A DNA stretch of 64,000 bases from Polaromonas sp. (GTDB taxonomy: Bacteria > Pseudomonadota > Gammaproteobacteria > Burkholderiales > Burkholderiaceae_C): contig NZ_JACDDD010000001.1 of assembly GCF_013817205.1 (NCBI RefSeq), forward strand, positions 1 to 64,000, given 5' to 3'. Below the pieces are notes generated by a model. The model searched no databases. It was not told the origin of the DNA and was given only the letters and a program-made list of their open reading frames with translations. This document shows, in pieces, positions 1 through 64,000 of this stretch. Positions within the stretch are counted from its first letter, which is position 1. Every line of letters starts with the position of its first letter. The position numbers were made by a program, and so were the translations under genes.

Positions 1-55
1 TGATGAAGCCGATGATCTGCTCTTCGGTGTATCTGCTTTTTCTCATGTCCGCCAT
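1..55 (-). mobile_element. IS3-family transposase OrfA, N-terminal fragment running off the window edge
   Basis: Reverse complement from 55 translates MADMRKSRYTEEQIIGFI, typical of IS3-family OrfA N-termini; a possible IS terminal end (TGTGACCTGCCCCC on the minus strand) lies near 104-117. Confidence 0.8.
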
Positions 56-134
56 TTTCCTGGGTTGGCGGACTTCTCTCTTTTACGATGGTACGGCTGG
101 GTGGGGGCAGGTCACATAGACAACGGTGATGGCG

Positions 135-326
135 CTACCCGCTCAATAACTCCACGTAACGCCGATAACTGTAATTGCGGTTTTTCTTCTGCCCGTTCAG
201 CTCGGTGACGATGCCCAAATCTTCCAGCACCTTCACCGCCGCAGTGGCAGTTGGGAAGGTAGTCGCTAGCTTCTGGCGCACTTGGTCGATGGTGAAGCGC
301 GGCATCATGGGCAGCATCTCAAACTA
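135..326 (-). pseudogene. Truncated Fic-family protein remnant (C-terminal winged-helix part only)
   Basis: 60-aa ORF nearly identical to the C-terminus of the 384-aa Fic protein at 1069..2223 (MLPMMPRFTIDQVRQ.LATTFPTATAAVKVLEDLGIVTE). Confidence 0.8.
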
Positions 327-444
327 GTGGGGTAGCGGGTTTTTGGTTCATGCCGCCTTTGGGTGGACATCCAGGCTACCGCTACACAGGATGTTCTGAT
401 AAGGGCAGAGCCCGGCGCGGCCGCCTGGGGCGATGGGCCTTGGC

Positions 445-1050
445 TCACAAATCCTCAACCTTGTATTCGCTATAGCCTTCGTAGTAGTAGCTCACGTCAA
501 TGCCTTTCATGTACAGCGCGCGGTCGTTGATTTGGTCAGTCAAGGCACTTTTGAGCAGGTGTTTGATTTCCAGGTCTTTCACCACACTGCGCTCCATGGC
601 CGACAGATACTCGGCCTTGTCCACTGCGTTCCAGTCGATCACACGCTGCAATTCTTTTTTCAGCATCAAGTCGAGCCAGATGCGTGTGGCACGCCCGTTG
701 CCTTCGCGAAACGGGTGGGCGACGTTCATCTCCACGTATTTTTCAATGATTTGGTCAAAGCTTTGCTGCGGCATGGCGCTGATGTGCGCCAGCGACTGCT
801 GCAAATACATCACAGGGGCAAACCGGAAGTTGCCTTTGGCCAGATTCACGTCACGCACCTGCCCTGCAAAGTCATACACCTCACCAAACAAATAGCTATG
901 GATAGCGGCCAAGCCCGCAAAGGTGCCCACTTCCATTTGGGTTATGTCTCCGCTTTCAAACAATTGTTTGGCTTTTTGCTTGCTCAGCTTTTCTTCAACC
1001 CGGTTGAGTTCAACTTGGCTGGTGATGTGAAGTTTGTTGCCCAAGACCAT
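445..1050 (-). CDS. Fic/DOC family protein, class III-like
   Basis: Fic motif [10 protein letters not shown]-terminal SYYYEG fits the (S/T)xxxE(G/N) inhibitory motif of class III Fic proteins such as NmFic. Confidence 0.88.
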
Positions 1051-1068
1051 GGTGTGTCCTTTAAATTC

Positions 1069-2223
1069 TTATCTACTGAGTTGCGCAATGTACGCGGCAT
1101 AACTGTAGCTGCGGTTCTTCTTCTGCCCCGTCATCTCGGTCACGATGCCCAAATCTTCCAGCACCTTCACCGCCGCAGTGGCCGTGGGGAAGGTGGTAGC
1201 CAGCCTCTGGCGCACTTGGTCGATGGTGAAGCGCGGCATCATGGGCAGCATTTCAAACAGGCGGTAGCTGCTGGGTCCGGCTTTAGGTGCGGCCAGCAGA
1301 GTGCGGCGGTCGGTTGCCAGCAGCGTGGCAATGGCCACGATATTGCGCTCGGAATCTTGGGCCGCCACGGCCACGCCTTCCAGGAAGAATGCGACCCAGC
1401 CTTCCCAGTCGCCTTCGGTACGCACGTTGGAAAGTCGCCGGTAATACTCGGCCTGGTGTTGCTTCAGGTAGCCGCTAACGTACATCAACGGCTCGGGCAG
1501 CAAGCCCCAATGCTCCAGCAGCGCGGCAATCAACAGGCGCCCAATACGGCCATTGCCATCCAGAAATGGGTGAATCGTCTCAAACTGCAGATGGACCAGG
1601 GCCGTTTTTACCAGCGGGGGCAAGGGCAGCAAACCATGGTCTGTGTTGTGTATGAAACGCTCCAGGTCTGCCAGCAGGGCAGGCACCCGCTCAGGCGGTG
1701 GCGGCACAAACGCCGCATTGCCCGGCCGCGTGCCACCAATCCAGTTTTGCGAGCGGCGCAACTCGCCAGGCTGCTTGCCGTTGCCCCGCGCGCCGTCCAT
1801 TAGCAACCGGTGCGCATCGCACAGCAAGCGCACGCTCAAGGGCAAGCCAGCGGGGTCACGCAGTTGCGACTGCACCAGCCGGAAGGCGCGCAGGTAGTTG
1901 GTGACCTCTTCCACGTCATCGGTGTTGCTGACCGCAAAACCCGCTTCTTCGTCAAACAAGTCTGCCAGCGTGGCTTGGGTGCCCTCAATCTGAGAAGTGA
2001 GCAGCGCCTCTTTGCGGATGGCGCTGTAGAGCAGCCAGTCCACCGACGGCACCAGCCCGGCAACGCCTGACAACCGGGCCAGCGCCAGCTCGGCCGCACG
2101 GTTGGCCTCAACAAAGGACTCGGGTGCCAGCGCTGGCTTGGTGGGCGGCAGTGCGTGCGGCACAAACGCCTGCACGGATTCGCCCAAGGTGGTGGAGGTG
2201 GCGTAGGTACCGGTGCTGCGCAT
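1069..2223 (-). CDS. Fic family protein, class II-like, with C-terminal winged-helix domain
   Basis: Fic motif HPFLDGNGRIGR; N-terminal TSQIEGT inhibitory motif. Confidence 0.9.
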   Translation of the reverse strand: MRSTGTYATSTTLGESVQAFVPHALPPTKPALAPESFVEANRAAELALARLSGVAGLVPSVDWLLYSAIRKEALLTSQIEGTQATLADLFDEEAGFAVSNTDDVEEVTNYLRAFRLVQSQLRDPAGLPLSVRLLCDAHRLLMDGARGNGKQPGELRRSQNWIGGTRPGNAAFVPPPPERVPALLADLERFIHNTDHGLLPLPPLVKTALVHLQFETIHPFLDGNGRIGRLLIAALLEHWGLLPEPLMYVSGYLKQHQAEYYRRLSNVRTEGDWEGWVAFFLEGVAVAAQDSERNIVAIATLLATDRRTLLAAPKAGPSSYRLFEMLPMMPRFTIDQVRQRLATTFPTATAAVKVLEDLGIVTEMTGQKKNRSYSYAAYIAQLSR

Positions 2224-2352
2224 GGTGCAAAAGAGGTCTTTAATTTGATGAAATCACATTAAACTGATCTTTAATACAAAGCGCAAGTATGAAAGCAGGC
2301 TTGAGAGAGAGGCAGACGGCCAGAAAACCCGAAATTTGCACTTTTTATAAGC

Positions 2353-2409
2353 CAAATCGGCCTCAAGCCCCCGTCAAATCTGCGCGAGCAGCTATCAAAA
2401 ACGTAGCGC
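2353..2409 (-). repeat. R2 interspersed repeat, intergenic between murB and fic
   Basis: Minus strand CGCTACGTTTTTGATAGCTGCTCGCGCAGATTTGACGGGGGCTTGAGGCCGATTTG. Confidence 0.8.
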
Positions 2410-2460
2410 TTCGAGGCACCGTAGAGCAGCAGCACACCCGCGCAGCAGGCTCTACCGGCC

Positions 2461-3513
2461 CTACACCACCACCGGCTCCGGCTCCAGCCGGATGCCGAAG
2501 CGTTCGTACACGCTGGTCTGGATGGCTTTTGCCAGGGTCATGACCTCGCCGCCCGTCACTGGGTTGGTGCTGCCGCCGCGGTTGACCAACACCAGCGCCT
2601 GGCGTTCGTAAACACCGGCGTTGCCTATGCTTTTGCCCTTCCAGCCGCAGGCGTCGATGAGCCAGCCGGCGGCGAGTTTGACCGAGCCGTCGGCCAGCTG
2701 GTAATGGACGATCTTGGGCTCGCGCTGGATGATGTCGGCACACTGCTCGGGCGACACCGTGGGGTTCTTGAAAAAGCTGCCGGCGTTGCCGATGACCTGG
2801 GGGTCGGGCAGCTTGGCGCGCCGGATTTCACAGACCCACTCATAAATCTGCAGCGCATCGGGCTGGACGCCCGGCGACTGGGCCATTTTTTTCTCGATAT
2901 CGGCATAACCGAGCACCGGTTTCCAAGCCTTGGGCAAGGCAAACCGCACCCGCGTGATCAGCGCCTTGCCGGCCAGACCGAGCCCGTTGGGGCCGGTGCT
3001 GCTGTGTTTGAACACCGAATCGCGGTAGCCGAAGGCGCATTGTGCGGCGTCCAGTGTGAAGGTTTTTCCGGTTGACAGGTCCACCGCGTCCAGCGACTCG
3101 AAGCGGTCCTGCAGTTCGACGCCGTAAGCGCCTATGTTCTGCACTGGCGAGCCGCCCACGGTGCCCGGGATCAAGGCCAAGTTTTCAAGGCCCGGGTAGC
3201 CCTGGTGCACGGTCCAGTCCACGATGTCGTGCCAGCTTTCACCGGCGCCGGCCTCGACGATCCAGGCCTTGGAAGTCTCGCCGACCAGCTTTTTGCCCTT
3301 GATCTCGACCTTGAGCACCAGCGGCTTGACGTCGCCGGTGATAACGATGTTGCTGCCGCCGCCCAGCACAAACTTGGGCGCGTCGCGCAGCGCCGGATCG
3401 GCCAGCACCGCGGCGATATCCTGCTCATTGGTGATGCGGACCAGGCTCAGGGCCTTGGCCATGATGCCAAAGCTGTTGGAAAACTGGAGAGGGACGTTTT
3501 TCTCGACTAACAT
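2461..3513 (-). CDS. murB: UDP-N-acetylenolpyruvoylglucosamine reductase
   Basis: [17 protein letters not shown] and [12 protein letters not shown] motifs. Confidence 0.95.
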
Positions 3514-3569
3514 CCGGGGATTGTCTCATCCGGACCGCCGCCGTCGCGTCAACCAGGAAGCCCCGAACC

Positions 3570-4055
3570 ATGCCCTCTTTTGACACCGTCCTCGAAGCCG
3601 ACCTGGTCAAGGTCAAGAATTCGGTTGAAAACACCGCCAAGGAAATCGGCACGCGGTTTGATTTCAAGGGCACGGCAGCCGCGATCGAACTCAAGGACAA
3701 GGAAATCACCCTGATTGGCGACAGCGACTTCCAGATCGACCAGATCACCGACATCCTGCGCAACAAGGCGACCAAAAGCGGCGTCGATGTGCGCTTTTTC
3801 GACGCCGGCAAGGTCGAAAAAATTGGCGGCGACAAGGTCAAGCAGGTCACCAAGGTGCGCAACGGCATCGAGACCGAGCAGGCCAAGAAGATCTCGCAAT
3901 TGATCAAGGGCAGCAAGGTCAAGGTGCAGGCCTCCATCCAGGGCGACGCGGTGCGGGTCACCGGCAAGAACCGCGACGACCTGCAGGAGGCCATGGCCAT
4001 GATCAAGGCCGAGTTGCCTGACATGCCTTTAAGCTTCAACAACTTCAGAGACTGA
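3570..4055 (+). CDS. YajQ family nucleotide-binding protein
   Basis: [11 protein letters not shown]...[11 protein letters not shown]...PLSFNNFRD. Confidence 0.95.
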
Positions 4056-4059
4056 GCCC

Positions 4060-4734
4060 ATGAATAGCGTACCTGTCCGCTCCCTGTTGGCGGGCTTGCT
4101 CGGCCTGGCTGCTTTTCTGGCCGCACCGGCGGCCATCGCCCAGAGCGTGGCACTCGCCGGCATGCTGGGCTCCAAGGCGCTGCTGGTCGTCAACGGTGCA
4201 CCACCCAAGTCGGTGGCAGCCGGTGAGACCCACATGAATGTCAAAGTGATTTCGGTCTCGGGCGACCAGGCGGTGCTGGAGCTCAATGGCAAGCGCCACA
4301 CTTTGCGGGTGGGCGATGCGCCGGTCAGCGTGGGCGCGAGCAGCGGCGGGGGCGGGGCCGGCAAGGGCACCCGCATTGTGCTCAACGCCGGCAGCGGCGG
4401 CCATTTCATGACAGCTGGCCAGATCAACGGGCGGGCGGTGCAGTTCATGGTGGACACGGGCGCCACCAGCATCGCGATGAGCGCGGCCGATGCCGAGCGT
4501 GCGGGCATCAGCTACAAAGACGGCCAGCCGGTGCGCATGAGCACCGCCAACGGCATCACCCAGGGCTTTCGCGTGAAACTTGCTTCGGTGCGCGTCGGCG
4601 ACGTCGAGGTGTATGACGTGGATGCGGTCGTCTCCCCGCAGCCCATGCCCTACATGCTGCTGGGCAACAGCTTCCTGACCCGCTTCCAGATGCTGCGCGA
4701 AAACGAGCAGATGATTCTCGTCAAGCGCTACTGA
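4060..4734 (+). CDS. Retropepsin-like (clan AA) aspartic protease, exported
   Basis: FMVDTGATSIAMS catalytic motif, signal peptide, LLGNSFLTRF. Confidence 0.88.
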   Translation: MNSVPVRSLLAGLLGLAAFLAAPAAIAQSVALAGMLGSKALLVVNGAPPKSVAAGETHMNVKVISVSGDQAVLELNGKRHTLRVGDAPVSVGASSGGGGAGKGTRIVLNAGSGGHFMTAGQINGRAVQFMVDTGATSIAMSAADAERAGISYKDGQPVRMSTANGITQGFRVKLASVRVGDVEVYDVDAVVSPQPMPYMLLGNSFLTRFQMLRENEQMILVKRY

Positions 4735-4752
4735 ACCAGGGCACGGAGCAGC

Positions 4753-5385
4753 TCAGTTTTTGGCCTTGCTGCCCAGCTTGGATTCCGTACCCTTGAGCAG
4801 CTTGTTGATGTTTTCCTTGTGCCGGAAAGCCAGGAAGGCACTCATCACAAATATCGCCAGCGCCATTGATTTTTCTGCGTACCAGAAGCTGCGGTCGCCG
4901 ATCATGTAGTACCAGGGCGCAAACAGAGCGCAGGCCAGCGAGGCCAGCGACGAGTAGCGCGAGAAAAAGGCGACGATGACCCAGGTCGCAAGCGTCGCCA
5001 GCCCCAGCACCCAGTGCACACCGAACAGCACGCCGGCGGCTGTTGCCACACCCTTGCCACCTTCGAACTTGAAGAACACCGGGTACAGGTGACCGAGGAA
5101 GGCCGCCAGACCGACGGCCGCCAGTGTGCCTTCCCTCAGGCCGTAGTCGCGGCCGAACCAGCCCACCAGCGCCATCGGCAGCCAGCCCTTGAGGGCGTCG
5201 AGCAGCAGAGTGACAACCGCTGCGGCCTTGTTGCCCGAGCGCAGCACATTGGTCGCACCCGGGTTCTTGCTGCCGTAGCTGCGCGGGTCGTTCAGGCCCA
5301 TCAGCTTGCTGACAATGACAGCAAAAGACAGTGAGCCCATCAGGTAGGCGGCCACCACGGCGATGGCGGAATAGAGATAGTCCAT
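4753..5385 (-). CDS. plsY: Glycerol-3-phosphate acyltransferase PlsY
   Basis: [51 protein letters not shown]. Confidence 0.95.
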
Positions 5386-5406
5386 GTGTTCTCCGGTGTC
5401 TTGTTT

Positions 5407-5898
5407 TTAGTCGATGAGCGCGCAGTTGACGGATTTTGCACCCAGCAGGTCCACGCACACCTGCGGCGCGATCCCGACGAGGTAGCCGCGCCGCCCGCCG
5501 TTGATGGCGATCCGGGGCAGCGCCAGAATGCTTTCCTCGATGTACACCGGCATGGTCTTGCGGGTGCCAAAGGGCGATGTCCCACCGACCAGATAACCAC
5601 TGTGCCGGTTGGCCACCTCCGGCTGGCAGGGCTCAACCGACTTGGCGCCGATTTGCCGCGCGAGATTTTTTGTCGAGACCTTGCGGTTGCCGTGCATCAG
5701 CACCAGCAGGGGTTTGCCGTCCTGGTCCTGCATCACCAAAGTTTTGACGACGGTGAAGGGATCAAAACCCAACACCTGTGCACTGTGCTGCGCGCCGCCG
5801 TGATCCAGGTACTCATAGGGGTGTTCGGTGAAAACCACATTGTTGGCCTTCAACAGCTGCGTGGCCGGTGTCTCCGAGACATGTTCCTTTTTGCCCAC
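5407..5898 (-). CDS. ybaK: Cys-tRNA(Pro) deacylase YbaK/EbsC
   Basis: ETPATQLLKANNVVFTEHPYEY, GGTSPFGTRKTMPVYIEES; GTG start chosen because the longer ORF runs through a repeat and the neighbouring gene. Confidence 0.88.
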   Translation of the reverse strand: MGKKEHVSETPATQLLKANNVVFTEHPYEYLDHGGAQHSAQVLGFDPFTVVKTLVMQDQDGKPLLVLMHGNRKVSTKNLARQIGAKSVEPCQPEVANRHSGYLVGGTSPFGTRKTMPVYIEESILALPRIAINGGRRGYLVGIAPQVCVDLLGAKSVNCALID

Positions 5899-5921
5899 AG
5901 CGGCGCCTCCGTTCAAGTGCC

Positions 5922-5998
5922 AGCGCGGAACCGGCTTTGCCGGGCCGCAGATGGCGCCCCCTGGGGGGAGGCGCCGAAGGCGCTTCGGGGGGAAGCCA
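5922..5998 (+). repeat. R1-related GC-rich interspersed repeat, intergenic copy
   Basis: GCGGAACCGGCTTTGCCGGGCCGCAGATGGCGCCCCCTGGGGGG; the first half matches the copy at 58251. Confidence 0.7.
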
Positions 5999-6001
5999 TA
6001 T

Positions 6002-7066
6002 TTAAAGCGCCGGGTCGCGCAATTCCCAACGGATGGTGTCAATCGCAGCCAGCAACTCGGGCGACAGCTCCGTGCCCCACGCATCCAGGTTCTCATCAAG
6101 TTGCGCGACCGAGGTGACGCCGATGATGGTGCTGGCGACCTGCCATTTGCCGTAACAAAAGGCCAGTGCCATTTGCGTGGGCGTCAGGCCATGCTCGCGC
6201 GCCAGCGCGTTGTAGCGGCGCGCGGCGGCCAGCGCCTCGGGCCGGCCCCAGCGCTGCTTGCGCACGGTTTCGAATTTGGCGATACGCGCTTCGGCCGGTA
6301 CGTCCGGGCCGGTGGTCCCGCTCTGGTCGTACTTGCCGGTAAGCAGGCCGAAGCCCAGCGGCGAATAGGCCAGCAGCGACACGCCCAGCCGATGCATGCT
6401 CTCGTCGAGGCCGTTTTCCACCGTGCGGTTAACCAGGCAGAACGGGTTTTGCACCGTGGCCACTTTGGCCAGGCCCATCTGGTCAGCCAGACGCACGAAC
6501 TCGTGCACACCATAAGGCGTTTCGTTGGACAGGCCGATGGCCCGCACCTTGCCCGCCCTGACCAGGCCGTCCAGGGCTTCGAGCTGGTGCTCGATGCTGC
6601 TGACTGGTTTGTCTTTGGCGGGGTCGAAATACGCCACGCCGAAAGCCGGCACATGGCGGGCAGGCCAGTGAATCTGGTACAGGTCAATAACGTCAGTCTG
6701 CAGGCGCCGAAGGCTGTCCTCGCAGGCCTGCACGATGTCACTGGCCGTCAGGTCAGGGCTGCCCTTGCGGATCCAGTCCATGCCGCGCGCCGGGCCGGCG
6801 ACCTTGGTCGCCACCACCATCTTGCCGCGCGCGCCGGGGCGGCTGGCGAACCAATTGCCGATGATGGTCTCGGTCGCGCCAAAGGTTTCAGCGCGCGCCG
6901 GCACCGAATACATTTCCGCCGCATCGAGAAAATTGACACCACGCTCCAGCGAGCGGTCAAGAATGGCGTGGGCGCTGGCTTCGTTCACCTGCTCACCGAA
7001 GGTCATGGTGCCCAGACAAAGGGGGGTGACCTTCAGGTCGCTGCTGCCGAGTTGGACTTGGTTCAT
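6002..7066 (-). CDS. Aldo/keto reductase (Tas-like)
   Basis: MNQVQLGSSDLKVTPLCLGTMTFGEQ...NFLDAAEMYSVP. Confidence 0.92.
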   Translation of the reverse strand: MNQVQLGSSDLKVTPLCLGTMTFGEQVNEASAHAILDRSLERGVNFLDAAEMYSVPARAETFGATETIIGNWFASRPGARGKMVVATKVAGPARGMDWIRKGSPDLTASDIVQACEDSLRRLQTDVIDLYQIHWPARHVPAFGVAYFDPAKDKPVSSIEHQLEALDGLVRAGKVRAIGLSNETPYGVHEFVRLADQMGLAKVATVQNPFCLVNRTVENGLDESMHRLGVSLLAYSPLGFGLLTGKYDQSGTTGPDVPAEARIAKFETVRKQRWGRPEALAAARRYNALAREHGLTPTQMALAFCYGKWQVASTIIGVTSVAQLDENLDAWGTELSPELLAAIDTIRWELRDPAL

Positions 7067-7268
7067 GGATTCACTACGGGTTCAATAAGGGCTATGAGGG
7101 AAAACAGGGGTGGCTGACCCCAACAATTTTAAAGCGTGCAAAACACGCCCTTGCCGCGCAGGCACTCGGGCGTTTGACTTACAAGTCCCCGGAGCTGCCG
7201 CGCCTAAGATGCTCCACACAAGCGCGCACTCGGCGTGCTTTGCCAAACAACTTTCCAGGAGAAAATCC

Positions 7269-7928
7269 ATGAAACTCGCCCTTACCACCCTGACCTGCGC
7301 CGCCCTCTTCCTCACCGGCTGCGCCAACATGAGCGAAACCCAGCAAGGCACGGCCAAAGGCGCCGGCATTGGCGCTGTCGCAGGCGCAGTCATCGGTGCC
7401 GCTACTGGCGGCTCCAAGGGTGCAGCCACTGGCGCTGTGCTTGGCGGTGCCGTAGGCGCAGGCGGCGGTTATCTCTGGTCGCAGCGTATGCAGCAGCAAA
7501 AAGCTGCGATGGAGCAAGCCACCGTCGGTACCGGCGTGGCTGTGAGCCAGACCGCCGACAACCGCCTCAAGCTTGACATCCCCGCCGACATCTCGTTTGC
7601 GACCGGCCGTTCGGACATCAATTCCAGCTTCGCGCCCATCCTGAACCAGTTCGCAGGCAGCCTGAATCAGAACCCGGTGACCAGTGTGACCATCATCGGC
7701 CACACCGACAGCACCGGCGGCGATGCCATCAACAATCCGCTGTCCATGGACCGTGCCAACAGCACCCGCAACTACTTGGTCAGCCGCGGTGTGGCCGCCA
7801 ATCGTGTCGGCACCGACGGCGCCGGCGCCCGCCAGCCCATTGCAGACAACAACACCGATGCAGGCCGCGCCAAGAACCGTCGCGTCGAAATCTATGTGGC
7901 AGAGCCCGTCCAGGCCGCAGCGCGCTGA
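7269..7928 (+). CDS. OmpA-family lipoprotein with glycine-zipper region
   Basis: Lipobox LTGCAN; glycine zipper; TIIGHTDSTGG and NRRVEIYV OmpA C-terminal motifs. Confidence 0.92.
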   Translation: MKLALTTLTCAALFLTGCANMSETQQGTAKGAGIGAVAGAVIGAATGGSKGAATGAVLGGAVGAGGGYLWSQRMQQQKAAMEQATVGTGVAVSQTADNRLKLDIPADISFATGRSDINSSFAPILNQFAGSLNQNPVTSVTIIGHTDSTGGDAINNPLSMDRANSTRNYLVSRGVAANRVGTDGAGARQPIADNNTDAGRAKNRRVEIYVAEPVQAAAR

Positions 7929-8029
7929 TCGAACCGTCGCATCCTGATCCTTTGGGCACAGGCGCCACCTGCCGGTGACGCTCTGTGCGCAGGGCAGGCA
8001 CCGGCACATCAATGGGGAAACCCATGGCA

Positions 8030-8062
8030 AACCCTCCGGGAGACCGGGGGGGTTTTTGTTTT
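8030..8062 (+). terminator. Rho-independent terminator after the OmpA-family gene
   Basis: AACCCTCCGG-GAGA-CCGGGGGGGTTTTTGTTTT hairpin and T tract. Confidence 0.7.
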
Positions 8063-8122
8063 CCGGCTCCGCCGGTCCGGCGTGCACCATAATGCTTGGG
8101 GCATATTCACCAAAGGCTTTTC

Positions 8123-9268
8123 ATGCGACTTTCAACCCACCTGCGTGTTAACGCGGAGGAGATTCTTGTAGCCTGGGACACTTTTGCGGCCACCCTGGTG
8201 CAGGACGGCAGCATGATGGACCCCGCCACCTTGCGGGATCATGCCGGTGAGATTCTTGCGGCCATCGCCGACGAACTTGATCGCCCGCCGCCCGCGGACA
8301 AACTCGACACGCCCCCAGACGCCAGCGATGGGGCTTCGGATGACCTGGAGGCTGCCGCCGGAACCCATGCCGACACCCGCATGGTCTCGGGGTTTGCCAT
8401 CGACGCCATGATCACCGAATACCGGGCCTTCCGCACCAGCATTGTCCAGCTGTGGCTGGCTGCAGGCGGCGGGCGCGAGCAGCCCCGCGACATGGAGGAT
8501 CTGGTGCGCTTCCATCAATCCATGGACCAGGCGATTGCCGACTCGGTGGCCCGTTACACCGATCAGACCCGCAAATCCACCGAGCTGTTCATAGGCATCC
8601 TCGGCCACGACATCCGCAACCCGCTGGGCACCATTTCCATGTCGGCGCAGTATCTGGTGCGCTCCGGCAAGCTGGAAGCCAGTGCGGCGGAAACCATCAT
8701 CAACAGCGTGGTCCGTATCAACAGCGTGATCGAGCACGTGGTCGATTTCACGCGTGTGCAGTCCGAGGGAATGATGCCAATCAAGCCCGTGCCCGGCGAC
8801 CTGGCCCTCCAGTTTGCCAAAGTGCTGGCCGAAACCCGCGCGCGGTATCCACGCAGCGTGCTGAGCCTTGAAAGCACCGGGGACTTCAACGGTTTCTGGG
8901 ACGAGGGCCGCATGGGGCAACTGCTGTCCAACCTGCTGACCAATGCCCTGACCCATGGCGGGGAACCTGTGAAGGTCCGGCTGTGGGAAGAAGCCGGAGG
9001 TGTGGCCTTTTCGGTGCACAACCTGGGCACGCCGATCCCGCTGCAGGAGCAGCAGCGGATCTTCAGGCCGCTGGTGCGCGGCATGGCGGCCGGCCAGGGC
9101 GAGCGCCGCGAAACCTCGGGCCTGGGCCTGGGCCTCTTCATCTGCCAGGAGATTGTCCGCGCCCACGGCGGAAGCCTGGACGTAATCTCCACTGCAGCCG
9201 ATGGCACCACCTTTACGGTTCGACTGCCGCGCTCGGTGCCGGGCACCCCGGCCCCGCGCGCCAATTAA
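8123..9268 (+). CDS. Sensor histidine kinase
   Basis: GILGHDIRNPLGTI H-box; HATPase GLGLGLFICQEIV; N-terminal all-alpha (RsbRD-like) domain. Confidence 0.88.
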   Translation: MRLSTHLRVNAEEILVAWDTFAATLVQDGSMMDPATLRDHAGEILAAIADELDRPPPADKLDTPPDASDGASDDLEAAAGTHADTRMVSGFAIDAMITEYRAFRTSIVQLWLAAGGGREQPRDMEDLVRFHQSMDQAIADSVARYTDQTRKSTELFIGILGHDIRNPLGTISMSAQYLVRSGKLEASAAETIINSVVRINSVIEHVVDFTRVQSEGMMPIKPVPGDLALQFAKVLAETRARYPRSVLSLESTGDFNGFWDEGRMGQLLSNLLTNALTHGGEPVKVRLWEEAGGVAFSVHNLGTPIPLQEQQRIFRPLVRGMAAGQGERRETSGLGLGLFICQEIVRAHGGSLDVISTAADGTTFTVRLPRSVPGTPAPRAN

Positions 9269-9297
9269 GCTCACCCCTGCTGGTAGAGAACAGCAGC

Positions 9298-11181
9298 TCA
9301 GCCTGCCTGGAGGAAGCGTTGCTCCTCTTGCAGCCGGAGCACGCGGCGCTGGACCTTGCCGGTGGTGGTCATGGGCAGTGCGGCTATGAACTCGATCTCC
9401 TTGGGGTATTCGTAAGGCGCCAGCAGTCCCCGCACATGGTTTTGCAGTTCTGCTACCAGTTCAGCATCAAATTGGCCCTCAGCCCCCGTCCGACGGGCGC
9501 GGGCAGCTATGAAATCAGGAGCAAGCACAACATAGGCCTTGACCAGCGCGCCGCGCTCCCGGTCCGGCTTGGGCACCACTGCGGCGTTCGCCACCGCCAG
9601 GTGTTTGACGAGGCAATTCTCGATCTCGCCGGGGCCGATGCGGTAGCCGGCGGCCTTGAACACGTCGTCGGCACGCCCCTGGTACCAGAGATAGCCATCG
9701 GCGTCGCGCGTGGCGAGGTCGCCGGTGCGGCACCAGTCACCGGTGAATTTGGCCTGTGTCGCCGCCTCCTTCTTCCAGTAGCCCAAAAAGAAAATCGGGT
9801 CGGCATGGCGATGGATGTCAAAGCGGTTGACGGCCACATCGCCAGCCACACCGACGGCGCATTCATTGCCCTCGTCGTTTATCACCGCCACCCTGTGCCC
9901 AGGGTAGCCCTTGCCCATGCTGCCGGGCCGTGCTGGCCACAGTGCAGAACAGTTGCCGACGATGTAGTTGATTTCGGTCTGGCCGAACATCTCATTGACA
10001 AGCACACCGAGCTCGTCGCGGCAGTAAGCAAACACCGCGTCGCCCACCGCCTCGCCGGCGCTCATCATGGCCCGCAACTTCAGTTTGAAGTGCTTTCGCG
10101 GCTGCGGGTAGGCCTTCATCATGGCTTTGAGCGCTGTCGGAAACAAAAAGGTGTGGGTCACGCCCTGTTGCTGCATCAGGCTGAAGGCCAGCTCCGGGCT
10201 AAAGCGGCCGTTGAAAGCCACAATCGGCCGACCGAAGTACAGCGTCGGCAGCAGCGCATCCATCAGGCCGCCCGTCCAGGCCCAGTCCGCCGGTGACCAG
10301 AAAACGCTTTGCGTTTCTGGCTCCGGCAGACTGGGCTTTGCCCCTTTCAGGCTCGCCCCCACCCGACCCCTCCCCCGGCCGGGGGAGGGCATCCCGACTT
10401 CGCTCCCCCGCGCGGGGGAGGGGGTCGGTACACCACCGTCAGTGGGGAAACCAAACCAGTTCTGGCTGCAGACAAACCCGGGCAGGTTGCCGATCAGCGC
10501 ACGGTGCGCCAGCAATGCGCCCTTGGGCGGGCCGGTGGTGCCGCTGGTGTAGATCAATATGGCTGCGTCGTCGGCTTTGGTTTTGACGGCGGTGAATGCG
10601 CGCTGCTGCGCGGCCACCGCAGCCTCGTAATCCACGTCGCCCTGCCCCGCAGCCGCGCCGGCGGCGATCACCGTGCGCAGGGCCGGGCAGCGGCTGCGCA
10701 CGACCTGGATGTTGTCCATGGAGCTTTCGTCGCAGATGGCCAGCACCGCGTCGCTGTCCTGCAGGCGATATTCCAGCGCCTCGGGTCCGAACAGCATGGA
10801 CAGCGGCATGGCCACTGCGCCCATCTGAAACACCGCCATGTAGGCCACCGCAGTTTCAAAACGCTGCGGCATCACGATGGCAACCCGGTCACCGCGTTTG
10901 ACGCCGAGTTCCACCAGCACATGGCTGAGCGCATCGGCTGCCGCCTGCAGCTGGAAATAGGTATAAAAAATACCCTCAGCCCCCGACTGGTGGGCGCGGA
11001 TAGCTATTCTTTTTGTAGCATCCGGCATCTCTGCCCAGCGTCGTGAGCAAACGCCGGCAATGTTGAAGTATTCATCGACCTGCCACCGAAAGCCGGCGTG
11101 CAGGGCGTCGTAAAGATCGGGGGGCTTGGCGGTCGCGTTGTCCCTGCCTTTACTCGTAGGCGGTGCAAGTCTCTTTATCAT
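9298..11181 (-). CDS. AMP-binding acyl-CoA synthetase containing three in-frame repeat insertions
   Basis: LIYTSGTTGPPKGALL, FWSPADWAWTGG, GQTEINY; insertions at 9468-9524, 10315-10455 and 10965-11020. Confidence 0.9.
   Translation of the reverse strand: MIKRLAPPTSKGRDNATAKPPDLYDALHAGFRWQVDEYFNIAGVCSRRWAEMPDATKRIAIRAHQSGAEGIFYTYFQLQAAADALSHVLVELGVKRGDRVAIVMPQRFETAVAYMAVFQMGAVAMPLSMLFGPEALEYRLQDSDAVLAICDESSMDNIQVVRSRCPALRTVIAAGAAAGQGDVDYEAAVAAQQRAFTAVKTKADDAAILIYTSGTTGPPKGALLAHRALIGNLPGFVCSQNWFGFPTDGGVPTPSPARGSEVGMPSPGRGRGRVGASLKGAKPSLPEPETQSVFWSPADWAWTGGLMDALLPTLYFGRPIVAFNGRFSPELAFSLMQQQGVTHTFLFPTALKAMMKAYPQPRKHFKLKLRAMMSAGEAVGDAVFAYCRDELGVLVNEMFGQTEINYIVGNCSALWPARPGSMGKGYPGHRVAVINDEGNECAVGVAGDVAVNRFDIHRHADPIFFLGYWKKEAATQAKFTGDWCRTGDLATRDADGYLWYQGRADDVFKAAGYRIGPGEIENCLVKHLAVANAAVVPKPDRERGALVKAYVVLAPDFIAARARRTGAEGQFDAELVAELQNHVRGLLAPYEYPKEIEFIAALPMTTTGKVQRRVLRLQEEQRFLQAG
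9468..9524 (-). repeat. R2 interspersed repeat, in frame in acyl-CoA synthetase
   Basis: Minus strand TTGCTCCTGATTTCATAGCTGCCCGCGCCCGTCGGACGGGGGCTGAGGGCCAATTTG, read as ..IAARARRTGAEGQF. Confidence 0.85.
10315..10455 (-). repeat. GC-rich double-hairpin repeat, in frame in acyl-CoA synthetase
   Basis: CCCTCCCCCGGCCGGGGGAGGG and CTCCCCCGCGCGGGGGAG palindromes; adds about 45 aa between SQNW and SVFWSPADW. Confidence 0.85.
10965..11020 (-). repeat. R2 interspersed repeat, in frame in acyl-CoA synthetase
   Basis: Minus strand TGCTACAAAAAGAATAGCTATCCGCGCCCACCAGTCGGGGGCTGAGGGTATTTTTT, read as ATKRIAIRAHQSGAEGIF. Confidence 0.85.
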
Positions 11182-11188
11182 CACTCCA

Positions 11189-12214
11189 ATGTACAAAGAA
11201 AAACGCATCTCCCGCAGCGAGTTAGTCCCTATACGTGGTATCACCTACCGCGTCCGCATCTGGCAGTCCCCGCAGACTGACGCCTCGGCCGCTAGCGCCG
11301 GGCCGCCCCAAGCAAGGCCAGCCCCCTCGGGGGGCAGTGAACCACACGCAGTGGGGAACGTGGGGGTACCACTTGTACTGGTACACGGCTGGATGGATGT
11401 CTCCGCGTCTTACCAGTTTGTGGTGGATGCCCTGTCTGACGCGTTTGTCCAGGGCCGCAGCATCATCGCGCCTGACTGGCGTGGCTATGGCCAGACCGGA
11501 ACAGGGGGGGCAGACAACTTTTGGTTTCCGGACTATTTGGCCGACCTCGATTTCCTGCTGGACCACTACGCCGGCGACCACCCGGTGGACCTGGTTGGCC
11601 ACAGCATGGGCGGCAATGTCGCCATGCTCTACGCCGGCGTGCGACCGGCCCGCATTCGCAAGCTGATTAACCTGGAGGGTTTCGGCATGCCTGCCACCCG
11701 CGCCAGCCAGGCACCGGGACGTTTTGCCAAATGGATGGACGAGCTCAAGAGCCTGCACAAGGGCGAGATGGCGCTCAAGCCCTACAAGGACGCCGATGGC
11801 GTGGCCCGCCGGCTGATGCGCACCAACCCCCGCCTGAGCCAGGACAAGGCCGACTGGCTGGCCCGGCACTGGGCTGCCCCCGACGCCCAGGGCCAGTGGA
11901 ACATTCTGGGCGACGCGGCCCACAAGATCACCAACGCGCAGCTTTACCGCGTCGACGAGGTGCTGGAAATCTACCGCAACATCAGCGCGCCCACGCTGGC
12001 CATCGAGGCCTCGGACGACTCCCTGGGCAAATGGTGGCAAGGCAAATACACACTGGCCGAATACCACGAGCGCCTGAAATCCGTGCCACAAATCAGCACC
12101 GCCGTCATTCAGGACGCCGGCCACATGCTGCACCATGACCAGCCCGCGCAGCTCGCACAGCTGATCGGGGACTTTCTGGGCCAGGAATCTGCGCCGCAGC
12201 CCTCGCCCACGTAG
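11189..12214 (+). CDS. Alpha/beta hydrolase with in-frame R1 insertion near the N-terminus
   Basis: LVHGWMDVS, LVGHSMGGNVAMLYAG nucleophile elbow, DAGHMLHHDQP; AGPPQARPAPSGGSEPHAVGNVGV insertion. Confidence 0.9.
   Translation: MYKEKRISRSELVPIRGITYRVRIWQSPQTDASAASAGPPQARPAPSGGSEPHAVGNVGVPLVLVHGWMDVSASYQFVVDALSDAFVQGRSIIAPDWRGYGQTGTGGADNFWFPDYLADLDFLLDHYAGDHPVDLVGHSMGGNVAMLYAGVRPARIRKLINLEGFGMPATRASQAPGRFAKWMDELKSLHKGEMALKPYKDADGVARRLMRTNPRLSQDKADWLARHWAAPDAQGQWNILGDAAHKITNAQLYRVDEVLEIYRNISAPTLAIEASDDSLGKWWQGKYTLAEYHERLKSVPQISTAVIQDAGHMLHHDQPAQLAQLIGDFLGQESAPQPSPT
11297..11370 (+). repeat. R1 interspersed repeat, in frame in alpha/beta hydrolase
   Basis: GCCGGGCCGCCCCAAGCAAGGCCAGCCCCCTCGGGGGGCAGTGAACCACACGCAGTGGGGAACGTGGGGGTA. 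Confidence 0.85.
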
Positions 12215-12303
12215 CCCCTGGGGCAGCTTGACCCCAAGTAGCACGCTGGCCGAGCGGTCTTTGTAGGACAATCAGGATTTTGCGCATGGCGCGGGGAAAA
12301 TCC

Positions 12304-15300
12304 ATGACCGCACCCAGCGTCATCAACGAAGAAAACTATCGTCGCATCCTGACGCGCAACGTCGGCCTGCCGCTGGGCGTTGGCACGCTGAGTGCCGTCG
12401 TTTTCGTCGCTCTGATCTTTTACCTGTTGTCCGTTCTGGGCGGTGTCGAGCGGGCAGAGCGCGCCATCAGCAGCGCCAACCAGATCGCCAAACTGGGCGC
12501 CAATATGGAAGCCAGCATGTATGGCTTCCTGGTTACCGGCGAAGAGCCCCTGCTCCAGCCGTTCGAGATCGGCAAGCCGCGCATCGCCGCTGAAACCGCC
12601 ACGCTGTCCGGGCTGGTCAGGGACAACCAGGATCAGGTCAGCCGGCTCCGGCGCATTGCAGCCCTGCAGACGCAATGGAACGAGTTTGCGCAAAGCATTG
12701 TGGATCTGCGGCGCAAGGACCTCGACTACCAGGCGCCCGTGCGCTCGGCCGGCGGCAAAAGCCTGACGGACGAGATCCGGCGTGAATTCGCAGAATTCAT
12801 CAGCATTGAAGAGCGCCTGCTGCAGGAGCGCAACGCGCAGGCACGCAACAACACCGCCTGGGGCATGGCTGCCTACTTGCTCTTCAGCCTGGGGCTGAGC
12901 GGGCTGCTGGCATTACTTGGGCACCGCGAGTTGCAGCGTCTGTCGGACTCCTACGGCGAGGCGGAACACAAACAAGCCGCAACGGCGCTGCTTCTGGAGC
13001 AGCAGCTCTGGCTGCGCACCGGGCAAAGGCAACTGGGCGAACAAACCCAGGGACAACACGCACTGGCGTCGCTGGGGCGCAAGATGCTGGAGTTTCTGGC
13101 GCGTTATCTCGATGTGGCCGTCGCCGCTCTTTATGTGCGCCAGGAAAACGGCGAGCTGCAGCGCGTGGCAGCCTACGGCCAGACCCATGACGGCGGCGAA
13201 GCGGGGCAAACAGATCGCACCGGCGAGGGCCTGGTCAGCCAGGCCGCGCTTGAAAACCGGATCCTCCAGCTTGACGATCTGCCGGCCAGCTACCTCAAGG
13301 TCAGCTCCGGCCTGGGCCAGGGCTCTGCCCGCCATGTGCTGGTGATCCCGGTGCACAACGACGGGGTTGTCAATGGCGTGGTCGAACTCGGATTCCTGCG
13401 TGCGCTGGCCCCGCGCGACCTGGAATTTGTCGCCCTGATCGCCAGCAACATCGGCAACTCCATCCACGCGGCGCTTTACCGCCGTCGCCTGGAAGATGTG
13501 CTCAGCCAGTCGCAGGAGCTCAATGAGGAGCTTCAGGTCCAGCAGGAAGAGCTGCGCACCACCAATGAAGAACTCGAAGAGCAGTCCCGTGTGCTCAAGG
13601 AGTACCAGGTCACGCTGGAGAACCAGCAGGCCGAGCTTGAGCAGAACAACGAACAATTGTCGGAAGTGGCCCTGTCGCTGGACCACAAAAACGCAGCACT
13701 CAACCAGGCCCAGACCCTGCTCGAGGAGCGCGCCGCTGAATTGAGCCGCGCCAGCCGCTACAAGTCAGAATTCCTGGCTAACATGTCACACGAGTTGCGC
13801 ACGCCGCTGAACAGTTCGCTGATTCTTGCCAAGCTGCTGGCCGACAACCCCAAGGGCAACCTCAGCCAGGAAGAAGTCCGCTTTGCACAGTCGATTTATT
13901 CGGCAGGCAACGACCTGCTCAGCCTGATCAACGACATCCTCGACATTTCCAAGGTCGAAGCCGGCAAGCTCGAGCTGTCGCCGGAGGACGTGGCGGTGAC
14001 CAAGCTGGTGGACTCGCTGAAAAACACCTTTGAACCGCTGGCCAATCAGAAGAAGCTGGCCCTCACCATCCGCATCGAACCAGGGGCCCCGGCGACGCTG
14101 AAAACCGATCGCCAGCGTATTGAGCAGGTCCTGAAAAACCTGCTCTCCAACGCCATCAAGTTCACCGACGCCGGGGAAGTCAGCCTGCGCGTCGCGCTGC
14201 ACCAACAGGGCATCGTTGCCTTCTCGGTGCGCGATTCCGGCATCGGCATACGCCCCGACCAGCAGCAGCTCATTTTTGACGCCTTCCGTCAGGCCGATGG
14301 CACAACCAGCAGGCGTTATGGCGGCACCGGGCTGGGCCTGTCGATCTCACGCGATTTGACCACCCTGCTGGGCGGCTCGCTCTCGGTAGACAGCAGACAG
14401 GGAGGGGGCAGCACCTTCACCCTGCTGCTGCCCTGCGAATGGAACCCGGCATCGGCTCCCCAGGTCCTGAAGCCCGCCCGCCGGGCGCCCGCGCGACCCC
14501 GCAACACGGCGCCAGTTCCGGAGTCCGCCCCTTTGCGTGGGCCGGTGCCTGCCGCGGCTTTTGCCGATGACAGGCATTTACCGCCCGGCGGCCGCCTGGC
14601 GCTGGTGATCGAAGACGATGTCATTTTTGCGCAAATCCTCTACGACCTGGCGCGCGAGATGAACTACCACTGCCTGGTGGCCCATCGCGCCGAAGACGGT
14701 TTTGCGCTGGCCATGCAGTTCATTCCGCATGCCATCCTGCTCGACATGGGGCTGCCGGATCGTCCGGGCCTGTCGGTGCTGCAGCGACTCAAGGAAAACC
14801 CGAAAACGCGGCACATCCCGGTACATGTGGTGTCGGGTGAAGACCTGACCGAGGAAGCCCTGCAGATGGGCGCCATCGGGTATGCGCTCAAACCCACCAC
14901 GCGCGAGCAGCTCAAGGACGTGTTCCAGAAGCTTGGCGACAAACTGGCCCAGAAAATCAAGCGCGTGCTGCTGGTCGAAGGCGATGCCTTGCAGCGTGAC
15001 AGTGTGGTGCAACTGATTGGTGACGGTGACATCGAGATCACCGCAGTGGCAACCGGCGGTGAGGCGCTCGAGCTGCTCACTCGCACCATGTTCGACTGCA
15101 TGATCATGGACCTGAACTTTTCCGACATGCAGGGCCATGAGCTGCTCCAGCGCATGTCGGCCGAGGAACTTTCTTCTTCACCGCCCGTCATCGTCTACAC
15201 CGGACGCGAGATGACCCGCCAGGAAGAGGCCGAGCTGCTGAAGTATTCGCGCGCCATCATCATGAGGGGCGCGCGTTCGCCCGAACGGCTGCTAGACGAA

Positions 15301-15774
15301 GTCACCCTCTTTCTGCACAAGGTCGAATCGGAGCTGTCGGCGGACCGCCAGATCATGCTTCAGAACATGCGCAGCCGCGATGCCGCCTTTGACGGCCGCA
15401 AGGTGCTGGTAGTGGACGACGATGCGCGCAACATCTTCGCCCTGACCAGCGCCCTGGAACAAAAGGGCATGCGGGTCGAGGTCGGTCGCAACGGCTTTGA
15501 AGCCATCAGCAAGCTCGACGAAATCGCAGACATTGACCTGGTGCTGATGGACATCATGATGCCGGGCATGGACGGGCTGGAGGCGACGCGGCGCATCCGC
15601 AAGGATGCACGTTTCAAGAAACTGCCCATCATTGCCGTCACCGCCAAGGCCATGAAGGACGACCAGGAGCAATGTCTGAAGGCCGGCACCAGTGACTACC
15701 TCGCCAAGCCGATTGACCTGGACCGGTTGTTTTCCCTGCTTCGCGTGTGGATGCCGGTCACGGATCGCAGCTGA
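12304..15774 (+). CDS. Hybrid sensor histidine kinase (CHASE3-like, GAF, HisKA, HATPase, three REC domains)
   Basis: [29 protein letters not shown], three receiver-like regions ([25 protein letters not shown]). Confidence 0.9.
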
Positions 15775-16655
15775 TGCCCAAAAAAACCGAGCTCCACGCA
15801 GCAGCGACCGGACGCGCCCCGGGCAGGGATACTGCCGAGGACCATGCAGAAGCTGACTTGCACCTTTTGACGCAGGCCATCTACAGCCAGTACAGCTACG
15901 ACTTCCGCGACTACGCGGGTGCGTCCCAGAAAAGGCGGGTCATCAAGGCGCTCGCCCAGCTCGGTTACCCGACCATCCCGGCCCTGCAGGCAGCGGTTGC
16001 GCAAGACCCGGTTGTTTTCATGCAGTTGCTGCAGTACCTGACCATTCCCGTCAGCGAAATGTTTCGGGACCCCACATTTTTCCTGGCCCTGCGCCAGCAG
16101 GTCATGCCGGTGCTGCACACCTATCCCTCGCTGAAAATCTGGGTGGCCGGCTGCAGCACCGGTGAAGAGGTGTATTCACTGGCCATCCTGCTCAGGGAAG
16201 AAGGTCTGCTGGACCGCTCCCTCATTTATGCAACGGACATCAACCCCAAGTCGCTGGCCAAAGCGCGCAAGGGCATTTTTTCGCTGTCCAGTATCCAGGG
16301 CCACACTGCCAACTACCACGCCGCCGGCGGCCGGCAGGTGTTTTCCGACTACTACACAGCCGCTTACGAAGCTGCCGTTTTCGACAAGTCCCTGCGTGAC
16401 AACGTGACCTTTGCCGATCACAGCCTGGCCACGGACAGCGTGTTTTCAGAAATCCAGCTGGTGCTGTGCCGCAATGTGCTGATTTATTTCAACAAGAAGC
16501 TGCAGGACCGCGCGCTGGGCCTGTTTCACGAATCACTGAGCCTCCGCGGCTTCATGGGCCTGGGCAGCAAGGAAAGCATTGACTTCTCGTCCTATGCCAC
16601 GCGCTTTGAGCCACTGGACCGGCCCGAGCGGATTTTCCGCAAGCTGGAGGACTGA
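15774..16655 (+). CDS. CheR-type protein-glutamate O-methyltransferase
   Basis: IWVAGCSTGEEVYSLAILL, ATDINPKSLAKA, VLCRNVLIYFN; start overlaps upstream stop (TGATG). Confidence 0.93.
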   Translation: MPKKTELHAAATGRAPGRDTAEDHAEADLHLLTQAIYSQYSYDFRDYAGASQKRRVIKALAQLGYPTIPALQAAVAQDPVVFMQLLQYLTIPVSEMFRDPTFFLALRQQVMPVLHTYPSLKIWVAGCSTGEEVYSLAILLREEGLLDRSLIYATDINPKSLAKARKGIFSLSSIQGHTANYHAAGGRQVFSDYYTAAYEAAVFDKSLRDNVTFADHSLATDSVFSEIQLVLCRNVLIYFNKKLQDRALGLFHESLSLRGFMGLGSKESIDFSSYATRFEPLDRPERIFRKLED

Positions 16656-16663
16656 GCAGGCGC

Positions 16664-17269
16664 ATGGATATCCAGCAGGTCGCAGCAAGACATGCCGTCG
16701 AGGCCGTGGTGATTGGTGCCTCGGCCGGCGGAGTGCACGCGCTGCTGACCGTGCTGTCAGGGCTGCCGGCGCAGTTTTCGCTGCCCATCATTGCCGTGCT
16801 GCACCTGCCCAAAGAGCGCGACAGCCGGCTGGCGGACGTCTTCAACCAGAGGCTGGGCATGGTGGTGCGCGAGGCCGCCGACAAGGAAGCCATCGCGCCG
16901 TCCACCCTGTACTTCGCTGGCTCCGGCTACCACCTGTCGATCGAGGCCGACCGGACTTTTTCACTTAGTTGCGAAGAACCTGTCAACTATTCGCGGCCCT
17001 CGATCGATATATTGATGGATTCCGCTGCCGACGCCTACGGGCCCAGTCTTGCCGGGGTGCTCCTGACCGGCGCCAATTTTGACGGCGCGGCTGGCCTGGC
17101 CCGCATCAAGCAACGGGGCGGCCTGACTGCGGTACAGGACCCGGCCGAAGCCCAGGTCGCCACCATGCCGCAAGCAGCCATACGAAAACTCAAACCCAAC
17201 CTGATTCTCACGCTGGATGGCATCCGGCAATTGCTCATTCAACTTGACCACAACCATGCGAATACCTGA
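16664..17269 (+). CDS. CheB-type protein-glutamate methylesterase (no receiver domain)
   Basis: VVIGASAGGVHALLTVL, VLLTGANFDGAAGL. Confidence 0.93.
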   Translation: MDIQQVAARHAVEAVVIGASAGGVHALLTVLSGLPAQFSLPIIAVLHLPKERDSRLADVFNQRLGMVVREAADKEAIAPSTLYFAGSGYHLSIEADRTFSLSCEEPVNYSRPSIDILMDSAADAYGPSLAGVLLTGANFDGAAGLARIKQRGGLTAVQDPAEAQVATMPQAAIRKLKPNLILTLDGIRQLLIQLDHNHANT

Positions 17270-18476
17270 CACCGCCAAAGTCCTGATCGTTGACGACCTG
17301 CCCGACAACCTGCTGGCGCTCAACGCCCTGATTCGCCTGGAAGGCCGCGAAATCTTCCAGGCCAGCTCCGGCGAGGCAGCGCTGGACCTGCTGCTCGAGC
17401 ATGAGTTTGCGCTGGCCATCCTGGACGTGCAGATGCCCGGCATGAACGGCTTCGAGCTCGCCGAAATAATGCGCAGCACCGAAAAAACACGCAACATCCC
17501 CATCGTGTTTGTGACCGCTGCAGGCAAGGAATCGAACTACGCCTTCAAAGGCTACGAAACCGGCGCGGTGGACTTTCTGTACAAGCCGCTGGATACCGAA
17601 GCGGTCAGGAGCAAGGTCAATGTGTTTGTCGAACTCCATCTGCAGCGCAACGAAACGCGGCGCCAGGTACAGGCGCTCGAAATAAGCCGCGAGGAACAGG
17701 AAGTGCTGGTGCAGGAGTTGCAGGCCGCCGAGGCCGAGCTGAAGGTTGCCGTGCGCATGCGCGACGATTTCATGTCCATGGTGGCTCACGAACTGCGCAC
17801 ACCGCTCAACACCCTGTTTCTGGATGCGCAGTTACGCAAGATGCAGCTGGACCTCGGCAACACCGCCATGTTCGACGCGGCCTACCTGCAGAAAATGGTG
17901 GCACGCGACAAGCTGCAGGTGCAGAACATGGTGCGCCTGATCGACGACATGCTGGACGTCACCCGGCTGCGCAACAACCGCCTGTCAATACGCCCCAGCG
18001 ACGTCAACCTGCCGGTGCTGCTGGAGCGTGTGGTCGGCAATCTCGCCAACCAGGCCGCCTCGGCCGGCTGCGCCATCACGCTGCACGCCACGCAACCCGT
18101 CATCGGCTTCTGGGACGAGTTCCGTATCGAGCAGGTGCTCATCAACCTGCTGACCAACGCACTGCGTTACGGCAAGGGCCAACCCGTCGATGTGCGCATG
18201 ACACCGCTGCCCGACGGCGTGCGCATTGATGTTCGCGACGGCGGCTGCGGCATTTCGGTGGCTGACCAGAAGCGCATCTTCGGCCAGTTTGAACGCGCCA
18301 CTTCACGCGAAGGTGACCATACCGGCGGCCTCGGCCTGGGTCTGTACATCACCCGCCAGCTGGTGCATGCGCATGGCGGCAGCATCGAAGTGGCAAGCCA
18401 GCCCGACCACGGCTCGGTGTTCACCGTCCTGCTGCCGCTGCGGCCGCCCGTTGAGCCGGCGCTGGCTGCGGACTGA
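17256..18476 (+). CDS. Receiver domain plus histidine kinase hybrid
   Basis: [40 protein letters not shown]. Confidence 0.9.
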   Translation: MRIPDTAKVLIVDDLPDNLLALNALIRLEGREIFQASSGEAALDLLLEHEFALAILDVQMPGMNGFELAEIMRSTEKTRNIPIVFVTAAGKESNYAFKGYETGAVDFLYKPLDTEAVRSKVNVFVELHLQRNETRRQVQALEISREEQEVLVQELQAAEAELKVAVRMRDDFMSMVAHELRTPLNTLFLDAQLRKMQLDLGNTAMFDAAYLQKMVARDKLQVQNMVRLIDDMLDVTRLRNNRLSIRPSDVNLPVLLERVVGNLANQAASAGCAITLHATQPVIGFWDEFRIEQVLINLLTNALRYGKGQPVDVRMTPLPDGVRIDVRDGGCGISVADQKRIFGQFERATSREGDHTGGLGLGLYITRQLVHAHGGSIEVASQPDHGSVFTVLLPLRPPVEPALAAD

Positions 18477-18485
18477 CGGCTTGGC

Positions 18486-18775
18486 CACGCCGCCGGGCAT
18501 CGGCCTGCGGGCACCGGATGGGGTTCTGTATTTGAGCTCCCACCCGTCGGGCTGGGCCGTGGAGCGCAGGCAAAAAAAGCGGAACAGGGATCGCGATTGT
18601 TTGAGGTGAAGCCGAGTTCGAGCGAGACCCGCTTTTGGCGAGCACTGGCGGTTGCTCCCGCGCCAAGCGAAGCGGATGCAGACCATCGGCTCGGCTTTTT
18701 TTTGGGTTATTTTTCTTTCGGTGACGCAAAAGAAAAATTAGTTACCGCCGGGCACCCCCCTACTTGCTGGCAACT
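18486..18775. repeat. Long noncoding interspersed-repeat-like segment
   Basis: Contains TTTTCTTTCGGTGACGCAAAAGAAAAATTA and CTTGCTGGCAA, partly shared with 30340-30415; no supported CDS. Confidence 0.5.
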
Positions 18776-18903
18776 TCAGTGCATGGTCAACCCGCCACCG
18801 AGGCATAGACTTATTACTCCAAACGCACCCGCCTCCCCGCCAGTTACCATGTAGCCACAACAACATCACCACCGGCCGCCTGAGGCCGGAGAGGAAAAAT
18901 CTC

Positions 18904-20211
18904 ATGCATCGCATCGTCATCGTCGGAGGGGGCGCAGGCGGGCTGGCGCTGGCCACCCAGCTCGGCAAACGCCTGGGCAAAAAGGGGCTGGCCCAGATCA
19001 CGCTGGTCGACGCCGCCCGCACCCATGTGTGGAAGCCCCTGCTGCACCAGCTGGCGGCCGGCAGCTTTGACACCCATGCCGAGGAAATCGAATATCTTGC
19101 GCAGGCGCGCTGGAATCATTTCAAGTTCCGCCTGGGCCGGCTCGAAGGCCTGGACCGCGCCAGCAAAACCCTGCAACTCGCCGCCAGCCATGACGAGGCC
19201 GGACGCGAAATCACGCCGGCGCAGGAGCTGGGCTACGACACGCTGGTCATCGCCGTTGGCAGCCAGACCAACGACTTCGGCACCTTGGGCGCAGCCGAAC
19301 ACACCATCAAGCTGGACAGCCCGCAGGCTGCCAAACGTTTCAACGACCGGCTGATCAACGCCTGCATACGCGCGCAGACCGTTCCGCGTAGCGCAGGCAG
19401 CGGCCGCCTGACGGTGGCCATCGTCGGCGGCGGCGCCACCGGTGTGGAACTGGCGGCCGAACTGCATGCCTCGGCGCGTGTGCTGGCCAACTACGGCTTT
19501 GACCACATCCACCCGGAAAAAGACTTGCAGATCGTGCTGGTCGAGGCTGCGCCGCGCCTGCTGGCGCAACTGCCCCAGCGCCTGAGCGAATCAGCGCTGC
19601 GCGAGTTGCGCAAGCTGGCCATCGAGGTCCATACCAACGAGAAGGTCGTCGAGGTCACCGAAGGCAGCCTGAAGATGGCCAGCGGCAAGGTGATCTCGTC
19701 CAGCCTCACGGTCTGGGCCGCCGGCGTCAAGGCCGGCGACTTCCTGAAAACACTGGGCGGCGAGCAGGCACTGGAAACCAACCGGCTCAATCAGCTGGTC
19801 GTCAACGGCAACCTGCAGACCACCGACGCCAGCATCTTCGCCTTCGGCGACTGCGCCGCCTGCCAGCAACCCGACGGCACCTGGGTGCCGCCGCGTGCGC
19901 AGGCGGCCTACCAGCAGGCCATGTACCTGGTGAAGGCCTTGCCGCGCCTGCAGCGCGGCGAGCCGATGTCGCCGTTCGTCTTCAGAGACCAGGGCTCGCT
20001 GGTGTCGCTGTCCGAGTACTCCTCGGTCGGCAGCCTGATGGGCAGCCTCACCAAGGGCAGCTTTTTCATCGAAGGCCAGCTCGCCAAAGTGATGTACTGG
20101 GCGCTGCACAAGCAGCACCAGCTGGCGCTGGGCGGCTGGAAGAAAACCGCACTGATCACCCTGTCGGAAATGATTGACCGCACCTACCGCCCGCGCATCA
20201 AGTTGCACTGA
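18904..20211 (+). CDS. FAD-dependent oxidoreductase, type II NADH dehydrogenase-like
   Basis: VIVGGGAGGLALATQL, VAIVGGGATGVELAAEL, FAFGDCAAC. Confidence 0.92.
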   Translation: MHRIVIVGGGAGGLALATQLGKRLGKKGLAQITLVDAARTHVWKPLLHQLAAGSFDTHAEEIEYLAQARWNHFKFRLGRLEGLDRASKTLQLAASHDEAGREITPAQELGYDTLVIAVGSQTNDFGTLGAAEHTIKLDSPQAAKRFNDRLINACIRAQTVPRSAGSGRLTVAIVGGGATGVELAAELHASARVLANYGFDHIHPEKDLQIVLVEAAPRLLAQLPQRLSESALRELRKLAIEVHTNEKVVEVTEGSLKMASGKVISSSLTVWAAGVKAGDFLKTLGGEQALETNRLNQLVVNGNLQTTDASIFAFGDCAACQQPDGTWVPPRAQAAYQQAMYLVKALPRLQRGEPMSPFVFRDQGSLVSLSEYSSVGSLMGSLTKGSFFIEGQLAKVMYWALHKQHQLALGGWKKTALITLSEMIDRTYRPRIKLH

Positions 20212-20250
20212 TAATCAGCGGCATTCCCATCAACCCAACGGAGAAACACC

Positions 20251-20394
20251 ATGGCCAAAGGACAGACCCACAACAACAAGATGGTCAAGAAACCGAAAAA
20301 AGACACCTCGCCACCGAAAGCGGTGTCGCCCGACGCGGTGCGCCCGACCATCGTCACCCAAGTCCCCCTGCGCGGCAAACTGAAGAACAAGTAA
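20251..20394 (+). CDS. Small basic protein, 47 aa
   Basis: MAKGQTHNNKMVKKPKKDTSPPKAVSPDAVRPTIVTQVPLRGKLKNK, preceded by CGGAGAAACACC; below the ORF-track length cutoff. Confidence 0.65.
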   Translation: MAKGQTHNNKMVKKPKKDTSPPKAVSPDAVRPTIVTQVPLRGKLKNK

Positions 20395-20396
20395 AA

Positions 20397-21013
<617 letters not shown>

Positions 21014-21035
21014 TTAAACACTTGCTGATGGCTCC

Positions 21036-21737
21036 ATGATGCTGCCTGGCTCATCGCAAAACAATGACCTCAGAGGTAATGACGCCGCGCCGCGCGGTTT
21101 TGAAATAGTCCATGCCGACGCCAGCCTGCTGGTGCTCAACAAGGCCGCCGGCCTGCTGTCGGTACCGGGCCGGGGTGAGGACAAGCAGGACTGTCTGAGC
21201 ACACGGGTGCAACAACATTACCCCGACGCGCTGGTCGTGCACAGGCTCGATATGGCCACTTCGGGCCTGTTGATGATGGCGCGCAGCATCGCCATCCAGC
21301 GCGCACTCGGCGCGCTGTTCGAGCGCCGTCAGGTCAACAAGCGCTACGTCGCGGTGGTCGATGGCGACCCTGTCACCCCGCCCGGCGCCGGAGCCTGGGG
21401 CCTGATCGACCTACCCATCGCCGTGGACTGGCCGAGCCGCCCGCTGCGCGTCATTGACGCAGAGCATGGCAAAGCCAGCCAGACACGCTGGCGCGTATTG
21501 GGGCACGATGCGCTCACCCGCAGCTCACGCCTGGAACTGGCGCCGTTGACCGGCCGATCGCACCAGTTGCGCGTGCACCTGCAGGCCATCGGCCACCCCA
21601 TCCTGGGGGATCGCCTGTACGGCGACGCCACCGTGCAGGCACGCGCGCCGGGCCTGCTGCTGCACGCCAGCCGTTTGCAGTTTGCACATCCCGTCAGCGG
21701 TGAGCTGATGGATCTCCGCAGTGCGCCTCCGTTCTGA
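21036..21737 (+). CDS. RluA-family pseudouridine synthase
   Basis: VVHRLDMATSGLLMMA, LAPLTGRSHQLRVHLQAIGHPILGD. Confidence 0.93.
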   Translation: MMLPGSSQNNDLRGNDAAPRGFEIVHADASLLVLNKAAGLLSVPGRGEDKQDCLSTRVQQHYPDALVVHRLDMATSGLLMMARSIAIQRALGALFERRQVNKRYVAVVDGDPVTPPGAGAWGLIDLPIAVDWPSRPLRVIDAEHGKASQTRWRVLGHDALTRSSRLELAPLTGRSHQLRVHLQAIGHPILGDRLYGDATVQARAPGLLLHASRLQFAHPVSGELMDLRSAPPF

Positions 21738-21783
21738 ACACTGACGCAGGGGCGCGGAACTTCGTCGACGTCGGCTGCATCTG

Positions 21784-22440
21784 ATGACCATCAGAAACGG
21801 AGTTCTCATGCCCACTGACCGCCCAACTTTGCTTCGTCGTCGTACCGTCGCCGCCGCCCTGGTGGCCTTCCCCGCCCTGTGGCTGGGCCCGCGCGCGCAA
21901 CCAGGCACCGCCCGGCGCGCCACACCCTCGCAAACCGAAGGGCCGTTTTACCCGGTGGCTTTGCCCAGGGACAGCGACCCCGACCTGCTGCGCAACGGCA
22001 CGCTGGTCTATCCCGAGGGCGAGCCGGCCTGGGTCGAGGGCCAGGTCAGCGATCTGGCCGGCAAACCGGTGGCAGGTGCCCGCGTCGAGATCTGGCAGTG
22101 CGACCACGCCGGCCACTATCACCACCCCGGCGACGGCGACCGGGCAGACCGGCGCTTCCAGGGCTTCGGCAGCGTCACGGTGGCTGCCGACGGACGCTAC
22201 CGCTTTCGCACGCTCCGGCCGGTCGCTTATGCCGGGCGCACACCGCACATCCATGTGAAAGTCAAGCTCGGCCAGCGCGAACTGCTGACAACCCAGCTGT
22301 ATGTGGCCGGAGACGCCGGCAACACACGCGATTTTTTGTGGCGCCGGCTCGATGAGACGGACCGGGCAGCATTGACCGTTCCGTTCACGGCAGGTAATGA
22401 TGGCCTGCGTGCAAACTTTCCCATTGTTGTGACGGCCTGA
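21784..22440 (+). CDS. Intradiol ring-cleavage dioxygenase (protocatechuate 3,4-dioxygenase-like)
   Basis: TEGPFYPVALP, ARVEIWQCDHAGHYHHPGD, RTPHIHVKVKLG. Confidence 0.9.
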   Translation: MTIRNGVLMPTDRPTLLRRRTVAAALVAFPALWLGPRAQPGTARRATPSQTEGPFYPVALPRDSDPDLLRNGTLVYPEGEPAWVEGQVSDLAGKPVAGARVEIWQCDHAGHYHHPGDGDRADRRFQGFGSVTVAADGRYRFRTLRPVAYAGRTPHIHVKVKLGQRELLTTQLYVAGDAGNTRDFLWRRLDETDRAALTVPFTAGNDGLRANFPIVVTA

Positions 22441-22489
22441 GGCGCACAAACCGGCATGCCGGTCGCGTTTGTCAGTAACATCGGCAGCT

Positions 22490-23245
22490 ATGACCCACCA
22501 CCTTTTCATCCTGACCGGCGCTTCCCGCGGCATGGGCCTGGCCATGGCGCGGCAACTGCTTAAACCGGGCCATACGCTGCTGTGCATCTCGCGCAAGACC
22601 AACGACACCCTGGCCGCGCAGGCCAAGCTCGCAGGCGCGGCGCTGGTGCAGTGGCCGCAGGACCTGGCGCACAGCGTCGATCTCAGCGCGCGACTGGAGC
22701 AATGGCTGCGCGAGCTGGCCGGCGAAGGTTTTGCCAGCGCCGTATTGATCAACAACGCCGGCGTGATCCCCCGGATTGGCCCGCTCAGCGATGCGGATGC
22801 CGACGACCTGCACCAGGGTCTGGCTGTCGGACTGGAAGCGCCCATGCAACTGACCGCCGCCTTCCTGCGCGCCACCGAAAGCTGGACCGCCCAACGCAAG
22901 GTGCTCAACATCTCGTCGGGACTGGGACGCAAGGCCATGGCGTCCCAGTCGATTTATTGCGCCGCCAAAGCCGGCATGGACCACTTCACACGCTGCGTGG
23001 CCCTGGAAGAAGCGCTCAAGCCCCGGGGCGCCACGCTCTGCTCACTGGCGCCCGGCGTAATCGACACCGACATGCAAACCCAGCTACGCGGCGCCGAAGC
23101 GGCGGCCTTTCCGGACCAGAGCAACTTCATCAACCTCAAGGAGCGCGGTCTGCTGACCTCACCGGAAGAAGCTGCCGCACGCATCCTGGCCTTTTTGGCC
23201 AGAGCGGACTTCGGCAGCCAGCCGGTGGCAGATGTAAGAGACTGA
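22490..23245 (+). CDS. SDR family oxidoreductase
   Basis: LTGASRGMGLAMARQL, NNAG, YCAAKAG. Confidence 0.92.
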   Translation: MTHHLFILTGASRGMGLAMARQLLKPGHTLLCISRKTNDTLAAQAKLAGAALVQWPQDLAHSVDLSARLEQWLRELAGEGFASAVLINNAGVIPRIGPLSDADADDLHQGLAVGLEAPMQLTAAFLRATESWTAQRKVLNISSGLGRKAMASQSIYCAAKAGMDHFTRCVALEEALKPRGATLCSLAPGVIDTDMQTQLRGAEAAAFPDQSNFINLKERGLLTSPEEAAARILAFLARADFGSQPVADVRD

Positions 23246-23250
23246 GTCTG

Positions 23251-23308
23251 TTTGCTACATATTTTATAGCTATGTGCGCTTGATGCATAAGGGCTGGAGG
23301 CCGAATTA
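23251..23308 (+). repeat. R2 interspersed repeat, intergenic after the SDR gene
   Basis: TTTGCTACATATTTTATAGCTATGTGCGCTTGATGCATAAGGGCTGGAGGCCGAATTA. Confidence 0.8.
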
Positions 23309-23488
23309 TTCATAAATTGAGCCTGCGCGCGATTCGACGCAGTCAGTCATCGCGCTGCGCCCCTGTCTTGCTCTTGGCGCTAGTTGCAACTCCCCAATCG
23401 CCCCCCCCCCACGGCTTCCCAGCCGACGCACCATTACGCAGAACTCGGTTAAGGTTAAGGTCTGCATGACAAGCCATCACGCGCGCAC

Positions 23489-24415
23489 ATGACCCCACCC
23501 AAATCCGCTACTTTTCCCTCGTCCGCCGACAGGCCGCTGACCGGCTGGCGGCTGCGCTGGTACACGGTTATCTTTGAATCTGACACGCGGGCCGGCCGCT
23601 GGTTTGACCTGTCCCTGCTCGCTATCATCCTGCTGAGCATTGCGGTGGTGATGGCCGATAGCGTGCAGGCGCTTCAACTGCGTCATGGCCGCGTTTTCAT
23701 GACGCTGGAATGGTTGTTCACGCTGCTGTTCACGGCCGAGTACATCGCACGCCTGCTTTCTGTGCGCCGGCCGCTGCAGTACGCGACGAGTTTCTTCGGG
23801 ATCGTCGATCTGGTGGCGGTGCTGCCCACTTACCTGGCGCTGTTTTTCCCGGAGCTGCATGCGCTCATCGACGTGCGTGTGCTTCGCTTGCTGCGCGTGT
23901 TCCGGATTTTGAAGCTGGCTGCTTATGTCGCCGAATACCAGTTTCTCGGACGAGCGCTGGCGGCCAGTGGCCGCAAGATACTGATTTTTTTGTCGGCCGT
24001 GCTGATGCTGGTGCTCATCATGGGCACGGTGATGTATGTGGTTGAGGGTCAGGCCAACGGCTTCACCAGCATCCCGACATCCGTCTACTGGGCCATCAGC
24101 ACGGTGACCACCGTGGGTTTTGGCGACATCACGCCCAAGACCGACCTCGGGCGCTTGATTGCCTCTTTCATGATGTTGATGGGCTGGGGCATTCTGGCCG
24201 TGCCGACGGGCATTGTCACGGCCGAAATGTCGTCGCAGCGCCGCTCCCATTGGTCGCATGCGCCGACCACGCGCACCTGCCACGAGTGCCTGACCGAGGG
24301 TCATGCCGCAGAGGCAAGTTTTTGCTTCAATTGCGGCGCGCGTTTGCCGGTCTACCAGCAGGAAGCGGCGCCGGAGAAAGCCTCAGCAAAGAAGCGCCCT
24401 AAGCGCCCGCCGTGA
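23489..24415 (+). CDS. Voltage-gated potassium channel-like ion transporter with C-terminal zinc ribbon
   Basis: VRVLRLLRVFRILKL S4 segment, TTVGFGDITPKT selectivity filter, CHECLTEG...FCFNCGARL. Confidence 0.92.
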   Translation: MTPPKSATFPSSADRPLTGWRLRWYTVIFESDTRAGRWFDLSLLAIILLSIAVVMADSVQALQLRHGRVFMTLEWLFTLLFTAEYIARLLSVRRPLQYATSFFGIVDLVAVLPTYLALFFPELHALIDVRVLRLLRVFRILKLAAYVAEYQFLGRALAASGRKILIFLSAVLMLVLIMGTVMYVVEGQANGFTSIPTSVYWAISTVTTVGFGDITPKTDLGRLIASFMMLMGWGILAVPTGIVTAEMSSQRRSHWSHAPTTRTCHECLTEGHAAEASFCFNCGARLPVYQQEAAPEKASAKKRPKRPP

Positions 24416-24956
24416 GCCGGCGTGGCGTGATCTCGACGGAGTTCGCCGGAGTACTCATCCAGACCGTGCCGTCCTGTACAGAGACCTGTAGCTGCATGCT
24501 ACGTTCGGCCAGTTTGGCCAGGGCCTGGCTTTGCGCCGCATCAATTTGCCAAACCATCAGGTTGTCAGCCCGCGTGAGTTTACTTTCGATGTTTTTCCAC
24601 CAGACTGGCGTGCTGCTAGCAAAGCTGTAAACGCTCACCCGTTCGGACCGGCCGGCGGCGCGCATCAGACGCTTGTCGTCGGGCTGGCCGACGTCGATCC
24701 AGTGCAGGATGTGGTCGGTGTAGTCCTTGTGCCAGAGCGCGGCCTCGTCGACATCCCACAAGTCTTTTGCGAACTCAAGGTGGCCCTTTTTGTCGTCGGC
24801 GGGGACATTCATCGCATAGGCCAGCAGCCGGATCATCATGCGTTCATCCGCCTCAGATGGATGGCGTGCAATCGTCACGTTGTGGTCGCCGTAAATGCCG
24901 CGGTCCATGTCGGCAATCGCCAGTTGCGCTTTGTAGATGGTGGCTTTGAGTGCCAT
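24399..24956 (-). CDS. YaeQ family protein
   Basis: MALKATIYKAQLAIADMDRGIYGDHNVTIARHPSE. Confidence 0.92.
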   Translation of the reverse strand: MALKATIYKAQLAIADMDRGIYGDHNVTIARHPSEADERMMIRLLAYAMNVPADDKKGHLEFAKDLWDVDEAALWHKDYTDHILHWIDVGQPDDKRLMRAAGRSERVSVYSFASSTPVWWKNIESKLTRADNLMVWQIDAAQSQALAKLAERSMQLQVSVQDGTVWMSTPANSVEITPRRLTAGA

Positions 24957-25037
24957 GTTGGTTTTCTGGATGTTATCGGTAGAGGCCTGTATTGGAACAG
25001 ACAGGCAAGGGCAAGTCAGTCTGGCTATCATGATCCC

Positions 25038-26045
25038 ATGATCCGACTGTCTGTTCTTGATCAATCGGTGGCCGTGACCGGCCGCAGCGCCGATGCCTCC
25101 ATCCGTGAAACCCTGGCCCTGGCTCAACACTGCGAAACACTCGGGTATCAGCGCTTTTGGGTCAGCGAACACCACAGTCACCCGACCATCGTGGGCAGCG
25201 CACCCGAGGTGCTGATGGCGGCGATCGCGGCGACCACTCAGCGCATACGCATAGGCAGCGCCGGCGTGATGCTGCCGCACTATTCAGCGCTCAAGGTGGC
25301 CGAGCAGTTTCGCGTGCTTGAAGCGCTGGCGCCCGGGCGCATCGACCTGGGCGTCGGCCGTGCACCGGGCTCGGACGGCCGCACAGCGCAGTTGCTCAAC
25401 CCGCAGACGCGTAGCGCCGCTGACCACTTCCCGCTGCAGGTGCGTGAGCTGCAGGCCTGGGTGAGCGGCACCGAATTGCCTGAAGGCCACCCGGGGCGGG
25501 GTGTGACGGCCGAGCCCAGGGGGCCGACCGCACCGACCTTGTGGATGCTGGGCAGCTCGAACTATGGCGCGCAACTGGCGGCGCACTACGGCCTGCCGTA
25601 TGCGTTTGCCTGGTTCATCACCGACGGGCAGGGCGCGGAAGAGGCCATCGCGCTGTACCGAGAACTGTATCGCCCCAGCGTGCAGCATCCGCAGCCGCAG
25701 CCCGCCCTGTGTTTGTGGGCGCTGGCGGCTGATACCGAAGAAGATGCCTGGCATCATTTCTCGGGCCGCGAGCGCTGGAAGATGGACCGCAACCGCGGCG
25801 TGCTTGGGGCGCTGCAGTCGCCGGCCGAGGTGGCGCTGTTGCCTTACAGTCCTTCTGAAAAGATCCAGGCGGAGCAGATCAGGCGATCCGCGCTGGTGGG
25901 CAGCGGCGCGCAGGTTGCCGAAAAATTGCGTCATCTGGCCGCAGCGCTGGAGATTGAGGAACTGGTGGTGATCACTTGGGCCCATGACCCGGCCGTGCGG
26001 CGGCGCTCCTACGAATTGCTGGCAGCGCAATTTCGCACGGATTAG
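25038..26045 (+). CDS. LLM-class flavin-dependent oxidoreductase
   Basis: RFWVSEHHSHPTIVGSAPEVL, GRIDLGVGRAPGSD. Confidence 0.92.
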   Translation: MIRLSVLDQSVAVTGRSADASIRETLALAQHCETLGYQRFWVSEHHSHPTIVGSAPEVLMAAIAATTQRIRIGSAGVMLPHYSALKVAEQFRVLEALAPGRIDLGVGRAPGSDGRTAQLLNPQTRSAADHFPLQVRELQAWVSGTELPEGHPGRGVTAEPRGPTAPTLWMLGSSNYGAQLAAHYGLPYAFAWFITDGQGAEEAIALYRELYRPSVQHPQPQPALCLWALAADTEEDAWHHFSGRERWKMDRNRGVLGALQSPAEVALLPYSPSEKIQAEQIRRSALVGSGAQVAEKLRHLAAALEIEELVVITWAHDPAVRRRSYELLAAQFRTD

Positions 26046-26078
26046 CCCTTCATACTTCCATCAACAACAGGAAACCCC

Positions 26079-27125
26079 ATGACAAGAGCAATCTTCAGCA
26101 GCACCATTGCCGGCAGCCTGCCCAAGCCGGCCTGGCTGTCGGAAACCCGCAAACTCTGGCCCCAATGGAAGGCCGAAGGTGCCGAACTTGCGCAGGCCAA
26201 GGCCGACGCCACCCTGCTGTGGATCAAGGCGCAGGAGGATGCGGGTCTCGACGTGATAGGTGACGGCGAGCAGTCGCGCCAGCATTTTGTGCATGGCTTT
26301 CTCGAGCAAGTCGAAGGCATTGACTTTGAGCACAAGGTCAAGATGGGCATACGCGACAACCGCTATGACGCCATGGTGCCGCAGGTGGTGGCGCCGCTCA
26401 GGATCAAGGGCCGTGTACATGCGGCCGAGGCGCAATTGCTGCGCGCGCATACCGACAAAAAAATCAAGTTCACTCTGCCAGGCCCGATGACGATTGTGGA
26501 CACCGTAGCCGACCGGTTTTACGGCGACCGCATCAAACTGGCCATGGCCTTTGCCGAGCTGCTGAACCAGGAAGCGCTGGCCTTGCAGGCCGACGGTGTG
26601 GACATCATCCAGTTTGACGAGCCGGCCTTCAACGTGTACATGAAAGACGCGGCCGACTGGGGCGTGAAGGCGCTGGAGCGCGCTGCACAGGGCCTGACCT
26701 GCACCACCGCCGTTCACATCTGTTACGGCTACGGTATCAAGGCCAATGATGACTGGAAGCTGACTCTGGGTGAGGAGTGGCGCCAGTACGAGCAGGTACT
26801 GCCGGCACTGGCCAAAAGCAGCATCCAGCAGGTCAGCCTGGAGTGTTACCACTCGCATGTGCCGCCGCATCTGATGGCACTACTCGAGGGCAAAGACGTG
26901 ATGGTCGGCGTGATCGACGTCGCCAGCGAAGAGATCGAAACACCCGAGCAGATCGCCGACACCATCGGCATGGCCCTGCAGTACGTGCCGAAGAACCGCC
27001 TGCTGCCCTGCACCAACTGCGGCCTGGCACCCATGGACCGCGAGATTGCGCTCAAAAAGCTGCAGGCGCTGGCCCAGGGAGCTGCGCTCGCGCGAGAGCG
27101 TTACGCGGCATGGGGGCAGGCATGA
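26079..27125 (+). CDS. Cobalamin-independent methionine synthase family (MetE C-terminal-like)
   Basis: GSLPKPAWL, DGEQSRQHF, IQFDEPAF, HICYGYG, TNCGLAPM. Confidence 0.9.
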   Translation: MTRAIFSSTIAGSLPKPAWLSETRKLWPQWKAEGAELAQAKADATLLWIKAQEDAGLDVIGDGEQSRQHFVHGFLEQVEGIDFEHKVKMGIRDNRYDAMVPQVVAPLRIKGRVHAAEAQLLRAHTDKKIKFTLPGPMTIVDTVADRFYGDRIKLAMAFAELLNQEALALQADGVDIIQFDEPAFNVYMKDAADWGVKALERAAQGLTCTTAVHICYGYGIKANDDWKLTLGEEWRQYEQVLPALAKSSIQQVSLECYHSHVPPHLMALLEGKDVMVGVIDVASEEIETPEQIADTIGMALQYVPKNRLLPCTNCGLAPMDREIALKKLQALAQGAALARERYAAWGQA

Positions 27126-28303
27126 CTGAACTGGCGTTTGCCCCATCAAGTGAGTTGGGCCTGTGCCCGGATCGCCTGCAGCGTTTGCTGGATGTGTTGC
27201 GGGCCGACGTGGACTGCGGGCGCTTGCCCGGCGCGGTGGCGCTGGTCGCCCGGCACGGCCGCATCGCCCTGTTTGAAAGCCTTGGCCAGCTCAATCCGGC
27301 AGCCGGCACGCCCATGAACCGCGAGGCGATATTCCGCATCTATTCCATGACCAAACCGGTGGTTTCGGTGGCCGTCATGATGCTGATGGAGCAGGGAAAG
27401 TTGCTGCTCAGCGATCCAGTGTTCAAGCACCTGCCCGAATTTGCCGACCAGAAGGTGGCGGTGGAACGGGACGGCCAGGTCGTGCTGGAGGATGTGCAGC
27501 GCCCCGCCACCGTGCAGGACCTGCTGCGCCACACCGCCGGCCTGACCTATGAATTTCTCGGTACGACGGCAGTGCAGCGGCAGTATGCCGGGCAGCAGAT
27601 GGGCTCGCGCGAGCGCAGCAATGCGGAGTTTTCGCGCGTCCTGGCGGCCTTGCCGCTGATGCACCAGCCCGGCAGTGTCTGGGAATACAGCCGCGCCACC
27701 GACGTGCTGGGCCGGCTGGTCGAGGTCGTCAGCGGGCAGTCCCTCGGTGACTATTTGCGCGAAATCATTTTGATTCCGCTGGGCATGATTGACACCGGCT
27801 TTACCGTGGCCGAAAGCGCCCATCACCGGATTGCCGAGCCCTTTGCGCACGATCCCGACGGCGGCGTGCCGATGCGGGTGCTGGACGCCCGCCGCGCCAC
27901 TGCCATGGAAAGCGGGGGTGGCGGCCTGATGTCCACCGCAAGGGACTACGCCCGTTTCCTGCAGTTCATGCTCAATCGCGGCGAACTGCAAGGCGTGCGC
28001 CTGCTGGGGCCGCACACGGTGGACTTCATGACGGCCGATCATCTGGATGGCCTGCCGTCAACCGGCGACCTCTTACCACCCGGCCATGGCTTCGGGCTCG
28101 GGTTTGCAGTGCGCACGGCGACGGGCGTGTCACCGGTACCCGGCTCTGTCGGCCTCTACTACTGGGGCGGCATCGCGGGCACCACCTTTTTTGTCGATCC
28201 GGCGCAGCAGCTGTATGCGCTTCTGATGATCCAGGCGCCGAATCAGCGCGACCACTACCGGCCGCTGTTTCGCAGTCTTGTGTATGCTGCGCTTGTCGAC
28301 TGA
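27122..28303 (+). CDS. Serine hydrolase, beta-lactamase family
   Basis: SMTK SxxK motif in IFRIYSMTKPVVSVAVMML; LLRHTAGLTYEF. Confidence 0.92.
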   Translation: MTELAFAPSSELGLCPDRLQRLLDVLRADVDCGRLPGAVALVARHGRIALFESLGQLNPAAGTPMNREAIFRIYSMTKPVVSVAVMMLMEQGKLLLSDPVFKHLPEFADQKVAVERDGQVVLEDVQRPATVQDLLRHTAGLTYEFLGTTAVQRQYAGQQMGSRERSNAEFSRVLAALPLMHQPGSVWEYSRATDVLGRLVEVVSGQSLGDYLREIILIPLGMIDTGFTVAESAHHRIAEPFAHDPDGGVPMRVLDARRATAMESGGGGLMSTARDYARFLQFMLNRGELQGVRLLGPHTVDFMTADHLDGLPSTGDLLPPGHGFGLGFAVRTATGVSPVPGSVGLYYWGGIAGTTFFVDPAQQLYALLMIQAPNQRDHYRPLFRSLVYAALVD

Positions 28304-28488
28304 CCCCACCCACCTCCAAGTCGGCGTGTAAAGCACAGGAAAAGCGGTTGTTAAGTTGGGCTCCGGTGCGCATTACTGCGCGCTTATGGTGGGTCTGCGC
28401 ATACCTTTACTTACGAATTTCACTCCGTCCTACATTGCCGTTGACACGGTCTTGGTACAAGGGAGGCTCACACAAAGGAGTACCCATC

Positions 28489-29235
28489 ATGGATACAAAC
28501 AATCAGATTTCCGCCACGCCGGGCAGCCAGCTCGGTTTTCCGCAGCGCATGCAACACAGCAAGGGGCTGGTCGCGATTGTGGCCGTGCTCGGTGTTACCG
28601 TGATGGCCCTGGCCGGCGTACTGGTGGTTAACCGCTCTAACGCACAGCCAGGCGGTACCGAGGCGATTGCCGTCGCGCCGACAACGACATCGAAAACCAG
28701 TACAAGCACAAGCACAGGCACAGGCACAAGTACCAGCACAAGCACCAAGCTTGCCAGCAATACGGCGGCACCTGCCCGACCTGCGGTGCAACAGCGCCCG
28801 GTCGAACAGCGTTACGCGGAACAGCGTCCGGTTGTCGTGGCCCAAGCACCGGCACCGGCACCGGCACCAAAACCAGTAGTCTGCGCCGATTGCGGCACCG
28901 TTGAAGCCGTGACGCCGATTGAGCGCCAGGGCCAGGTCAACGGCGTGGCTGTTGGCAATACCACCGTGGGTCTGGGCACCGTCGCCGGCGGAGTGATCGG
29001 CGGTCTGCTGGGCAGCCAGGTCGGCGGCGGCAACGGCAAGACAGCCATGACCGTGCTGGGCGCGGCAGGCGGCGCCTTTGCCGGCAACAAGATCGAGCAA
29101 AACATGAAGAAAGTCACTGTCTATCAGGTGCGCGTGCGCATGAACGATGGCTCGACCCGAAATGTCGAGGTGTCCAGCTCGGTAGCGGTCGGATCCAAGG
29201 TGATTGTTGAAGGCAATAACCTGCGCATGGCCTGA
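28489..29235 (+). CDS. Glycine-zipper 2TM-domain protein with Ser/Thr low-complexity linker
   Basis: GTVAGGVIGGLLGSQVGGGNGKT; SKTSTSTSTGTGTSTSTSTK linker. Confidence 0.88.
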   Translation: MDTNNQISATPGSQLGFPQRMQHSKGLVAIVAVLGVTVMALAGVLVVNRSNAQPGGTEAIAVAPTTTSKTSTSTSTGTGTSTSTSTKLASNTAAPARPAVQQRPVEQRYAEQRPVVVAQAPAPAPAPKPVVCADCGTVEAVTPIERQGQVNGVAVGNTTVGLGTVAGGVIGGLLGSQVGGGNGKTAMTVLGAAGGAFAGNKIEQNMKKVTVYQVRVRMNDGSTRNVEVSSSVAVGSKVIVEGNNLRMA

Positions 29236-29405
29236 TCTTTCCTGCCGCAAGGCACCATGAAAAGGCGTGATGGCTTGCCGTCGCGCCATTTTTCGTTTGG
29301 GTTACCCGCCGCCATGACGCGCGCGCGGCGAAGACTGTGCGAAGATTGTTGCTCTGCCCCCTTGTCCCGGTCTGCCGGCGGACCAGCAACCCAAGAAAGA
29401 AGCTT

Positions 29406-29687
29406 ATGAAGGCCATCTGGAACGGCGCGGTGATTGCGCAAAGTGACGATATCGTCACCATCGAAGGCAACCATTATTTTCCCGAGAGCGCGCTGAACCG
29501 CGATCACGTCACCTTCAGCAACCACCACACCATGTGTGCATGGAAAGGCCAGGCGAGTTATTACTCGTTGCTGGTCAACGGCGAGATGAATACCGACGCC
29601 GCCTGGTACTACCCCGACCCCAAGCCCGAGGCCGAAGAAATCAAGGGCCGCATTGCCTTCTGGAAGGGCGTGAAGATCGAAGCCTGA
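29406..29687 (+). CDS. DUF427 domain protein
   Basis: MKAIWNGAVIAQSDDIVTIEGNHYFP...HTMCAWKGQASYYSL...AWYYPDPKPEA. Confidence 0.88.
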   Translation: MKAIWNGAVIAQSDDIVTIEGNHYFPESALNRDHVTFSNHHTMCAWKGQASYYSLLVNGEMNTDAAWYYPDPKPEAEEIKGRIAFWKGVKIEA

Positions 29688-29703
29688 CTCAAGGAGTCTC
29701 ATC

Positions 29704-30141
29704 ATGTTCAAGCACATACTGTTGCCAGTCGATGGCTCGTCCACCTCACTGATGGCGGTCGAAAAAGCCAGGGGTCTGGCCCAGGCTTTCGGCAGCACCG
29801 TGACCTTGATCTACGTGATCGACCCGTATGCGTTCGGTGGGGGCGGTACCGACTTCGCCTACGGCCAGGCGCAGTACCTGGAGGCGGCGACCGCCGAGGC
29901 CAAGGGCGCGCTGGGTGACGCCACGCAGTCGCTTGAAGCGGCCGGTATCACGGTGACCGCCTCCATTATCGAGGGCCACGCGGTTTATCGCGGCATCCTG
30001 GAAACAGCCAACTCCGTCGGCGCGGACCTCATCGTGATGGGCTCGCATGGGCGCCGTGGTCTTGAAAAACTCGTGCTCGGCAGCGTGGCGGCGCAAGTGC
30101 TGGCGCATGCGCATTTGCCGATTCTGATTGTTCGGGACTGA
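29704..30141 (+). CDS. Universal stress protein (UspA family)
   Basis: MFKHILLPVDGSSTS, IVMGSHGRRGLEKLVLGSVA. Confidence 0.95.
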   Translation: MFKHILLPVDGSSTSLMAVEKARGLAQAFGSTVTLIYVIDPYAFGGGGTDFAYGQAQYLEAATAEAKGALGDATQSLEAAGITVTASIIEGHAVYRGILETANSVGADLIVMGSHGRRGLEKLVLGSVAAQVLAHAHLPILIVRD

Positions 30142-30170
30142 GACCGCCGGTCCGGGGCCGGTTCATGCAC

Positions 30171-30226
30171 AAAATCGGGCTACAGCCCTCGTCTGACGGG
30201 GACATGCAGCTATGGAATTCATAGCG
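30171..30226 (-). repeat. R2 interspersed repeat, intergenic
   Basis: Minus strand CGCTATGAATTCCATAGCTGCATGTCCCCGTCAGACGAGGGCTGTAGCCCGATTTT. Confidence 0.75.
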
Positions 30227-30334
30227 ATTTCTTTTCTTTTCAATGTTGTCGCCGACTTTATCCGGGAACCGTGTCTGCTGACTGCTTCAACGCCTCGTTG
30301 GGTTTGCAGTTCGCCAACAAGCCGGGGGGCTCGG

Positions 30335-30530
30335 CGGCAACTCACTTTCTTTTTGCGTCGCAAAGAAAAAAAGGACATCCCGCCGGGGCGACACCCGGCT
30401 TGCTGGCAAGCCACGGATCAAAGAGACAGAGAAGGCTTCGACAAGCTCAGCCCGAACGGTGGTAATCCACGCAAATGGGCCCGGACCGGGCCAGCCCCGG
30501 ACTTTATTCGGGGTCCGGGACGATCGCATG
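30335..30530. repeat. Composite of several intergenic repeats
   Basis: TTTCTTTTTGCGTCGCAAAGAAA, CTTCGACAAGCTCAGCCCGAACGG and CCCGGACTTTATTCGGGGTCCGGG hairpin in tandem. Confidence 0.6.
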
Positions 30531-30543
30531 GTCAATCAGGGCC

Positions 30544-32256
30544 TCAGATTTTCTCCGCCTCCTGCAAACTCCGCCACATCACCTTTCCGGACCCGCTCTT
30601 GGGCAGGGCCTCAACAAACTGCACGACTCGTGGATATTTGTAGGCCGCCATGTTGTCGCGGCACCAGCCGATGATGTCTTCCTCGGAGGTAGCACCTTTG
30701 GCGGCCGGGCGCAGCACGACCACCGCCTTGACGGTTTCGCCGCGATAGGCGTCGCGGGTCGAGATGATGCAAGCCTCCTGGATGGCCGGGTGTTTGAACA
30801 TCAGCGCCTCAACCTCGGCAGGCCAGACCTTGAAGCCGGACGCATTGATCATGCGTTTGAGCCGGTCGGTGATGAAAAAGTAGCCGTCCTCGTCAACCCG
30901 CCCGAGATCACCCGAGCGGAAGAAACGCTTGCCGTCGATGTCGATGAAGGCCGCAGCAGTGGCTTCGGGGCGTTTCCAGTAGCCGGAAAAGTTCTGCGGC
31001 CCGCACATGATGATCTCGCCCTGTTCGCCCTGCGGCATTTCTTCAAGCGTCAAGGGGTCGATCACCCGCGCATCCACGCCAACAAAAGGCACGCCCAGGC
31101 ACTGCTGCTTGGTCGCGTCGGGCGGGTTGCTGTGCGAAGGCGCGGCTGTTTCGGTCAGGCCGTAACCTTCAGCAAAACGCAGGCCGTACTGCTCCCACAG
31201 GCGCTGGGCCACAGCCTGCGGCATGGCCGCGCCGCCACCGCCGATATAAACCAGACCACTCAGGTCGAAGCTCGCGAAGTTCGGGCTGGCCAGCAGGTCG
31301 ATGACCATGGTCGGGATATTGGTCCAATGCGTCACACGCCACTTCGAGATCAGCCGCCCGGCCAGCTCGCGGTCCCAGCGAGGCATCACCACCAAGGTCG
31401 CGCCGCCATAAATCGACGCATGCATGACAGACACCATGCCGGTGATGTGGAACATGGGAACCACCGACAGCACCACGTTTTCAAATGTGCTGTTGCCCCA
31501 CAAACTGCTCGCGACCGCGTTGTGCATGATGCTCGCGTGGGTGTGCATGCAGCCTTTGGGCAAGCCTGTGGTGCCGCTGGTGTAGGGCAGCACCGCCAGA
31601 TCCTGCGGCATGGCCGTGCCGGCAGGCAGCGTGGTGCGGTCGCCGCGCAGGGCGTGGTCCCAGTCCATGACCGCGCCGCCGTCCAGGACCGGCAGGGCAT
31701 GACGCGTCGTCAGCCATTCCTCCCACGCCGGGGGCAGGGTCTCGGCGCCGTCGGCCTGCAGGTCGAAGGCGTCGCTGTAATGCGAAACAATCATGTGCTG
31801 CAGCCGCTCGGGTGGTGCCAACTCCGCATTGGCACGGGCCAGTTCGGGTGCCAAGTCGGCCGCGATGATGGCGACTTTGGCGTCCGGGTCGGTGATGTAG
31901 TGCTTGAGTTCCTCGGCCCGGTTCATCGGGTTGACCGGGACCACAACTGCATCGGCGCGCAGGATGGCAAAGTGGGCGATCACCCACTGCGGGCAGTTTT
32001 GCATATCCAGCACCACGCGATCACCCTTTTTAACCCCCAACGCATGCAGGGTCGCGGCCAGGCGTTCGGCCTTGTCCAGCACTTCCGCATAGGTGAACAC
32101 ACGGCCAAAAAACACCAGCGCAGCCTTGTCGGGGAAACGCAGAGTGCTGACGGCCAGGTTGTGCCACAGCGAAGTGGCAGGCGAGGTGATGGCGTGGGGC
32201 AGGCGTTTCGGCCAGAACTTGAAATGGGCGCGGTCCATGAGGTCTCCTTGATGCAA
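30544..32256 (-). CDS. Long-chain acyl-CoA synthetase, AMP-binding
   Basis: LPYTSGTTGLPKGCMHTH, GYGLTETAAPSH, RSGDLGRVDEDGYFFITDRLKRMI. Confidence 0.93.
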   Translation of the reverse strand: MHQGDLMDRAHFKFWPKRLPHAITSPATSLWHNLAVSTLRFPDKAALVFFGRVFTYAEVLDKAERLAATLHALGVKKGDRVVLDMQNCPQWVIAHFAILRADAVVVPVNPMNRAEELKHYITDPDAKVAIIAADLAPELARANAELAPPERLQHMIVSHYSDAFDLQADGAETLPPAWEEWLTTRHALPVLDGGAVMDWDHALRGDRTTLPAGTAMPQDLAVLPYTSGTTGLPKGCMHTHASIMHNAVASSLWGNSTFENVVLSVVPMFHITGMVSVMHASIYGGATLVVMPRWDRELAGRLISKWRVTHWTNIPTMVIDLLASPNFASFDLSGLVYIGGGGAAMPQAVAQRLWEQYGLRFAEGYGLTETAAPSHSNPPDATKQQCLGVPFVGVDARVIDPLTLEEMPQGEQGEIIMCGPQNFSGYWKRPEATAAAFIDIDGKRFFRSGDLGRVDEDGYFFITDRLKRMINASGFKVWPAEVEALMFKHPAIQEACIISTRDAYRGETVKAVVVLRPAAKGATSEEDIIGWCRDNMAAYKYPRVVQFVEALPKSGSGKVMWRSLQEAEKI

Positions 32257-32360
32257 GCCTAACGTGCCCGGGGCAGCAGGGCATCGGGAAAGACGATAGA
32301 GCCGTCACATTCGCGACGCTGATTATGATGAGAGCATTTTTCAACACCACGGAGACCTGT

Positions 32361-33335
32361 ATGTTCGCTCCCCGCTTCCATGCCCGACACCTTCTCGCAG
32401 CGCTTCTGGTCGCCACCAGCTCTGCGGCGATGGCCGCCTTCCCCGAAAAACCGATACGCCTGGTGATTGGTTTTCCGGCAGGCGGTCCGCTGGACCAGCA
32501 CGCCCGCCTTCTGACTGAGCGCCTGCAGGCGGTGCTTGGCCAGCCCATTGTCATCGACTACAAGTCGGGCGCCGGCGGCACGGTGGGCGCGCAGGATGTC
32601 ATGAAGGCCGCGCCAGACGGCTACACGCTGATGTTGGCCAACACCGGTGTGATGGTCATCAACCCGGCGCTGTACACCAAGCTGCCCTACAGCACGCTGA
32701 AAGACTTCACGCCGATTGCGCGCACCGCCATGCAGCCTCTGGCCCTGCTGGTCAACCCCAAGGTGCCGGTGACCAGCCTCAAGGAGTTTGTGGACTATGC
32801 CAAGGCGCGGCCCGGTCAGATCAACTACGGCTCGGCTGGCAATGGCGGCATCAGCCATCTGGTGCCCGAAATGTTCAAGAACGCTGCCGGGCTGTTCATG
32901 GTGCACATTCCCTACCGGGGCAGCGCACCGGCCTTCGCCGACCTGATGGGTGGGCAGGTGCAGTTCATGGGCGAGTCGATCCCGCAGGCGGCGAACTATC
33001 ACAAGCAGGGCAAGGTGCGCGCGCTGGCGGTGACCAGCAAGGAGCGCAACCCTGCACTGCCCGACATTCCGACCGTCATCGAGTCGGGCTTCAAGGGCTT
33101 CGAGGTCGTCGGGTTCTATGGTTTTCTGGCACCCGCCGGCTTGCCAAAAGACGTGACCGCAAAACTCAGCGATGCCTTCAGACAGGTCATGACCAGCCCC
33201 GACATCCGCAGCCGCATGGTGACCCAGGGCGCAGATCCGGCCTTTCTGGGCAGCGAGGAGTTTGCAAGTTTCCTCGCTGCAGAAATGCCGCGCTGGGCGC
33301 AAGCGGTCAAGGCATCCGGGGCCAAGCTGGACTGA
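32361..33335 (+). CDS. Tripartite tricarboxylate transporter (Bug-family) substrate-binding protein
   Basis: FPEKPIRLVIGFPAGGPLDQHAR, VIDYKSGAGGTVGAQDVMKAAPDGYTL. Confidence 0.93.
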   Translation: MFAPRFHARHLLAALLVATSSAAMAAFPEKPIRLVIGFPAGGPLDQHARLLTERLQAVLGQPIVIDYKSGAGGTVGAQDVMKAAPDGYTLMLANTGVMVINPALYTKLPYSTLKDFTPIARTAMQPLALLVNPKVPVTSLKEFVDYAKARPGQINYGSAGNGGISHLVPEMFKNAAGLFMVHIPYRGSAPAFADLMGGQVQFMGESIPQAANYHKQGKVRALAVTSKERNPALPDIPTVIESGFKGFEVVGFYGFLAPAGLPKDVTAKLSDAFRQVMTSPDIRSRMVTQGADPAFLGSEEFASFLAAEMPRWAQAVKASGAKLD

Positions 33336-33590
33336 CGCACCGGCCCCGATGCGCGTATGCGACGAGATCACCTCTGCTTTTGACCCCGAGCACTCAATAG
33401 TTACGGTGTCTCTCGATCCGAGAAAACACGTAGTCACACAAGCCGGCCTCTGCTACTATTTATTACATACAACTCCTCTTTGCCATCGGTCCGACCGCAT
33501 TCCGGCTGGCCGGGTAAGCGGTGAGTCCGCTGAACTGCCGCGCTTGTCAGCGTGTCAATCGGTAGGTGACCATTTGCGTGGAGGCTTGTG

Positions 33591-36530
33591 ATGGCGGACA
33601 ACTCGATTTCAGACAGTGTCAACGAAAAACACGCAGCGTCGGAAGGTGTCGCCGAGTTCCGGCGTCAGGAAATCCTGCTCAAGACCGGCGCCCTGCAGGA
33701 CGCCATCTTCAACAGCGCCAATTTCTCCAGCATTGCGACCGATGAAAAAGGCGTAATCCAGATCTTCAACGTCGGCGCCGAGCGCATGCTCGGATATGTC
33801 GCGTTGGATGTCGTCAACCAGGTCACGCCAGCCGACATCTCCGACCCGCGCGAACTTGTAGCTCGGGCAGAAGCCCTGAGTCTGGAACTCGGCACGCCGA
33901 TCACGCCGGGTTTCGAGGCGCTGGTGTTCAAGGCCTCACGCGGCATTGAAGACATTTACGAGCTGACCTACATCCGCAAGGACGGCAGCCGCTTTCCGGC
34001 CATTGTCTCGGTCACCGCCTTGCGCGATGACCAGCAGACCATCATCGGCTACCTGCTGATCGGCACCGACAATACGGCCCGCAAACAGGCAGAAGTAGCC
34101 CTGCGCGAGGCGGGCGCGCTGCAAAACGCGATTTTCAACAGCGCCAACTTCTCCAGCATCGCCACCGATGAAAAGGGCGTGATCCAGATTTTCAACGTGG
34201 GCGCCGAGCGCATGCTCGGTTACGCAGCCACCGATGTGCTGAACAAGATCACCCCCGCCGACATTTCCGACCCGCAGGAAGTCATTGCACGTGCTCAAAA
34301 CCTGAGTCTGGAGCTCGGCACACCGATCACACCGGGCTTTGAGGCGCTGGTCTTCAAGGCCTCACGCGGTATTGAAGACATTTACGAGCTGACCTACATC
34401 CGCAAAGACGGCAGCCGCTTTCCGGCCATCGTGTCTGTGACAGCGCTGCGAGATGCGCAGGAGGGCATCATCGGCTACCTGCTGATCGGCACCGACAACA
34501 CCGCCCGCAAGGAAGTCGAGGCAGCCCAAGAACTGCTGGACCAGCGCCTGCGCGATCAACAGTTCTACACCCGTTCGCTGCTCGAATCCAACATCGATGC
34601 GCTGATGATGACCGATCCACAGGGATTCATCTCCGACGTCAACCAGCAGATGATGACGCTGACCGGCAGGACGCGCGACGAGTTGATCGGTGCACATTGC
34701 AAGAACTTCTTTACTGATCCGGCGCGGGCCGAAGCGGCTATCAAGCGCGTGCTCACCGAAAACAAGGTCAGCAACTACGAGCTCACGGTGCGCGCCCAGA
34801 ATGGTGAGGAAACCGTGGTCTCTTACAACGCCGCCACCTTCCAGGACCGCGACCGCAAACTGCAAGGCGTGTTTGCCGCCGCGCGTGACGTGACCGAGCG
34901 CAAACGTTTTGAGCGCGCCCTGCAGGAGAAAAACCTCGAACTTGAACACGCCAGCAGCATGAAGTCCGAGTTTCTGGCCATCATGTCGCATGAGCTGCGC
35001 ACGCCGCTGAACGCCATCATTGGTTTTTCTGAAGCACTCAAGGACGGTCTCATGGGCGAGATGAGCGCCACGCAACAGGAATACATTGGAGACATCTTCA
35101 CCAGCGGCCAGCACCTGTTGTCATTGATCAACGATATCCTGGATTTGTCCAAGGTTGAGGCCGGCATGATGTCACTGGACCTGGAGGCGTTGGATATGCA
35201 CCGCCTGCTGGCGGGCAGCCTGTCCATCGTGAAGGAAAAAGCGCTGAGTCAGCGCATCACCCTGGAACTGGAAACCACCGACGGCCTGGGCCAGCCGCTG
35301 CTGGACATGCGCAAGACCAAGCAGATCGTTTACAACCTGCTGGCCAATGCGGTCAAGTTCAGCCCCCGCGGCGCACGTGTGACGCTCAGTGCGCGGCGCG
35401 TTCCGCGCCATAGCGCGGGGCTGTTGTCCGGCGCCTGGCCGGTACACAGCTTCCCGCTGGCAGACAGCGAGTTCGCGGAGTTCGTGGAAATCGCCGTTAG
35501 TGACAGCGGCATCGGTATCTCCCGGCCCAACATGGGAAAGCTGTTCCAGCCCTTCAGCCAGATCGACAGCAGTCTGGCCCGCAAGTTCGAAGGCACAGGC
35601 CTGGGACTGGCCATGGTCAAACAGCTGGCCGAGCTGCATGGCGGTACTGTTGCGGTGGCCAGCGCTGAAGGTGAAGGCGCGCGTTTTGCTGTCTGGTTGC
35701 CGCTGCGCACTGACGTGCCGGCAGATACCGACCCGGTACTGCCCAACCTGGCGGCGCCCGCCTCCGACACCCAGCGCACGGCACTGGTGATCGAGGACAA
35801 CGACCAGGCGGCCGACCTGGTGCGGCTGCTGCTCGAAGCTGAAGGATTCACCGTGGTGCGCGCCGCGAGTGCTGAAGAAGCCCTGCTGCTGGCACCGCAG
35901 TACACGCTGAGCCTGATCACCCTGGACATCGAGTTGCCGGGCATCAACGGCTGGGAGTTTCTGGCCCGCGTGCGCGACAGCGGCAAGCTGGCCCACGTGC
36001 CGGTGGTTATCATTTCGGGCATGGCCGGCAAGCTAGGCCTGACGCGCGGGGCGGCGGCGGTGCTGCAAAAACCCATCAGCCGTGCGCAGCTCAAGATGTC
36101 TCTGGCCAGTCTGGGCCTGCACCCGGTGGCTGAGCAGACCTGGACCGTGCTGGTGGTAGATGACGATCCCAAGGCCGTGGAAGTGATTGCGGCTTTCCTG
36201 CCCAGCCCGTCGTATGCCGTCGTGCGCGCCTACGGCGGGGCCGAGGCCATCACTCTGGCCCAGAGGCTGAGGCCGGACCTGATTTTTCTCGACCTGATGA
36301 TGCCCGAGGTCAGCGGCTTCGATGTGGTCGAGGCGCTGCATCGCAACAGCGAAACCGCTCGCATCCCGATCCTGGTGGTCACGGCTAAACAGATCACGGA
36401 CGGGGATCGCAAAACCTTGAACAAAGACCACGGCAATGTCGTTCACATTGTTGAGAAAGCCGGCTTGAACCAGGCGCACTTTCTCGACGAAGTCAGGCGG
36501 GCGCTGCCGCAACTGCAAAAGGGAAAGTGA
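33591..36530 (+). CDS. Multi-PAS hybrid sensor histidine kinase with two C-terminal receiver domains
   Basis: Tandem near-identical PAS domains, a third [33 protein letters not shown], two REC domains. Confidence 0.92.
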   Translation: MADNSISDSVNEKHAASEGVAEFRRQEILLKTGALQDAIFNSANFSSIATDEKGVIQIFNVGAERMLGYVALDVVNQVTPADISDPRELVARAEALSLELGTPITPGFEALVFKASRGIEDIYELTYIRKDGSRFPAIVSVTALRDDQQTIIGYLLIGTDNTARKQAEVALREAGALQNAIFNSANFSSIATDEKGVIQIFNVGAERMLGYAATDVLNKITPADISDPQEVIARAQNLSLELGTPITPGFEALVFKASRGIEDIYELTYIRKDGSRFPAIVSVTALRDAQEGIIGYLLIGTDNTARKEVEAAQELLDQRLRDQQFYTRSLLESNIDALMMTDPQGFISDVNQQMMTLTGRTRDELIGAHCKNFFTDPARAEAAIKRVLTENKVSNYELTVRAQNGEETVVSYNAATFQDRDRKLQGVFAAARDVTERKRFERALQEKNLELEHASSMKSEFLAIMSHELRTPLNAIIGFSEALKDGLMGEMSATQQEYIGDIFTSGQHLLSLINDILDLSKVEAGMMSLDLEALDMHRLLAGSLSIVKEKALSQRITLELETTDGLGQPLLDMRKTKQIVYNLLANAVKFSPRGARVTLSARRVPRHSAGLLSGAWPVHSFPLADSEFAEFVEIAVSDSGIGISRPNMGKLFQPFSQIDSSLARKFEGTGLGLAMVKQLAELHGGTVAVASAEGEGARFAVWLPLRTDVPADTDPVLPNLAAPASDTQRTALVIEDNDQAADLVRLLLEAEGFTVVRAASAEEALLLAPQYTLSLITLDIELPGINGWEFLARVRDSGKLAHVPVVIISGMAGKLGLTRGAAAVLQKPISRAQLKMSLASLGLHPVAEQTWTVLVVDDDPKAVEVIAAFLPSPSYAVVRAYGGAEAITLAQRLRPDLIFLDLMMPEVSGFDVVEALHRNSETARIPILVVTAKQITDGDRKTLNKDHGNVVHIVEKAGLNQAHFLDEVRRALPQLQKGK

Positions 36531-36913
36531 TGGCAAAAATACTGGTCATCGAGGACAACCCGGCCAACATGAAACTGGCCTGCCTGCTGCTGCGCAACGC
36601 CGGCCACGAGGTGCTGTGCGCCGTGGACGCCGAAACCGGCCTGACCACTGCGCGCACCGACCGGCCTGAGCTGATCCTGATGGACATCCAGCTACCGGGT
36701 ATGGACGGGCTGGCAGCAACCTCCCTTCTCAAACAGGACCCGATCACTGCGGCCATCCCCGTGATTGCGTTGACCGCCATGGCCATGAAATCAGACCAGG
36801 AAAAAAGCCAGGTTGCCGGCTGCGACGCCTATATTGCCAAACCGCTGCGATATCAGGCATTGTATGCAGCCATCGATACCCTGCTCGATGCGAGAACGCC
36901 GGGAGCAGTTTGA
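36530..36913 (+). CDS. Single-domain response regulator
   Basis: ILVIEDNPANMKLA, LILMDIQLPGMDG. Confidence 0.93.
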   Translation: MAKILVIEDNPANMKLACLLLRNAGHEVLCAVDAETGLTTARTDRPELILMDIQLPGMDGLAATSLLKQDPITAAIPVIALTAMAMKSDQEKSQVAGCDAYIAKPLRYQALYAAIDTLLDARTPGAV

Positions 36914-36936
36914 ACGAACAAAAACGGGATACAACC

Positions 36937-38553
36937 ATGAGCCAAGTGCCTGCAACCATTCTCATCGTTGACGATGAGCCGCAAAACTGCAAGCTGCTCG
37001 AAGCCCTGCTGCACCCCGAAGGTTACCGTACCATCACAGCCGCCGGCGGTGCGCAGGCTTTGAAACAGGTCGCCGAATCCGCACCCGACCTGATCCTGCT
37101 GGATGTCATGATGCCGGAGCTCGACGGCTATCAGATCGCCACCCTGCTCAAGGCCGACCCGGCGTCGACCAACATTCCCATCATCATGTTGACGGCGCTC
37201 AACGACCGTGACGCGCGGATCACCGGCCTGAAAGCCGGGGCCGAAGAATTTTTAAGCAAACCCGTAGACAGGGCCGAGCTATGGCTGCGGGTGCGCAACC
37301 TGCTGCGCCTGAAAGACTACAGCGACTTCCTGCGTAACCACAACCTGCTGCTGGAAGACCAGGTGATGGCGCGTACCGCTGAATTGCGGCAATCGACCGA
37401 GTTGCAACTGAGCGAGGCTGCCCGGCAGGGGGCCATTCTCAATGCGCTGCCGGCGCATATCGCCTTGCTGGACCGCCAGGGCCAAATCATCTCGGTGAAC
37501 GACGCCTGGCGGAATTTCGCCGACGCTCATGTGCTGCTCAGCCCCGAGTACGGCCTGGGGCTCGACTATCTGCTCGCCTGTGACGAGGCCCAGGGCGGTA
37601 GCGCCAGCGACGCACGGCAAGCCGCTCAGGGCATACGTGCCGTGCTCAGGGGCGACCTGCCCAGCTTCTCGCTCGAATATGCCTGCCACTCCCGGTCAGA
37701 GCGCCGCTGGTCCATGCTCATGGTCACGCCCCTGTCGAAGGACCGTAAGGGTGGGGTGATCGTCATGCATTTGGACGTCAGCGCGCGCAAGCAGGCGCAG
37801 GAAGACCTGCAGGCGCTCAACAATAGCCTGGAGGAGCGGGTGCGGCGGCGCACCGAGCAATTGCAGGTTGCCAACGAGGAACTGGAGGCTTTTTCGTACT
37901 CCGCATCGCATGACCTGCGCACACCGCTCGGCGCTATCGACGGCTACAGCAGTCTGCTGGTCAAGGATCTCGGCACCAGTGCCAGCGAACGCGGCAAACA
38001 CTATCTGTCGCGCATTCGCGCTGGCGTGGTGCAGATGGGCGAGCTGATCGACGCCCTGCTCTCTCTGGCCCAGCTTTCTCGCACCAAACTGAACTGGGAA
38101 ACGGTGGATTTGAGCACCATGGCTAGCACCGTGCTTGACGACTACTGTGAGCGCGAACCGCAGCGATCAGTAGCCATCACGGTTGCGCCCGGGATGCGGG
38201 CCGAGGGGGACACGCGCCTGCTGCAGCAGGTGTTGGACAACCTGCTTGGCAATGCCTGGAAGTTTACCAACCAGACCGCGCAGGCCCGCATCAACTTCAG
38301 CTGCAGCCAGGGCAGCGCCGGGGAAGCGATCTACACAGTCCATGACAACGGTGCAGGTTTTGACATGGCTTATTCTGACAAGCTGTTTGGCGCCTTCCAG
38401 CGCTTGCATACCAACGCCGAGTTTGCCGGCACCGGTATTGGTCTCGCCACCGTGCATCGCATCATTGCGCACCACGGTGGGCGCATCTGGGCCGAGTCGG
38501 CTACGGGCCAAGGCACCAGCTTTCACTTCACGCTGGGCCAGCAACAGGACTGA
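36937..38553 (+). CDS. Receiver-PAS-histidine kinase hybrid
   Basis: ILIVDDEPQNCKLLEAL, LILLDVMMPELDG, SYSASHDLRTPLGAIDGYSS. Confidence 0.92.
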   Translation: MSQVPATILIVDDEPQNCKLLEALLHPEGYRTITAAGGAQALKQVAESAPDLILLDVMMPELDGYQIATLLKADPASTNIPIIMLTALNDRDARITGLKAGAEEFLSKPVDRAELWLRVRNLLRLKDYSDFLRNHNLLLEDQVMARTAELRQSTELQLSEAARQGAILNALPAHIALLDRQGQIISVNDAWRNFADAHVLLSPEYGLGLDYLLACDEAQGGSASDARQAAQGIRAVLRGDLPSFSLEYACHSRSERRWSMLMVTPLSKDRKGGVIVMHLDVSARKQAQEDLQALNNSLEERVRRRTEQLQVANEELEAFSYSASHDLRTPLGAIDGYSSLLVKDLGTSASERGKHYLSRIRAGVVQMGELIDALLSLAQLSRTKLNWETVDLSTMASTVLDDYCEREPQRSVAITVAPGMRAEGDTRLLQQVLDNLLGNAWKFTNQTAQARINFSCSQGSAGEAIYTVHDNGAGFDMAYSDKLFGAFQRLHTNAEFAGTGIGLATVHRIIAHHGGRIWAESATGQGTSFHFTLGQQQD

Positions 38554-38651
38554 AGCGCGATGCGCTGCCACGGGCGCACACATGCTTTGCGTCATCCGGG
38601 CACAATCGTGAAAGCAGCCTGCCCGCAGCGCCCACAGCAAACCGCGATACG

Positions 38652-38706
38652 CTCTGCTTTTGATAGCATCATACGCAAGAGGGTCGCGGGCTGAGGCATG
38701 ATTTTA
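38652..38706 (+). repeat. R2-like interspersed repeat, degenerate, upstream of the MFS gene
   Basis: TCTGCTTTTGATAGCATCATACGCAAGAGGGTCGCGGGCTGAGGCATGATTTTA. Confidence 0.5.
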
Positions 38707-39905
38707 CTCTTTATTTCCGCAATGGACAGACCCGCCATGCCTCCCGTGCTTTACCTCTTCGCGTTGTGCAATCTTGTTATCGGCAGCGGCGCCTTTGTGT
38801 TGGGCGGCATTCTGGTGCCGCTCAGCGATTCGCTCAATGTGAGCCTGGCGGCGGCCGGCCAGGTCATGACGGCCTATGCCATTTCCACCGCGTTGCTGGC
38901 GCCGGTTTTGATCATCGCCACGGCGCGGTGGCCGCGCGTAAACGTGCCATCCAGCTGGCCCTGGCTTTATTTGGCACGGGATGCCTGGTTTGCGCGCTCT
39001 CGGGCAGCTTCGCCGTGATGCTGGCCGGGCGGGTCCTGATGGGCGCCGGCGCGATGTTCAGCGCCGCCGCCTCAGCCCTGGCTGTAAGCCTGGTCGCACC
39101 GGCCTTGCGTGGCCGGGCTCTGTCCATCACCTTCCTGGGCATGAGCATCAGTTACGCCGTGGGGGTGCCGGTGGGCGCCTGGCTGGGCTTTGAGTACGGC
39201 TGGCGCGTGCCGGTCTGGCTGTCGGCAGGGGCCAGCCTCGCCATGCTGGTGGCTGCCAGCTGGCTGGTGCCGTCCAACATGGCTTCCGCCGGGGCCAGCT
39301 TTGCCGGCTTTGGTGCCGCCGCGCGGCAAGGGGCCGTGCTGCGCACCTGGCTGCGCACGCTGCTTTATTTCATTGCCATCTTCAGCGTCTTTGCGTACAT
39401 CGGCCCGGTGCTGCAGGCGCTCAATGCCATGAGTTCCACCCAGTTGTCCATCACGCTGGCGGTGTTCGGCCTGGCAGGCGTTGTTGGCACACTGTCCGGT
39501 GGTTGGGCCAATGACCGCTTTGGCTCGCTGCCCACCATGCGTGTGCAGATGAGCGTGCTGGTCACCATGATGGCCGTGCTGCCCTTCACGCGCGGCCATC
39601 TGTATGCCACCATGGCCACGCTGGTGGTCTGGGGTATCGCAGGCTTCGGCATGATGGCGCCGCAACAGAGCCGACTGGCCAGCCTGGCGCCGGCCCAGGC
39701 GCCGCTGCTGCTGAGCCTCAATGGCTCCATGCTGTATGTCGGCACGGCGCTGGGCGCGGTGATCAGCGGCTCCCTGCTGGGCCAGCTTCACCTGTCGCAA
39801 CTCGGCTGGGTCGGTGTGCCTTTCGGACTGTTGGCCCTGCTCACGCTGGCTTTCGAGCCAGCCCACGTCCGCCCTGTGATGGCCGCGCCGGCAGGATCGC
39901 CATGA
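38698..39905 (+). pseudogene. MFS transporter, frameshifted
   Basis: 38698..39018 holds the N-terminal TMs; the rest continues in another frame of ORF 38766..39905 from about 38935 (ARKRAIQLALALFGTGCLVCALSG). Confidence 0.8.
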
Positions 39906-40192
39906 CCGCCGCACAGGATCAGCTCAGAGCACTCGCCGCCGCCGTGCAGCAACTGCGCAGTGACGCCCTGGGCGTCGCTGCGTTTTCGCGTCTCGCCCAA
40001 AACCTGCCTGCACTGCAGACTGCGCTTCCCGCCCGCTATGCCGGCGTGTTACAGCAATTGCTCGACAGACTGGAGTCCAGCGCACTTTTCAACGAAGAAA
40101 GCTGCTCTTTCAGCCAGCATGATCTGCTGGACAGCCTGCAGCAGTGGGTAGACCATGCGCAAGCCCAACTCGACAAGGAGCCCTCCCCATGA
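39902..40192 (+). CDS. Hypothetical protein
   Basis: Short ORF packed between MFS and DsbA-family genes with overlapping ends. Confidence 0.6.
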   Translation: MTAAQDQLRALAAAVQQLRSDALGVAAFSRLAQNLPALQTALPARYAGVLQQLLDRLESSALFNEESCSFSQHDLLDSLQQWVDHAQAQLDKEPSP

Positions 40193-40848
40193 GCATCCCG
40201 ACCACTGTTTCCAGCCCGGTCTCACTGATCTATATCGGCGACCCGATGTGTTCGTGGTGCTACGGCTTCGGCGTACCGGTGGGGCAGTTGCTGACGCGCT
40301 TTCCTGAGGTGTCTGTCCAGTTGGTGCTCGGCGGCCTGCGCGCCTACAACACACAGGTCATGGACGACGCCCTCAAGGACAAACTGCGCGGCGCCTGGGC
40401 CGGGGTGGCGCAGCGATCCGGTCAGCCGTTTTCACCCGCGCTGTTTGAGCGCAACGATTTTGTCTACGACACCGAACCCGCCTGCCGTGCCGTGGTCACC
40501 GTGCGCGAGCACGCGCCGCACCTGGCGCTGGCTATGTACCACGCCATCCAGCATGCGTTTTATGCAGACGGCAGGGACACCACCAAGGCCGCCGTTCTCG
40601 GCGAGATCTGGGACGACGTGCATGGCCGTACCAGGGAAGCCTGGGGCCACATCGACTTTTTGCGCGACTTTGACAGCGAAGCCATGCGCCAGCGCGCGCG
40701 CGACGACTTTGCGCAGGCCCAGCGCTGGGGCGTGAGCGGTTTCCCGACCCTGCTCGCCGTGGTGGACGGGCAGGCTCAGGTTTTGACGAACGGGTATGCG
40801 GAGGCGGACATGCTGGCGCAGCGGTTGGGGCAAATCATCGCGCGGTAA
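40189..40848 (+). CDS. DsbA-family thioredoxin-fold protein (FrnE-like)
   Basis: YIGDPMCSWCYGFGVPVG, WGVSGFPTLL. Confidence 0.9.
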   Translation: MSIPTTVSSPVSLIYIGDPMCSWCYGFGVPVGQLLTRFPEVSVQLVLGGLRAYNTQVMDDALKDKLRGAWAGVAQRSGQPFSPALFERNDFVYDTEPACRAVVTVREHAPHLALAMYHAIQHAFYADGRDTTKAAVLGEIWDDVHGRTREAWGHIDFLRDFDSEAMRQRARDDFAQAQRWGVSGFPTLLAVVDGQAQVLTNGYAEADMLAQRLGQIIAR

Positions 40849-40909
40849 ACATCGCTGCCTTGGACGTACCGATGGCACAGCCATGGCCAGAGAGCATGGT
40901 CAGCGCCGG

Positions 40910-41542
40910 TCAATGCATCACGCAGTGGCAATACACAAAATGCTGCACCAGGCCAGAGGGTGTGTGGTGGTCTTCTTGCATGTGCTCCAGCAACTCAAAC
41001 GCACCGCCAAACTGGGCATGCAAGGCGTCTGGCGCATACCGCACCACCGGCAAGCCGCTGCACTCGAGCGGCCCGTCCGGCGCAAACGCCGCAACGATGA
41101 CATGGCCGCCGGGCCGGACCGCGTGCCGTACCTGCGCCACATACGCTGCGCGATCTGCCGCATCGGTGAGGAAATGAAAAACGGCCCGGTCGTGCCAGAT
41201 GTCGATGCTGGCTTTTTCCAGGGCAAGGGTGGTGATGTCGCCTTCCAGCCAGCGTACACGCGATGCCAGCTCCGGCCCAAGGCGGCGACGCGCCACTGCG
41301 AGCGCAGCCCCTGAAATATCCAGCACGCCCAGATCCGTCATTCCCTGCGCCAAGAGGTCGTCAACCAGACTGGAGGCGCCGCCGCCCACATCCACGATGC
41401 GCGCCGAATTGTCCGTGGCGACAGTGCGGATCAGCTCCAGAGACAAGGTGGCGTGCGGCTGGTACCAGCTCACGGCATCGGACGACTTGGTTCTGTAGAC
41501 CTCTTCCCAATGCGATTTGCTTTCCACAAAAAACTCCTTCAC
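40910..41542 (-). CDS. Class I SAM-dependent methyltransferase
   Basis: ARIVDVGGGASSLVDDLLAQG, DIWHDRAVFHFL. Confidence 0.9.
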   Translation of the reverse strand: MKEFFVESKSHWEEVYRTKSSDAVSWYQPHATLSLELIRTVATDNSARIVDVGGGASSLVDDLLAQGMTDLGVLDISGAALAVARRRLGPELASRVRWLEGDITTLALEKASIDIWHDRAVFHFLTDAADRAAYVAQVRHAVRPGGHVIVAAFAPDGPLECSGLPVVRYAPDALHAQFGGAFELLEHMQEDHHTPSGLVQHFVYCHCVMH

Positions 41543-41591
41543 AGATGTGGTGGCTGATCATATCCAGACGGATGAGCGACAGCGAAGCGGC

Positions 41592-42065
41592 CTACACATG
41601 GCCTTTCTTGCGTGTCAGCACCGCCTTGGGTGTGACCTGCGCATCAGCTAGCTCATGCAAGGCCTCGATGATGTGGCAATGGGTGTCACTGCCGTCGCAG
41701 CGGTCGCGCAGGGCCTTGAGGTCTTTTTCCAGCGCCCTGAGTTCCGCCAGCCGCGCGCGCACATGGCCCAGGTGCCCGTCCAGCGCCTCACGCGCAGCTG
41801 CGCAGTCTGACTTGTTGTTGAGGTCCAGCCCCAGCAAGGTGCGCACCTCGTCAAGCGACATGTCCATGGCCCGGCACAGGCGGATGAAGCGCAGCTGGTG
41901 CACATCGCCATCGCTATAAAATCGATAGCTGTTGTCGCTTCTCCCATGCGGGCTGAGCAGCTTTTCTTTCTCATAAAACCGGATGTTGGCGGCGCTGACG
42001 CCGCTGCGCCCGGCGGCCTCGCCAATCTGATAACCCCGCACCGGGAGTGGACTTGAAGCAGGCAT
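41592..42065 (-). CDS. MerR-family Cd/Pb-responsive-type regulator (CadR/PbrR-like)
   Basis: MerR HTH YQIGEAAGRSGVSAANIRFYEKEKLL; metal-site cysteines in NNKSDC, RDRC and DTHC. Confidence 0.88.
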   Translation of the reverse strand: MPASSPLPVRGYQIGEAAGRSGVSAANIRFYEKEKLLSPHGRSDNSYRFYSDGDVHQLRFIRLCRAMDMSLDEVRTLLGLDLNNKSDCAAAREALDGHLGHVRARLAELRALEKDLKALRDRCDGSDTHCHIIEALHELADAQVTPKAVLTRKKGHV

Positions 42066-42068
42066 CGC

Positions 42069-42099
42069 TTGACCTTGAAGTGACTTGAGGGTTTCCAAT
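42069..42099 (+). promoter_or_regulatory. MerR-type operator/promoter for the CDF gene
   Basis: TTGACC at 42069, 19-bp spacer, TCCAAT at 42094; dyad ACCTTGAAG-TGA-CTTGAGGGT (42072-42092) within the spacer. Confidence 0.65.
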
Positions 42100-42133
42100 C
42101 ATGCCATCCCATCACTACAACGAAGAACCCGTC

Positions 42134-42778
42134 ATGTCCGCACAGTGCTGCAACCACACGCCCGAGCCCAGTGCCGCCCAGGCCAACAGTCCACGCTACA
42201 GGCGCATTCTCTGGATCGCACTGGTTGTCAATTTCGCCATGTTCGGCATCGAAATCGGCGCCGGCTTCCAGTCGGGCTCGGTGTCGCTGTTGGCCGATGC
42301 CATCGACTTTTTTGGCGACGCGGCCAACTACGGCGTGACGCTGGCCGTGTTGTCCATGGGCCTGGCCTGGCGTGCCCGGGCGGCGTTGCTCAAGGCGGCC
42401 AGCATGCTGGGTTTTGGCGTGTTTGTGCTGGGTCGGGCGGCGTGGGTGGCGATGCAGGGCGGAACGCCCGAAGCGCTGACCATGGGCAGCATCGGCCTGC
42501 TGGGCCTGATCGCCAACGTAGCCGTCGCAGCCATGCTGTACGCCTACCGAGAGGGCGACGCCAACATGCGCAGCGTCTGGCTATGCTCGCGCAACGACGC
42601 TATCGGCAACCTCGCCGTGATGCTGGCCGCATTGGGCGTCTTCGGCACCGGCAGCGCCTGGCCGGATCTGTCGGTGGCGGCGGTCATGGGTAGCATGGCG
42701 ATCTGGGGCGGCTGGTCGGTGATGCAACAGGCGCGGCGCGAGCTGCAAACCACTTATTTGCCACCCACGGCTTCATGA
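42134..42778 (+). CDS. Cation diffusion facilitator-type transporter
   Basis: MFGIEIGAGFQSGSVSLLADAIDFFGDAANYG; start placed downstream of the promoter. Confidence 0.88.
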   Translation: MSAQCCNHTPEPSAAQANSPRYRRILWIALVVNFAMFGIEIGAGFQSGSVSLLADAIDFFGDAANYGVTLAVLSMGLAWRARAALLKAASMLGFGVFVLGRAAWVAMQGGTPEALTMGSIGLLGLIANVAVAAMLYAYREGDANMRSVWLCSRNDAIGNLAVMLAALGVFGTGSAWPDLSVAAVMGSMAIWGGWSVMQQARRELQTTYLPPTAS

Positions 42779-43155
42779 ACCAGTTCACGCCCGACCAGCG
42801 ACTGCGGGTTTTCCGCCAGCTCATGCACAGTTTCAACACAGCTACGCCTGCCAACATCGCCACCCGCTGGGCCTGGCTTGAAGCTGCGCATGTGCTGGGG
42901 CAGCAAAACTTCGCCTTGCACTGGGCCTCGCACACTGCCATGCTGCGTTTTGCACTGCAGACCAGGGACCTGGGCGAAGTGGCAGGGCAGCTGTTTCGCC
43001 TGGCCCTGGTCCCGCTGGGCCACCTCATGCAGCGGCTGCCGGCCGGAAATTCCGGTCGTGCCACTGTCAGCGCCTTTGCGGCAATGCCGCTGGATCGGCA
43101 TTTGAGCGAGCTGATCCGGCAGGCGGCCGCAGCCATTCGTCTGACGTCTTTTTGA
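42775..43155 (+). CDS. DUF3703-like protein
   Basis: AWLEAAHVLGQQNFALHWASHTAML; ATGA overlap with the CDF gene. Confidence 0.75.
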   Translation: MNQFTPDQRLRVFRQLMHSFNTATPANIATRWAWLEAAHVLGQQNFALHWASHTAMLRFALQTRDLGEVAGQLFRLALVPLGHLMQRLPAGNSGRATVSAFAAMPLDRHLSELIRQAAAAIRLTSF

Positions 43156-43185
43156 ACTTTCGCAACTCCGCTGTATCATTCAGAC

Positions 43186-43626
43186 ATGCGCCGCCCCTTC
43201 TTCATTGCCATGATCTTCCTGCTGCTGCTGCGCGGAATGGTGGGCGATGCCATGGCCGCAGGCATGGCCTTTGGTCATCTGCAAAAAGGCTCTGTTGCTA
43301 CAGAAACAATAGCTACTCACGGCCATGGGGAAAGAGCTGACGGCCTTTTTGACCATGAAAACGCAGCGCAATCGGTGGCATACCCGGTGGCAACACCTGC
43401 CGATTGCGCGGGACACGCCGCTGGCGAGGTCAGTGGCCCCGTACAACAGGAAACGGCGGGACACTGCGAATCGTGTGCAGCCTGCCAAGCCTGCAACACG
43501 GTAGCGCTGTCATCCCCGACAACAAGCACCGCCTCCCTGGCGGCTCCTCCTGCTCTGCCGCGCTCGCCGGCTGCCGACTTTGCCAGCGCCATCGCCGCGC
43601 TGGGTCAAAAACCACCCATTTCCTGA
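43186..43626 (+). CDS. Small exported Cys-rich protein with in-frame R2 insertion
   Basis: Signal peptide; HCESCAACQACN; paralogue of 48873..49241; VATETIATHGHGERADGLF encoded by R2. Confidence 0.7.
   Translation: MRRPFFIAMIFLLLLRGMVGDAMAAGMAFGHLQKGSVATETIATHGHGERADGLFDHENAAQSVAYPVATPADCAGHAAGEVSGPVQQETAGHCESCAACQACNTVALSSPTTSTASLAAPPALPRSPAADFASAIAALGQKPPIS
43293..43352 (+). repeat. R2 interspersed repeat, in frame in Cys-rich protein
   Basis: TGTTGCTACAGAAACAATAGCTACTCACGGCCATGGGGAAAGAGCTGACGGCCTTTTTGA. Confidence 0.8.
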
Positions 43627-43746
43627 GCTCCAGGCCCGAACTGGGTTTGTACTTGGCGTCCGGCACGGGCAACACGCCCGGTTTCGCCGGATTCGCCGGA
43701 TTCGCGCGACCTTGCCGTCGCTCCGCTCGTGTTCAGGAGGTTTTTC

Positions 43747-44061
43747 GTGACTATTCGTCTTTTTTTCTACATGCTCGCGCTGCCGCTAGGCAGTGTGCAG
43801 GCCCAGACCGCGACCGCGCCCCAGCCCGGCGACCCGGCGGCGCCCGTGCCGGCGGTCACTTACCGCTCGGTGTTTGCTGACCTGCCTACCGGCGTGGAAG
43901 CCGGGCGCGAGGACTGGAAGAAAGCCAACAACGAGGTCGGCCGCTTCACGCGCGGACATGTTGACATCCTCAAGGCGGAACAGCAGCAGCCCGCGCCACC
44001 GAGCCAGGCCACTGTGCCGGCCGCAGCAAAACCTGCAGCGGCCCATCCCCACAAACATTGA
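43747..44061 (+). CDS. Exported hypothetical protein, copper cluster
   Basis: Signal peptide IRLFFYMLALPLGSVQAQT; GTG start; His-rich C-terminus AHPHKH. Confidence 0.65.
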   Translation: MTIRLFFYMLALPLGSVQAQTATAPQPGDPAAPVPAVTYRSVFADLPTGVEAGREDWKKANNEVGRFTRGHVDILKAEQQQPAPPSQATVPAAAKPAAAHPHKH

Positions 44062-44069
44062 GCTGCACC

Positions 44070-45488
44070 ATGTTTTCATTCCCCAAATCCGCAACAGCCC
44101 TGCTGACGGTCGCCACGCTGGCCGGCTGCGCCAGCCTGTCGCCCGACGGCAACCAAGCCGACATCAACACCTTGACCGCCGGCAAAACTGGCGGCATCAA
44201 CGCGCAGGTCGGGCGTGGCGACAGCGCGGAGACTCGCGAAGCTGTCGACAAGCTGCTGTCCCAACCCCTGAGCGCTGAATCGGCCGTGCGTATCGCCCTG
44301 CTGAACAACCCCGGCATCCATGCGTCCATGGCTTCCCTGGGCATCAGCGATGCCGACCGTGTGCGCGCCGGCACGCTGCCAAATCCGCATTTCTCGATTG
44401 GCCGTTTTGTCGAGGGCCGCAAGGTGGAGATCGAGCGCGGCATCGGCTTCAATGTCATCGGCCTGCTCACGCTGCCCTGGCGCGCCCGATACCAGAGCCA
44501 GCAGCATGAAGTGGCCAAGCTGCAGGCCGCACAGGAGGTCGTCAAACTCGCCTCCGACACGCGCAAGGCCTGGATCAACGCCGTGGCGGCGCAGCAGACC
44601 GCCGCCTACATGAAAGACGCCAAGGAAGCGGCCGAGGCCAGCGGCGAGCTGGCGCGGCGTCTGGCGCGTGTGGGCAACTGGAGCAAGCTGAACCAGGCAC
44701 GCGAACAGGCTTTTGTCGCCGATGCCGCCGCGCAATTGGCACGCAGCCAGAACGCGGCTTATGCCGCACGCGAAAAACTCACACGCCTGATGGGCCTATG
44801 GGGCAAACAGACGCAGTTCACGCTCAGCGAGCGCCTGCCGGACCTGCCGAAAACGGTCGCTGAAATGCCGGACATCGAAGCCCGCGCACTGCGCGACCGC
44901 CTCGACGTGCGCGCCAGTGTGGCGCAGGCCGGCTATGTGGCCGACAACATGGGGCTGACACGCAGCACGGGCTTCATCAACGCGCTCGACGCAAAGTATT
45001 CGCGCAACACCACGTTTGACAACGCCACCGGCGACAAGGAAATAAAGCGCGGCTGGGAGCTGGAGCTGCCCTTGCCGATTTTTGACTGGGGTGGTGCGAG
45101 CAACGCGCGCGCGCAGGGCCAATACATGCAGTCGGTGGCGCGGGTACGCGAAACCGCCATCCAGGCCCGCTCCGAGGCACGCGAAAGTTACCACGCCTGG
45201 CGCACCGCCCATGACCTGGCGCTGCACTACCGCAACGAGGTGGTGCCGCTAAGAAAGTTCATCAACAACGAACTGCTGCTGCGCTACAACGGCATGCTGG
45301 CCAGCGTATTCGACCTGCTCGCTGACACACGCACCAGTATTGCAGCAGTTAACGCCAGCATCGAAGCGCAGCGCGACTTCTGGCTGGCAGACACCGACCT
45401 GCAAACCACACTGACAGGGACCTCCGCCGGCATGGCACCCCTGACCGCCGGCGCTGCTGCCAGCGGCGGCGAAGCCAAAGGACACTGA
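44070..45488 (+). CDS. TolC-family outer-membrane lipoprotein
   Basis: Lipobox TLAGCAS; long helical TolC-like repeats. Confidence 0.88.
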   Translation: MFSFPKSATALLTVATLAGCASLSPDGNQADINTLTAGKTGGINAQVGRGDSAETREAVDKLLSQPLSAESAVRIALLNNPGIHASMASLGISDADRVRAGTLPNPHFSIGRFVEGRKVEIERGIGFNVIGLLTLPWRARYQSQQHEVAKLQAAQEVVKLASDTRKAWINAVAAQQTAAYMKDAKEAAEASGELARRLARVGNWSKLNQAREQAFVADAAAQLARSQNAAYAAREKLTRLMGLWGKQTQFTLSERLPDLPKTVAEMPDIEARALRDRLDVRASVAQAGYVADNMGLTRSTGFINALDAKYSRNTTFDNATGDKEIKRGWELELPLPIFDWGGASNARAQGQYMQSVARVRETAIQARSEARESYHAWRTAHDLALHYRNEVVPLRKFINNELLLRYNGMLASVFDLLADTRTSIAAVNASIEAQRDFWLADTDLQTTLTGTSAGMAPLTAGAAASGGEAKGH

Positions 45489-45489
45489 C

Positions 45490-46908
45490 ATGAGCATCAA
45501 CAACGAACGCAGACGATTTTTTGCTGGCGCAGCCGCAGCTACCGCGACGGCAGTCGCTGCCAGCGCGGTCAGCCGCGTTGCCATGGCCGCCCTGCCCGAG
45601 CCGGTGCTGCAGGCCAAACCCGACACCATGCCGCCGCTGGTGCCCAACACGGGCCGACCGTACAAGCCGGTGGTCACGCTCAACGGCTGGACGCTGCCCT
45701 GGCGCATGAACGCCGGCGTAAAGGAATTTCACCTGGTGGCCGAGCCGGTGGTGCGCGAGATGACACCCGGCTTCAAGGCCAATATGTGGGGCTACAACGG
45801 GCAAAGCCCCGGCCCGACCATCGAGGTAGTTGAAGGCGACCGCGTGCGCATTTTTGTCACCAACAAGCTGCCCGAACACACCAGCATTCACTGGCATGGT
45901 CAGCGCCTGCCCAACGGCATGGACGGCGTATCGGGCCTGACGCAGCCGGCCATCCCGGTCGGCAAGACCTTTGTCTATGAGTTTGTCGCGCGGCGGCCCG
46001 GCACCTTCATGTACCACCCGCACGCCGACGAGATGACGCAGATGGCCATGGGCATGATGGGTTTCTGGATCACCCACCCCAAAGCAAAACATCCGCTGAT
46101 CGACGAGGTGGACCGCGACTTCGTGTTCCTGCTCAACGCCTACGACATCGACCCCGGCAGCATGACCCCAAAAATCATGACGATGCTGGACTTCAACCTG
46201 TGGTCGTGGAACAGCCGGATCTTTCCAGGCATAGACACGCTCAACGTGCGCAAGGGCGACAAAGTCCGCATACGCATGGGCAACCTGACCATGACCAACC
46301 ACCCGATCCACCTGCACGGCCACGAGTTTCTGGTGACCGGCACCGACGGCGGTCCCACACCCAAGTCGACGCGCTGGTACGAAGTGACCACCGACATTGC
46401 GGTGGGCCAGATGCGGCAGATCGAGTTCCTGGCCGACGAAGAAGGCGACTGGGCCTTTCATTGCCACAAGAGTCACCACACCATGAACGCCATGGGCCAC
46501 GACGTACCGACCATGATTGGCGTGGACCACCGCGGCCTGATCAAAAAGCTGCAAAAGGCCGTGCCCGACTACATGGTCATGGGCGAACGCGGCATGGCCG
46601 ACATGGGCGCGATGGAGATGGAAATCCCCGAGAACACCGCCCCCATGATGACCGGCACGGGCCCGTTTGGTCCGGTCGAAATGGGCGGCATGTTCAGCAT
46701 GCTCAAGGTACGGACCAATCAGAAGGCCGGCGACTACAAAGACCCGGGCTGGTACAAGCACCCGGCCGGCACCGTCGCCTATGAATGGACTGGCGCCTTG
46801 CCCGACCCCGCCCGGCCGCGCCCCGGCAGCAAGGCGATGCCGGCGGCCACAGCCGGACCCGTTACTGAAGTGCAGATCCGCAAACCTTCCGGCCATGCCG
46901 GCCACTGA
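45490..46908 (+). CDS. Multicopper oxidase (copper oxidase)
   Basis: Tat-type RRRFFAG, HWHGQRLPNGMDG, MYHPHADEM, HPIHLHGHEF, HCHKSHHTMNAMGH. Confidence 0.93.
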   Translation: MSINNERRRFFAGAAAATATAVAASAVSRVAMAALPEPVLQAKPDTMPPLVPNTGRPYKPVVTLNGWTLPWRMNAGVKEFHLVAEPVVREMTPGFKANMWGYNGQSPGPTIEVVEGDRVRIFVTNKLPEHTSIHWHGQRLPNGMDGVSGLTQPAIPVGKTFVYEFVARRPGTFMYHPHADEMTQMAMGMMGFWITHPKAKHPLIDEVDRDFVFLLNAYDIDPGSMTPKIMTMLDFNLWSWNSRIFPGIDTLNVRKGDKVRIRMGNLTMTNHPIHLHGHEFLVTGTDGGPTPKSTRWYEVTTDIAVGQMRQIEFLADEEGDWAFHCHKSHHTMNAMGHDVPTMIGVDHRGLIKKLQKAVPDYMVMGERGMADMGAMEMEIPENTAPMMTGTGPFGPVEMGGMFSMLKVRTNQKAGDYKDPGWYKHPAGTVAYEWTGALPDPARPRPGSKAMPAATAGPVTEVQIRKPSGHAGH

Positions 46909-46922
46909 CGCAGGAGTACCCC

Positions 46923-47510
46923 ATGACGATCCGATTTACTCCCAAATTGATAGCTGCTTGCGCTTTATTGGCGGGGGCTGGAGGCACATTTGGCCAACAT
47001 TCCCACCCGCCATCACACAACGCCAGTCCGTATGCGGGCCAGCAAGCGCGTGAGATCAAGTCCCTCTCGCCCGAGCAGACCGCCGACTTGCTGGCTGGCA
47101 AAGGCATGGAGCTGGCGAAAGCCGCCGAGCTTAACGGCTACCCCGGTCCCATGCACACGCTGGAGCTGGCCACGCAACTTGAGCTGAGCACTGAACAAAA
47201 GCAAGCCAGTCAAGCGCTGATGACCCGCCACAAAGCCGAAGCGCGCGACCTGGGTCCCCAACTGGTCGAAGCCGAACGCGCGCTGGACCGCGCTTTCTCG
47301 TCGCGCCAGATCGACGCAGCCCGGCTGGCGACACATACCGAACGCCTTGGCCAGTTGCAGGCCCGGTTGCGCATGTCGCACCTGGAAACACACCTGCAGC
47401 AGACCGCGCTGCTGACACCCACGCAGATCTCTCGTTATGCACAGTTGCGCGGCTACACAAGTTCTGTTGGCACACCAGCGCCGGTCGCCGCCCCCACCCA
47501 CAAGCACTGA
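46923..47510 (+). CDS. Spy/CpxP-like periplasmic protein; signal peptide core encoded by R2
   Basis: Spy-like helical region LSTEQKQASQALMTRHKAEA; N-terminus MTIRFTPKLIAACALLAGAGGTFGQH. Confidence 0.8.
   Translation: MTIRFTPKLIAACALLAGAGGTFGQHSHPPSHNASPYAGQQAREIKSLSPEQTADLLAGKGMELAKAAELNGYPGPMHTLELATQLELSTEQKQASQALMTRHKAEARDLGPQLVEAERALDRAFSSRQIDAARLATHTERLGQLQARLRMSHLETHLQQTALLTPTQISRYAQLRGYTSSVGTPAPVAAPTHKH
46943..46993 (+). repeat. R2 interspersed repeat forming a signal-peptide core
   Basis: CAAATTGATAGCTGCTTGCGCTTTATTGGCGGGGGCTGGAGGCACATTTGG. Confidence 0.85.
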
Positions 47511-47528
47511 TTTGAAAGAGAACTGTTC

Positions 47529-48026
47529 ATGAAAAAAATCTACTCTCTCCTCGCCGCCCTGGTGCTCGCAGGCACCACCCCCTTGAGCCTGGCCCATGGC
47601 GACAATCCGAAGTCGCACAAGGCGGCAGTCACCAAGGAGCAAAAGGATTGGGGCATCGCCGGTGACGCCAAATCCGTCACCCGCACCGTGACCGTGACCA
47701 TGGATGACAACATGCGGTTTACACCCGACAAGCTGTCGTTCAAACAGGGTGAAACCGTGCGGTTTGTCATCCGCAACAAGGGCAAGCTGCGTCACGAACT
47801 GGTGATTGGCACCAAGAAGGAACTCGATGACCACGCCGCCATGATGCTGAAGTTTCCAGCCATGGAGCATGACGAGCCTTACATGGCGCATGTCAACGCA
47901 GGAAAAACCGGCGGCCTCATCTGGACTTTCAACCGCGCCGGCGACTTTGACTTTGCCTGCCTGATCGCCGGCCACTACCAGGCGGGCATGGTCGGCAAGA
48001 TCAGCGTCGCCGCAGTATCCCGTTAA
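47529..48026 (+). CDS. Cupredoxin-domain periplasmic protein
   Basis: MRFTPDKLSFKQGETVRFVIRNKGKLRHELVIG, FACLIAGHYQAGM. Confidence 0.88.
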   Translation: MKKIYSLLAALVLAGTTPLSLAHGDNPKSHKAAVTKEQKDWGIAGDAKSVTRTVTVTMDDNMRFTPDKLSFKQGETVRFVIRNKGKLRHELVIGTKKELDDHAAMMLKFPAMEHDEPYMAHVNAGKTGGLIWTFNRAGDFDFACLIAGHYQAGMVGKISVAAVSR

Positions 48027-48047
48027 ATATCAATCAAGGAGAAGGCC

Positions 48048-48515
48048 ATGCAAAGAAGATTTTTTGTACAAACCATCGCTGGCCTCGCGGGCACCTCCCT
48101 GTTGGCGCCTGCATTGATGGCCAGGACCCGGCCGCAGGTCGAAGTCTGGAAAGACCCCAACTGCGGTTGCTGCAAGGACTGGGTGATCCATATGGAAGCC
48201 AACGGTTTCGATGTGAAAGTACACGGCAGCGGCAACAGCGCTGCCCGCAAGCGGCTGGGCGTGCCCGAGAAGCTCGGCTCCTGCCACACCGCGCTGGTCG
48301 ACGGCTACGCCATCGAAGGCCATGTGCCCGCGCGCGAGGTGCACCGCCTGCTGAAAGAACGCCCGGCCGCCGTTGGCCTGTCGGTACCTGGCATGCCGGT
48401 CGGCTCGCCGGGCATGGACGGCAAGATTTACGGCGACCGCAAAGACCCGTACGACGTGGTGCTTGTCAGCCGCAATGGCGGCACTCGCGTTTATCAAAGT
48501 TACAACCGCACTTGA
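48048..48515 (+). CDS. DUF411 domain metal-binding protein
   Basis: VEVWKDPNCGCCKDWVIHMEANGF, SCHTALVDGYAIEGHVPA. Confidence 0.9.
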   Translation: MQRRFFVQTIAGLAGTSLLAPALMARTRPQVEVWKDPNCGCCKDWVIHMEANGFDVKVHGSGNSAARKRLGVPEKLGSCHTALVDGYAIEGHVPAREVHRLLKERPAAVGLSVPGMPVGSPGMDGKIYGDRKDPYDVVLVSRNGGTRVYQSYNRT

Positions 48516-48532
48516 ACCTGAAGGATTCCCCC

Positions 48533-48829
48533 ATGAAACGCTTCACTATCCTCATCGCCGCCCTGCTCACCTCGGCCGCCTTCGCGCATGCCGCCCTGCC
48601 CACCACCGAGGCCGAAGTCCGCAAGGTGGACAAGGACGCCGGCAAGATCACACTCAAACACGGCGAGATCAAAAACCTGGACATGCCGCCCATGAGCATG
48701 GTGTTCCAGGTCCAGGACAAGGCCCTGCTCGATAAGGTCAAGGCCGGCGACAAGATCAGCTTCACCGCCGACAAGATCAACGGGGCCTACACCGTGCTGA
48801 CCATCGTGCCAGAATCCGCGGGCAAGTAA
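48533..48829 (+). CDS. CusF-like periplasmic copper-binding protein
   Basis: VRKVDKDAGKITLKHGEIKNLDMPPMSMVFQVQD. Confidence 0.9.
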   Translation: MKRFTILIAALLTSAAFAHAALPTTEAEVRKVDKDAGKITLKHGEIKNLDMPPMSMVFQVQDKALLDKVKAGDKISFTADKINGAYTVLTIVPESAGK

Positions 48830-48872
48830 CCCGGCGCAGGAACTTTCTGCGTCTCAGTCGTATCAATAGTTC

Positions 48873-49241
48873 ATGCGTGTCCTGCTCCTCGCCCTGATGA
48901 TTGCCCTGCTGCCTGTGCGCGGCTGGGTCGGCAACGCCATGGCGGTGGACATGGCCGCGCAGCAGTCACTGGCAGCAACACCCGCTTCAGCCGAGGCTGT
49001 GAGTGATACATCCATCATGCCGCCGGACTGTCCCATGCATGCCCAGGCGGACGCCGAAGAAGCTGCGGCCGGGGCGCATTGCTCCAGCTGCAATACCTGC
49101 CAGCTCTGCCTGGCCCTGGCGAGCTTTGCCTGGGACCCGCCGGCAAGCGCGACCACTGTTCCGCACGCCGGGCCTGCTGCCAGCGTCCAGCACTTCAGCA
49201 GTGCTGAACGCATTTCCAGCCTCAAACCACCGATCTCCTGA
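48873..49241 (+). CDS. Small exported Cys-rich protein, paralogue of 43186..43626
   Basis: MRVLLLALMIALLPVRGWVGNAMAVDMA...HCSSCNTCQLC...LKPPIS. Confidence 0.7.
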   Translation: MRVLLLALMIALLPVRGWVGNAMAVDMAAQQSLAATPASAEAVSDTSIMPPDCPMHAQADAEEAAAGAHCSSCNTCQLCLALASFAWDPPASATTVPHAGPAASVQHFSSAERISSLKPPIS

Positions 49242-49327
49242 CCGCCATGCCCAAGGTGCGTCCGCCGTAGACAGGCAGACGTTGTGACATCGGCAGCCCT
49301 TGCGCTGCATGCATTGGTGGAGATCAA

Positions 49328-49984
49328 ATGAGAATAAACCTGACTTCGTGGCGGCCAGCCCTCGCAAGCTGTCTGATGGCCGGCGTAGCCGCCGCACACG
49401 CCGGCCCCATGGGCTTCAAGGACAGCACCATGGCGATGGGCGACTTCAGCCCGAACTGGCGAGAGGCATGGGTCAACCACGCCGTGAGCCCGCGCGACGC
49501 TTTTGGCGCGGGCGGCGTCTATATGCGTTCGGACAACAAGCGCCTGACGCGGGAGTTTTCCGAACTGACCTATACGCGGCTCATGCACCGCATCAACGGT
49601 GAACATTCGCAGGCCAACTTCTGGTTTGTCGGCGGTGTCGGCCGGCTCACGGGCAACAACTTCGCCGACAGCAAAACCATGCTGGCACCAGGCATCTCGG
49701 CCGACTACGAAACCACGCGGGTCTATGTGTCGGGTACGCTGCGCCTGTACCGGGCGCCGGGCATCAACCATGACTTCGCCTCGGTGCGCACCGGCTTCTC
49801 GTTTTATGAGGTCGACTACGACGAAGTGCAGCCCTGGTTCATCGTCGAAGCCAGGCGCATGCGTGGCCTCTCGGAAAAAAACGAAATCACGCCCATGCTG
49901 CGCTTCATTCACAAAAGCTACTTTGTCGAAGTCGGTATCAACAACATGAAGCAGGGGCGCTTCAATTTCATGTACATCTTCTGA
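49328..49984 (+). CDS. Exported hypothetical protein, possible outer-membrane protein
   Basis: Signal peptide; aromatic alternating strands; C-terminal MYIF. Confidence 0.6.
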   Translation: MRINLTSWRPALASCLMAGVAAAHAGPMGFKDSTMAMGDFSPNWREAWVNHAVSPRDAFGAGGVYMRSDNKRLTREFSELTYTRLMHRINGEHSQANFWFVGGVGRLTGNNFADSKTMLAPGISADYETTRVYVSGTLRLYRAPGINHDFASVRTGFSFYEVDYDEVQPWFIVEARRMRGLSEKNEITPMLRFIHKSYFVEVGINNMKQGRFNFMYIF

Positions 49985-50029
49985 ACATCCACTCCCGGTT
50001 ATCCGTCAACTTTTTTACAGGCATTCATC

Positions 50030-50368
50030 ATGAAATCATTCACTCTGAAATTTGTCGCCATCACTCTGGCTGCTGCCTTCTCTTCCACCGCATTCGCCGC
50101 AGAAAGTATCAAGGCCAGCGTCAACGGCATGGTCTGCGCGTTTTGCGCGCAGGGCATTGAAAAGCGCCTCTCCAGCATGCCGGCCACCAAGGCGGTGCTG
50201 GTCGACCTGAAGAAAAAGGTCGTCGCCGTGGAAGCCAAAGAGGGCCAGACCCTGGACCGCGAAGCCATCCGCCACGAGATCAAGGAAGCCGGCTACGACG
50301 TCACGAAACTGGAAACCGTACCCCAGTCAGTCGCCGAGATCCGGGCGCAGATGAAGGCGGCCAAGTGA
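50030..50368 (+). CDS. Periplasmic heavy-metal-associated (HMA) domain protein
   Basis: Signal peptide; VNGMVCAFCAQGIEKRL. Confidence 0.88.
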   Translation: MKSFTLKFVAITLAAAFSSTAFAAESIKASVNGMVCAFCAQGIEKRLSSMPATKAVLVDLKKKVVAVEAKEGQTLDREAIRHEIKEAGYDVTKLETVPQSVAEIRAQMKAAK

Positions 50369-50766
50369 GCGAGGACGCCATCGACCCCAGCGGGCAAAGC
50401 TCGGTCTGGTCGTCCTGGGTGGCGCTGTTTGCCAGTTCGGGCACGCTGATCTGCTGCGCGCTGCCGGCGTTGCTGGTGGCGCTGGGCGCAGGCGCGGCGC
50501 TGTCCACCCTGGTGTCTGTGGTGCCTGGTCTGGTCTGGGTCAGCGAGTACAAGGGGCTGGTGTTTGGTCTCGCGGGCGCCATGCTGGTGCTTAGCGGCGC
50601 GCTGCAGTGGCGCAACCGCTTCGCGCCTTGTCCCACCGACCCGGCGCTACGCCACGCCTGCCTGCGCACACGCAAAACATCGGCCCGAGTCTTTGGCCTG
50701 AGTGTTGCCCTGTATCTGGCAGGCGGCTGGTTCGCCTTTGTGCAGCCCTGGTTGCAGGCAGTTTGA
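50365..50766 (+). CDS. MerT-like small membrane protein
   Basis: TLICCALPALLVALGAGAAL; ATG start 4-nt overlap with HMA gene. Confidence 0.7.
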   Translation: MSEDAIDPSGQSSVWSSWVALFASSGTLICCALPALLVALGAGAALSTLVSVVPGLVWVSEYKGLVFGLAGAMLVLSGALQWRNRFAPCPTDPALRHACLRTRKTSARVFGLSVALYLAGGWFAFVQPWLQAV

Positions 50767-50775
50767 ACACGCAAA

Positions 50776-50836
50776 CTTGCTACAGTTTTGATAGCTGCTT
50801 GCGCCCACCAGCCATGGACTACAGGTCTTTTTCGCC
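50776..50836 (+). repeat. R2 interspersed repeat, intergenic
   Basis: CTTGCTACAGTTTTGATAGCTGCTTGCGCCCACCAGCCATGGACTACAGGTCTTTTTCGCC. Confidence 0.8.
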
Positions 50837-50878
50837 TGCATTTTAAAACCTTGGCGCTGCCGGACCCATCCACCGGCC

Positions 50879-52315
50879 ATGCTATGGTTGCGCATGCCGA
50901 AAACCATACGCTACACCCTGCTGTCACTTCGCGACCTGTGGGCGTCGGCCGGGCCTTTCATCGTGCTGGCTGTCGCCATGCTGATGCTGGCCTACTGGTG
51001 GCTGGACCCGAACCCGCCCAATCGCGTGACACTGGCCACCGGGCCGGCGCAAAGCGCCTATGAAGAGTTTGGTAGACGCTACGCCAAAATCCTGGCGGAA
51101 GATGGCATTGAAGTGGTGCTCTTGCCCTCGCAGGGATCGGCACACAACCTGCAACTGCTGCGCGAAGGCAAGGCCGACCTGGGCTTTGTGCAGGGCGGCA
51201 CCAGTGAGCAAAAGCCCGAAGACGAGGAAAATCTGGAGTCGCTCGGCAGCCTGTTTGTCGAACCTGTTTGGCTGTTCTATCGTGAAGAAGCGGCGCGCAA
51301 AGCAGCGGCGGGTAGCGACGGCGTGCGCCGCGCCGGGCCGCCCCAAGCAAGCACAGCCCCCTTACCCAATGAAAAGGGCAGCGTAACGCCTCTGGCACGC
51401 GAAGCGACCAGCGTGGGGGCCTTAAATTCATTGACGCAACTCCAGGGTTGGCGTATCAACGTGGGAACGCCTGGCAGCGGAATTCCCAGCCTGATGAACA
51501 AGCTGCTGGAGAGCAACAAGGTAGACATCACCACGCTGAAAACGTCGGAGCTTGAGCAGACCCCCGCCACAGTGGCTTTTCTGGAAGGCAATATCGACGC
51601 CATCGTGTTTGCCTCTGCCCCCGAATCACTGATGGTGCAGATGCTGCTGCAAACCCCCGGCGTCAAACTCATGGACTTTCCGCAGAGCGAAGCCTACTCG
51701 CGCCGCTTTGCATTTCTGAGCCCCGCGCTGCTTCCGCGTGGCGTGGTGGACCTTGCAGCCAACATTCCGGCGCAAGACGTGCGGCTGGTGGCGCCTACGA
51801 CTGCACTCATCAACCGCACCGGCACCCACCCGGCCCTTCTGCAGTTGTTTGTGCAGGCGGGCAACCAGATTCACAGCACTGCAGGCTGGTTCAAACGGGC
51901 GCGCGAATACCCCAACTTGACCAACAACGAGCTGCCAATTTCCGCTGAAGCTGAACGCAGCATTAAAAGCGACAAGCCTTTTTTGCAACGCTACCTGTCC
52001 TTCTGGGTAGCCAACCTGGTCGAGCGCATGTGGTTGGTGATGGGCATCATCATCGCCATCATGCTGCCGCTGTCACGCATCGTGCCGCCGCTGTACGAGT
52101 TTCGCGTGCGCTCACGCATTTTCAAATGGTATGGCCAGCTGCGCGACATTGAAAACCGCATTGAAGGCACGGGCGACAACAGCGCGTTATTTGAAGAGCT
52201 CGACACCCTTGAAGCCCGCGCAGAAAAGATCAGTGTGCCGCTTTCATACACCAATGAGTTGTATGCGCTGCGCAGCAATATCCATTTGGTGCGCAAGAAA
52301 TTGCAGCGTTTATAG
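50879..52315 (+). CDS. TAXI-family TRAP transporter solute-binding protein with in-frame R1 insertion
   Basis: VTLATGPAQSAYEEFGRRYAKIL, INVGTPGSGIPSLMNKLL; AGPPQASTAPLPNEKGSVTPLAREATSVGA insertion. Confidence 0.85.
   Translation: MLWLRMPKTIRYTLLSLRDLWASAGPFIVLAVAMLMLAYWWLDPNPPNRVTLATGPAQSAYEEFGRRYAKILAEDGIEVVLLPSQGSAHNLQLLREGKADLGFVQGGTSEQKPEDEENLESLGSLFVEPVWLFYREEAARKAAAGSDGVRRAGPPQASTAPLPNEKGSVTPLAREATSVGALNSLTQLQGWRINVGTPGSGIPSLMNKLLESNKVDITTLKTSELEQTPATVAFLEGNIDAIVFASAPESLMVQMLLQTPGVKLMDFPQSEAYSRRFAFLSPALLPRGVVDLAANIPAQDVRLVAPTTALINRTGTHPALLQLFVQAGNQIHSTAGWFKRAREYPNLTNNELPISAEAERSIKSDKPFLQRYLSFWVANLVERMWLVMGIIIAIMLPLSRIVPPLYEFRVRSRIFKWYGQLRDIENRIEGTGDNSALFEELDTLEARAEKISVPLSYTNELYALRSNIHLVRKKLQRL
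51333..51422 (+). repeat. R1 interspersed repeat (longer variant), in frame in TAXI gene
   Basis: GCCGGGCCGCCCCAAGCAAGCACAGCCCCCTTACCCAATGAAAAGGGCAGC...AGCGTGGGGGCC. Confidence 0.8.
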
Positions 52316-52339
52316 AAGTCGGCCGTCAGGAGCAACGCC

Positions 52340-52750
52340 ATGAACCCAGGTCATCACGTTGAAAGCTACCGCTTATGGGACATCGTTACCCAGTGGGCAA
52401 GGGAAACGCTTCAACATGAGAGTGTTATTGCCAGGGCTCTTGCCAAGGGCGTGCTCCGCGACGGGCTGCGCGCCCAAAGCGTGGATCCAAAGTGGGCGAA
52501 CAAGGGCACCTTTGAATTGCGCGGCCTTCCACTGGTCGGCTACGTTGCCAAGGACGGAAGTCTCCCTATCTTCATACGTTCATCGGCGCTTAGCCACATG
52601 ACAGAGGTGGTGGAAAAAGCAGCCACACCTGATCCGCAGTTGCTGTTCGAAGAGTTTGTGACCAAGCAGGACTTCGGCACATGGCTGCAGCAGGTCGGCA
52701 TCAGCCCGCCAGGATTCTGGTTTGCCATCGGTGAGCTTCAGGAAGATTGA
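52340..52750 (+). CDS. Hypothetical protein
   Basis: ORF with good codon context between TAXI and VOC genes. Confidence 0.65.
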   Translation: MNPGHHVESYRLWDIVTQWARETLQHESVIARALAKGVLRDGLRAQSVDPKWANKGTFELRGLPLVGYVAKDGSLPIFIRSSALSHMTEVVEKAATPDPQLLFEEFVTKQDFGTWLQQVGISPPGFWFAIGELQED

Positions 52751-52762
52751 GAAGGAACCCCC

Positions 52763-53146
52763 ATGGCCATCCAGCTCAACCACACCATTGTTCATGCCCG
52801 GGATTCACTGGCGTCTGCAACATTTCTTGCCGACATGCTGGGGCTGGCTGCGCCGGTTCGCTTCGGGCCTTTCCATGGAGTAGAACTTGACAACGGCGTG
52901 ACCCTCGACTTTCTGACGCATGACGGCAACATCACTGTGGAGCACTACGCCTTTCTGGTCAGTGAGGTCGAGTTTGATGCGATTTTTGAGCGAATATGCC
53001 AGCGCCGCCTGCCCTACTGGGCCGACCCTGGCCACCAGCATCCGGAGAAGATCAATCACAACGACGGCGGGCGCGGGGTTTACTGGAACGACCCTGACGG
53101 CCACTACCTGGAGATCATCACCCGGCCTTATGGCAACGGCGGCTGA
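52763..53146 (+). CDS. VOC (glyoxalase) family protein
   Basis: LNHTIVHARDSLASATFLADMLGL, GVYWNDPDGHYLEIITRPY. Confidence 0.9.
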   Translation: MAIQLNHTIVHARDSLASATFLADMLGLAAPVRFGPFHGVELDNGVTLDFLTHDGNITVEHYAFLVSEVEFDAIFERICQRRLPYWADPGHQHPEKINHNDGGRGVYWNDPDGHYLEIITRPYGNGG

Positions 53147-53628
53147 AGCGCAGCCTGTCGCTTTTCGATGAGCCGCCCCAACAGAGCCCCCAGCCGGAAG
53201 TCATCCAGATGTCCGAAGTGATTCAGGCAAACCTGTCCTCTTCTGTCCAAAACAATAAGGCTGGGCGTACCGCGTAACCCATAGGCCTGCATGGTCAGCG
53301 GTACGGGGCCACGCTCTGCCGGTTGATCGATGCCAATGGGAAATGACAAGCCGTACTCGTGCACAAACACCTGCAGCGCCTCGGCGTTCATGACGGCGTG
53401 GTGTTCAAACACCGTGTGCAGACCAATGACGACCAGGTCCTCCGCAGGGAACGCGGCCTGAATGCGTTTAGCCTGCGGGACCCCTTGCGAGACGCAGCCC
53501 GGACACAACATTTGAAATGCATGCAACACCACCACGCGCCCACGCAGGCCCTCCAAGCTGATGGGCGCTGGCGTGTTGAGCCATTGCCTGACCTGTAGCG
53601 TGGGCGCCAATTCCACAGTGGTGTTCAT
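53128..53628 (-). CDS. Redoxin/AhpC-TSA family protein
   Basis: GRVVVLHAFQMLCPGCVSQGVPQAKRI, LRGTPSLIVLDRRG. Confidence 0.88.
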   Translation of the reverse strand: MNTTVELAPTLQVRQWLNTPAPISLEGLRGRVVVLHAFQMLCPGCVSQGVPQAKRIQAAFPAEDLVVIGLHTVFEHHAVMNAEALQVFVHEYGLSFPIGIDQPAERGPVPLTMQAYGLRGTPSLIVLDRRGQVCLNHFGHLDDFRLGALLGRLIEKRQAALQPPLP

Positions 53629-53630
53629 AC

Positions 53631-54389
53631 TTATTGATTCACTTTGCCGGGCAAAGACAAATTGCCCGAGCCGACTTTAAACACATTGGCAACACACAGC
53701 AGCGGGTTGTGCACGCTGGCGTTGACACGCAGGGCTGCGGTGACGCCATCAAACCCGGCAGTGTTGACCGCGGATATGTCATCAAAAGGCACGCGCACCT
53801 CCAGTGTTTGGCCTTTGAAGATCGGGCTCCAGCCCGGGCTGTCGATCAGCAAGGGAAGGCCCGGCCAGGTTTTTGGCAGGCGGGGTTTGCTGCCTTCGGG
53901 GATGTCCACCACCTTCAACGCACCCTTGCCACAGGCTTCGTCGGGCTGCAGCACCACCCAATGCGAGTGCCACACATTGCCATCGTTTTTGGGGTCGCCA
54001 TCGCCGTTTTCATCGAACAAGGGCGTGTCGTCGAAGTCCGGATGTGAAGTCACAGCAAACGCAAGAATGCCACTTTTGGCCTCAAAACCAGCCGCAGCCG
54101 GATCGAGCGTGGTGGGCCACACATAGGAAAAAACCTTGCTGCCTGCCAGCTTGCCGGTGCGTGCTGGTTTGCTCGCGCCCGCTTTGCCCGACACAGCAAT
54201 ATGGAATACGGCGTTGTTTCCCTCCGTGCTGATTTTGGTGTGCACGATGTCAAACGCGGCTGTCACCGCCTTGGCGGGTTGGCTTTGAATACCGCCCTTG
54301 TGTGCGTGACCGTGTGGAAAAGCGGGAGCTGAAAATGCCGAAATGGCGAGAGCCAATGCGATGGAAAGGCGGGAGGGATGAAATGTCAT
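53631..54389 (-). CDS. Exported hypothetical protein
   Basis: Signal peptide LALAISAFSAPAFPHGHAH; next to redoxin gene. Confidence 0.7.
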   Translation of the reverse strand: MTFHPSRLSIALALAISAFSAPAFPHGHAHKGGIQSQPAKAVTAAFDIVHTKISTEGNNAVFHIAVSGKAGASKPARTGKLAGSKVFSYVWPTTLDPAAAGFEAKSGILAFAVTSHPDFDDTPLFDENGDGDPKNDGNVWHSHWVVLQPDEACGKGALKVVDIPEGSKPRLPKTWPGLPLLIDSPGWSPIFKGQTLEVRVPFDDISAVNTAGFDGVTAALRVNASVHNPLLCVANVFKVGSGNLSLPGKVNQ

Positions 54390-54507
54390 GGTGGTGTCCT
54401 TAGGGTTTAAACAAAGCGCGCTTCGTTGCGCACCCAGGCAGTGTCGTGGGAGAATTCATACCAATTAACCCATTTCATCCGCATAAACATCCAATTCGTC
54501 CAGAGCC

Positions 54508-55371
54508 ATGACAGACTCAAGCGCGCCCGTCGACCGCCTTTCCTCACTGCTGGAGCGCTTCAGGGTGCGGGCACATCTGTTTCACACAGGGCCTTTGTGC
54601 GGCGTGAGTCATTTCGCGGCAGAGCCAGGCCGCGGCTTTTTGCATGTGCTGCGGAGCGGCAGCATGGCGGTGACACACAAGCCCAGGCACGGCGCGCCAA
54701 CCAGGCTGGTGGTGGATGAGCCCACGCTGCTGTTCTATCCCCGGCCGCTGGCGCACAACTTTCACAATGCACCGCGCGAGGGCTCGGACTTTGTTTGTGC
54801 AACGCTTGATTTCGAAGGCGGCGTCAAACACCCCCTGGCCTCCGCCCTGCCCGCCCTGGTCGTATTGCCCTTGCGCGAAGTGCAGGGACTGCATCACACG
54901 CTGGCTTTGCTCTTTGCTGAAACAGAACGCTTGCGTTGTGGGCAGCGGCTGCTGGCAGACCGCCTGTTTGAAATCCTCCTGCTGCAATTGCTGCGCTGGC
55001 TGCTCGATCACCCCGAAGAGGCAGGCTTTCCCAAAGGCTTGCTGATGGGTCTGGCGCACCCCCGGCTGGCACGAGCACTGGTGGCACTGCACGAGCGCCC
55101 CGGCGACGCGTGGACACTGGAGTCCATGGCAGAGCAAGCGGGCATGTCACGCAGCACTTTCGCCGCAAGCTTCAAGGACCAAGTGGGAGAAACGCCTGCC
55201 GACTATTTGCTCCGCTGGCGGGTGTCGATTGCGCATACCCTGCTGCGCAGCGGGCAGTCCATCAAGGCCGTGGCCGAAACCCTGGGTTACGCCAGCGCCT
55301 CATCATTTTCGCGGGCCTTCGCGCAAACCACGGGCATGCCGCCCCGTGACTGGATGAAGGTGCAAGTTTAG
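54508..55371 (+). CDS. AraC-family transcriptional regulator
   Basis: MAEQAGMSRSTFAASFKDQVGETPADYLLRWR, AVAETLGYASASSFSRAFAQTTGMPP. Confidence 0.93.
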   Translation: MTDSSAPVDRLSSLLERFRVRAHLFHTGPLCGVSHFAAEPGRGFLHVLRSGSMAVTHKPRHGAPTRLVVDEPTLLFYPRPLAHNFHNAPREGSDFVCATLDFEGGVKHPLASALPALVVLPLREVQGLHHTLALLFAETERLRCGQRLLADRLFEILLLQLLRWLLDHPEEAGFPKGLLMGLAHPRLARALVALHERPGDAWTLESMAEQAGMSRSTFAASFKDQVGETPADYLLRWRVSIAHTLLRSGQSIKAVAETLGYASASSFSRAFAQTTGMPPRDWMKVQV

Positions 55372-56297
55372 GAAGCGGCGACTTCCACACGCACTGCCAG
55401 GCGCTGCACCAAAAAATCGATCAGCACGCGCACACTCTGGGGCATATGGCGATTGGCCGGGTAGAGCAGCGAAAACGCGCGCGCTGCGCCGCCAAAGTCC
55501 TGCATCACTTCCACCAGGCTACCCTGCTTCAGGTCCGGTTCCACCAGGAAATGGGCTGTTTGCAGCAAGCCGCCGCCATGGCGCGCCAGGGTTACGGGAC
55601 CCAGGATATCCTCGGAGCACTGTATGCCGCCATGCGTGACCCATTCCACCTCGCGTCCCAGCTGGTGCAGCACCCATGGCACCGGCTGGCCTGTGCGCGG
55701 CAGCAGAAACTGAATGCAATCATGCGCAGCCAAGTCCCCGGGTACAAGAGGTGTACCCCGCCTGCGCAAATAATCTGGCGCGGCCACGACGACGAGCCTG
55801 GCGTCTTCCAGCTTGCGCGCAATCAAACCCGAGTCGGGGGGAATGCGGCCGCGCACCGCCAGATCAAACCCCTCGGCGAAGTCAATATTGCGGTTGCTCA
55901 AGTGCAGGTCCAGTTGGACCGCGGGGTATAGCTGACGAAATTCGGGCAGCAGCGGAAGAATGCGAAAGTGGCCGAATGATGTAGGCAAGCTCATTCGCAC
56001 AATACCCGTGGGCGACTTTTGCTTGCCCGATATTTCCCGCTCCGCTTCCACCAATTGATTGAGCGTCAGGCGGCACTGCTCAAAGTAATTTTGTCCGCTG
56101 TCGGTCAGGCGCACACGCCGCGTTGTGCGTGCAAAAAGCTGCACACCCAGCCGTGCCTCCAGCCGGGAGATAGACCGGCTTACTGCGGCCGCAGTAAGGC
56201 CTGCGGAAGCTGCCGCAGCGGTAAAGCTTTCAAGCTCCGCTGAGAGGCAAAACAGCTCCAGACTGCCCAGCATCAGATCATCAAAATGGCGGGGCAT
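55368..56297 (-). CDS. LysR-family transcriptional regulator
   Basis: LELFCLSAELESFTAAAASAGLTAAAVSRSISRLEARLGVQLFARTTRRVRLT. Confidence 0.93.
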   Translation of the reverse strand: MPRHFDDLMLGSLELFCLSAELESFTAAAASAGLTAAAVSRSISRLEARLGVQLFARTTRRVRLTDSGQNYFEQCRLTLNQLVEAEREISGKQKSPTGIVRMSLPTSFGHFRILPLLPEFRQLYPAVQLDLHLSNRNIDFAEGFDLAVRGRIPPDSGLIARKLEDARLVVVAAPDYLRRRGTPLVPGDLAAHDCIQFLLPRTGQPVPWVLHQLGREVEWVTHGGIQCSEDILGPVTLARHGGGLLQTAHFLVEPDLKQGSLVEVMQDFGGAARAFSLLYPANRHMPQSVRVLIDFLVQRLAVRVEVAAS

Positions 56298-56312
56298 TTA
56301 TTCCTTCATGTA

Positions 56313-56330
56313 ATGATTGAAATGAATCAT
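56313..56330. promoter_or_regulatory. Candidate LysR-type operator
   Basis: Perfect inverted repeat ATGATT-N6-AATCAT in the divergent lysR/gst intergenic region. Confidence 0.5.
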
Positions 56331-56404
56331 CTCATATTTATCAATGCTGAAGTAATCAATACACTGCCTTTATCTGTTTCAACCAACACCAAGGAGTTTT
56401 TTCC

Positions 56405-57013
56405 ATGAAACTGTATTTCTCGCCCGGCGCGTGTTCACTGGCGCCCCACATCGCCTTGCTTGAGAGCGGCAGCACCTTCACCCTGGAAAAGGTCGACACG
56501 GCGCGCCACCTGACCGCCTCTGGAGTGGACTACTACAGCATCAATCCCAAAGGGCAGGTTCCCCTTCTGATCCTGGACGATGGCTCTACGCTCAGCGAAG
56601 GCCCGGTCATCTGCCAGTACATCGCCGATCAGGCTGGCAACACCAAGCTTTTGCCGGCCGCCGGAAGCCTGGCGCGTTACCGCGTGATGGAGTGGCAAAA
56701 CTACATCACCTCCGAGTTGCACAAATCGTTCAGCCCCTTGTTCAACGCGGCCTTTGACGCAGGGGCAAAAAAAATACACACGGCGCTGCTTCGCAAAAAG
56801 TTTGAATGGGTGGACAGCAAACTGGCCGGTAGCAGCTATCTGACTGGCGAGGAATTCACCGTCGCCGACGCCTACCTGTTCACCGTCGCCGGCTGGAGCA
56901 AATATGTGGCGCTGGACCTTTCGGATCTTGGCAATCTTCAGCACTATCTCGCCCGTGTAGCCACCCGGCCGGCAGTGCGCGACGCGCTGAAAGCCGAAAG
57001 CCTGCCCGCGTAA
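56405..57013 (+). CDS. Glutathione S-transferase
   Basis: MKLYFSPGACSLAPHIALLESG, NPKGQVPLLILDDGSTLSEGPVICQYIAD. Confidence 0.93.
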   Translation: MKLYFSPGACSLAPHIALLESGSTFTLEKVDTARHLTASGVDYYSINPKGQVPLLILDDGSTLSEGPVICQYIADQAGNTKLLPAAGSLARYRVMEWQNYITSELHKSFSPLFNAAFDAGAKKIHTALLRKKFEWVDSKLAGSSYLTGEEFTVADAYLFTVAGWSKYVALDLSDLGNLQHYLARVATRPAVRDALKAESLPA

Positions 57014-57037
57014 GCCAAGCTTCCAACTGGAGACACC

Positions 57038-57271
57038 GTGCCCTACATCCTTATCCAGGTGACCCGCGAGGGGGTCAGCCCGACACAGAAGGCCGAACTC
57101 ATTGCCGGCGCCACGGACCTGGTGGTGCGCGTTCTGGGCAAAGACCCGGCCACTACCTTTGTGGTAATCGAAGAGATAGATACTGATAACTGGGGTGTGG
57201 CTGGTCAAAGTGTGACAGCACTGCGCAGGCAACAAAGCGCGGCATCGGTTCAATTAACTCCGGGCGCATGA
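57038..57271 (+). CDS. Tautomerase family protein
   Basis: PYILIQVTREGVSPTQKAELIAGATDLVVRVLGKDPATTFVVIEEI; GTG start. Confidence 0.85.
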   Translation: MPYILIQVTREGVSPTQKAELIAGATDLVVRVLGKDPATTFVVIEEIDTDNWGVAGQSVTALRRQQSAASVQLTPGA

Positions 57272-57272
57272 C

Positions 57273-57674
57273 ATGAACCCTAACCACAGCAATGCGCACG
57301 AGGAGGTGAGCCGCGTGCTCAAGAATTATTTCGAGGGCTTGTACCACTGCGACACCCAGCTGCTCAGGCAGGTCTTTCACCCCTCCGCAATTTACGCCTG
57401 CGCCACGGACAAGGAACTGCTCACCTTGGGCATGGCTGAGTACTTTCCCATCGTGGATAAACGCGTCTCGCCAGCAAGCCGGGGGGACGCGCGGACAGAC
57501 CGCATCGTGTCCATTGACTTCGCAGGCCCGGTCACAGCGCTTGCAAAGGTGCAGTGCTCAATCCTGCCCAAACATTTCACGGACCTGCTGAGCATGGTGT
57601 TTGTTGAAAACCGCTGGCAAATCATTGCCAAGGTTTTTCACTATGAACTTCAACCCGGGCCGGGCAACAGCTAA
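57273..57674 (+). CDS. NTF2-like (nuclear transport factor 2 family) protein
   Basis: VSRVLKNYFEGLYHCDTQLLRQVFHPSAIYA. Confidence 0.85.
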   Translation: MNPNHSNAHEEVSRVLKNYFEGLYHCDTQLLRQVFHPSAIYACATDKELLTLGMAEYFPIVDKRVSPASRGDARTDRIVSIDFAGPVTALAKVQCSILPKHFTDLLSMVFVENRWQIIAKVFHYELQPGPGNS

Positions 57675-58207
57675 AGCCCGAGTTTTTTCCAGCCGCTGTG
57701 GCCCAGCTGCTCCAGAGTTTTGATGTTCTCTTCAAAAATGGCTTCGGCTTCCGGGAAGGCTTCTACCGCCCGCTCCACACTTTCCTCGCGCAGCAAATGC
57801 AATATGGCAAACGGCGCGCGGTTGCTGTAGTTGCTGATGTCGTCCGGCTCGGTTCCGTCAAACTGGAACTGCGGGTGAAAGCTGGCGAGTTGAATCACGC
57901 CTTCAAGCTCATGTTCATCAACCACCCCCTCAGCGATTTCCAGGAAATCATTGAAGTCCAGAAAATCATCGAACAGCGTGGGGTGAATCAACAGCGTGGT
58001 GTCGACTTCCTCCGATGGCGTGGCCACAAGCAGGTCAAGTTCTTTGTCCAACTCTTCCAGCAAATCATCGGCGTGGCGCGCATGGCTGACCACCAGACGC
58101 ACCTGATTTTTGACGTACACCGCTTTTGCAAACGGGCACAGGTTCAGGCCGATCACGGCTTTCTCCAGCCACAGCCGCGTTGCGGTGAGTACCGCCTCGT
58201 CAGTCAT
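57671..58207 (-). CDS. DUF1415 family protein
   Basis: LWLEKAVIGLNLCPFAKAVYVKNQVRLVVSHA. Confidence 0.88.
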   Translation of the reverse strand: MTDEAVLTATRLWLEKAVIGLNLCPFAKAVYVKNQVRLVVSHARHADDLLEELDKELDLLVATPSEEVDTTLLIHPTLFDDFLDFNDFLEIAEGVVDEHELEGVIQLASFHPQFQFDGTEPDDISNYSNRAPFAILHLLREESVERAVEAFPEAEAIFEENIKTLEQLGHSGWKKLGL

Positions 58208-58250
58208 CGGCGCCACCGGAACCCGCGATGTAGTCCCCTTCCAGCAGGGG

Positions 58251-58332
58251 CCGCGGAACCGGCTTTGCCGGGCCGCAGGCGCAGCGCCCCCCCGGAGGGC
58301 AGTGCAGTACACGAAAGTGACAAGCGTGGGGG
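58251..58332 (+). repeat. R1 interspersed repeat, intergenic, abutting the ettA stop codon
   Basis: GCGGAACCGGCTTTGCCGGGCCGCAGGCGCAGCGCCCCCCCGGAGGGCAGTGCAG...CAAGCGTGGGGGC. Confidence 0.75.
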
Positions 58333-58334
58333 CA

Positions 58335-59996
<1,662 letters not shown>

Positions 59997-60283
59997 CAGG
60001 ATCAACTTCTAAAAAAAGGGAGATAACAAAAGGAAGACGAAGAGCGCAAGCCAGCCCAGGATTCTCGGGGATTTTTTGCGGCAATCTCCTGATTATCGTT
60101 CCGTGCGACAATACCCACGTTGCTCGCTCCAGTTGCCTGCGACATTCGGGCACACCTCTGTGACAGTATCGGCAACGATTCAAGGTGTTTTTGGCCCAAC
60201 TCCTGACCCCAATCTGCCTTTGACTGGCGGGACGCCCACAAGCTCCCACAGGCCGATCCTGAGCACCCCAGCGGTGCAAAAAA

Positions 60284-62029
60284 ATGACCTTTGAAAATCT
60301 GAATCTGGCCCCGGCCATTCTTAAAGCCGTGCTTGAGCAGGGCTACGACACCCCCACCCCTATCCAGGCCCAGGCGATTCCCGCCGTGCTTGCAGGCGGC
60401 GACCTGCTGGGCGGCGCCCAGACCGGTACCGGCAAGACAGCAGCTTTCGTGCTGCCCATGTTGCAGCGCCTGTCGAGCGAGCCCTCGCTGAAAAACAAGC
60501 GCGGCGTCAGCGCCGTGCGCTGCCTGATCATGACGCCGACACGCGAACTCGCCGCCCAGGTCGAGGAAAGCGTGCGCCTTTACGGCAAATACCTCGATCT
60601 CTCCTCCATGGTGATGTTCGGCGGTGTCGGCATGGGCGCGCAGATTGAGAAGCTGCGCCGCGGCGTCGATATTCTCGTGGCCACCCCCGGCCGCCTGCTC
60701 GACCACGCCAGCCAGGGCACACTGGACCTGGGCCAGGTGCAAATCCTGGTGCTTGACGAAGCCGACCGCATGCTGGACATGGGTTTTATCCACGACATCA
60801 AAAAGGTGCTGGCGCTGGTGCCCAAGCAGAAGCAGTCGCTGCTGTTTTCCGCCACCTTCAGCGACGAGATCCGCGAGCTGGCCAACGGCCTGCTGAAGAA
60901 TCCGCAAAGCATTCAGGTGACACCGCGCAACACCACGGTGCAGCGCATCACGCAAACCATTCACCCGGTCGGCCGCGGCAAGAAAAAAGCGCTGCTCACC
61001 CACATCATCAACGAGCACAACTGGAGCCAGGTGCTGGTGTTCACTCGCACCAAATTCGGCGCCAACAATGTGGCCGAACACCTGACCAAAAACGGCATTC
61101 CGGCGATGGCGCTGCATGGCAACAAGAGCCAGACCGCCCGCACTCAGGCGCTGGCCGACTTCAAGAGCGGCAGCATACGCGCGCTAGTGGCCACCGACAT
61201 CGCCGCGCGCGGCATCGACATTGACGAACTGCCGCACGTCGTGAACTATGAAATCCCCAACGTCAGCGAAGACTACGTGCACCGCATCGGCCGTACCGGC
61301 CGCGCCGGCAACGACGGCGCGGCGGTGAGCCTGGTGTGTCTGGATGAAGAAGGCTTCATGCAGGACATCGAACGCTTCACCAAGCAGAACATCGAAGTGG
61401 TGGCTGTCGCCGGCTTTGAAGCCGAGCCCGGCGAAAAGGCCGAGCCGCTGGCCATGGGCCGCCAGACCATCTGGGGCGGCCTCGGCAAGCCCCCTAGCCG
61501 CGACGTGATGCAGGCCGCTGCCAAGGCGGCTAGATCCGAAATGATGACGCGCATCCGTGAAACCAAACCACAAGGTGGCCGTGGTGGCAACGCTGGCGGC
61601 AACAACGGCAGCGGCGGTGGCGGTGGCGGACGAGGCCGCAACGGCGGTGGCGGTGGCGGCAATGGTGGTGGCCGCAGCCAGCCTCAGGGCGGCCAGCCAC
61701 GCCAGAATTCCGGCTATTCGCAAGGTGGCCAGCCAGCGCATCACCAGGTACGCAACCAGAACGCGCAGCCCCCACGCCCACGCAACACGCAGGAGCGCGA
61801 CGATGACGCCCAACCCACCAGCCACGTCTCTTCCGGCTTCCCTTCTTCCGGCCAGCCCACAGGCGGCAACCGCGGCAACTACCGTGGCGGCGGACGCCCA
61901 TCGGGCGGCGGCGGTGGCGGCGGACGCCCATCGGGCGGCGGCGGTGGTGGCGGACGCTCGGGTGGCGCTGGTGGCCGGGGCAACGGGTCTGGTCGGTCGG
62001 GGAATTCTGGCTCGTTTACTGGCCGATAA
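60284..62029 (+). CDS. rhlE: DEAD-box RNA helicase RhlE-like with Gly-rich C-terminus
   Basis: [39 protein letters not shown]; Gly/Arg-rich tail. Confidence 0.93.
61891..61965 (+). repeat. 30-bp tandem repeat in the rhlE Gly-rich tail
   Basis: Units CGGACGCCCATCGGGCGGCGGCGGTGGCGG at 61891 and 61921 (one mismatch), degenerate third from 61951. Confidence 0.85.
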
Positions 62030-62600
62030 ACGGTATTCGGCGGTCCACTGCATGGGCCGGCGCAAACCGGAGGTGGTGCACGCCAAACTGGTGAGCCACC
62101 TCAGCCCGGACTTCGCAACTTTCGAGGCGCCTGCGGTGGACGATGTGTTCATCGCCCTCGGCACCACAATCAAGGTCGCCGGCAGCCAGCAGGCTTTCCG
62201 CGCCGTCGACTTTGACGCCGTGCTGGCCGTGGCCCGTTCGGCGCGGGCCGCTGGCGCACGCAGGCTGGGCATCGTCAGCGCCATGGGTGCCAACGCCAAA
62301 TCGTCCGTCTTTTACAACCGCGTCAAGGGCGACATGGAAGATGCCGTCGGTCAACTCGGCTATGAAACGGTGGTGTTGGCCCGCCCCTCGCTGCTCAGCG
62401 GTGACCGCAGTTCCCTCGGCCAGCCCCATCGCGCGGCAGAAAAATTCGCAGCGACGGCCATGCGCCTGCTGAGGCCCCTGACGCCCGCCAACTACCGCGC
62501 AATCGACGCTGCGGATGTGGCCGCCGCGCTGGTGAGCAGTGTGCTGGCAGCTTCCCCAGGCCACACCGTGCTGCTGTCGAGCGACATGCAGCCCCGCTGA
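61944..62600 (+). CDS. NAD(P)-binding Rossmann-fold/NAD-epimerase-like protein overlapping the rhlE 3' end out of frame
   Basis: [39 protein letters not shown] candidates at 61944, 61947, 61962; rhlE stop at 62029. Confidence 0.8.
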
Positions 62601-62610
62601 GGTTTCAAGT

Positions 62611-62668
62611 CTTTTAGCCATCCAGCCCTTGTCCAGATTGAACAAGCAGCTACCATTTCGATAGCAAT
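62611..62668 (-). repeat. R2 interspersed repeat, intergenic
   Basis: Minus strand TTGCTATCGAAATGGTAGCTGCTTGTTCAATCTGGACAAGGGCTGGATGGCTAAAAG. Confidence 0.75.
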
Positions 62669-62674
62669 CAGTAC

Positions 62675-63058
62675 TCAGCCCTGCAAAAACAGCGTGACCA
62701 GCGGCTCCGGCCCGACTTGGCGGCTCCAGTGGCCGTGCACTGTGGCATCGAAGGTGGCGCCGTCTGGCAACACATCGGCTGAGTAGAAATGTTCACTTGG
62801 GCCGAACACCCGCGACACCCCGCCCTGCAGGCCGATTTCCATCTGCCCACTGAGGATAAATACCCACTGCGGCTTCGGCGTGCAATGAAACTGGCTGCAA
62901 AAACCCACCGGGCTGTGGCGCAACTGGTAGCCGGTGGACGGCGCCAGCGGCGACAGCATGGCCTGCGGCGAGCCTTCGCTGAGCGCGACATGCTCCTCGC
63001 GGAACTTGGCACGGCCATCGGTGTCGGTGTAGAGGATGACTTTGGTGAAATCGGTCAT
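62675..63058 (-). CDS. Cupin-like protein
   Basis: QFHCTPKPQWVFILSGQMEIGLQGG...VHGHWSRQVGPEPLVTLFLQ. Confidence 0.75.
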   Translation of the reverse strand: MTDFTKVILYTDTDGRAKFREEHVALSEGSPQAMLSPLAPSTGYQLRHSPVGFCSQFHCTPKPQWVFILSGQMEIGLQGGVSRVFGPSEHFYSADVLPDGATFDATVHGHWSRQVGPEPLVTLFLQG

Positions 63059-63082
63059 GGAGTCCCCGAGTTAGAAAATTCG

Positions 63083-63604
63083 TCAGATAAGGCTGCTGGC
63101 GCCTGAAATCCGGTCCGCCAGCACGGTGGCAACAATGTCTTCAGCCCGCTCAGCTACATGAAAGCGCTGCGTATTCTCGTCCACGCCGGGCGGCTCCAGC
63201 GTGGCAAGCTGACTGTCCAGCAGCGACAGGGGCATGTAATGGCCGGTGCGCGCGGCCATGCGCGCCGCCAGCAGTGCATGTTCACCGTGCAGGTAGATAA
63301 AACGCAGGCCGGGCGCGCCGCTGCGCAGGATGTCGCGGTAAGCACGCTTGAGCGCCGAACACGACAGCACCAGGCCCCGGTTTGCGGCGTGCGCCTGCCG
63401 CAGGCGTTCGGCCAGCGCCTGCAGCCAGCCTTCGCGGTCCTCATCACTGAGAGGCACGCCAGCGGCCATGCGCGCCACATTGCGTTCGGGGTGCAGCACA
63501 TCCCCCTCCAGAAAGGGTAGCTTCAAGGCTTGGGCCAGTTGCGCACCCACGGTGCTTTTGCCGCAGCCGCTGACCCCCATGACCACAAAAATATCGGAAT
63601 TCAT
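63083..63604 (-). CDS. gntK: Gluconokinase
   Basis: VVMGVSGCGKSTVGAQLAQAL, LEGDVLHPERNVARMAAGVPLSDEDREGWL. Confidence 0.93.
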   Translation of the reverse strand: MNSDIFVVMGVSGCGKSTVGAQLAQALKLPFLEGDVLHPERNVARMAAGVPLSDEDREGWLQALAERLRQAHAANRGLVLSCSALKRAYRDILRSGAPGLRFIYLHGEHALLAARMAARTGHYMPLSLLDSQLATLEPPGVDENTQRFHVAERAEDIVATVLADRISGASSLI

Positions 63605-63645
63605 CGGCGCCTATTTTGCCTTTGCGTGGACAGGACCGGTCGGAC

Positions 63646-64000
63646 TCAGGCGGTCGCCTGCCTGAACTGCCGCCAGGCGCCGGCCGTCGGCGTGGTGCCG
63701 GCACCGGGCAACTCGGGACGACGGAAATAACCGTCCACCACCTCGGCCGGGTCGGTGAAGCAATCCTTGATCCAGGGAATGAATTCGAGTACCTCGCAGG
63801 CCGGGTGCGCGTACGACAGGTGCACATGCACCTGGCTCATGTCGCCCGCGTGCGGCGCCACTGGCAGGCGGAAGGCGTGTGCGGTCTCACACACGCGCAA
63901 CACCTCGGTCAGGCCGGCCAAACGCGTCGCATCAGGCTGCACCCAGTGAATCGCCTGCTGCGCAAAAAACTCTGCAAACGCATCGACCGTGTAGAGCTGC
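63646..64000 (-). CDS. Enolase-superfamily (mandelate racemase/muconate lactonizing-like) enzyme, partial at window edge
   Basis: VQPDATRLAGLTEVLRVCETAHAFRLPVAPHAGDMSQVHVHLSYAHP. Confidence 0.82.
   Translation of the reverse strand, partial: QLYTVDAFAEFFAQQAIHWVQPDATRLAGLTEVLRVCETAHAFRLPVAPHAGDMSQVHVHLSYAHPACEVLEFIPWIKDCFTDPAEVVDGYFRRPELPGAGTTPTAGAWRQFRQATA

Follow-up and report, generated by a model that had tools for sequence, protein, structure and literature searches.

Motif copies in the window

The window, i.e., the whole stretch of 64,000 nt analysed here (Polaromonas sp., NZ_JACDDD010000001.1), contains eleven copies of an interspersed motif, which in this genus has the consensus TTGCTAY-N7-ATAGCTGCTTGCGC-N11-GGGCTGGAGGCC-N2-TTT. 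With the upstream extension of the core (TTGCTAY-N7-ATAGCT...), the full unit spans ~55 bp (-13 to +41, counted from the A of ATAGCT), and a weaker A/T signal reaches +50; the information content of the position matrix is ~50 bits. Ten of the copies had been listed in the first-pass annotation, and all were found at the places and on the strands given there, with a gap-free alignment over 62 columns; the fixed spacing of 14 codons, the four peptides quoted and the three in-frame TGA codons were likewise correct. The terminal TTT, taken there as part of the motif, is present in most copies but is AAA at 62611 and is replaced by AT-rich variants elsewhere. An eleventh copy, absent from that list, was found by the position matrix at 41912..41966 (plus strand). 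Matrix scores of the window copies range from 38 to 66, whereas 20 shuffled windows gave no score above 8.4; together with the reversed-sequence control given below, this excludes chance as the origin of the copies.

Two copies lie on the minus strand, in sense frame 0, within the same gene, P0001 (9298..11181, minus strand), which encodes an AMP-binding acyl-CoA synthetase-like protein (PF00501, PF13193). The copy at 9469..9523 (score 64) is conserved in four other genomes (G183, G176, G154, and G164) and is absent, yet gap-free, in two (G182 and G175); at the copy at 10966..11020 (score 54) the protein aligns gap-free to PDB 5u2a. Four copies had been described as genic (listed as 9468, 10965, 43293, and 46943), and the first two are indeed interior to a well-supported gene, but the other two are not: the copy at 43296..43350 (plus strand, score 49) lies in ORF 43186-43626, which is small, weakly supported as coding, uncalled by the gene caller and without a Pfam match, and the copy at 46937..46991 (plus strand, score 58) overlaps the start of ORF 46923-47510, where its frame 0 translation looks like the signal peptide of a protein with a Metal_resist domain. 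The eleventh copy (score 38) is antisense, and in a different frame, in the gene at 41592-42041 (minus strand). Intergenic copies are found at 2354..2408 (minus strand, score 66; conserved at the corresponding position of the congener G176), 23253..23307 (plus strand, score 62), 30172..30226 (minus strand, score 59; between convergent genes), 38650..38704 (plus strand, score 42; degenerate) and 50778..50832 (plus strand, score 58), and the copy at 62612..62666 (minus strand, score 56) lies at a gene edge or is intergenic.

Genomic distribution and reading frame

Statistics for this genome are based on 0.81 Mb (22%) of its sequence, in which the position matrix gave 147 matches, as against 0-1 in the reversed sequence. 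This extrapolates to ~680 copies per genome (~180 per Mb); the density is similar in several congeners, and copies are spread over all contigs sampled. Called genes wholly enclose 64 of the 147 copies, and per base the motif is ten-fold rarer in genes than intergenically. Many copies lie within essential genes, the hosts including LigA, PurL, IleS, Dxr, PepN, GcvP, and LpxB, and in the proteins they are sited in variable segments. Intergenic copies favour the 3' ends of genes, and the motif is under-represented between divergent genes and over-represented between convergent ones. Spacing in this genome is even (variance/mean 0.38 per 20 kb, p = 7e-4), with fewer close pairs than expected at random; in G100 it is not clearly even (variance/mean 0.81). 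No replication polarity was detected in this genome and G100 (strand versus GC skew, p = 0.39), and a KOPS- or Chi-type element was therefore rejected; no preference of the motif for region, macrodomain or strand was seen.

The claim that genic copies are always read on the gene strand and in one frame did not hold. Among 144 internal genic copies, pooled over species, strand is random (63 sense versus 81 antisense, p = 0.16). One frame on each strand is favoured, with 48 and 57 copies, and the remaining four frames share 39. What stands is that the interspersed family is real, is often genic, and has a strongly non-random reading frame. Six-frame translation of the intergenic copies gave few stops and an ordinary amino-acid composition in the two preferred frames, so that the frame bias arises because these frames encode a tolerable, stop-free peptide. 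Pre-existing near-matches in coding sequence were rejected as its source, since these two frames are not over-represented among the best matches in background sequence.

Origin and conservation of the copies

Within genes, copies are gained and lost mostly through nucleotide substitutions in sequence already present, not through insertion. In G182, an almost element-free congener, 18 of 26 orthologous windows have zero length change, as have 12 of 24 in G115, and both genomes together show a single step of at least 14 residues; LigA and Dxr align gap-free to solved PDB enzymes across the motif. The 146 copies compared fall into no subfamilies and include no pair with 85% identity or more, and their mean pairwise identity is what shuffling of the columns predicts. 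The comparison with Rickettsia palindromic elements drawn earlier fails for genic copies, which are not inserted, orthologues lacking the motif being mostly of the same length. The insertion reading fares no better on the orthologue check, the second of the refuting outcomes named in the first-pass annotation, which points to ancestral protein sequence, as distant solved homologues are gap-free across the motif; at genic copies this ancestral sequence is rewritten to fit the DNA motif. Some copies may have come with insertions, because motif-bearing proteins tend to be longer: where lengths differ, the motif-bearing protein is the longer one in 7 of 8 cases against G182 and in 10 of 12 against G115, DapE exceeds its G115 counterpart by 19 residues, and the second site in the acyl-CoA synthetase is also longer than in outgroups. 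Some intergenic copies are absent from a relative as a block of ~56 bp (G183 L241:12936 versus G154, G175, and G182). Compared with control windows of the same genes, motif windows show lower conservation and more indels, in keeping with a location in permissive positions.

Constraint was assessed on 22 gap-free orthologous genic copies of this genome and G183 (~83% DNA identity), in which 23 of 24 genic sites retain the motif. Third codon positions in high-information columns are identical in 73 of 76 cases (96%), compared with 1975 of 3031 (65%) in the flanks (p = 2e-10), and in low-information motif columns third-position identity lies below that of the flanks; against the motif-free G182 the same third positions are identical in 19 of 62 cases (31%). 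Rare codons are used within the motif, with a relative adaptiveness of 0.51 compared with 0.79. What maintains the motif is constraint at the level of the DNA, and because the motif is preserved where the protein is indifferent, it is the DNA that is being read.

Dyads and dialects

Two dyad centres, at -4 and +19 (23 bp apart), are present in both dialects. The right half is GCGCCCG..AAGGGC in this genus and GCGCTTG..CAAGCGC in several other genera, and the A/T run at 39-41 shows swaps of TTT for AAA. RNAalifold, mutual information (144 copies) and pair tests (484 copies) lent no support to RNA structure in this genus, where no pair covaries. The left dyad was rejected as an independent unit, since GCTA-N9-TAGC is almost never found outside full copies. 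Taken together, the results show a double-stranded DNA recognition motif of ~55 bp with two dyads and no strand polarity.

Among congeners the motif has an all-or-little distribution, and its loss is patchy and includes otherwise complete 4-5 Mb genomes. A hidden other dialect in G182 was rejected, as G182 has no comparable over-represented word and a second model, R2, gave only 3 matches. ComEC (PF03772) occurs in motif-rich and motif-free genomes alike and is therefore uninformative on motif presence.

Discussion

A literature search for the motif sequence itself returned only chance primer matches. Two word pairs were reported, and left unexplained, by Tong et al. 2017: ATAGCT(N)22CAAAAG in Polaromonas naphthalenivorans CJ2 (125 copies), which falls on +0..+5 and +28..+33 of the 55-bp motif, and GCTTAT(N)5AAGCG in Acidovorax ebreus TPSY (114 copies), which falls on the right dyad; both share the intergenic and convergent preference of the motif (PMC5217627). 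In the loci examined, which hold few matches to either pair, 1 of 1 matches to the first and ~6 of 10 to the second lie within motif copies (either strand), and from this and the register the pairs are probably fragments of the 55-bp family. They were treated as separate pairs, with length, substitution origin, DNA-level constraint, dialects, and loss undescribed (PMC5217627); the family as a whole has not been described previously, probable fragments of it having been published in 2017.

We infer that some factor reads the motif and that its presence drives or selects the copies. The best explanation, to which we give a probability of about 0.5, is an uptake-type signal of natural transformation, like the DUS of Neisseriaceae and the USS of Pasteurellaceae. 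The uptake machinery of natural transformation would then be the most likely reader: motif-bearing DNA would be taken up preferentially and recombined, and matching alleles would accumulate in permissive places by molecular drive, as for DUS and USS, while lineages losing the preference would lose the motif by mutation and a changed reader in a lineage would allow a dialect to evolve. The motif shares with DUS and USS the hundreds of dispersed copies, the origin by substitution, the conservation above the surroundings, the permissive spots, the under-representation in coding sequence, the non-random genic placement, the lineage dialects, and the lack of a general replication orientation. USS 'evolve by point mutations ... 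not inserted elements' (PMC7811141), DUS are more conserved than their surroundings though in permissive places (PMC2397512), and DUS dialects have been described (PMC3630211). The motif differs from both in sequence and bacterial family, and in density (180 per Mb versus their ~1000 per Mb). Length speaks against uptake: with ~55 bp, 50 bits and two dyads, the motif has four to five times the length of the USS and DUS cores of 9-12 bp (~30 bp for USS with A/T tracts) and does not show the short core that characterises them. We know of no uptake motif that reaches 50 bits, and substitution-spread motifs, as uptake sequences, are to our knowledge known from two bacterial families only. That the motif represents a third, independently evolved family of uptake-type self-recognition, in Comamonadaceae, ~55 bp long and with a dyad-binding reader, is a more tentative proposal, which we hold at somewhat below even odds.

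The main rival is a chromosome-wide site of a nucleoid or chromosome-organising protein, bound by two adjoining dimers on the dyads spaced 23 bp apart, which would predict most of the same patterns as uptake reading and which we regard as possible, though distinctly less likely. Such sites would be kept by ordinary purifying selection and would arise by substitution where the protein permits. The pair of dyad centres shared by both dialects, the even spread over sampled contigs, the strong site-by-site conservation, and an information content exceeding the need for finding a site all speak for it, as do the A/T-run swaps and the lack of base-pairing covariation within this genome, which are expected of double-stranded, shape-reading recognition. 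Other DNA motifs found across genomes, coding sequence included, are HIP1, KOPS, Chi, and the matS, Noc, and SlmA sites. These are short; KOPS and Chi are strand-polar, and matS, Noc, and SlmA sites are confined to regions or much less numerous, whereas the 55-bp motif is long, non-polar, and even. The lack of a region, macrodomain or strand preference, unlike matS, parS, KOPS, and Chi, counts against an organising protein, and patchy loss among congeners, complete 4-5 Mb genomes included, would be odd for core architecture.

Another self-marking or recombination signal on double-stranded DNA, e.g., for nuclease protection or as a recombination stimulator, is unlikely. It would agree with zero matches in 2.3 Gb of phage records, one match in 7.3 Gb of plasmid records and zero copies in two Polaromonas plasmids (100 kb), but the record searches are a weak test, of this reading as of the depletion in mobile DNA expected for an uptake sequence, since the query detects only ~32 of the 147 copies and the hosts may themselves lack the motif; Chi-type signals, moreover, are strongly strand-oriented, which the 55-bp motif is not.

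A mobile element (REP/RAYT-type, MITE or similar to Rickettsia palindromic elements) that was inserted and then decayed is very improbable. The ten-fold intergenic enrichment, the ~56 bp block absences, and the greater length of DapE and of the second acyl-CoA synthetase site would fit, but for genic copies this origin is largely refuted by the gap-free orthologues, 23 of 24 sites are conserved across species, and similar pairs or subfamilies are lacking. A REP/BIME origin was rejected because the sole RAYT (PF01797, L210) is not flanked by the motif, with no copy in its 3.3 kb locus, and because 64 of 147 copies are genic and so not extragenic; a MITE was rejected for want of any pair of at least 85% identity and of an insertion step in most genes. 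Rickettsia palindromic elements are inserted and ~150 bp long (review PMC10969869); the motif resembles them as a repeat within genes with a biased reading frame, and differs in that it measures 55 bp, is not inserted, lies on either strand, uses two frames, and forms no hairpin in this genus. Least probable of all is an element that acts in transcripts, as a structured RNA or as a transcription terminator: the right dyad in other genera is an inverted repeat (GCGCTTG-N5-CAAGCGC) with one covarying pair (14-24), which may reflect dialects, and intergenic copies prefer gene 3' ends and convergent pairs, but strand is random relative to genes, in this genus 125 of 145 copies carry a G.G mismatch in the right dyad, folding energy is unremarkable in most copies, and there is no Rfam match.

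If the motif is an uptake-type signal, it would exceed every known signal of this kind in length by a wide margin and would have been written into housekeeping genes through substitution, and its dialects and repeated losses could reveal the receptor; this third case would lie in a large environmental family and would be much longer than the earlier two. If the reader is a nucleoid protein, the motif would be a new class of chromosome-wide architectural site. Motif-rich and motif-free species within one genus form a natural experiment, in which a whole-genome comparison of gene content could name the reader. In LigA, PurL, IleS, Dxr, PepN, GcvP, and LpxB a force at the DNA level has been strong enough for rare codons and amino-acid replacements to become fixed, and protein variation at motif sites should therefore not be taken as protein adaptation.

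Results

The motif is a dispersed DNA repeat of about 55 bp, its columns numbered here from the A of ATAGCT. The ten copies placed in the window by the first-pass annotation were confirmed at their positions and align without gaps over 62 columns, and an eleventh lies at 41912-41966 (+). The unit begins with TTGCTAY at -13 and ends with TTT at +41, beyond which a fainter AA signal appears near +50; its information content is about 50 bits. A first, imperfect pattern gave 50 matches in the genome versus none when reversed; the models of the motif were a 33-copy alignment, a sequence-only model (R1) and a position matrix. All genome statistics rest on a sample of 815 kb (the window plus 40 fetched stretches; 22% of 3.77 Mb), in which the matrix found 147 copies, whereas reversed sequence yielded 0-1 and the scores were widely separated; this corresponds to about 180 copies per Mb and, by extrapolation, about 680 per genome. 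Two dyad centres, at -4 and +19, are common to this genus and other genera. The left palindrome (GCTA-N9-TAGC) is almost never seen away from full copies; of 145 copies from this genus, 125 have a G.G mismatch in the right dyad, and hairpin formation is therefore not required.

No pair among 146 copies reached 85% identity. Pairwise identity averages 0.542, the same as when columns are shuffled; pairs at 70-80% identity are in modest excess, which uneven copy quality could explain. Mutual information across copies picked out short-range exchanges of words (TTT for AAA at 39-41, CC/TT/AG at 14-15, AA/GG at 23-24). Columns do not covary as base pairs would, and distant columns are hardly linked, which indicates that there are no motif subfamilies. 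The locus of the genome's single RAYT gene contains no motif copy.

The window also holds a second repeat family around GCCCCCTCGGGGGGCAG (11296-11340, 20426-20470 and 51331-51375), among the most over-represented words of the genome sample, and a 38-nt repeat, CGCGGAACCGGCTTTGCCGGGCCGCAG, with an inverted repeat (5924-5961 and 58252-58289), whose word CGCGGAACC is enriched in the congener G183 too. Two direct duplications were seen, one of 160 nt at 91% identity (165-324 and 1099-1258) and one of 300 nt at 83% (33674-33973 and 34100-34399).

The origin of genic copies is illustrated by the acyl-CoA synthetase-like gene (Pfam AMP-binding) at 9298-11181 (-), which contains two copies 1.5 kb apart. 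Both are retained in four congeners (G183, G154, G176 and G164); two others (G182 and G175) have neither, with a length difference of 0-3 residues at the first site and none at the second, and the first site aligns gap-free with PDB 5u2a. For up to 26 genic sites, orthologues were obtained by chimeric protein queries from two motif-free species, the congener G182 (one copy in 148 kb) and G115 of another genus (no copies). Length was unchanged in 18/26 windows (G182) and 12/24 (G115), and only one window showed a step of at least 14 residues (DapE in G115, 19 residues). The hosts, named by NCBIfam, were PurL, IleS, PepN, GcvP, LigA, DapE, Dxr, LpxB, a Nif3-like protein and nicotinate-nucleotide adenylyltransferase; LigA and Dxr, checked against solved structures, are gap-free across the motif segments. 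Control windows from the same genes lacked gaps in a higher proportion of cases (92% and 87%) and were better conserved, which marks the motif sites as permissive segments. Where orthologues differ in length the motif-bearing protein is usually the longer, and a minority of genic copies may therefore involve insertions; some intergenic copies show whole-block differences between species. Separately, at 10315-10440 (residues ~248-289 of the synthetase-like protein), orthologue alignments break at a low-complexity segment (PTPSPARGSEVGMPSPGRGRGRVG...), which resembles a further interspersed repeat translated as part of the protein, here with lengths that vary between species. At 46923-46995 a motif copy apparently supplies the signal peptide (MTIRFTPKLIAACALLAGAGGTFGQ) of a Metal_resist-domain protein.

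Genes were called with a purpose-written codon-based caller (90% coding, in agreement with long ORFs). The first-pass annotation had genic copies always on the gene strand and in a single frame, here S0 (S, sense; A, antisense); this did not hold, as strand is random (63 sense vs 81 antisense pooled, p = 0.16) and two frames, S0 and A2, are preferred. For copies lying 60 nt or more inside genes of this genome (n=58), 18 were in S0, 27 in A2 and 13 in the remaining four frames; pooled with other species and genera, the counts were S0 48, A2 57, A1 13, A0 11, S2 11 and S1 4 (p = 4e-21 against uniform). The GCTA...TAGC palindrome creates TAG in the S2 and A1 registers. Because S0 and A2, when intergenic copies are read in six frames, have few stops and, of the usable frames, come closest to the proteome in composition, and pre-existing near-matches in coding sequence show no preference for either, the frame bias is a filter by the encoded protein and not a property of insertion.

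The decisive result for constraint on the DNA is conservation at third codon positions, compared over 22 gap-free orthologous genic copies between this genome and G183. At high-information columns 73/76 third positions are identical versus 1975/3031 in same-gene flanks (p = 2e-10); low-information columns fall below the flanks (59/114), as do their first and second positions. Comparison with motif-free G182 gives 19/62 identical third positions at high-information columns. Codons within the motif are rare ones (relative adaptiveness 0.51 vs 0.79; ATA is 5% of Ile codons and GCT 9% of Ala). G183 retains the motif at 23/24 sites; in G182 the scores of many of those sites are intermediate, below real copies but above random sequence, the pattern expected from decay after motif loss.

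Copy density is tenfold higher in intergenic than in genic sequence. Between convergent genes copies are in excess (19 observed vs 9.1), and between divergent genes they are depleted (8 vs 16). In this genome the copies are spaced more evenly than chance predicts: the variance/mean ratio per 20 kb is 0.38 (p = 7e-4), and there are 4 close pairs rather than 12. A further motif-carrying genome (G100) gives no clear signal. Orientation does not follow GC skew.

Exact matches in GTDB genomes are nearly all in Comamonadaceae (Polaromonas, Rhodoferax, Simplicispira, Giesbergeria, Acidovorax, Hydrogenophaga, Comamonas and others), the one Pseudomonas scaffold among them probably being contamination. 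R1 matched 53/151 genomes of the GTDB family, and a second model, R2, gave one weak match outside it across the class. Within the genus, copies per genome range from high numbers to 0 among the matches listed, complete motif-free genomes included. The right half reads GCGCTTG-N5-CAAGCGC in several other genera and GCGCCCG..AAGGGC in this one; these differences are dialects. With a query of limited sensitivity, a single plasmid record matched and none from phages. On plasmid pOS401 of Comamonadaceae bacterium OS-4 (180001-230000), purF, cvpA, dedD, folC and metZ lie between Tn3-family and IS91-family transposase genes. The stretch has two motif copies, scoring 65 (strong) and 22 (weak), and the block looks like captured chromosome.

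Discussion

Tong, Schliekelman and Mrazek (PMC5217627) described two spaced pairs and left both unexplained: ATAGCT(N)22CAAAAG, with 125 copies in P. naphthalenivorans, of which 18 are genic and 34 lie between convergent genes, and GCTTAT(N)5AAGCG, with 114 copies in A. ebreus. They found the most motif pairs among all scanned genomes in Rhodoferax ferrireducens. The register of the pairs fits the motif and their few matches in sampled loci fall mostly within motif copies, suggesting that they are fragments of it. The whole unit, its origin by substitution and its constraint appear to be new, as far as a search of open-access literature shows.

As to what reads the motif, the main rival, a two-dimer site of a nucleoid protein, predicts much the same patterns as an uptake sequence, and we regard it as possible though rather unlikely. 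The uptake sequences of Neisseriaceae (DUS) and Pasteurellaceae (USS) resemble the motif in substitution origin, conservation, permissive and non-random placement in genes, dialects and lack of orientation (PMC7811141, PMC2397512, PMC3630211, PMC2346458), but its length does not match theirs. ComEC occurs in motif-rich and motif-free genomes alike and so speaks neither for nor against uptake. The comparisons show a double-stranded DNA motif that is written by substitution, held under DNA-level constraint, lost in some lineages and varying in dialect; its putative reader would be, at about even odds (roughly 0.5), DNA-uptake machinery.
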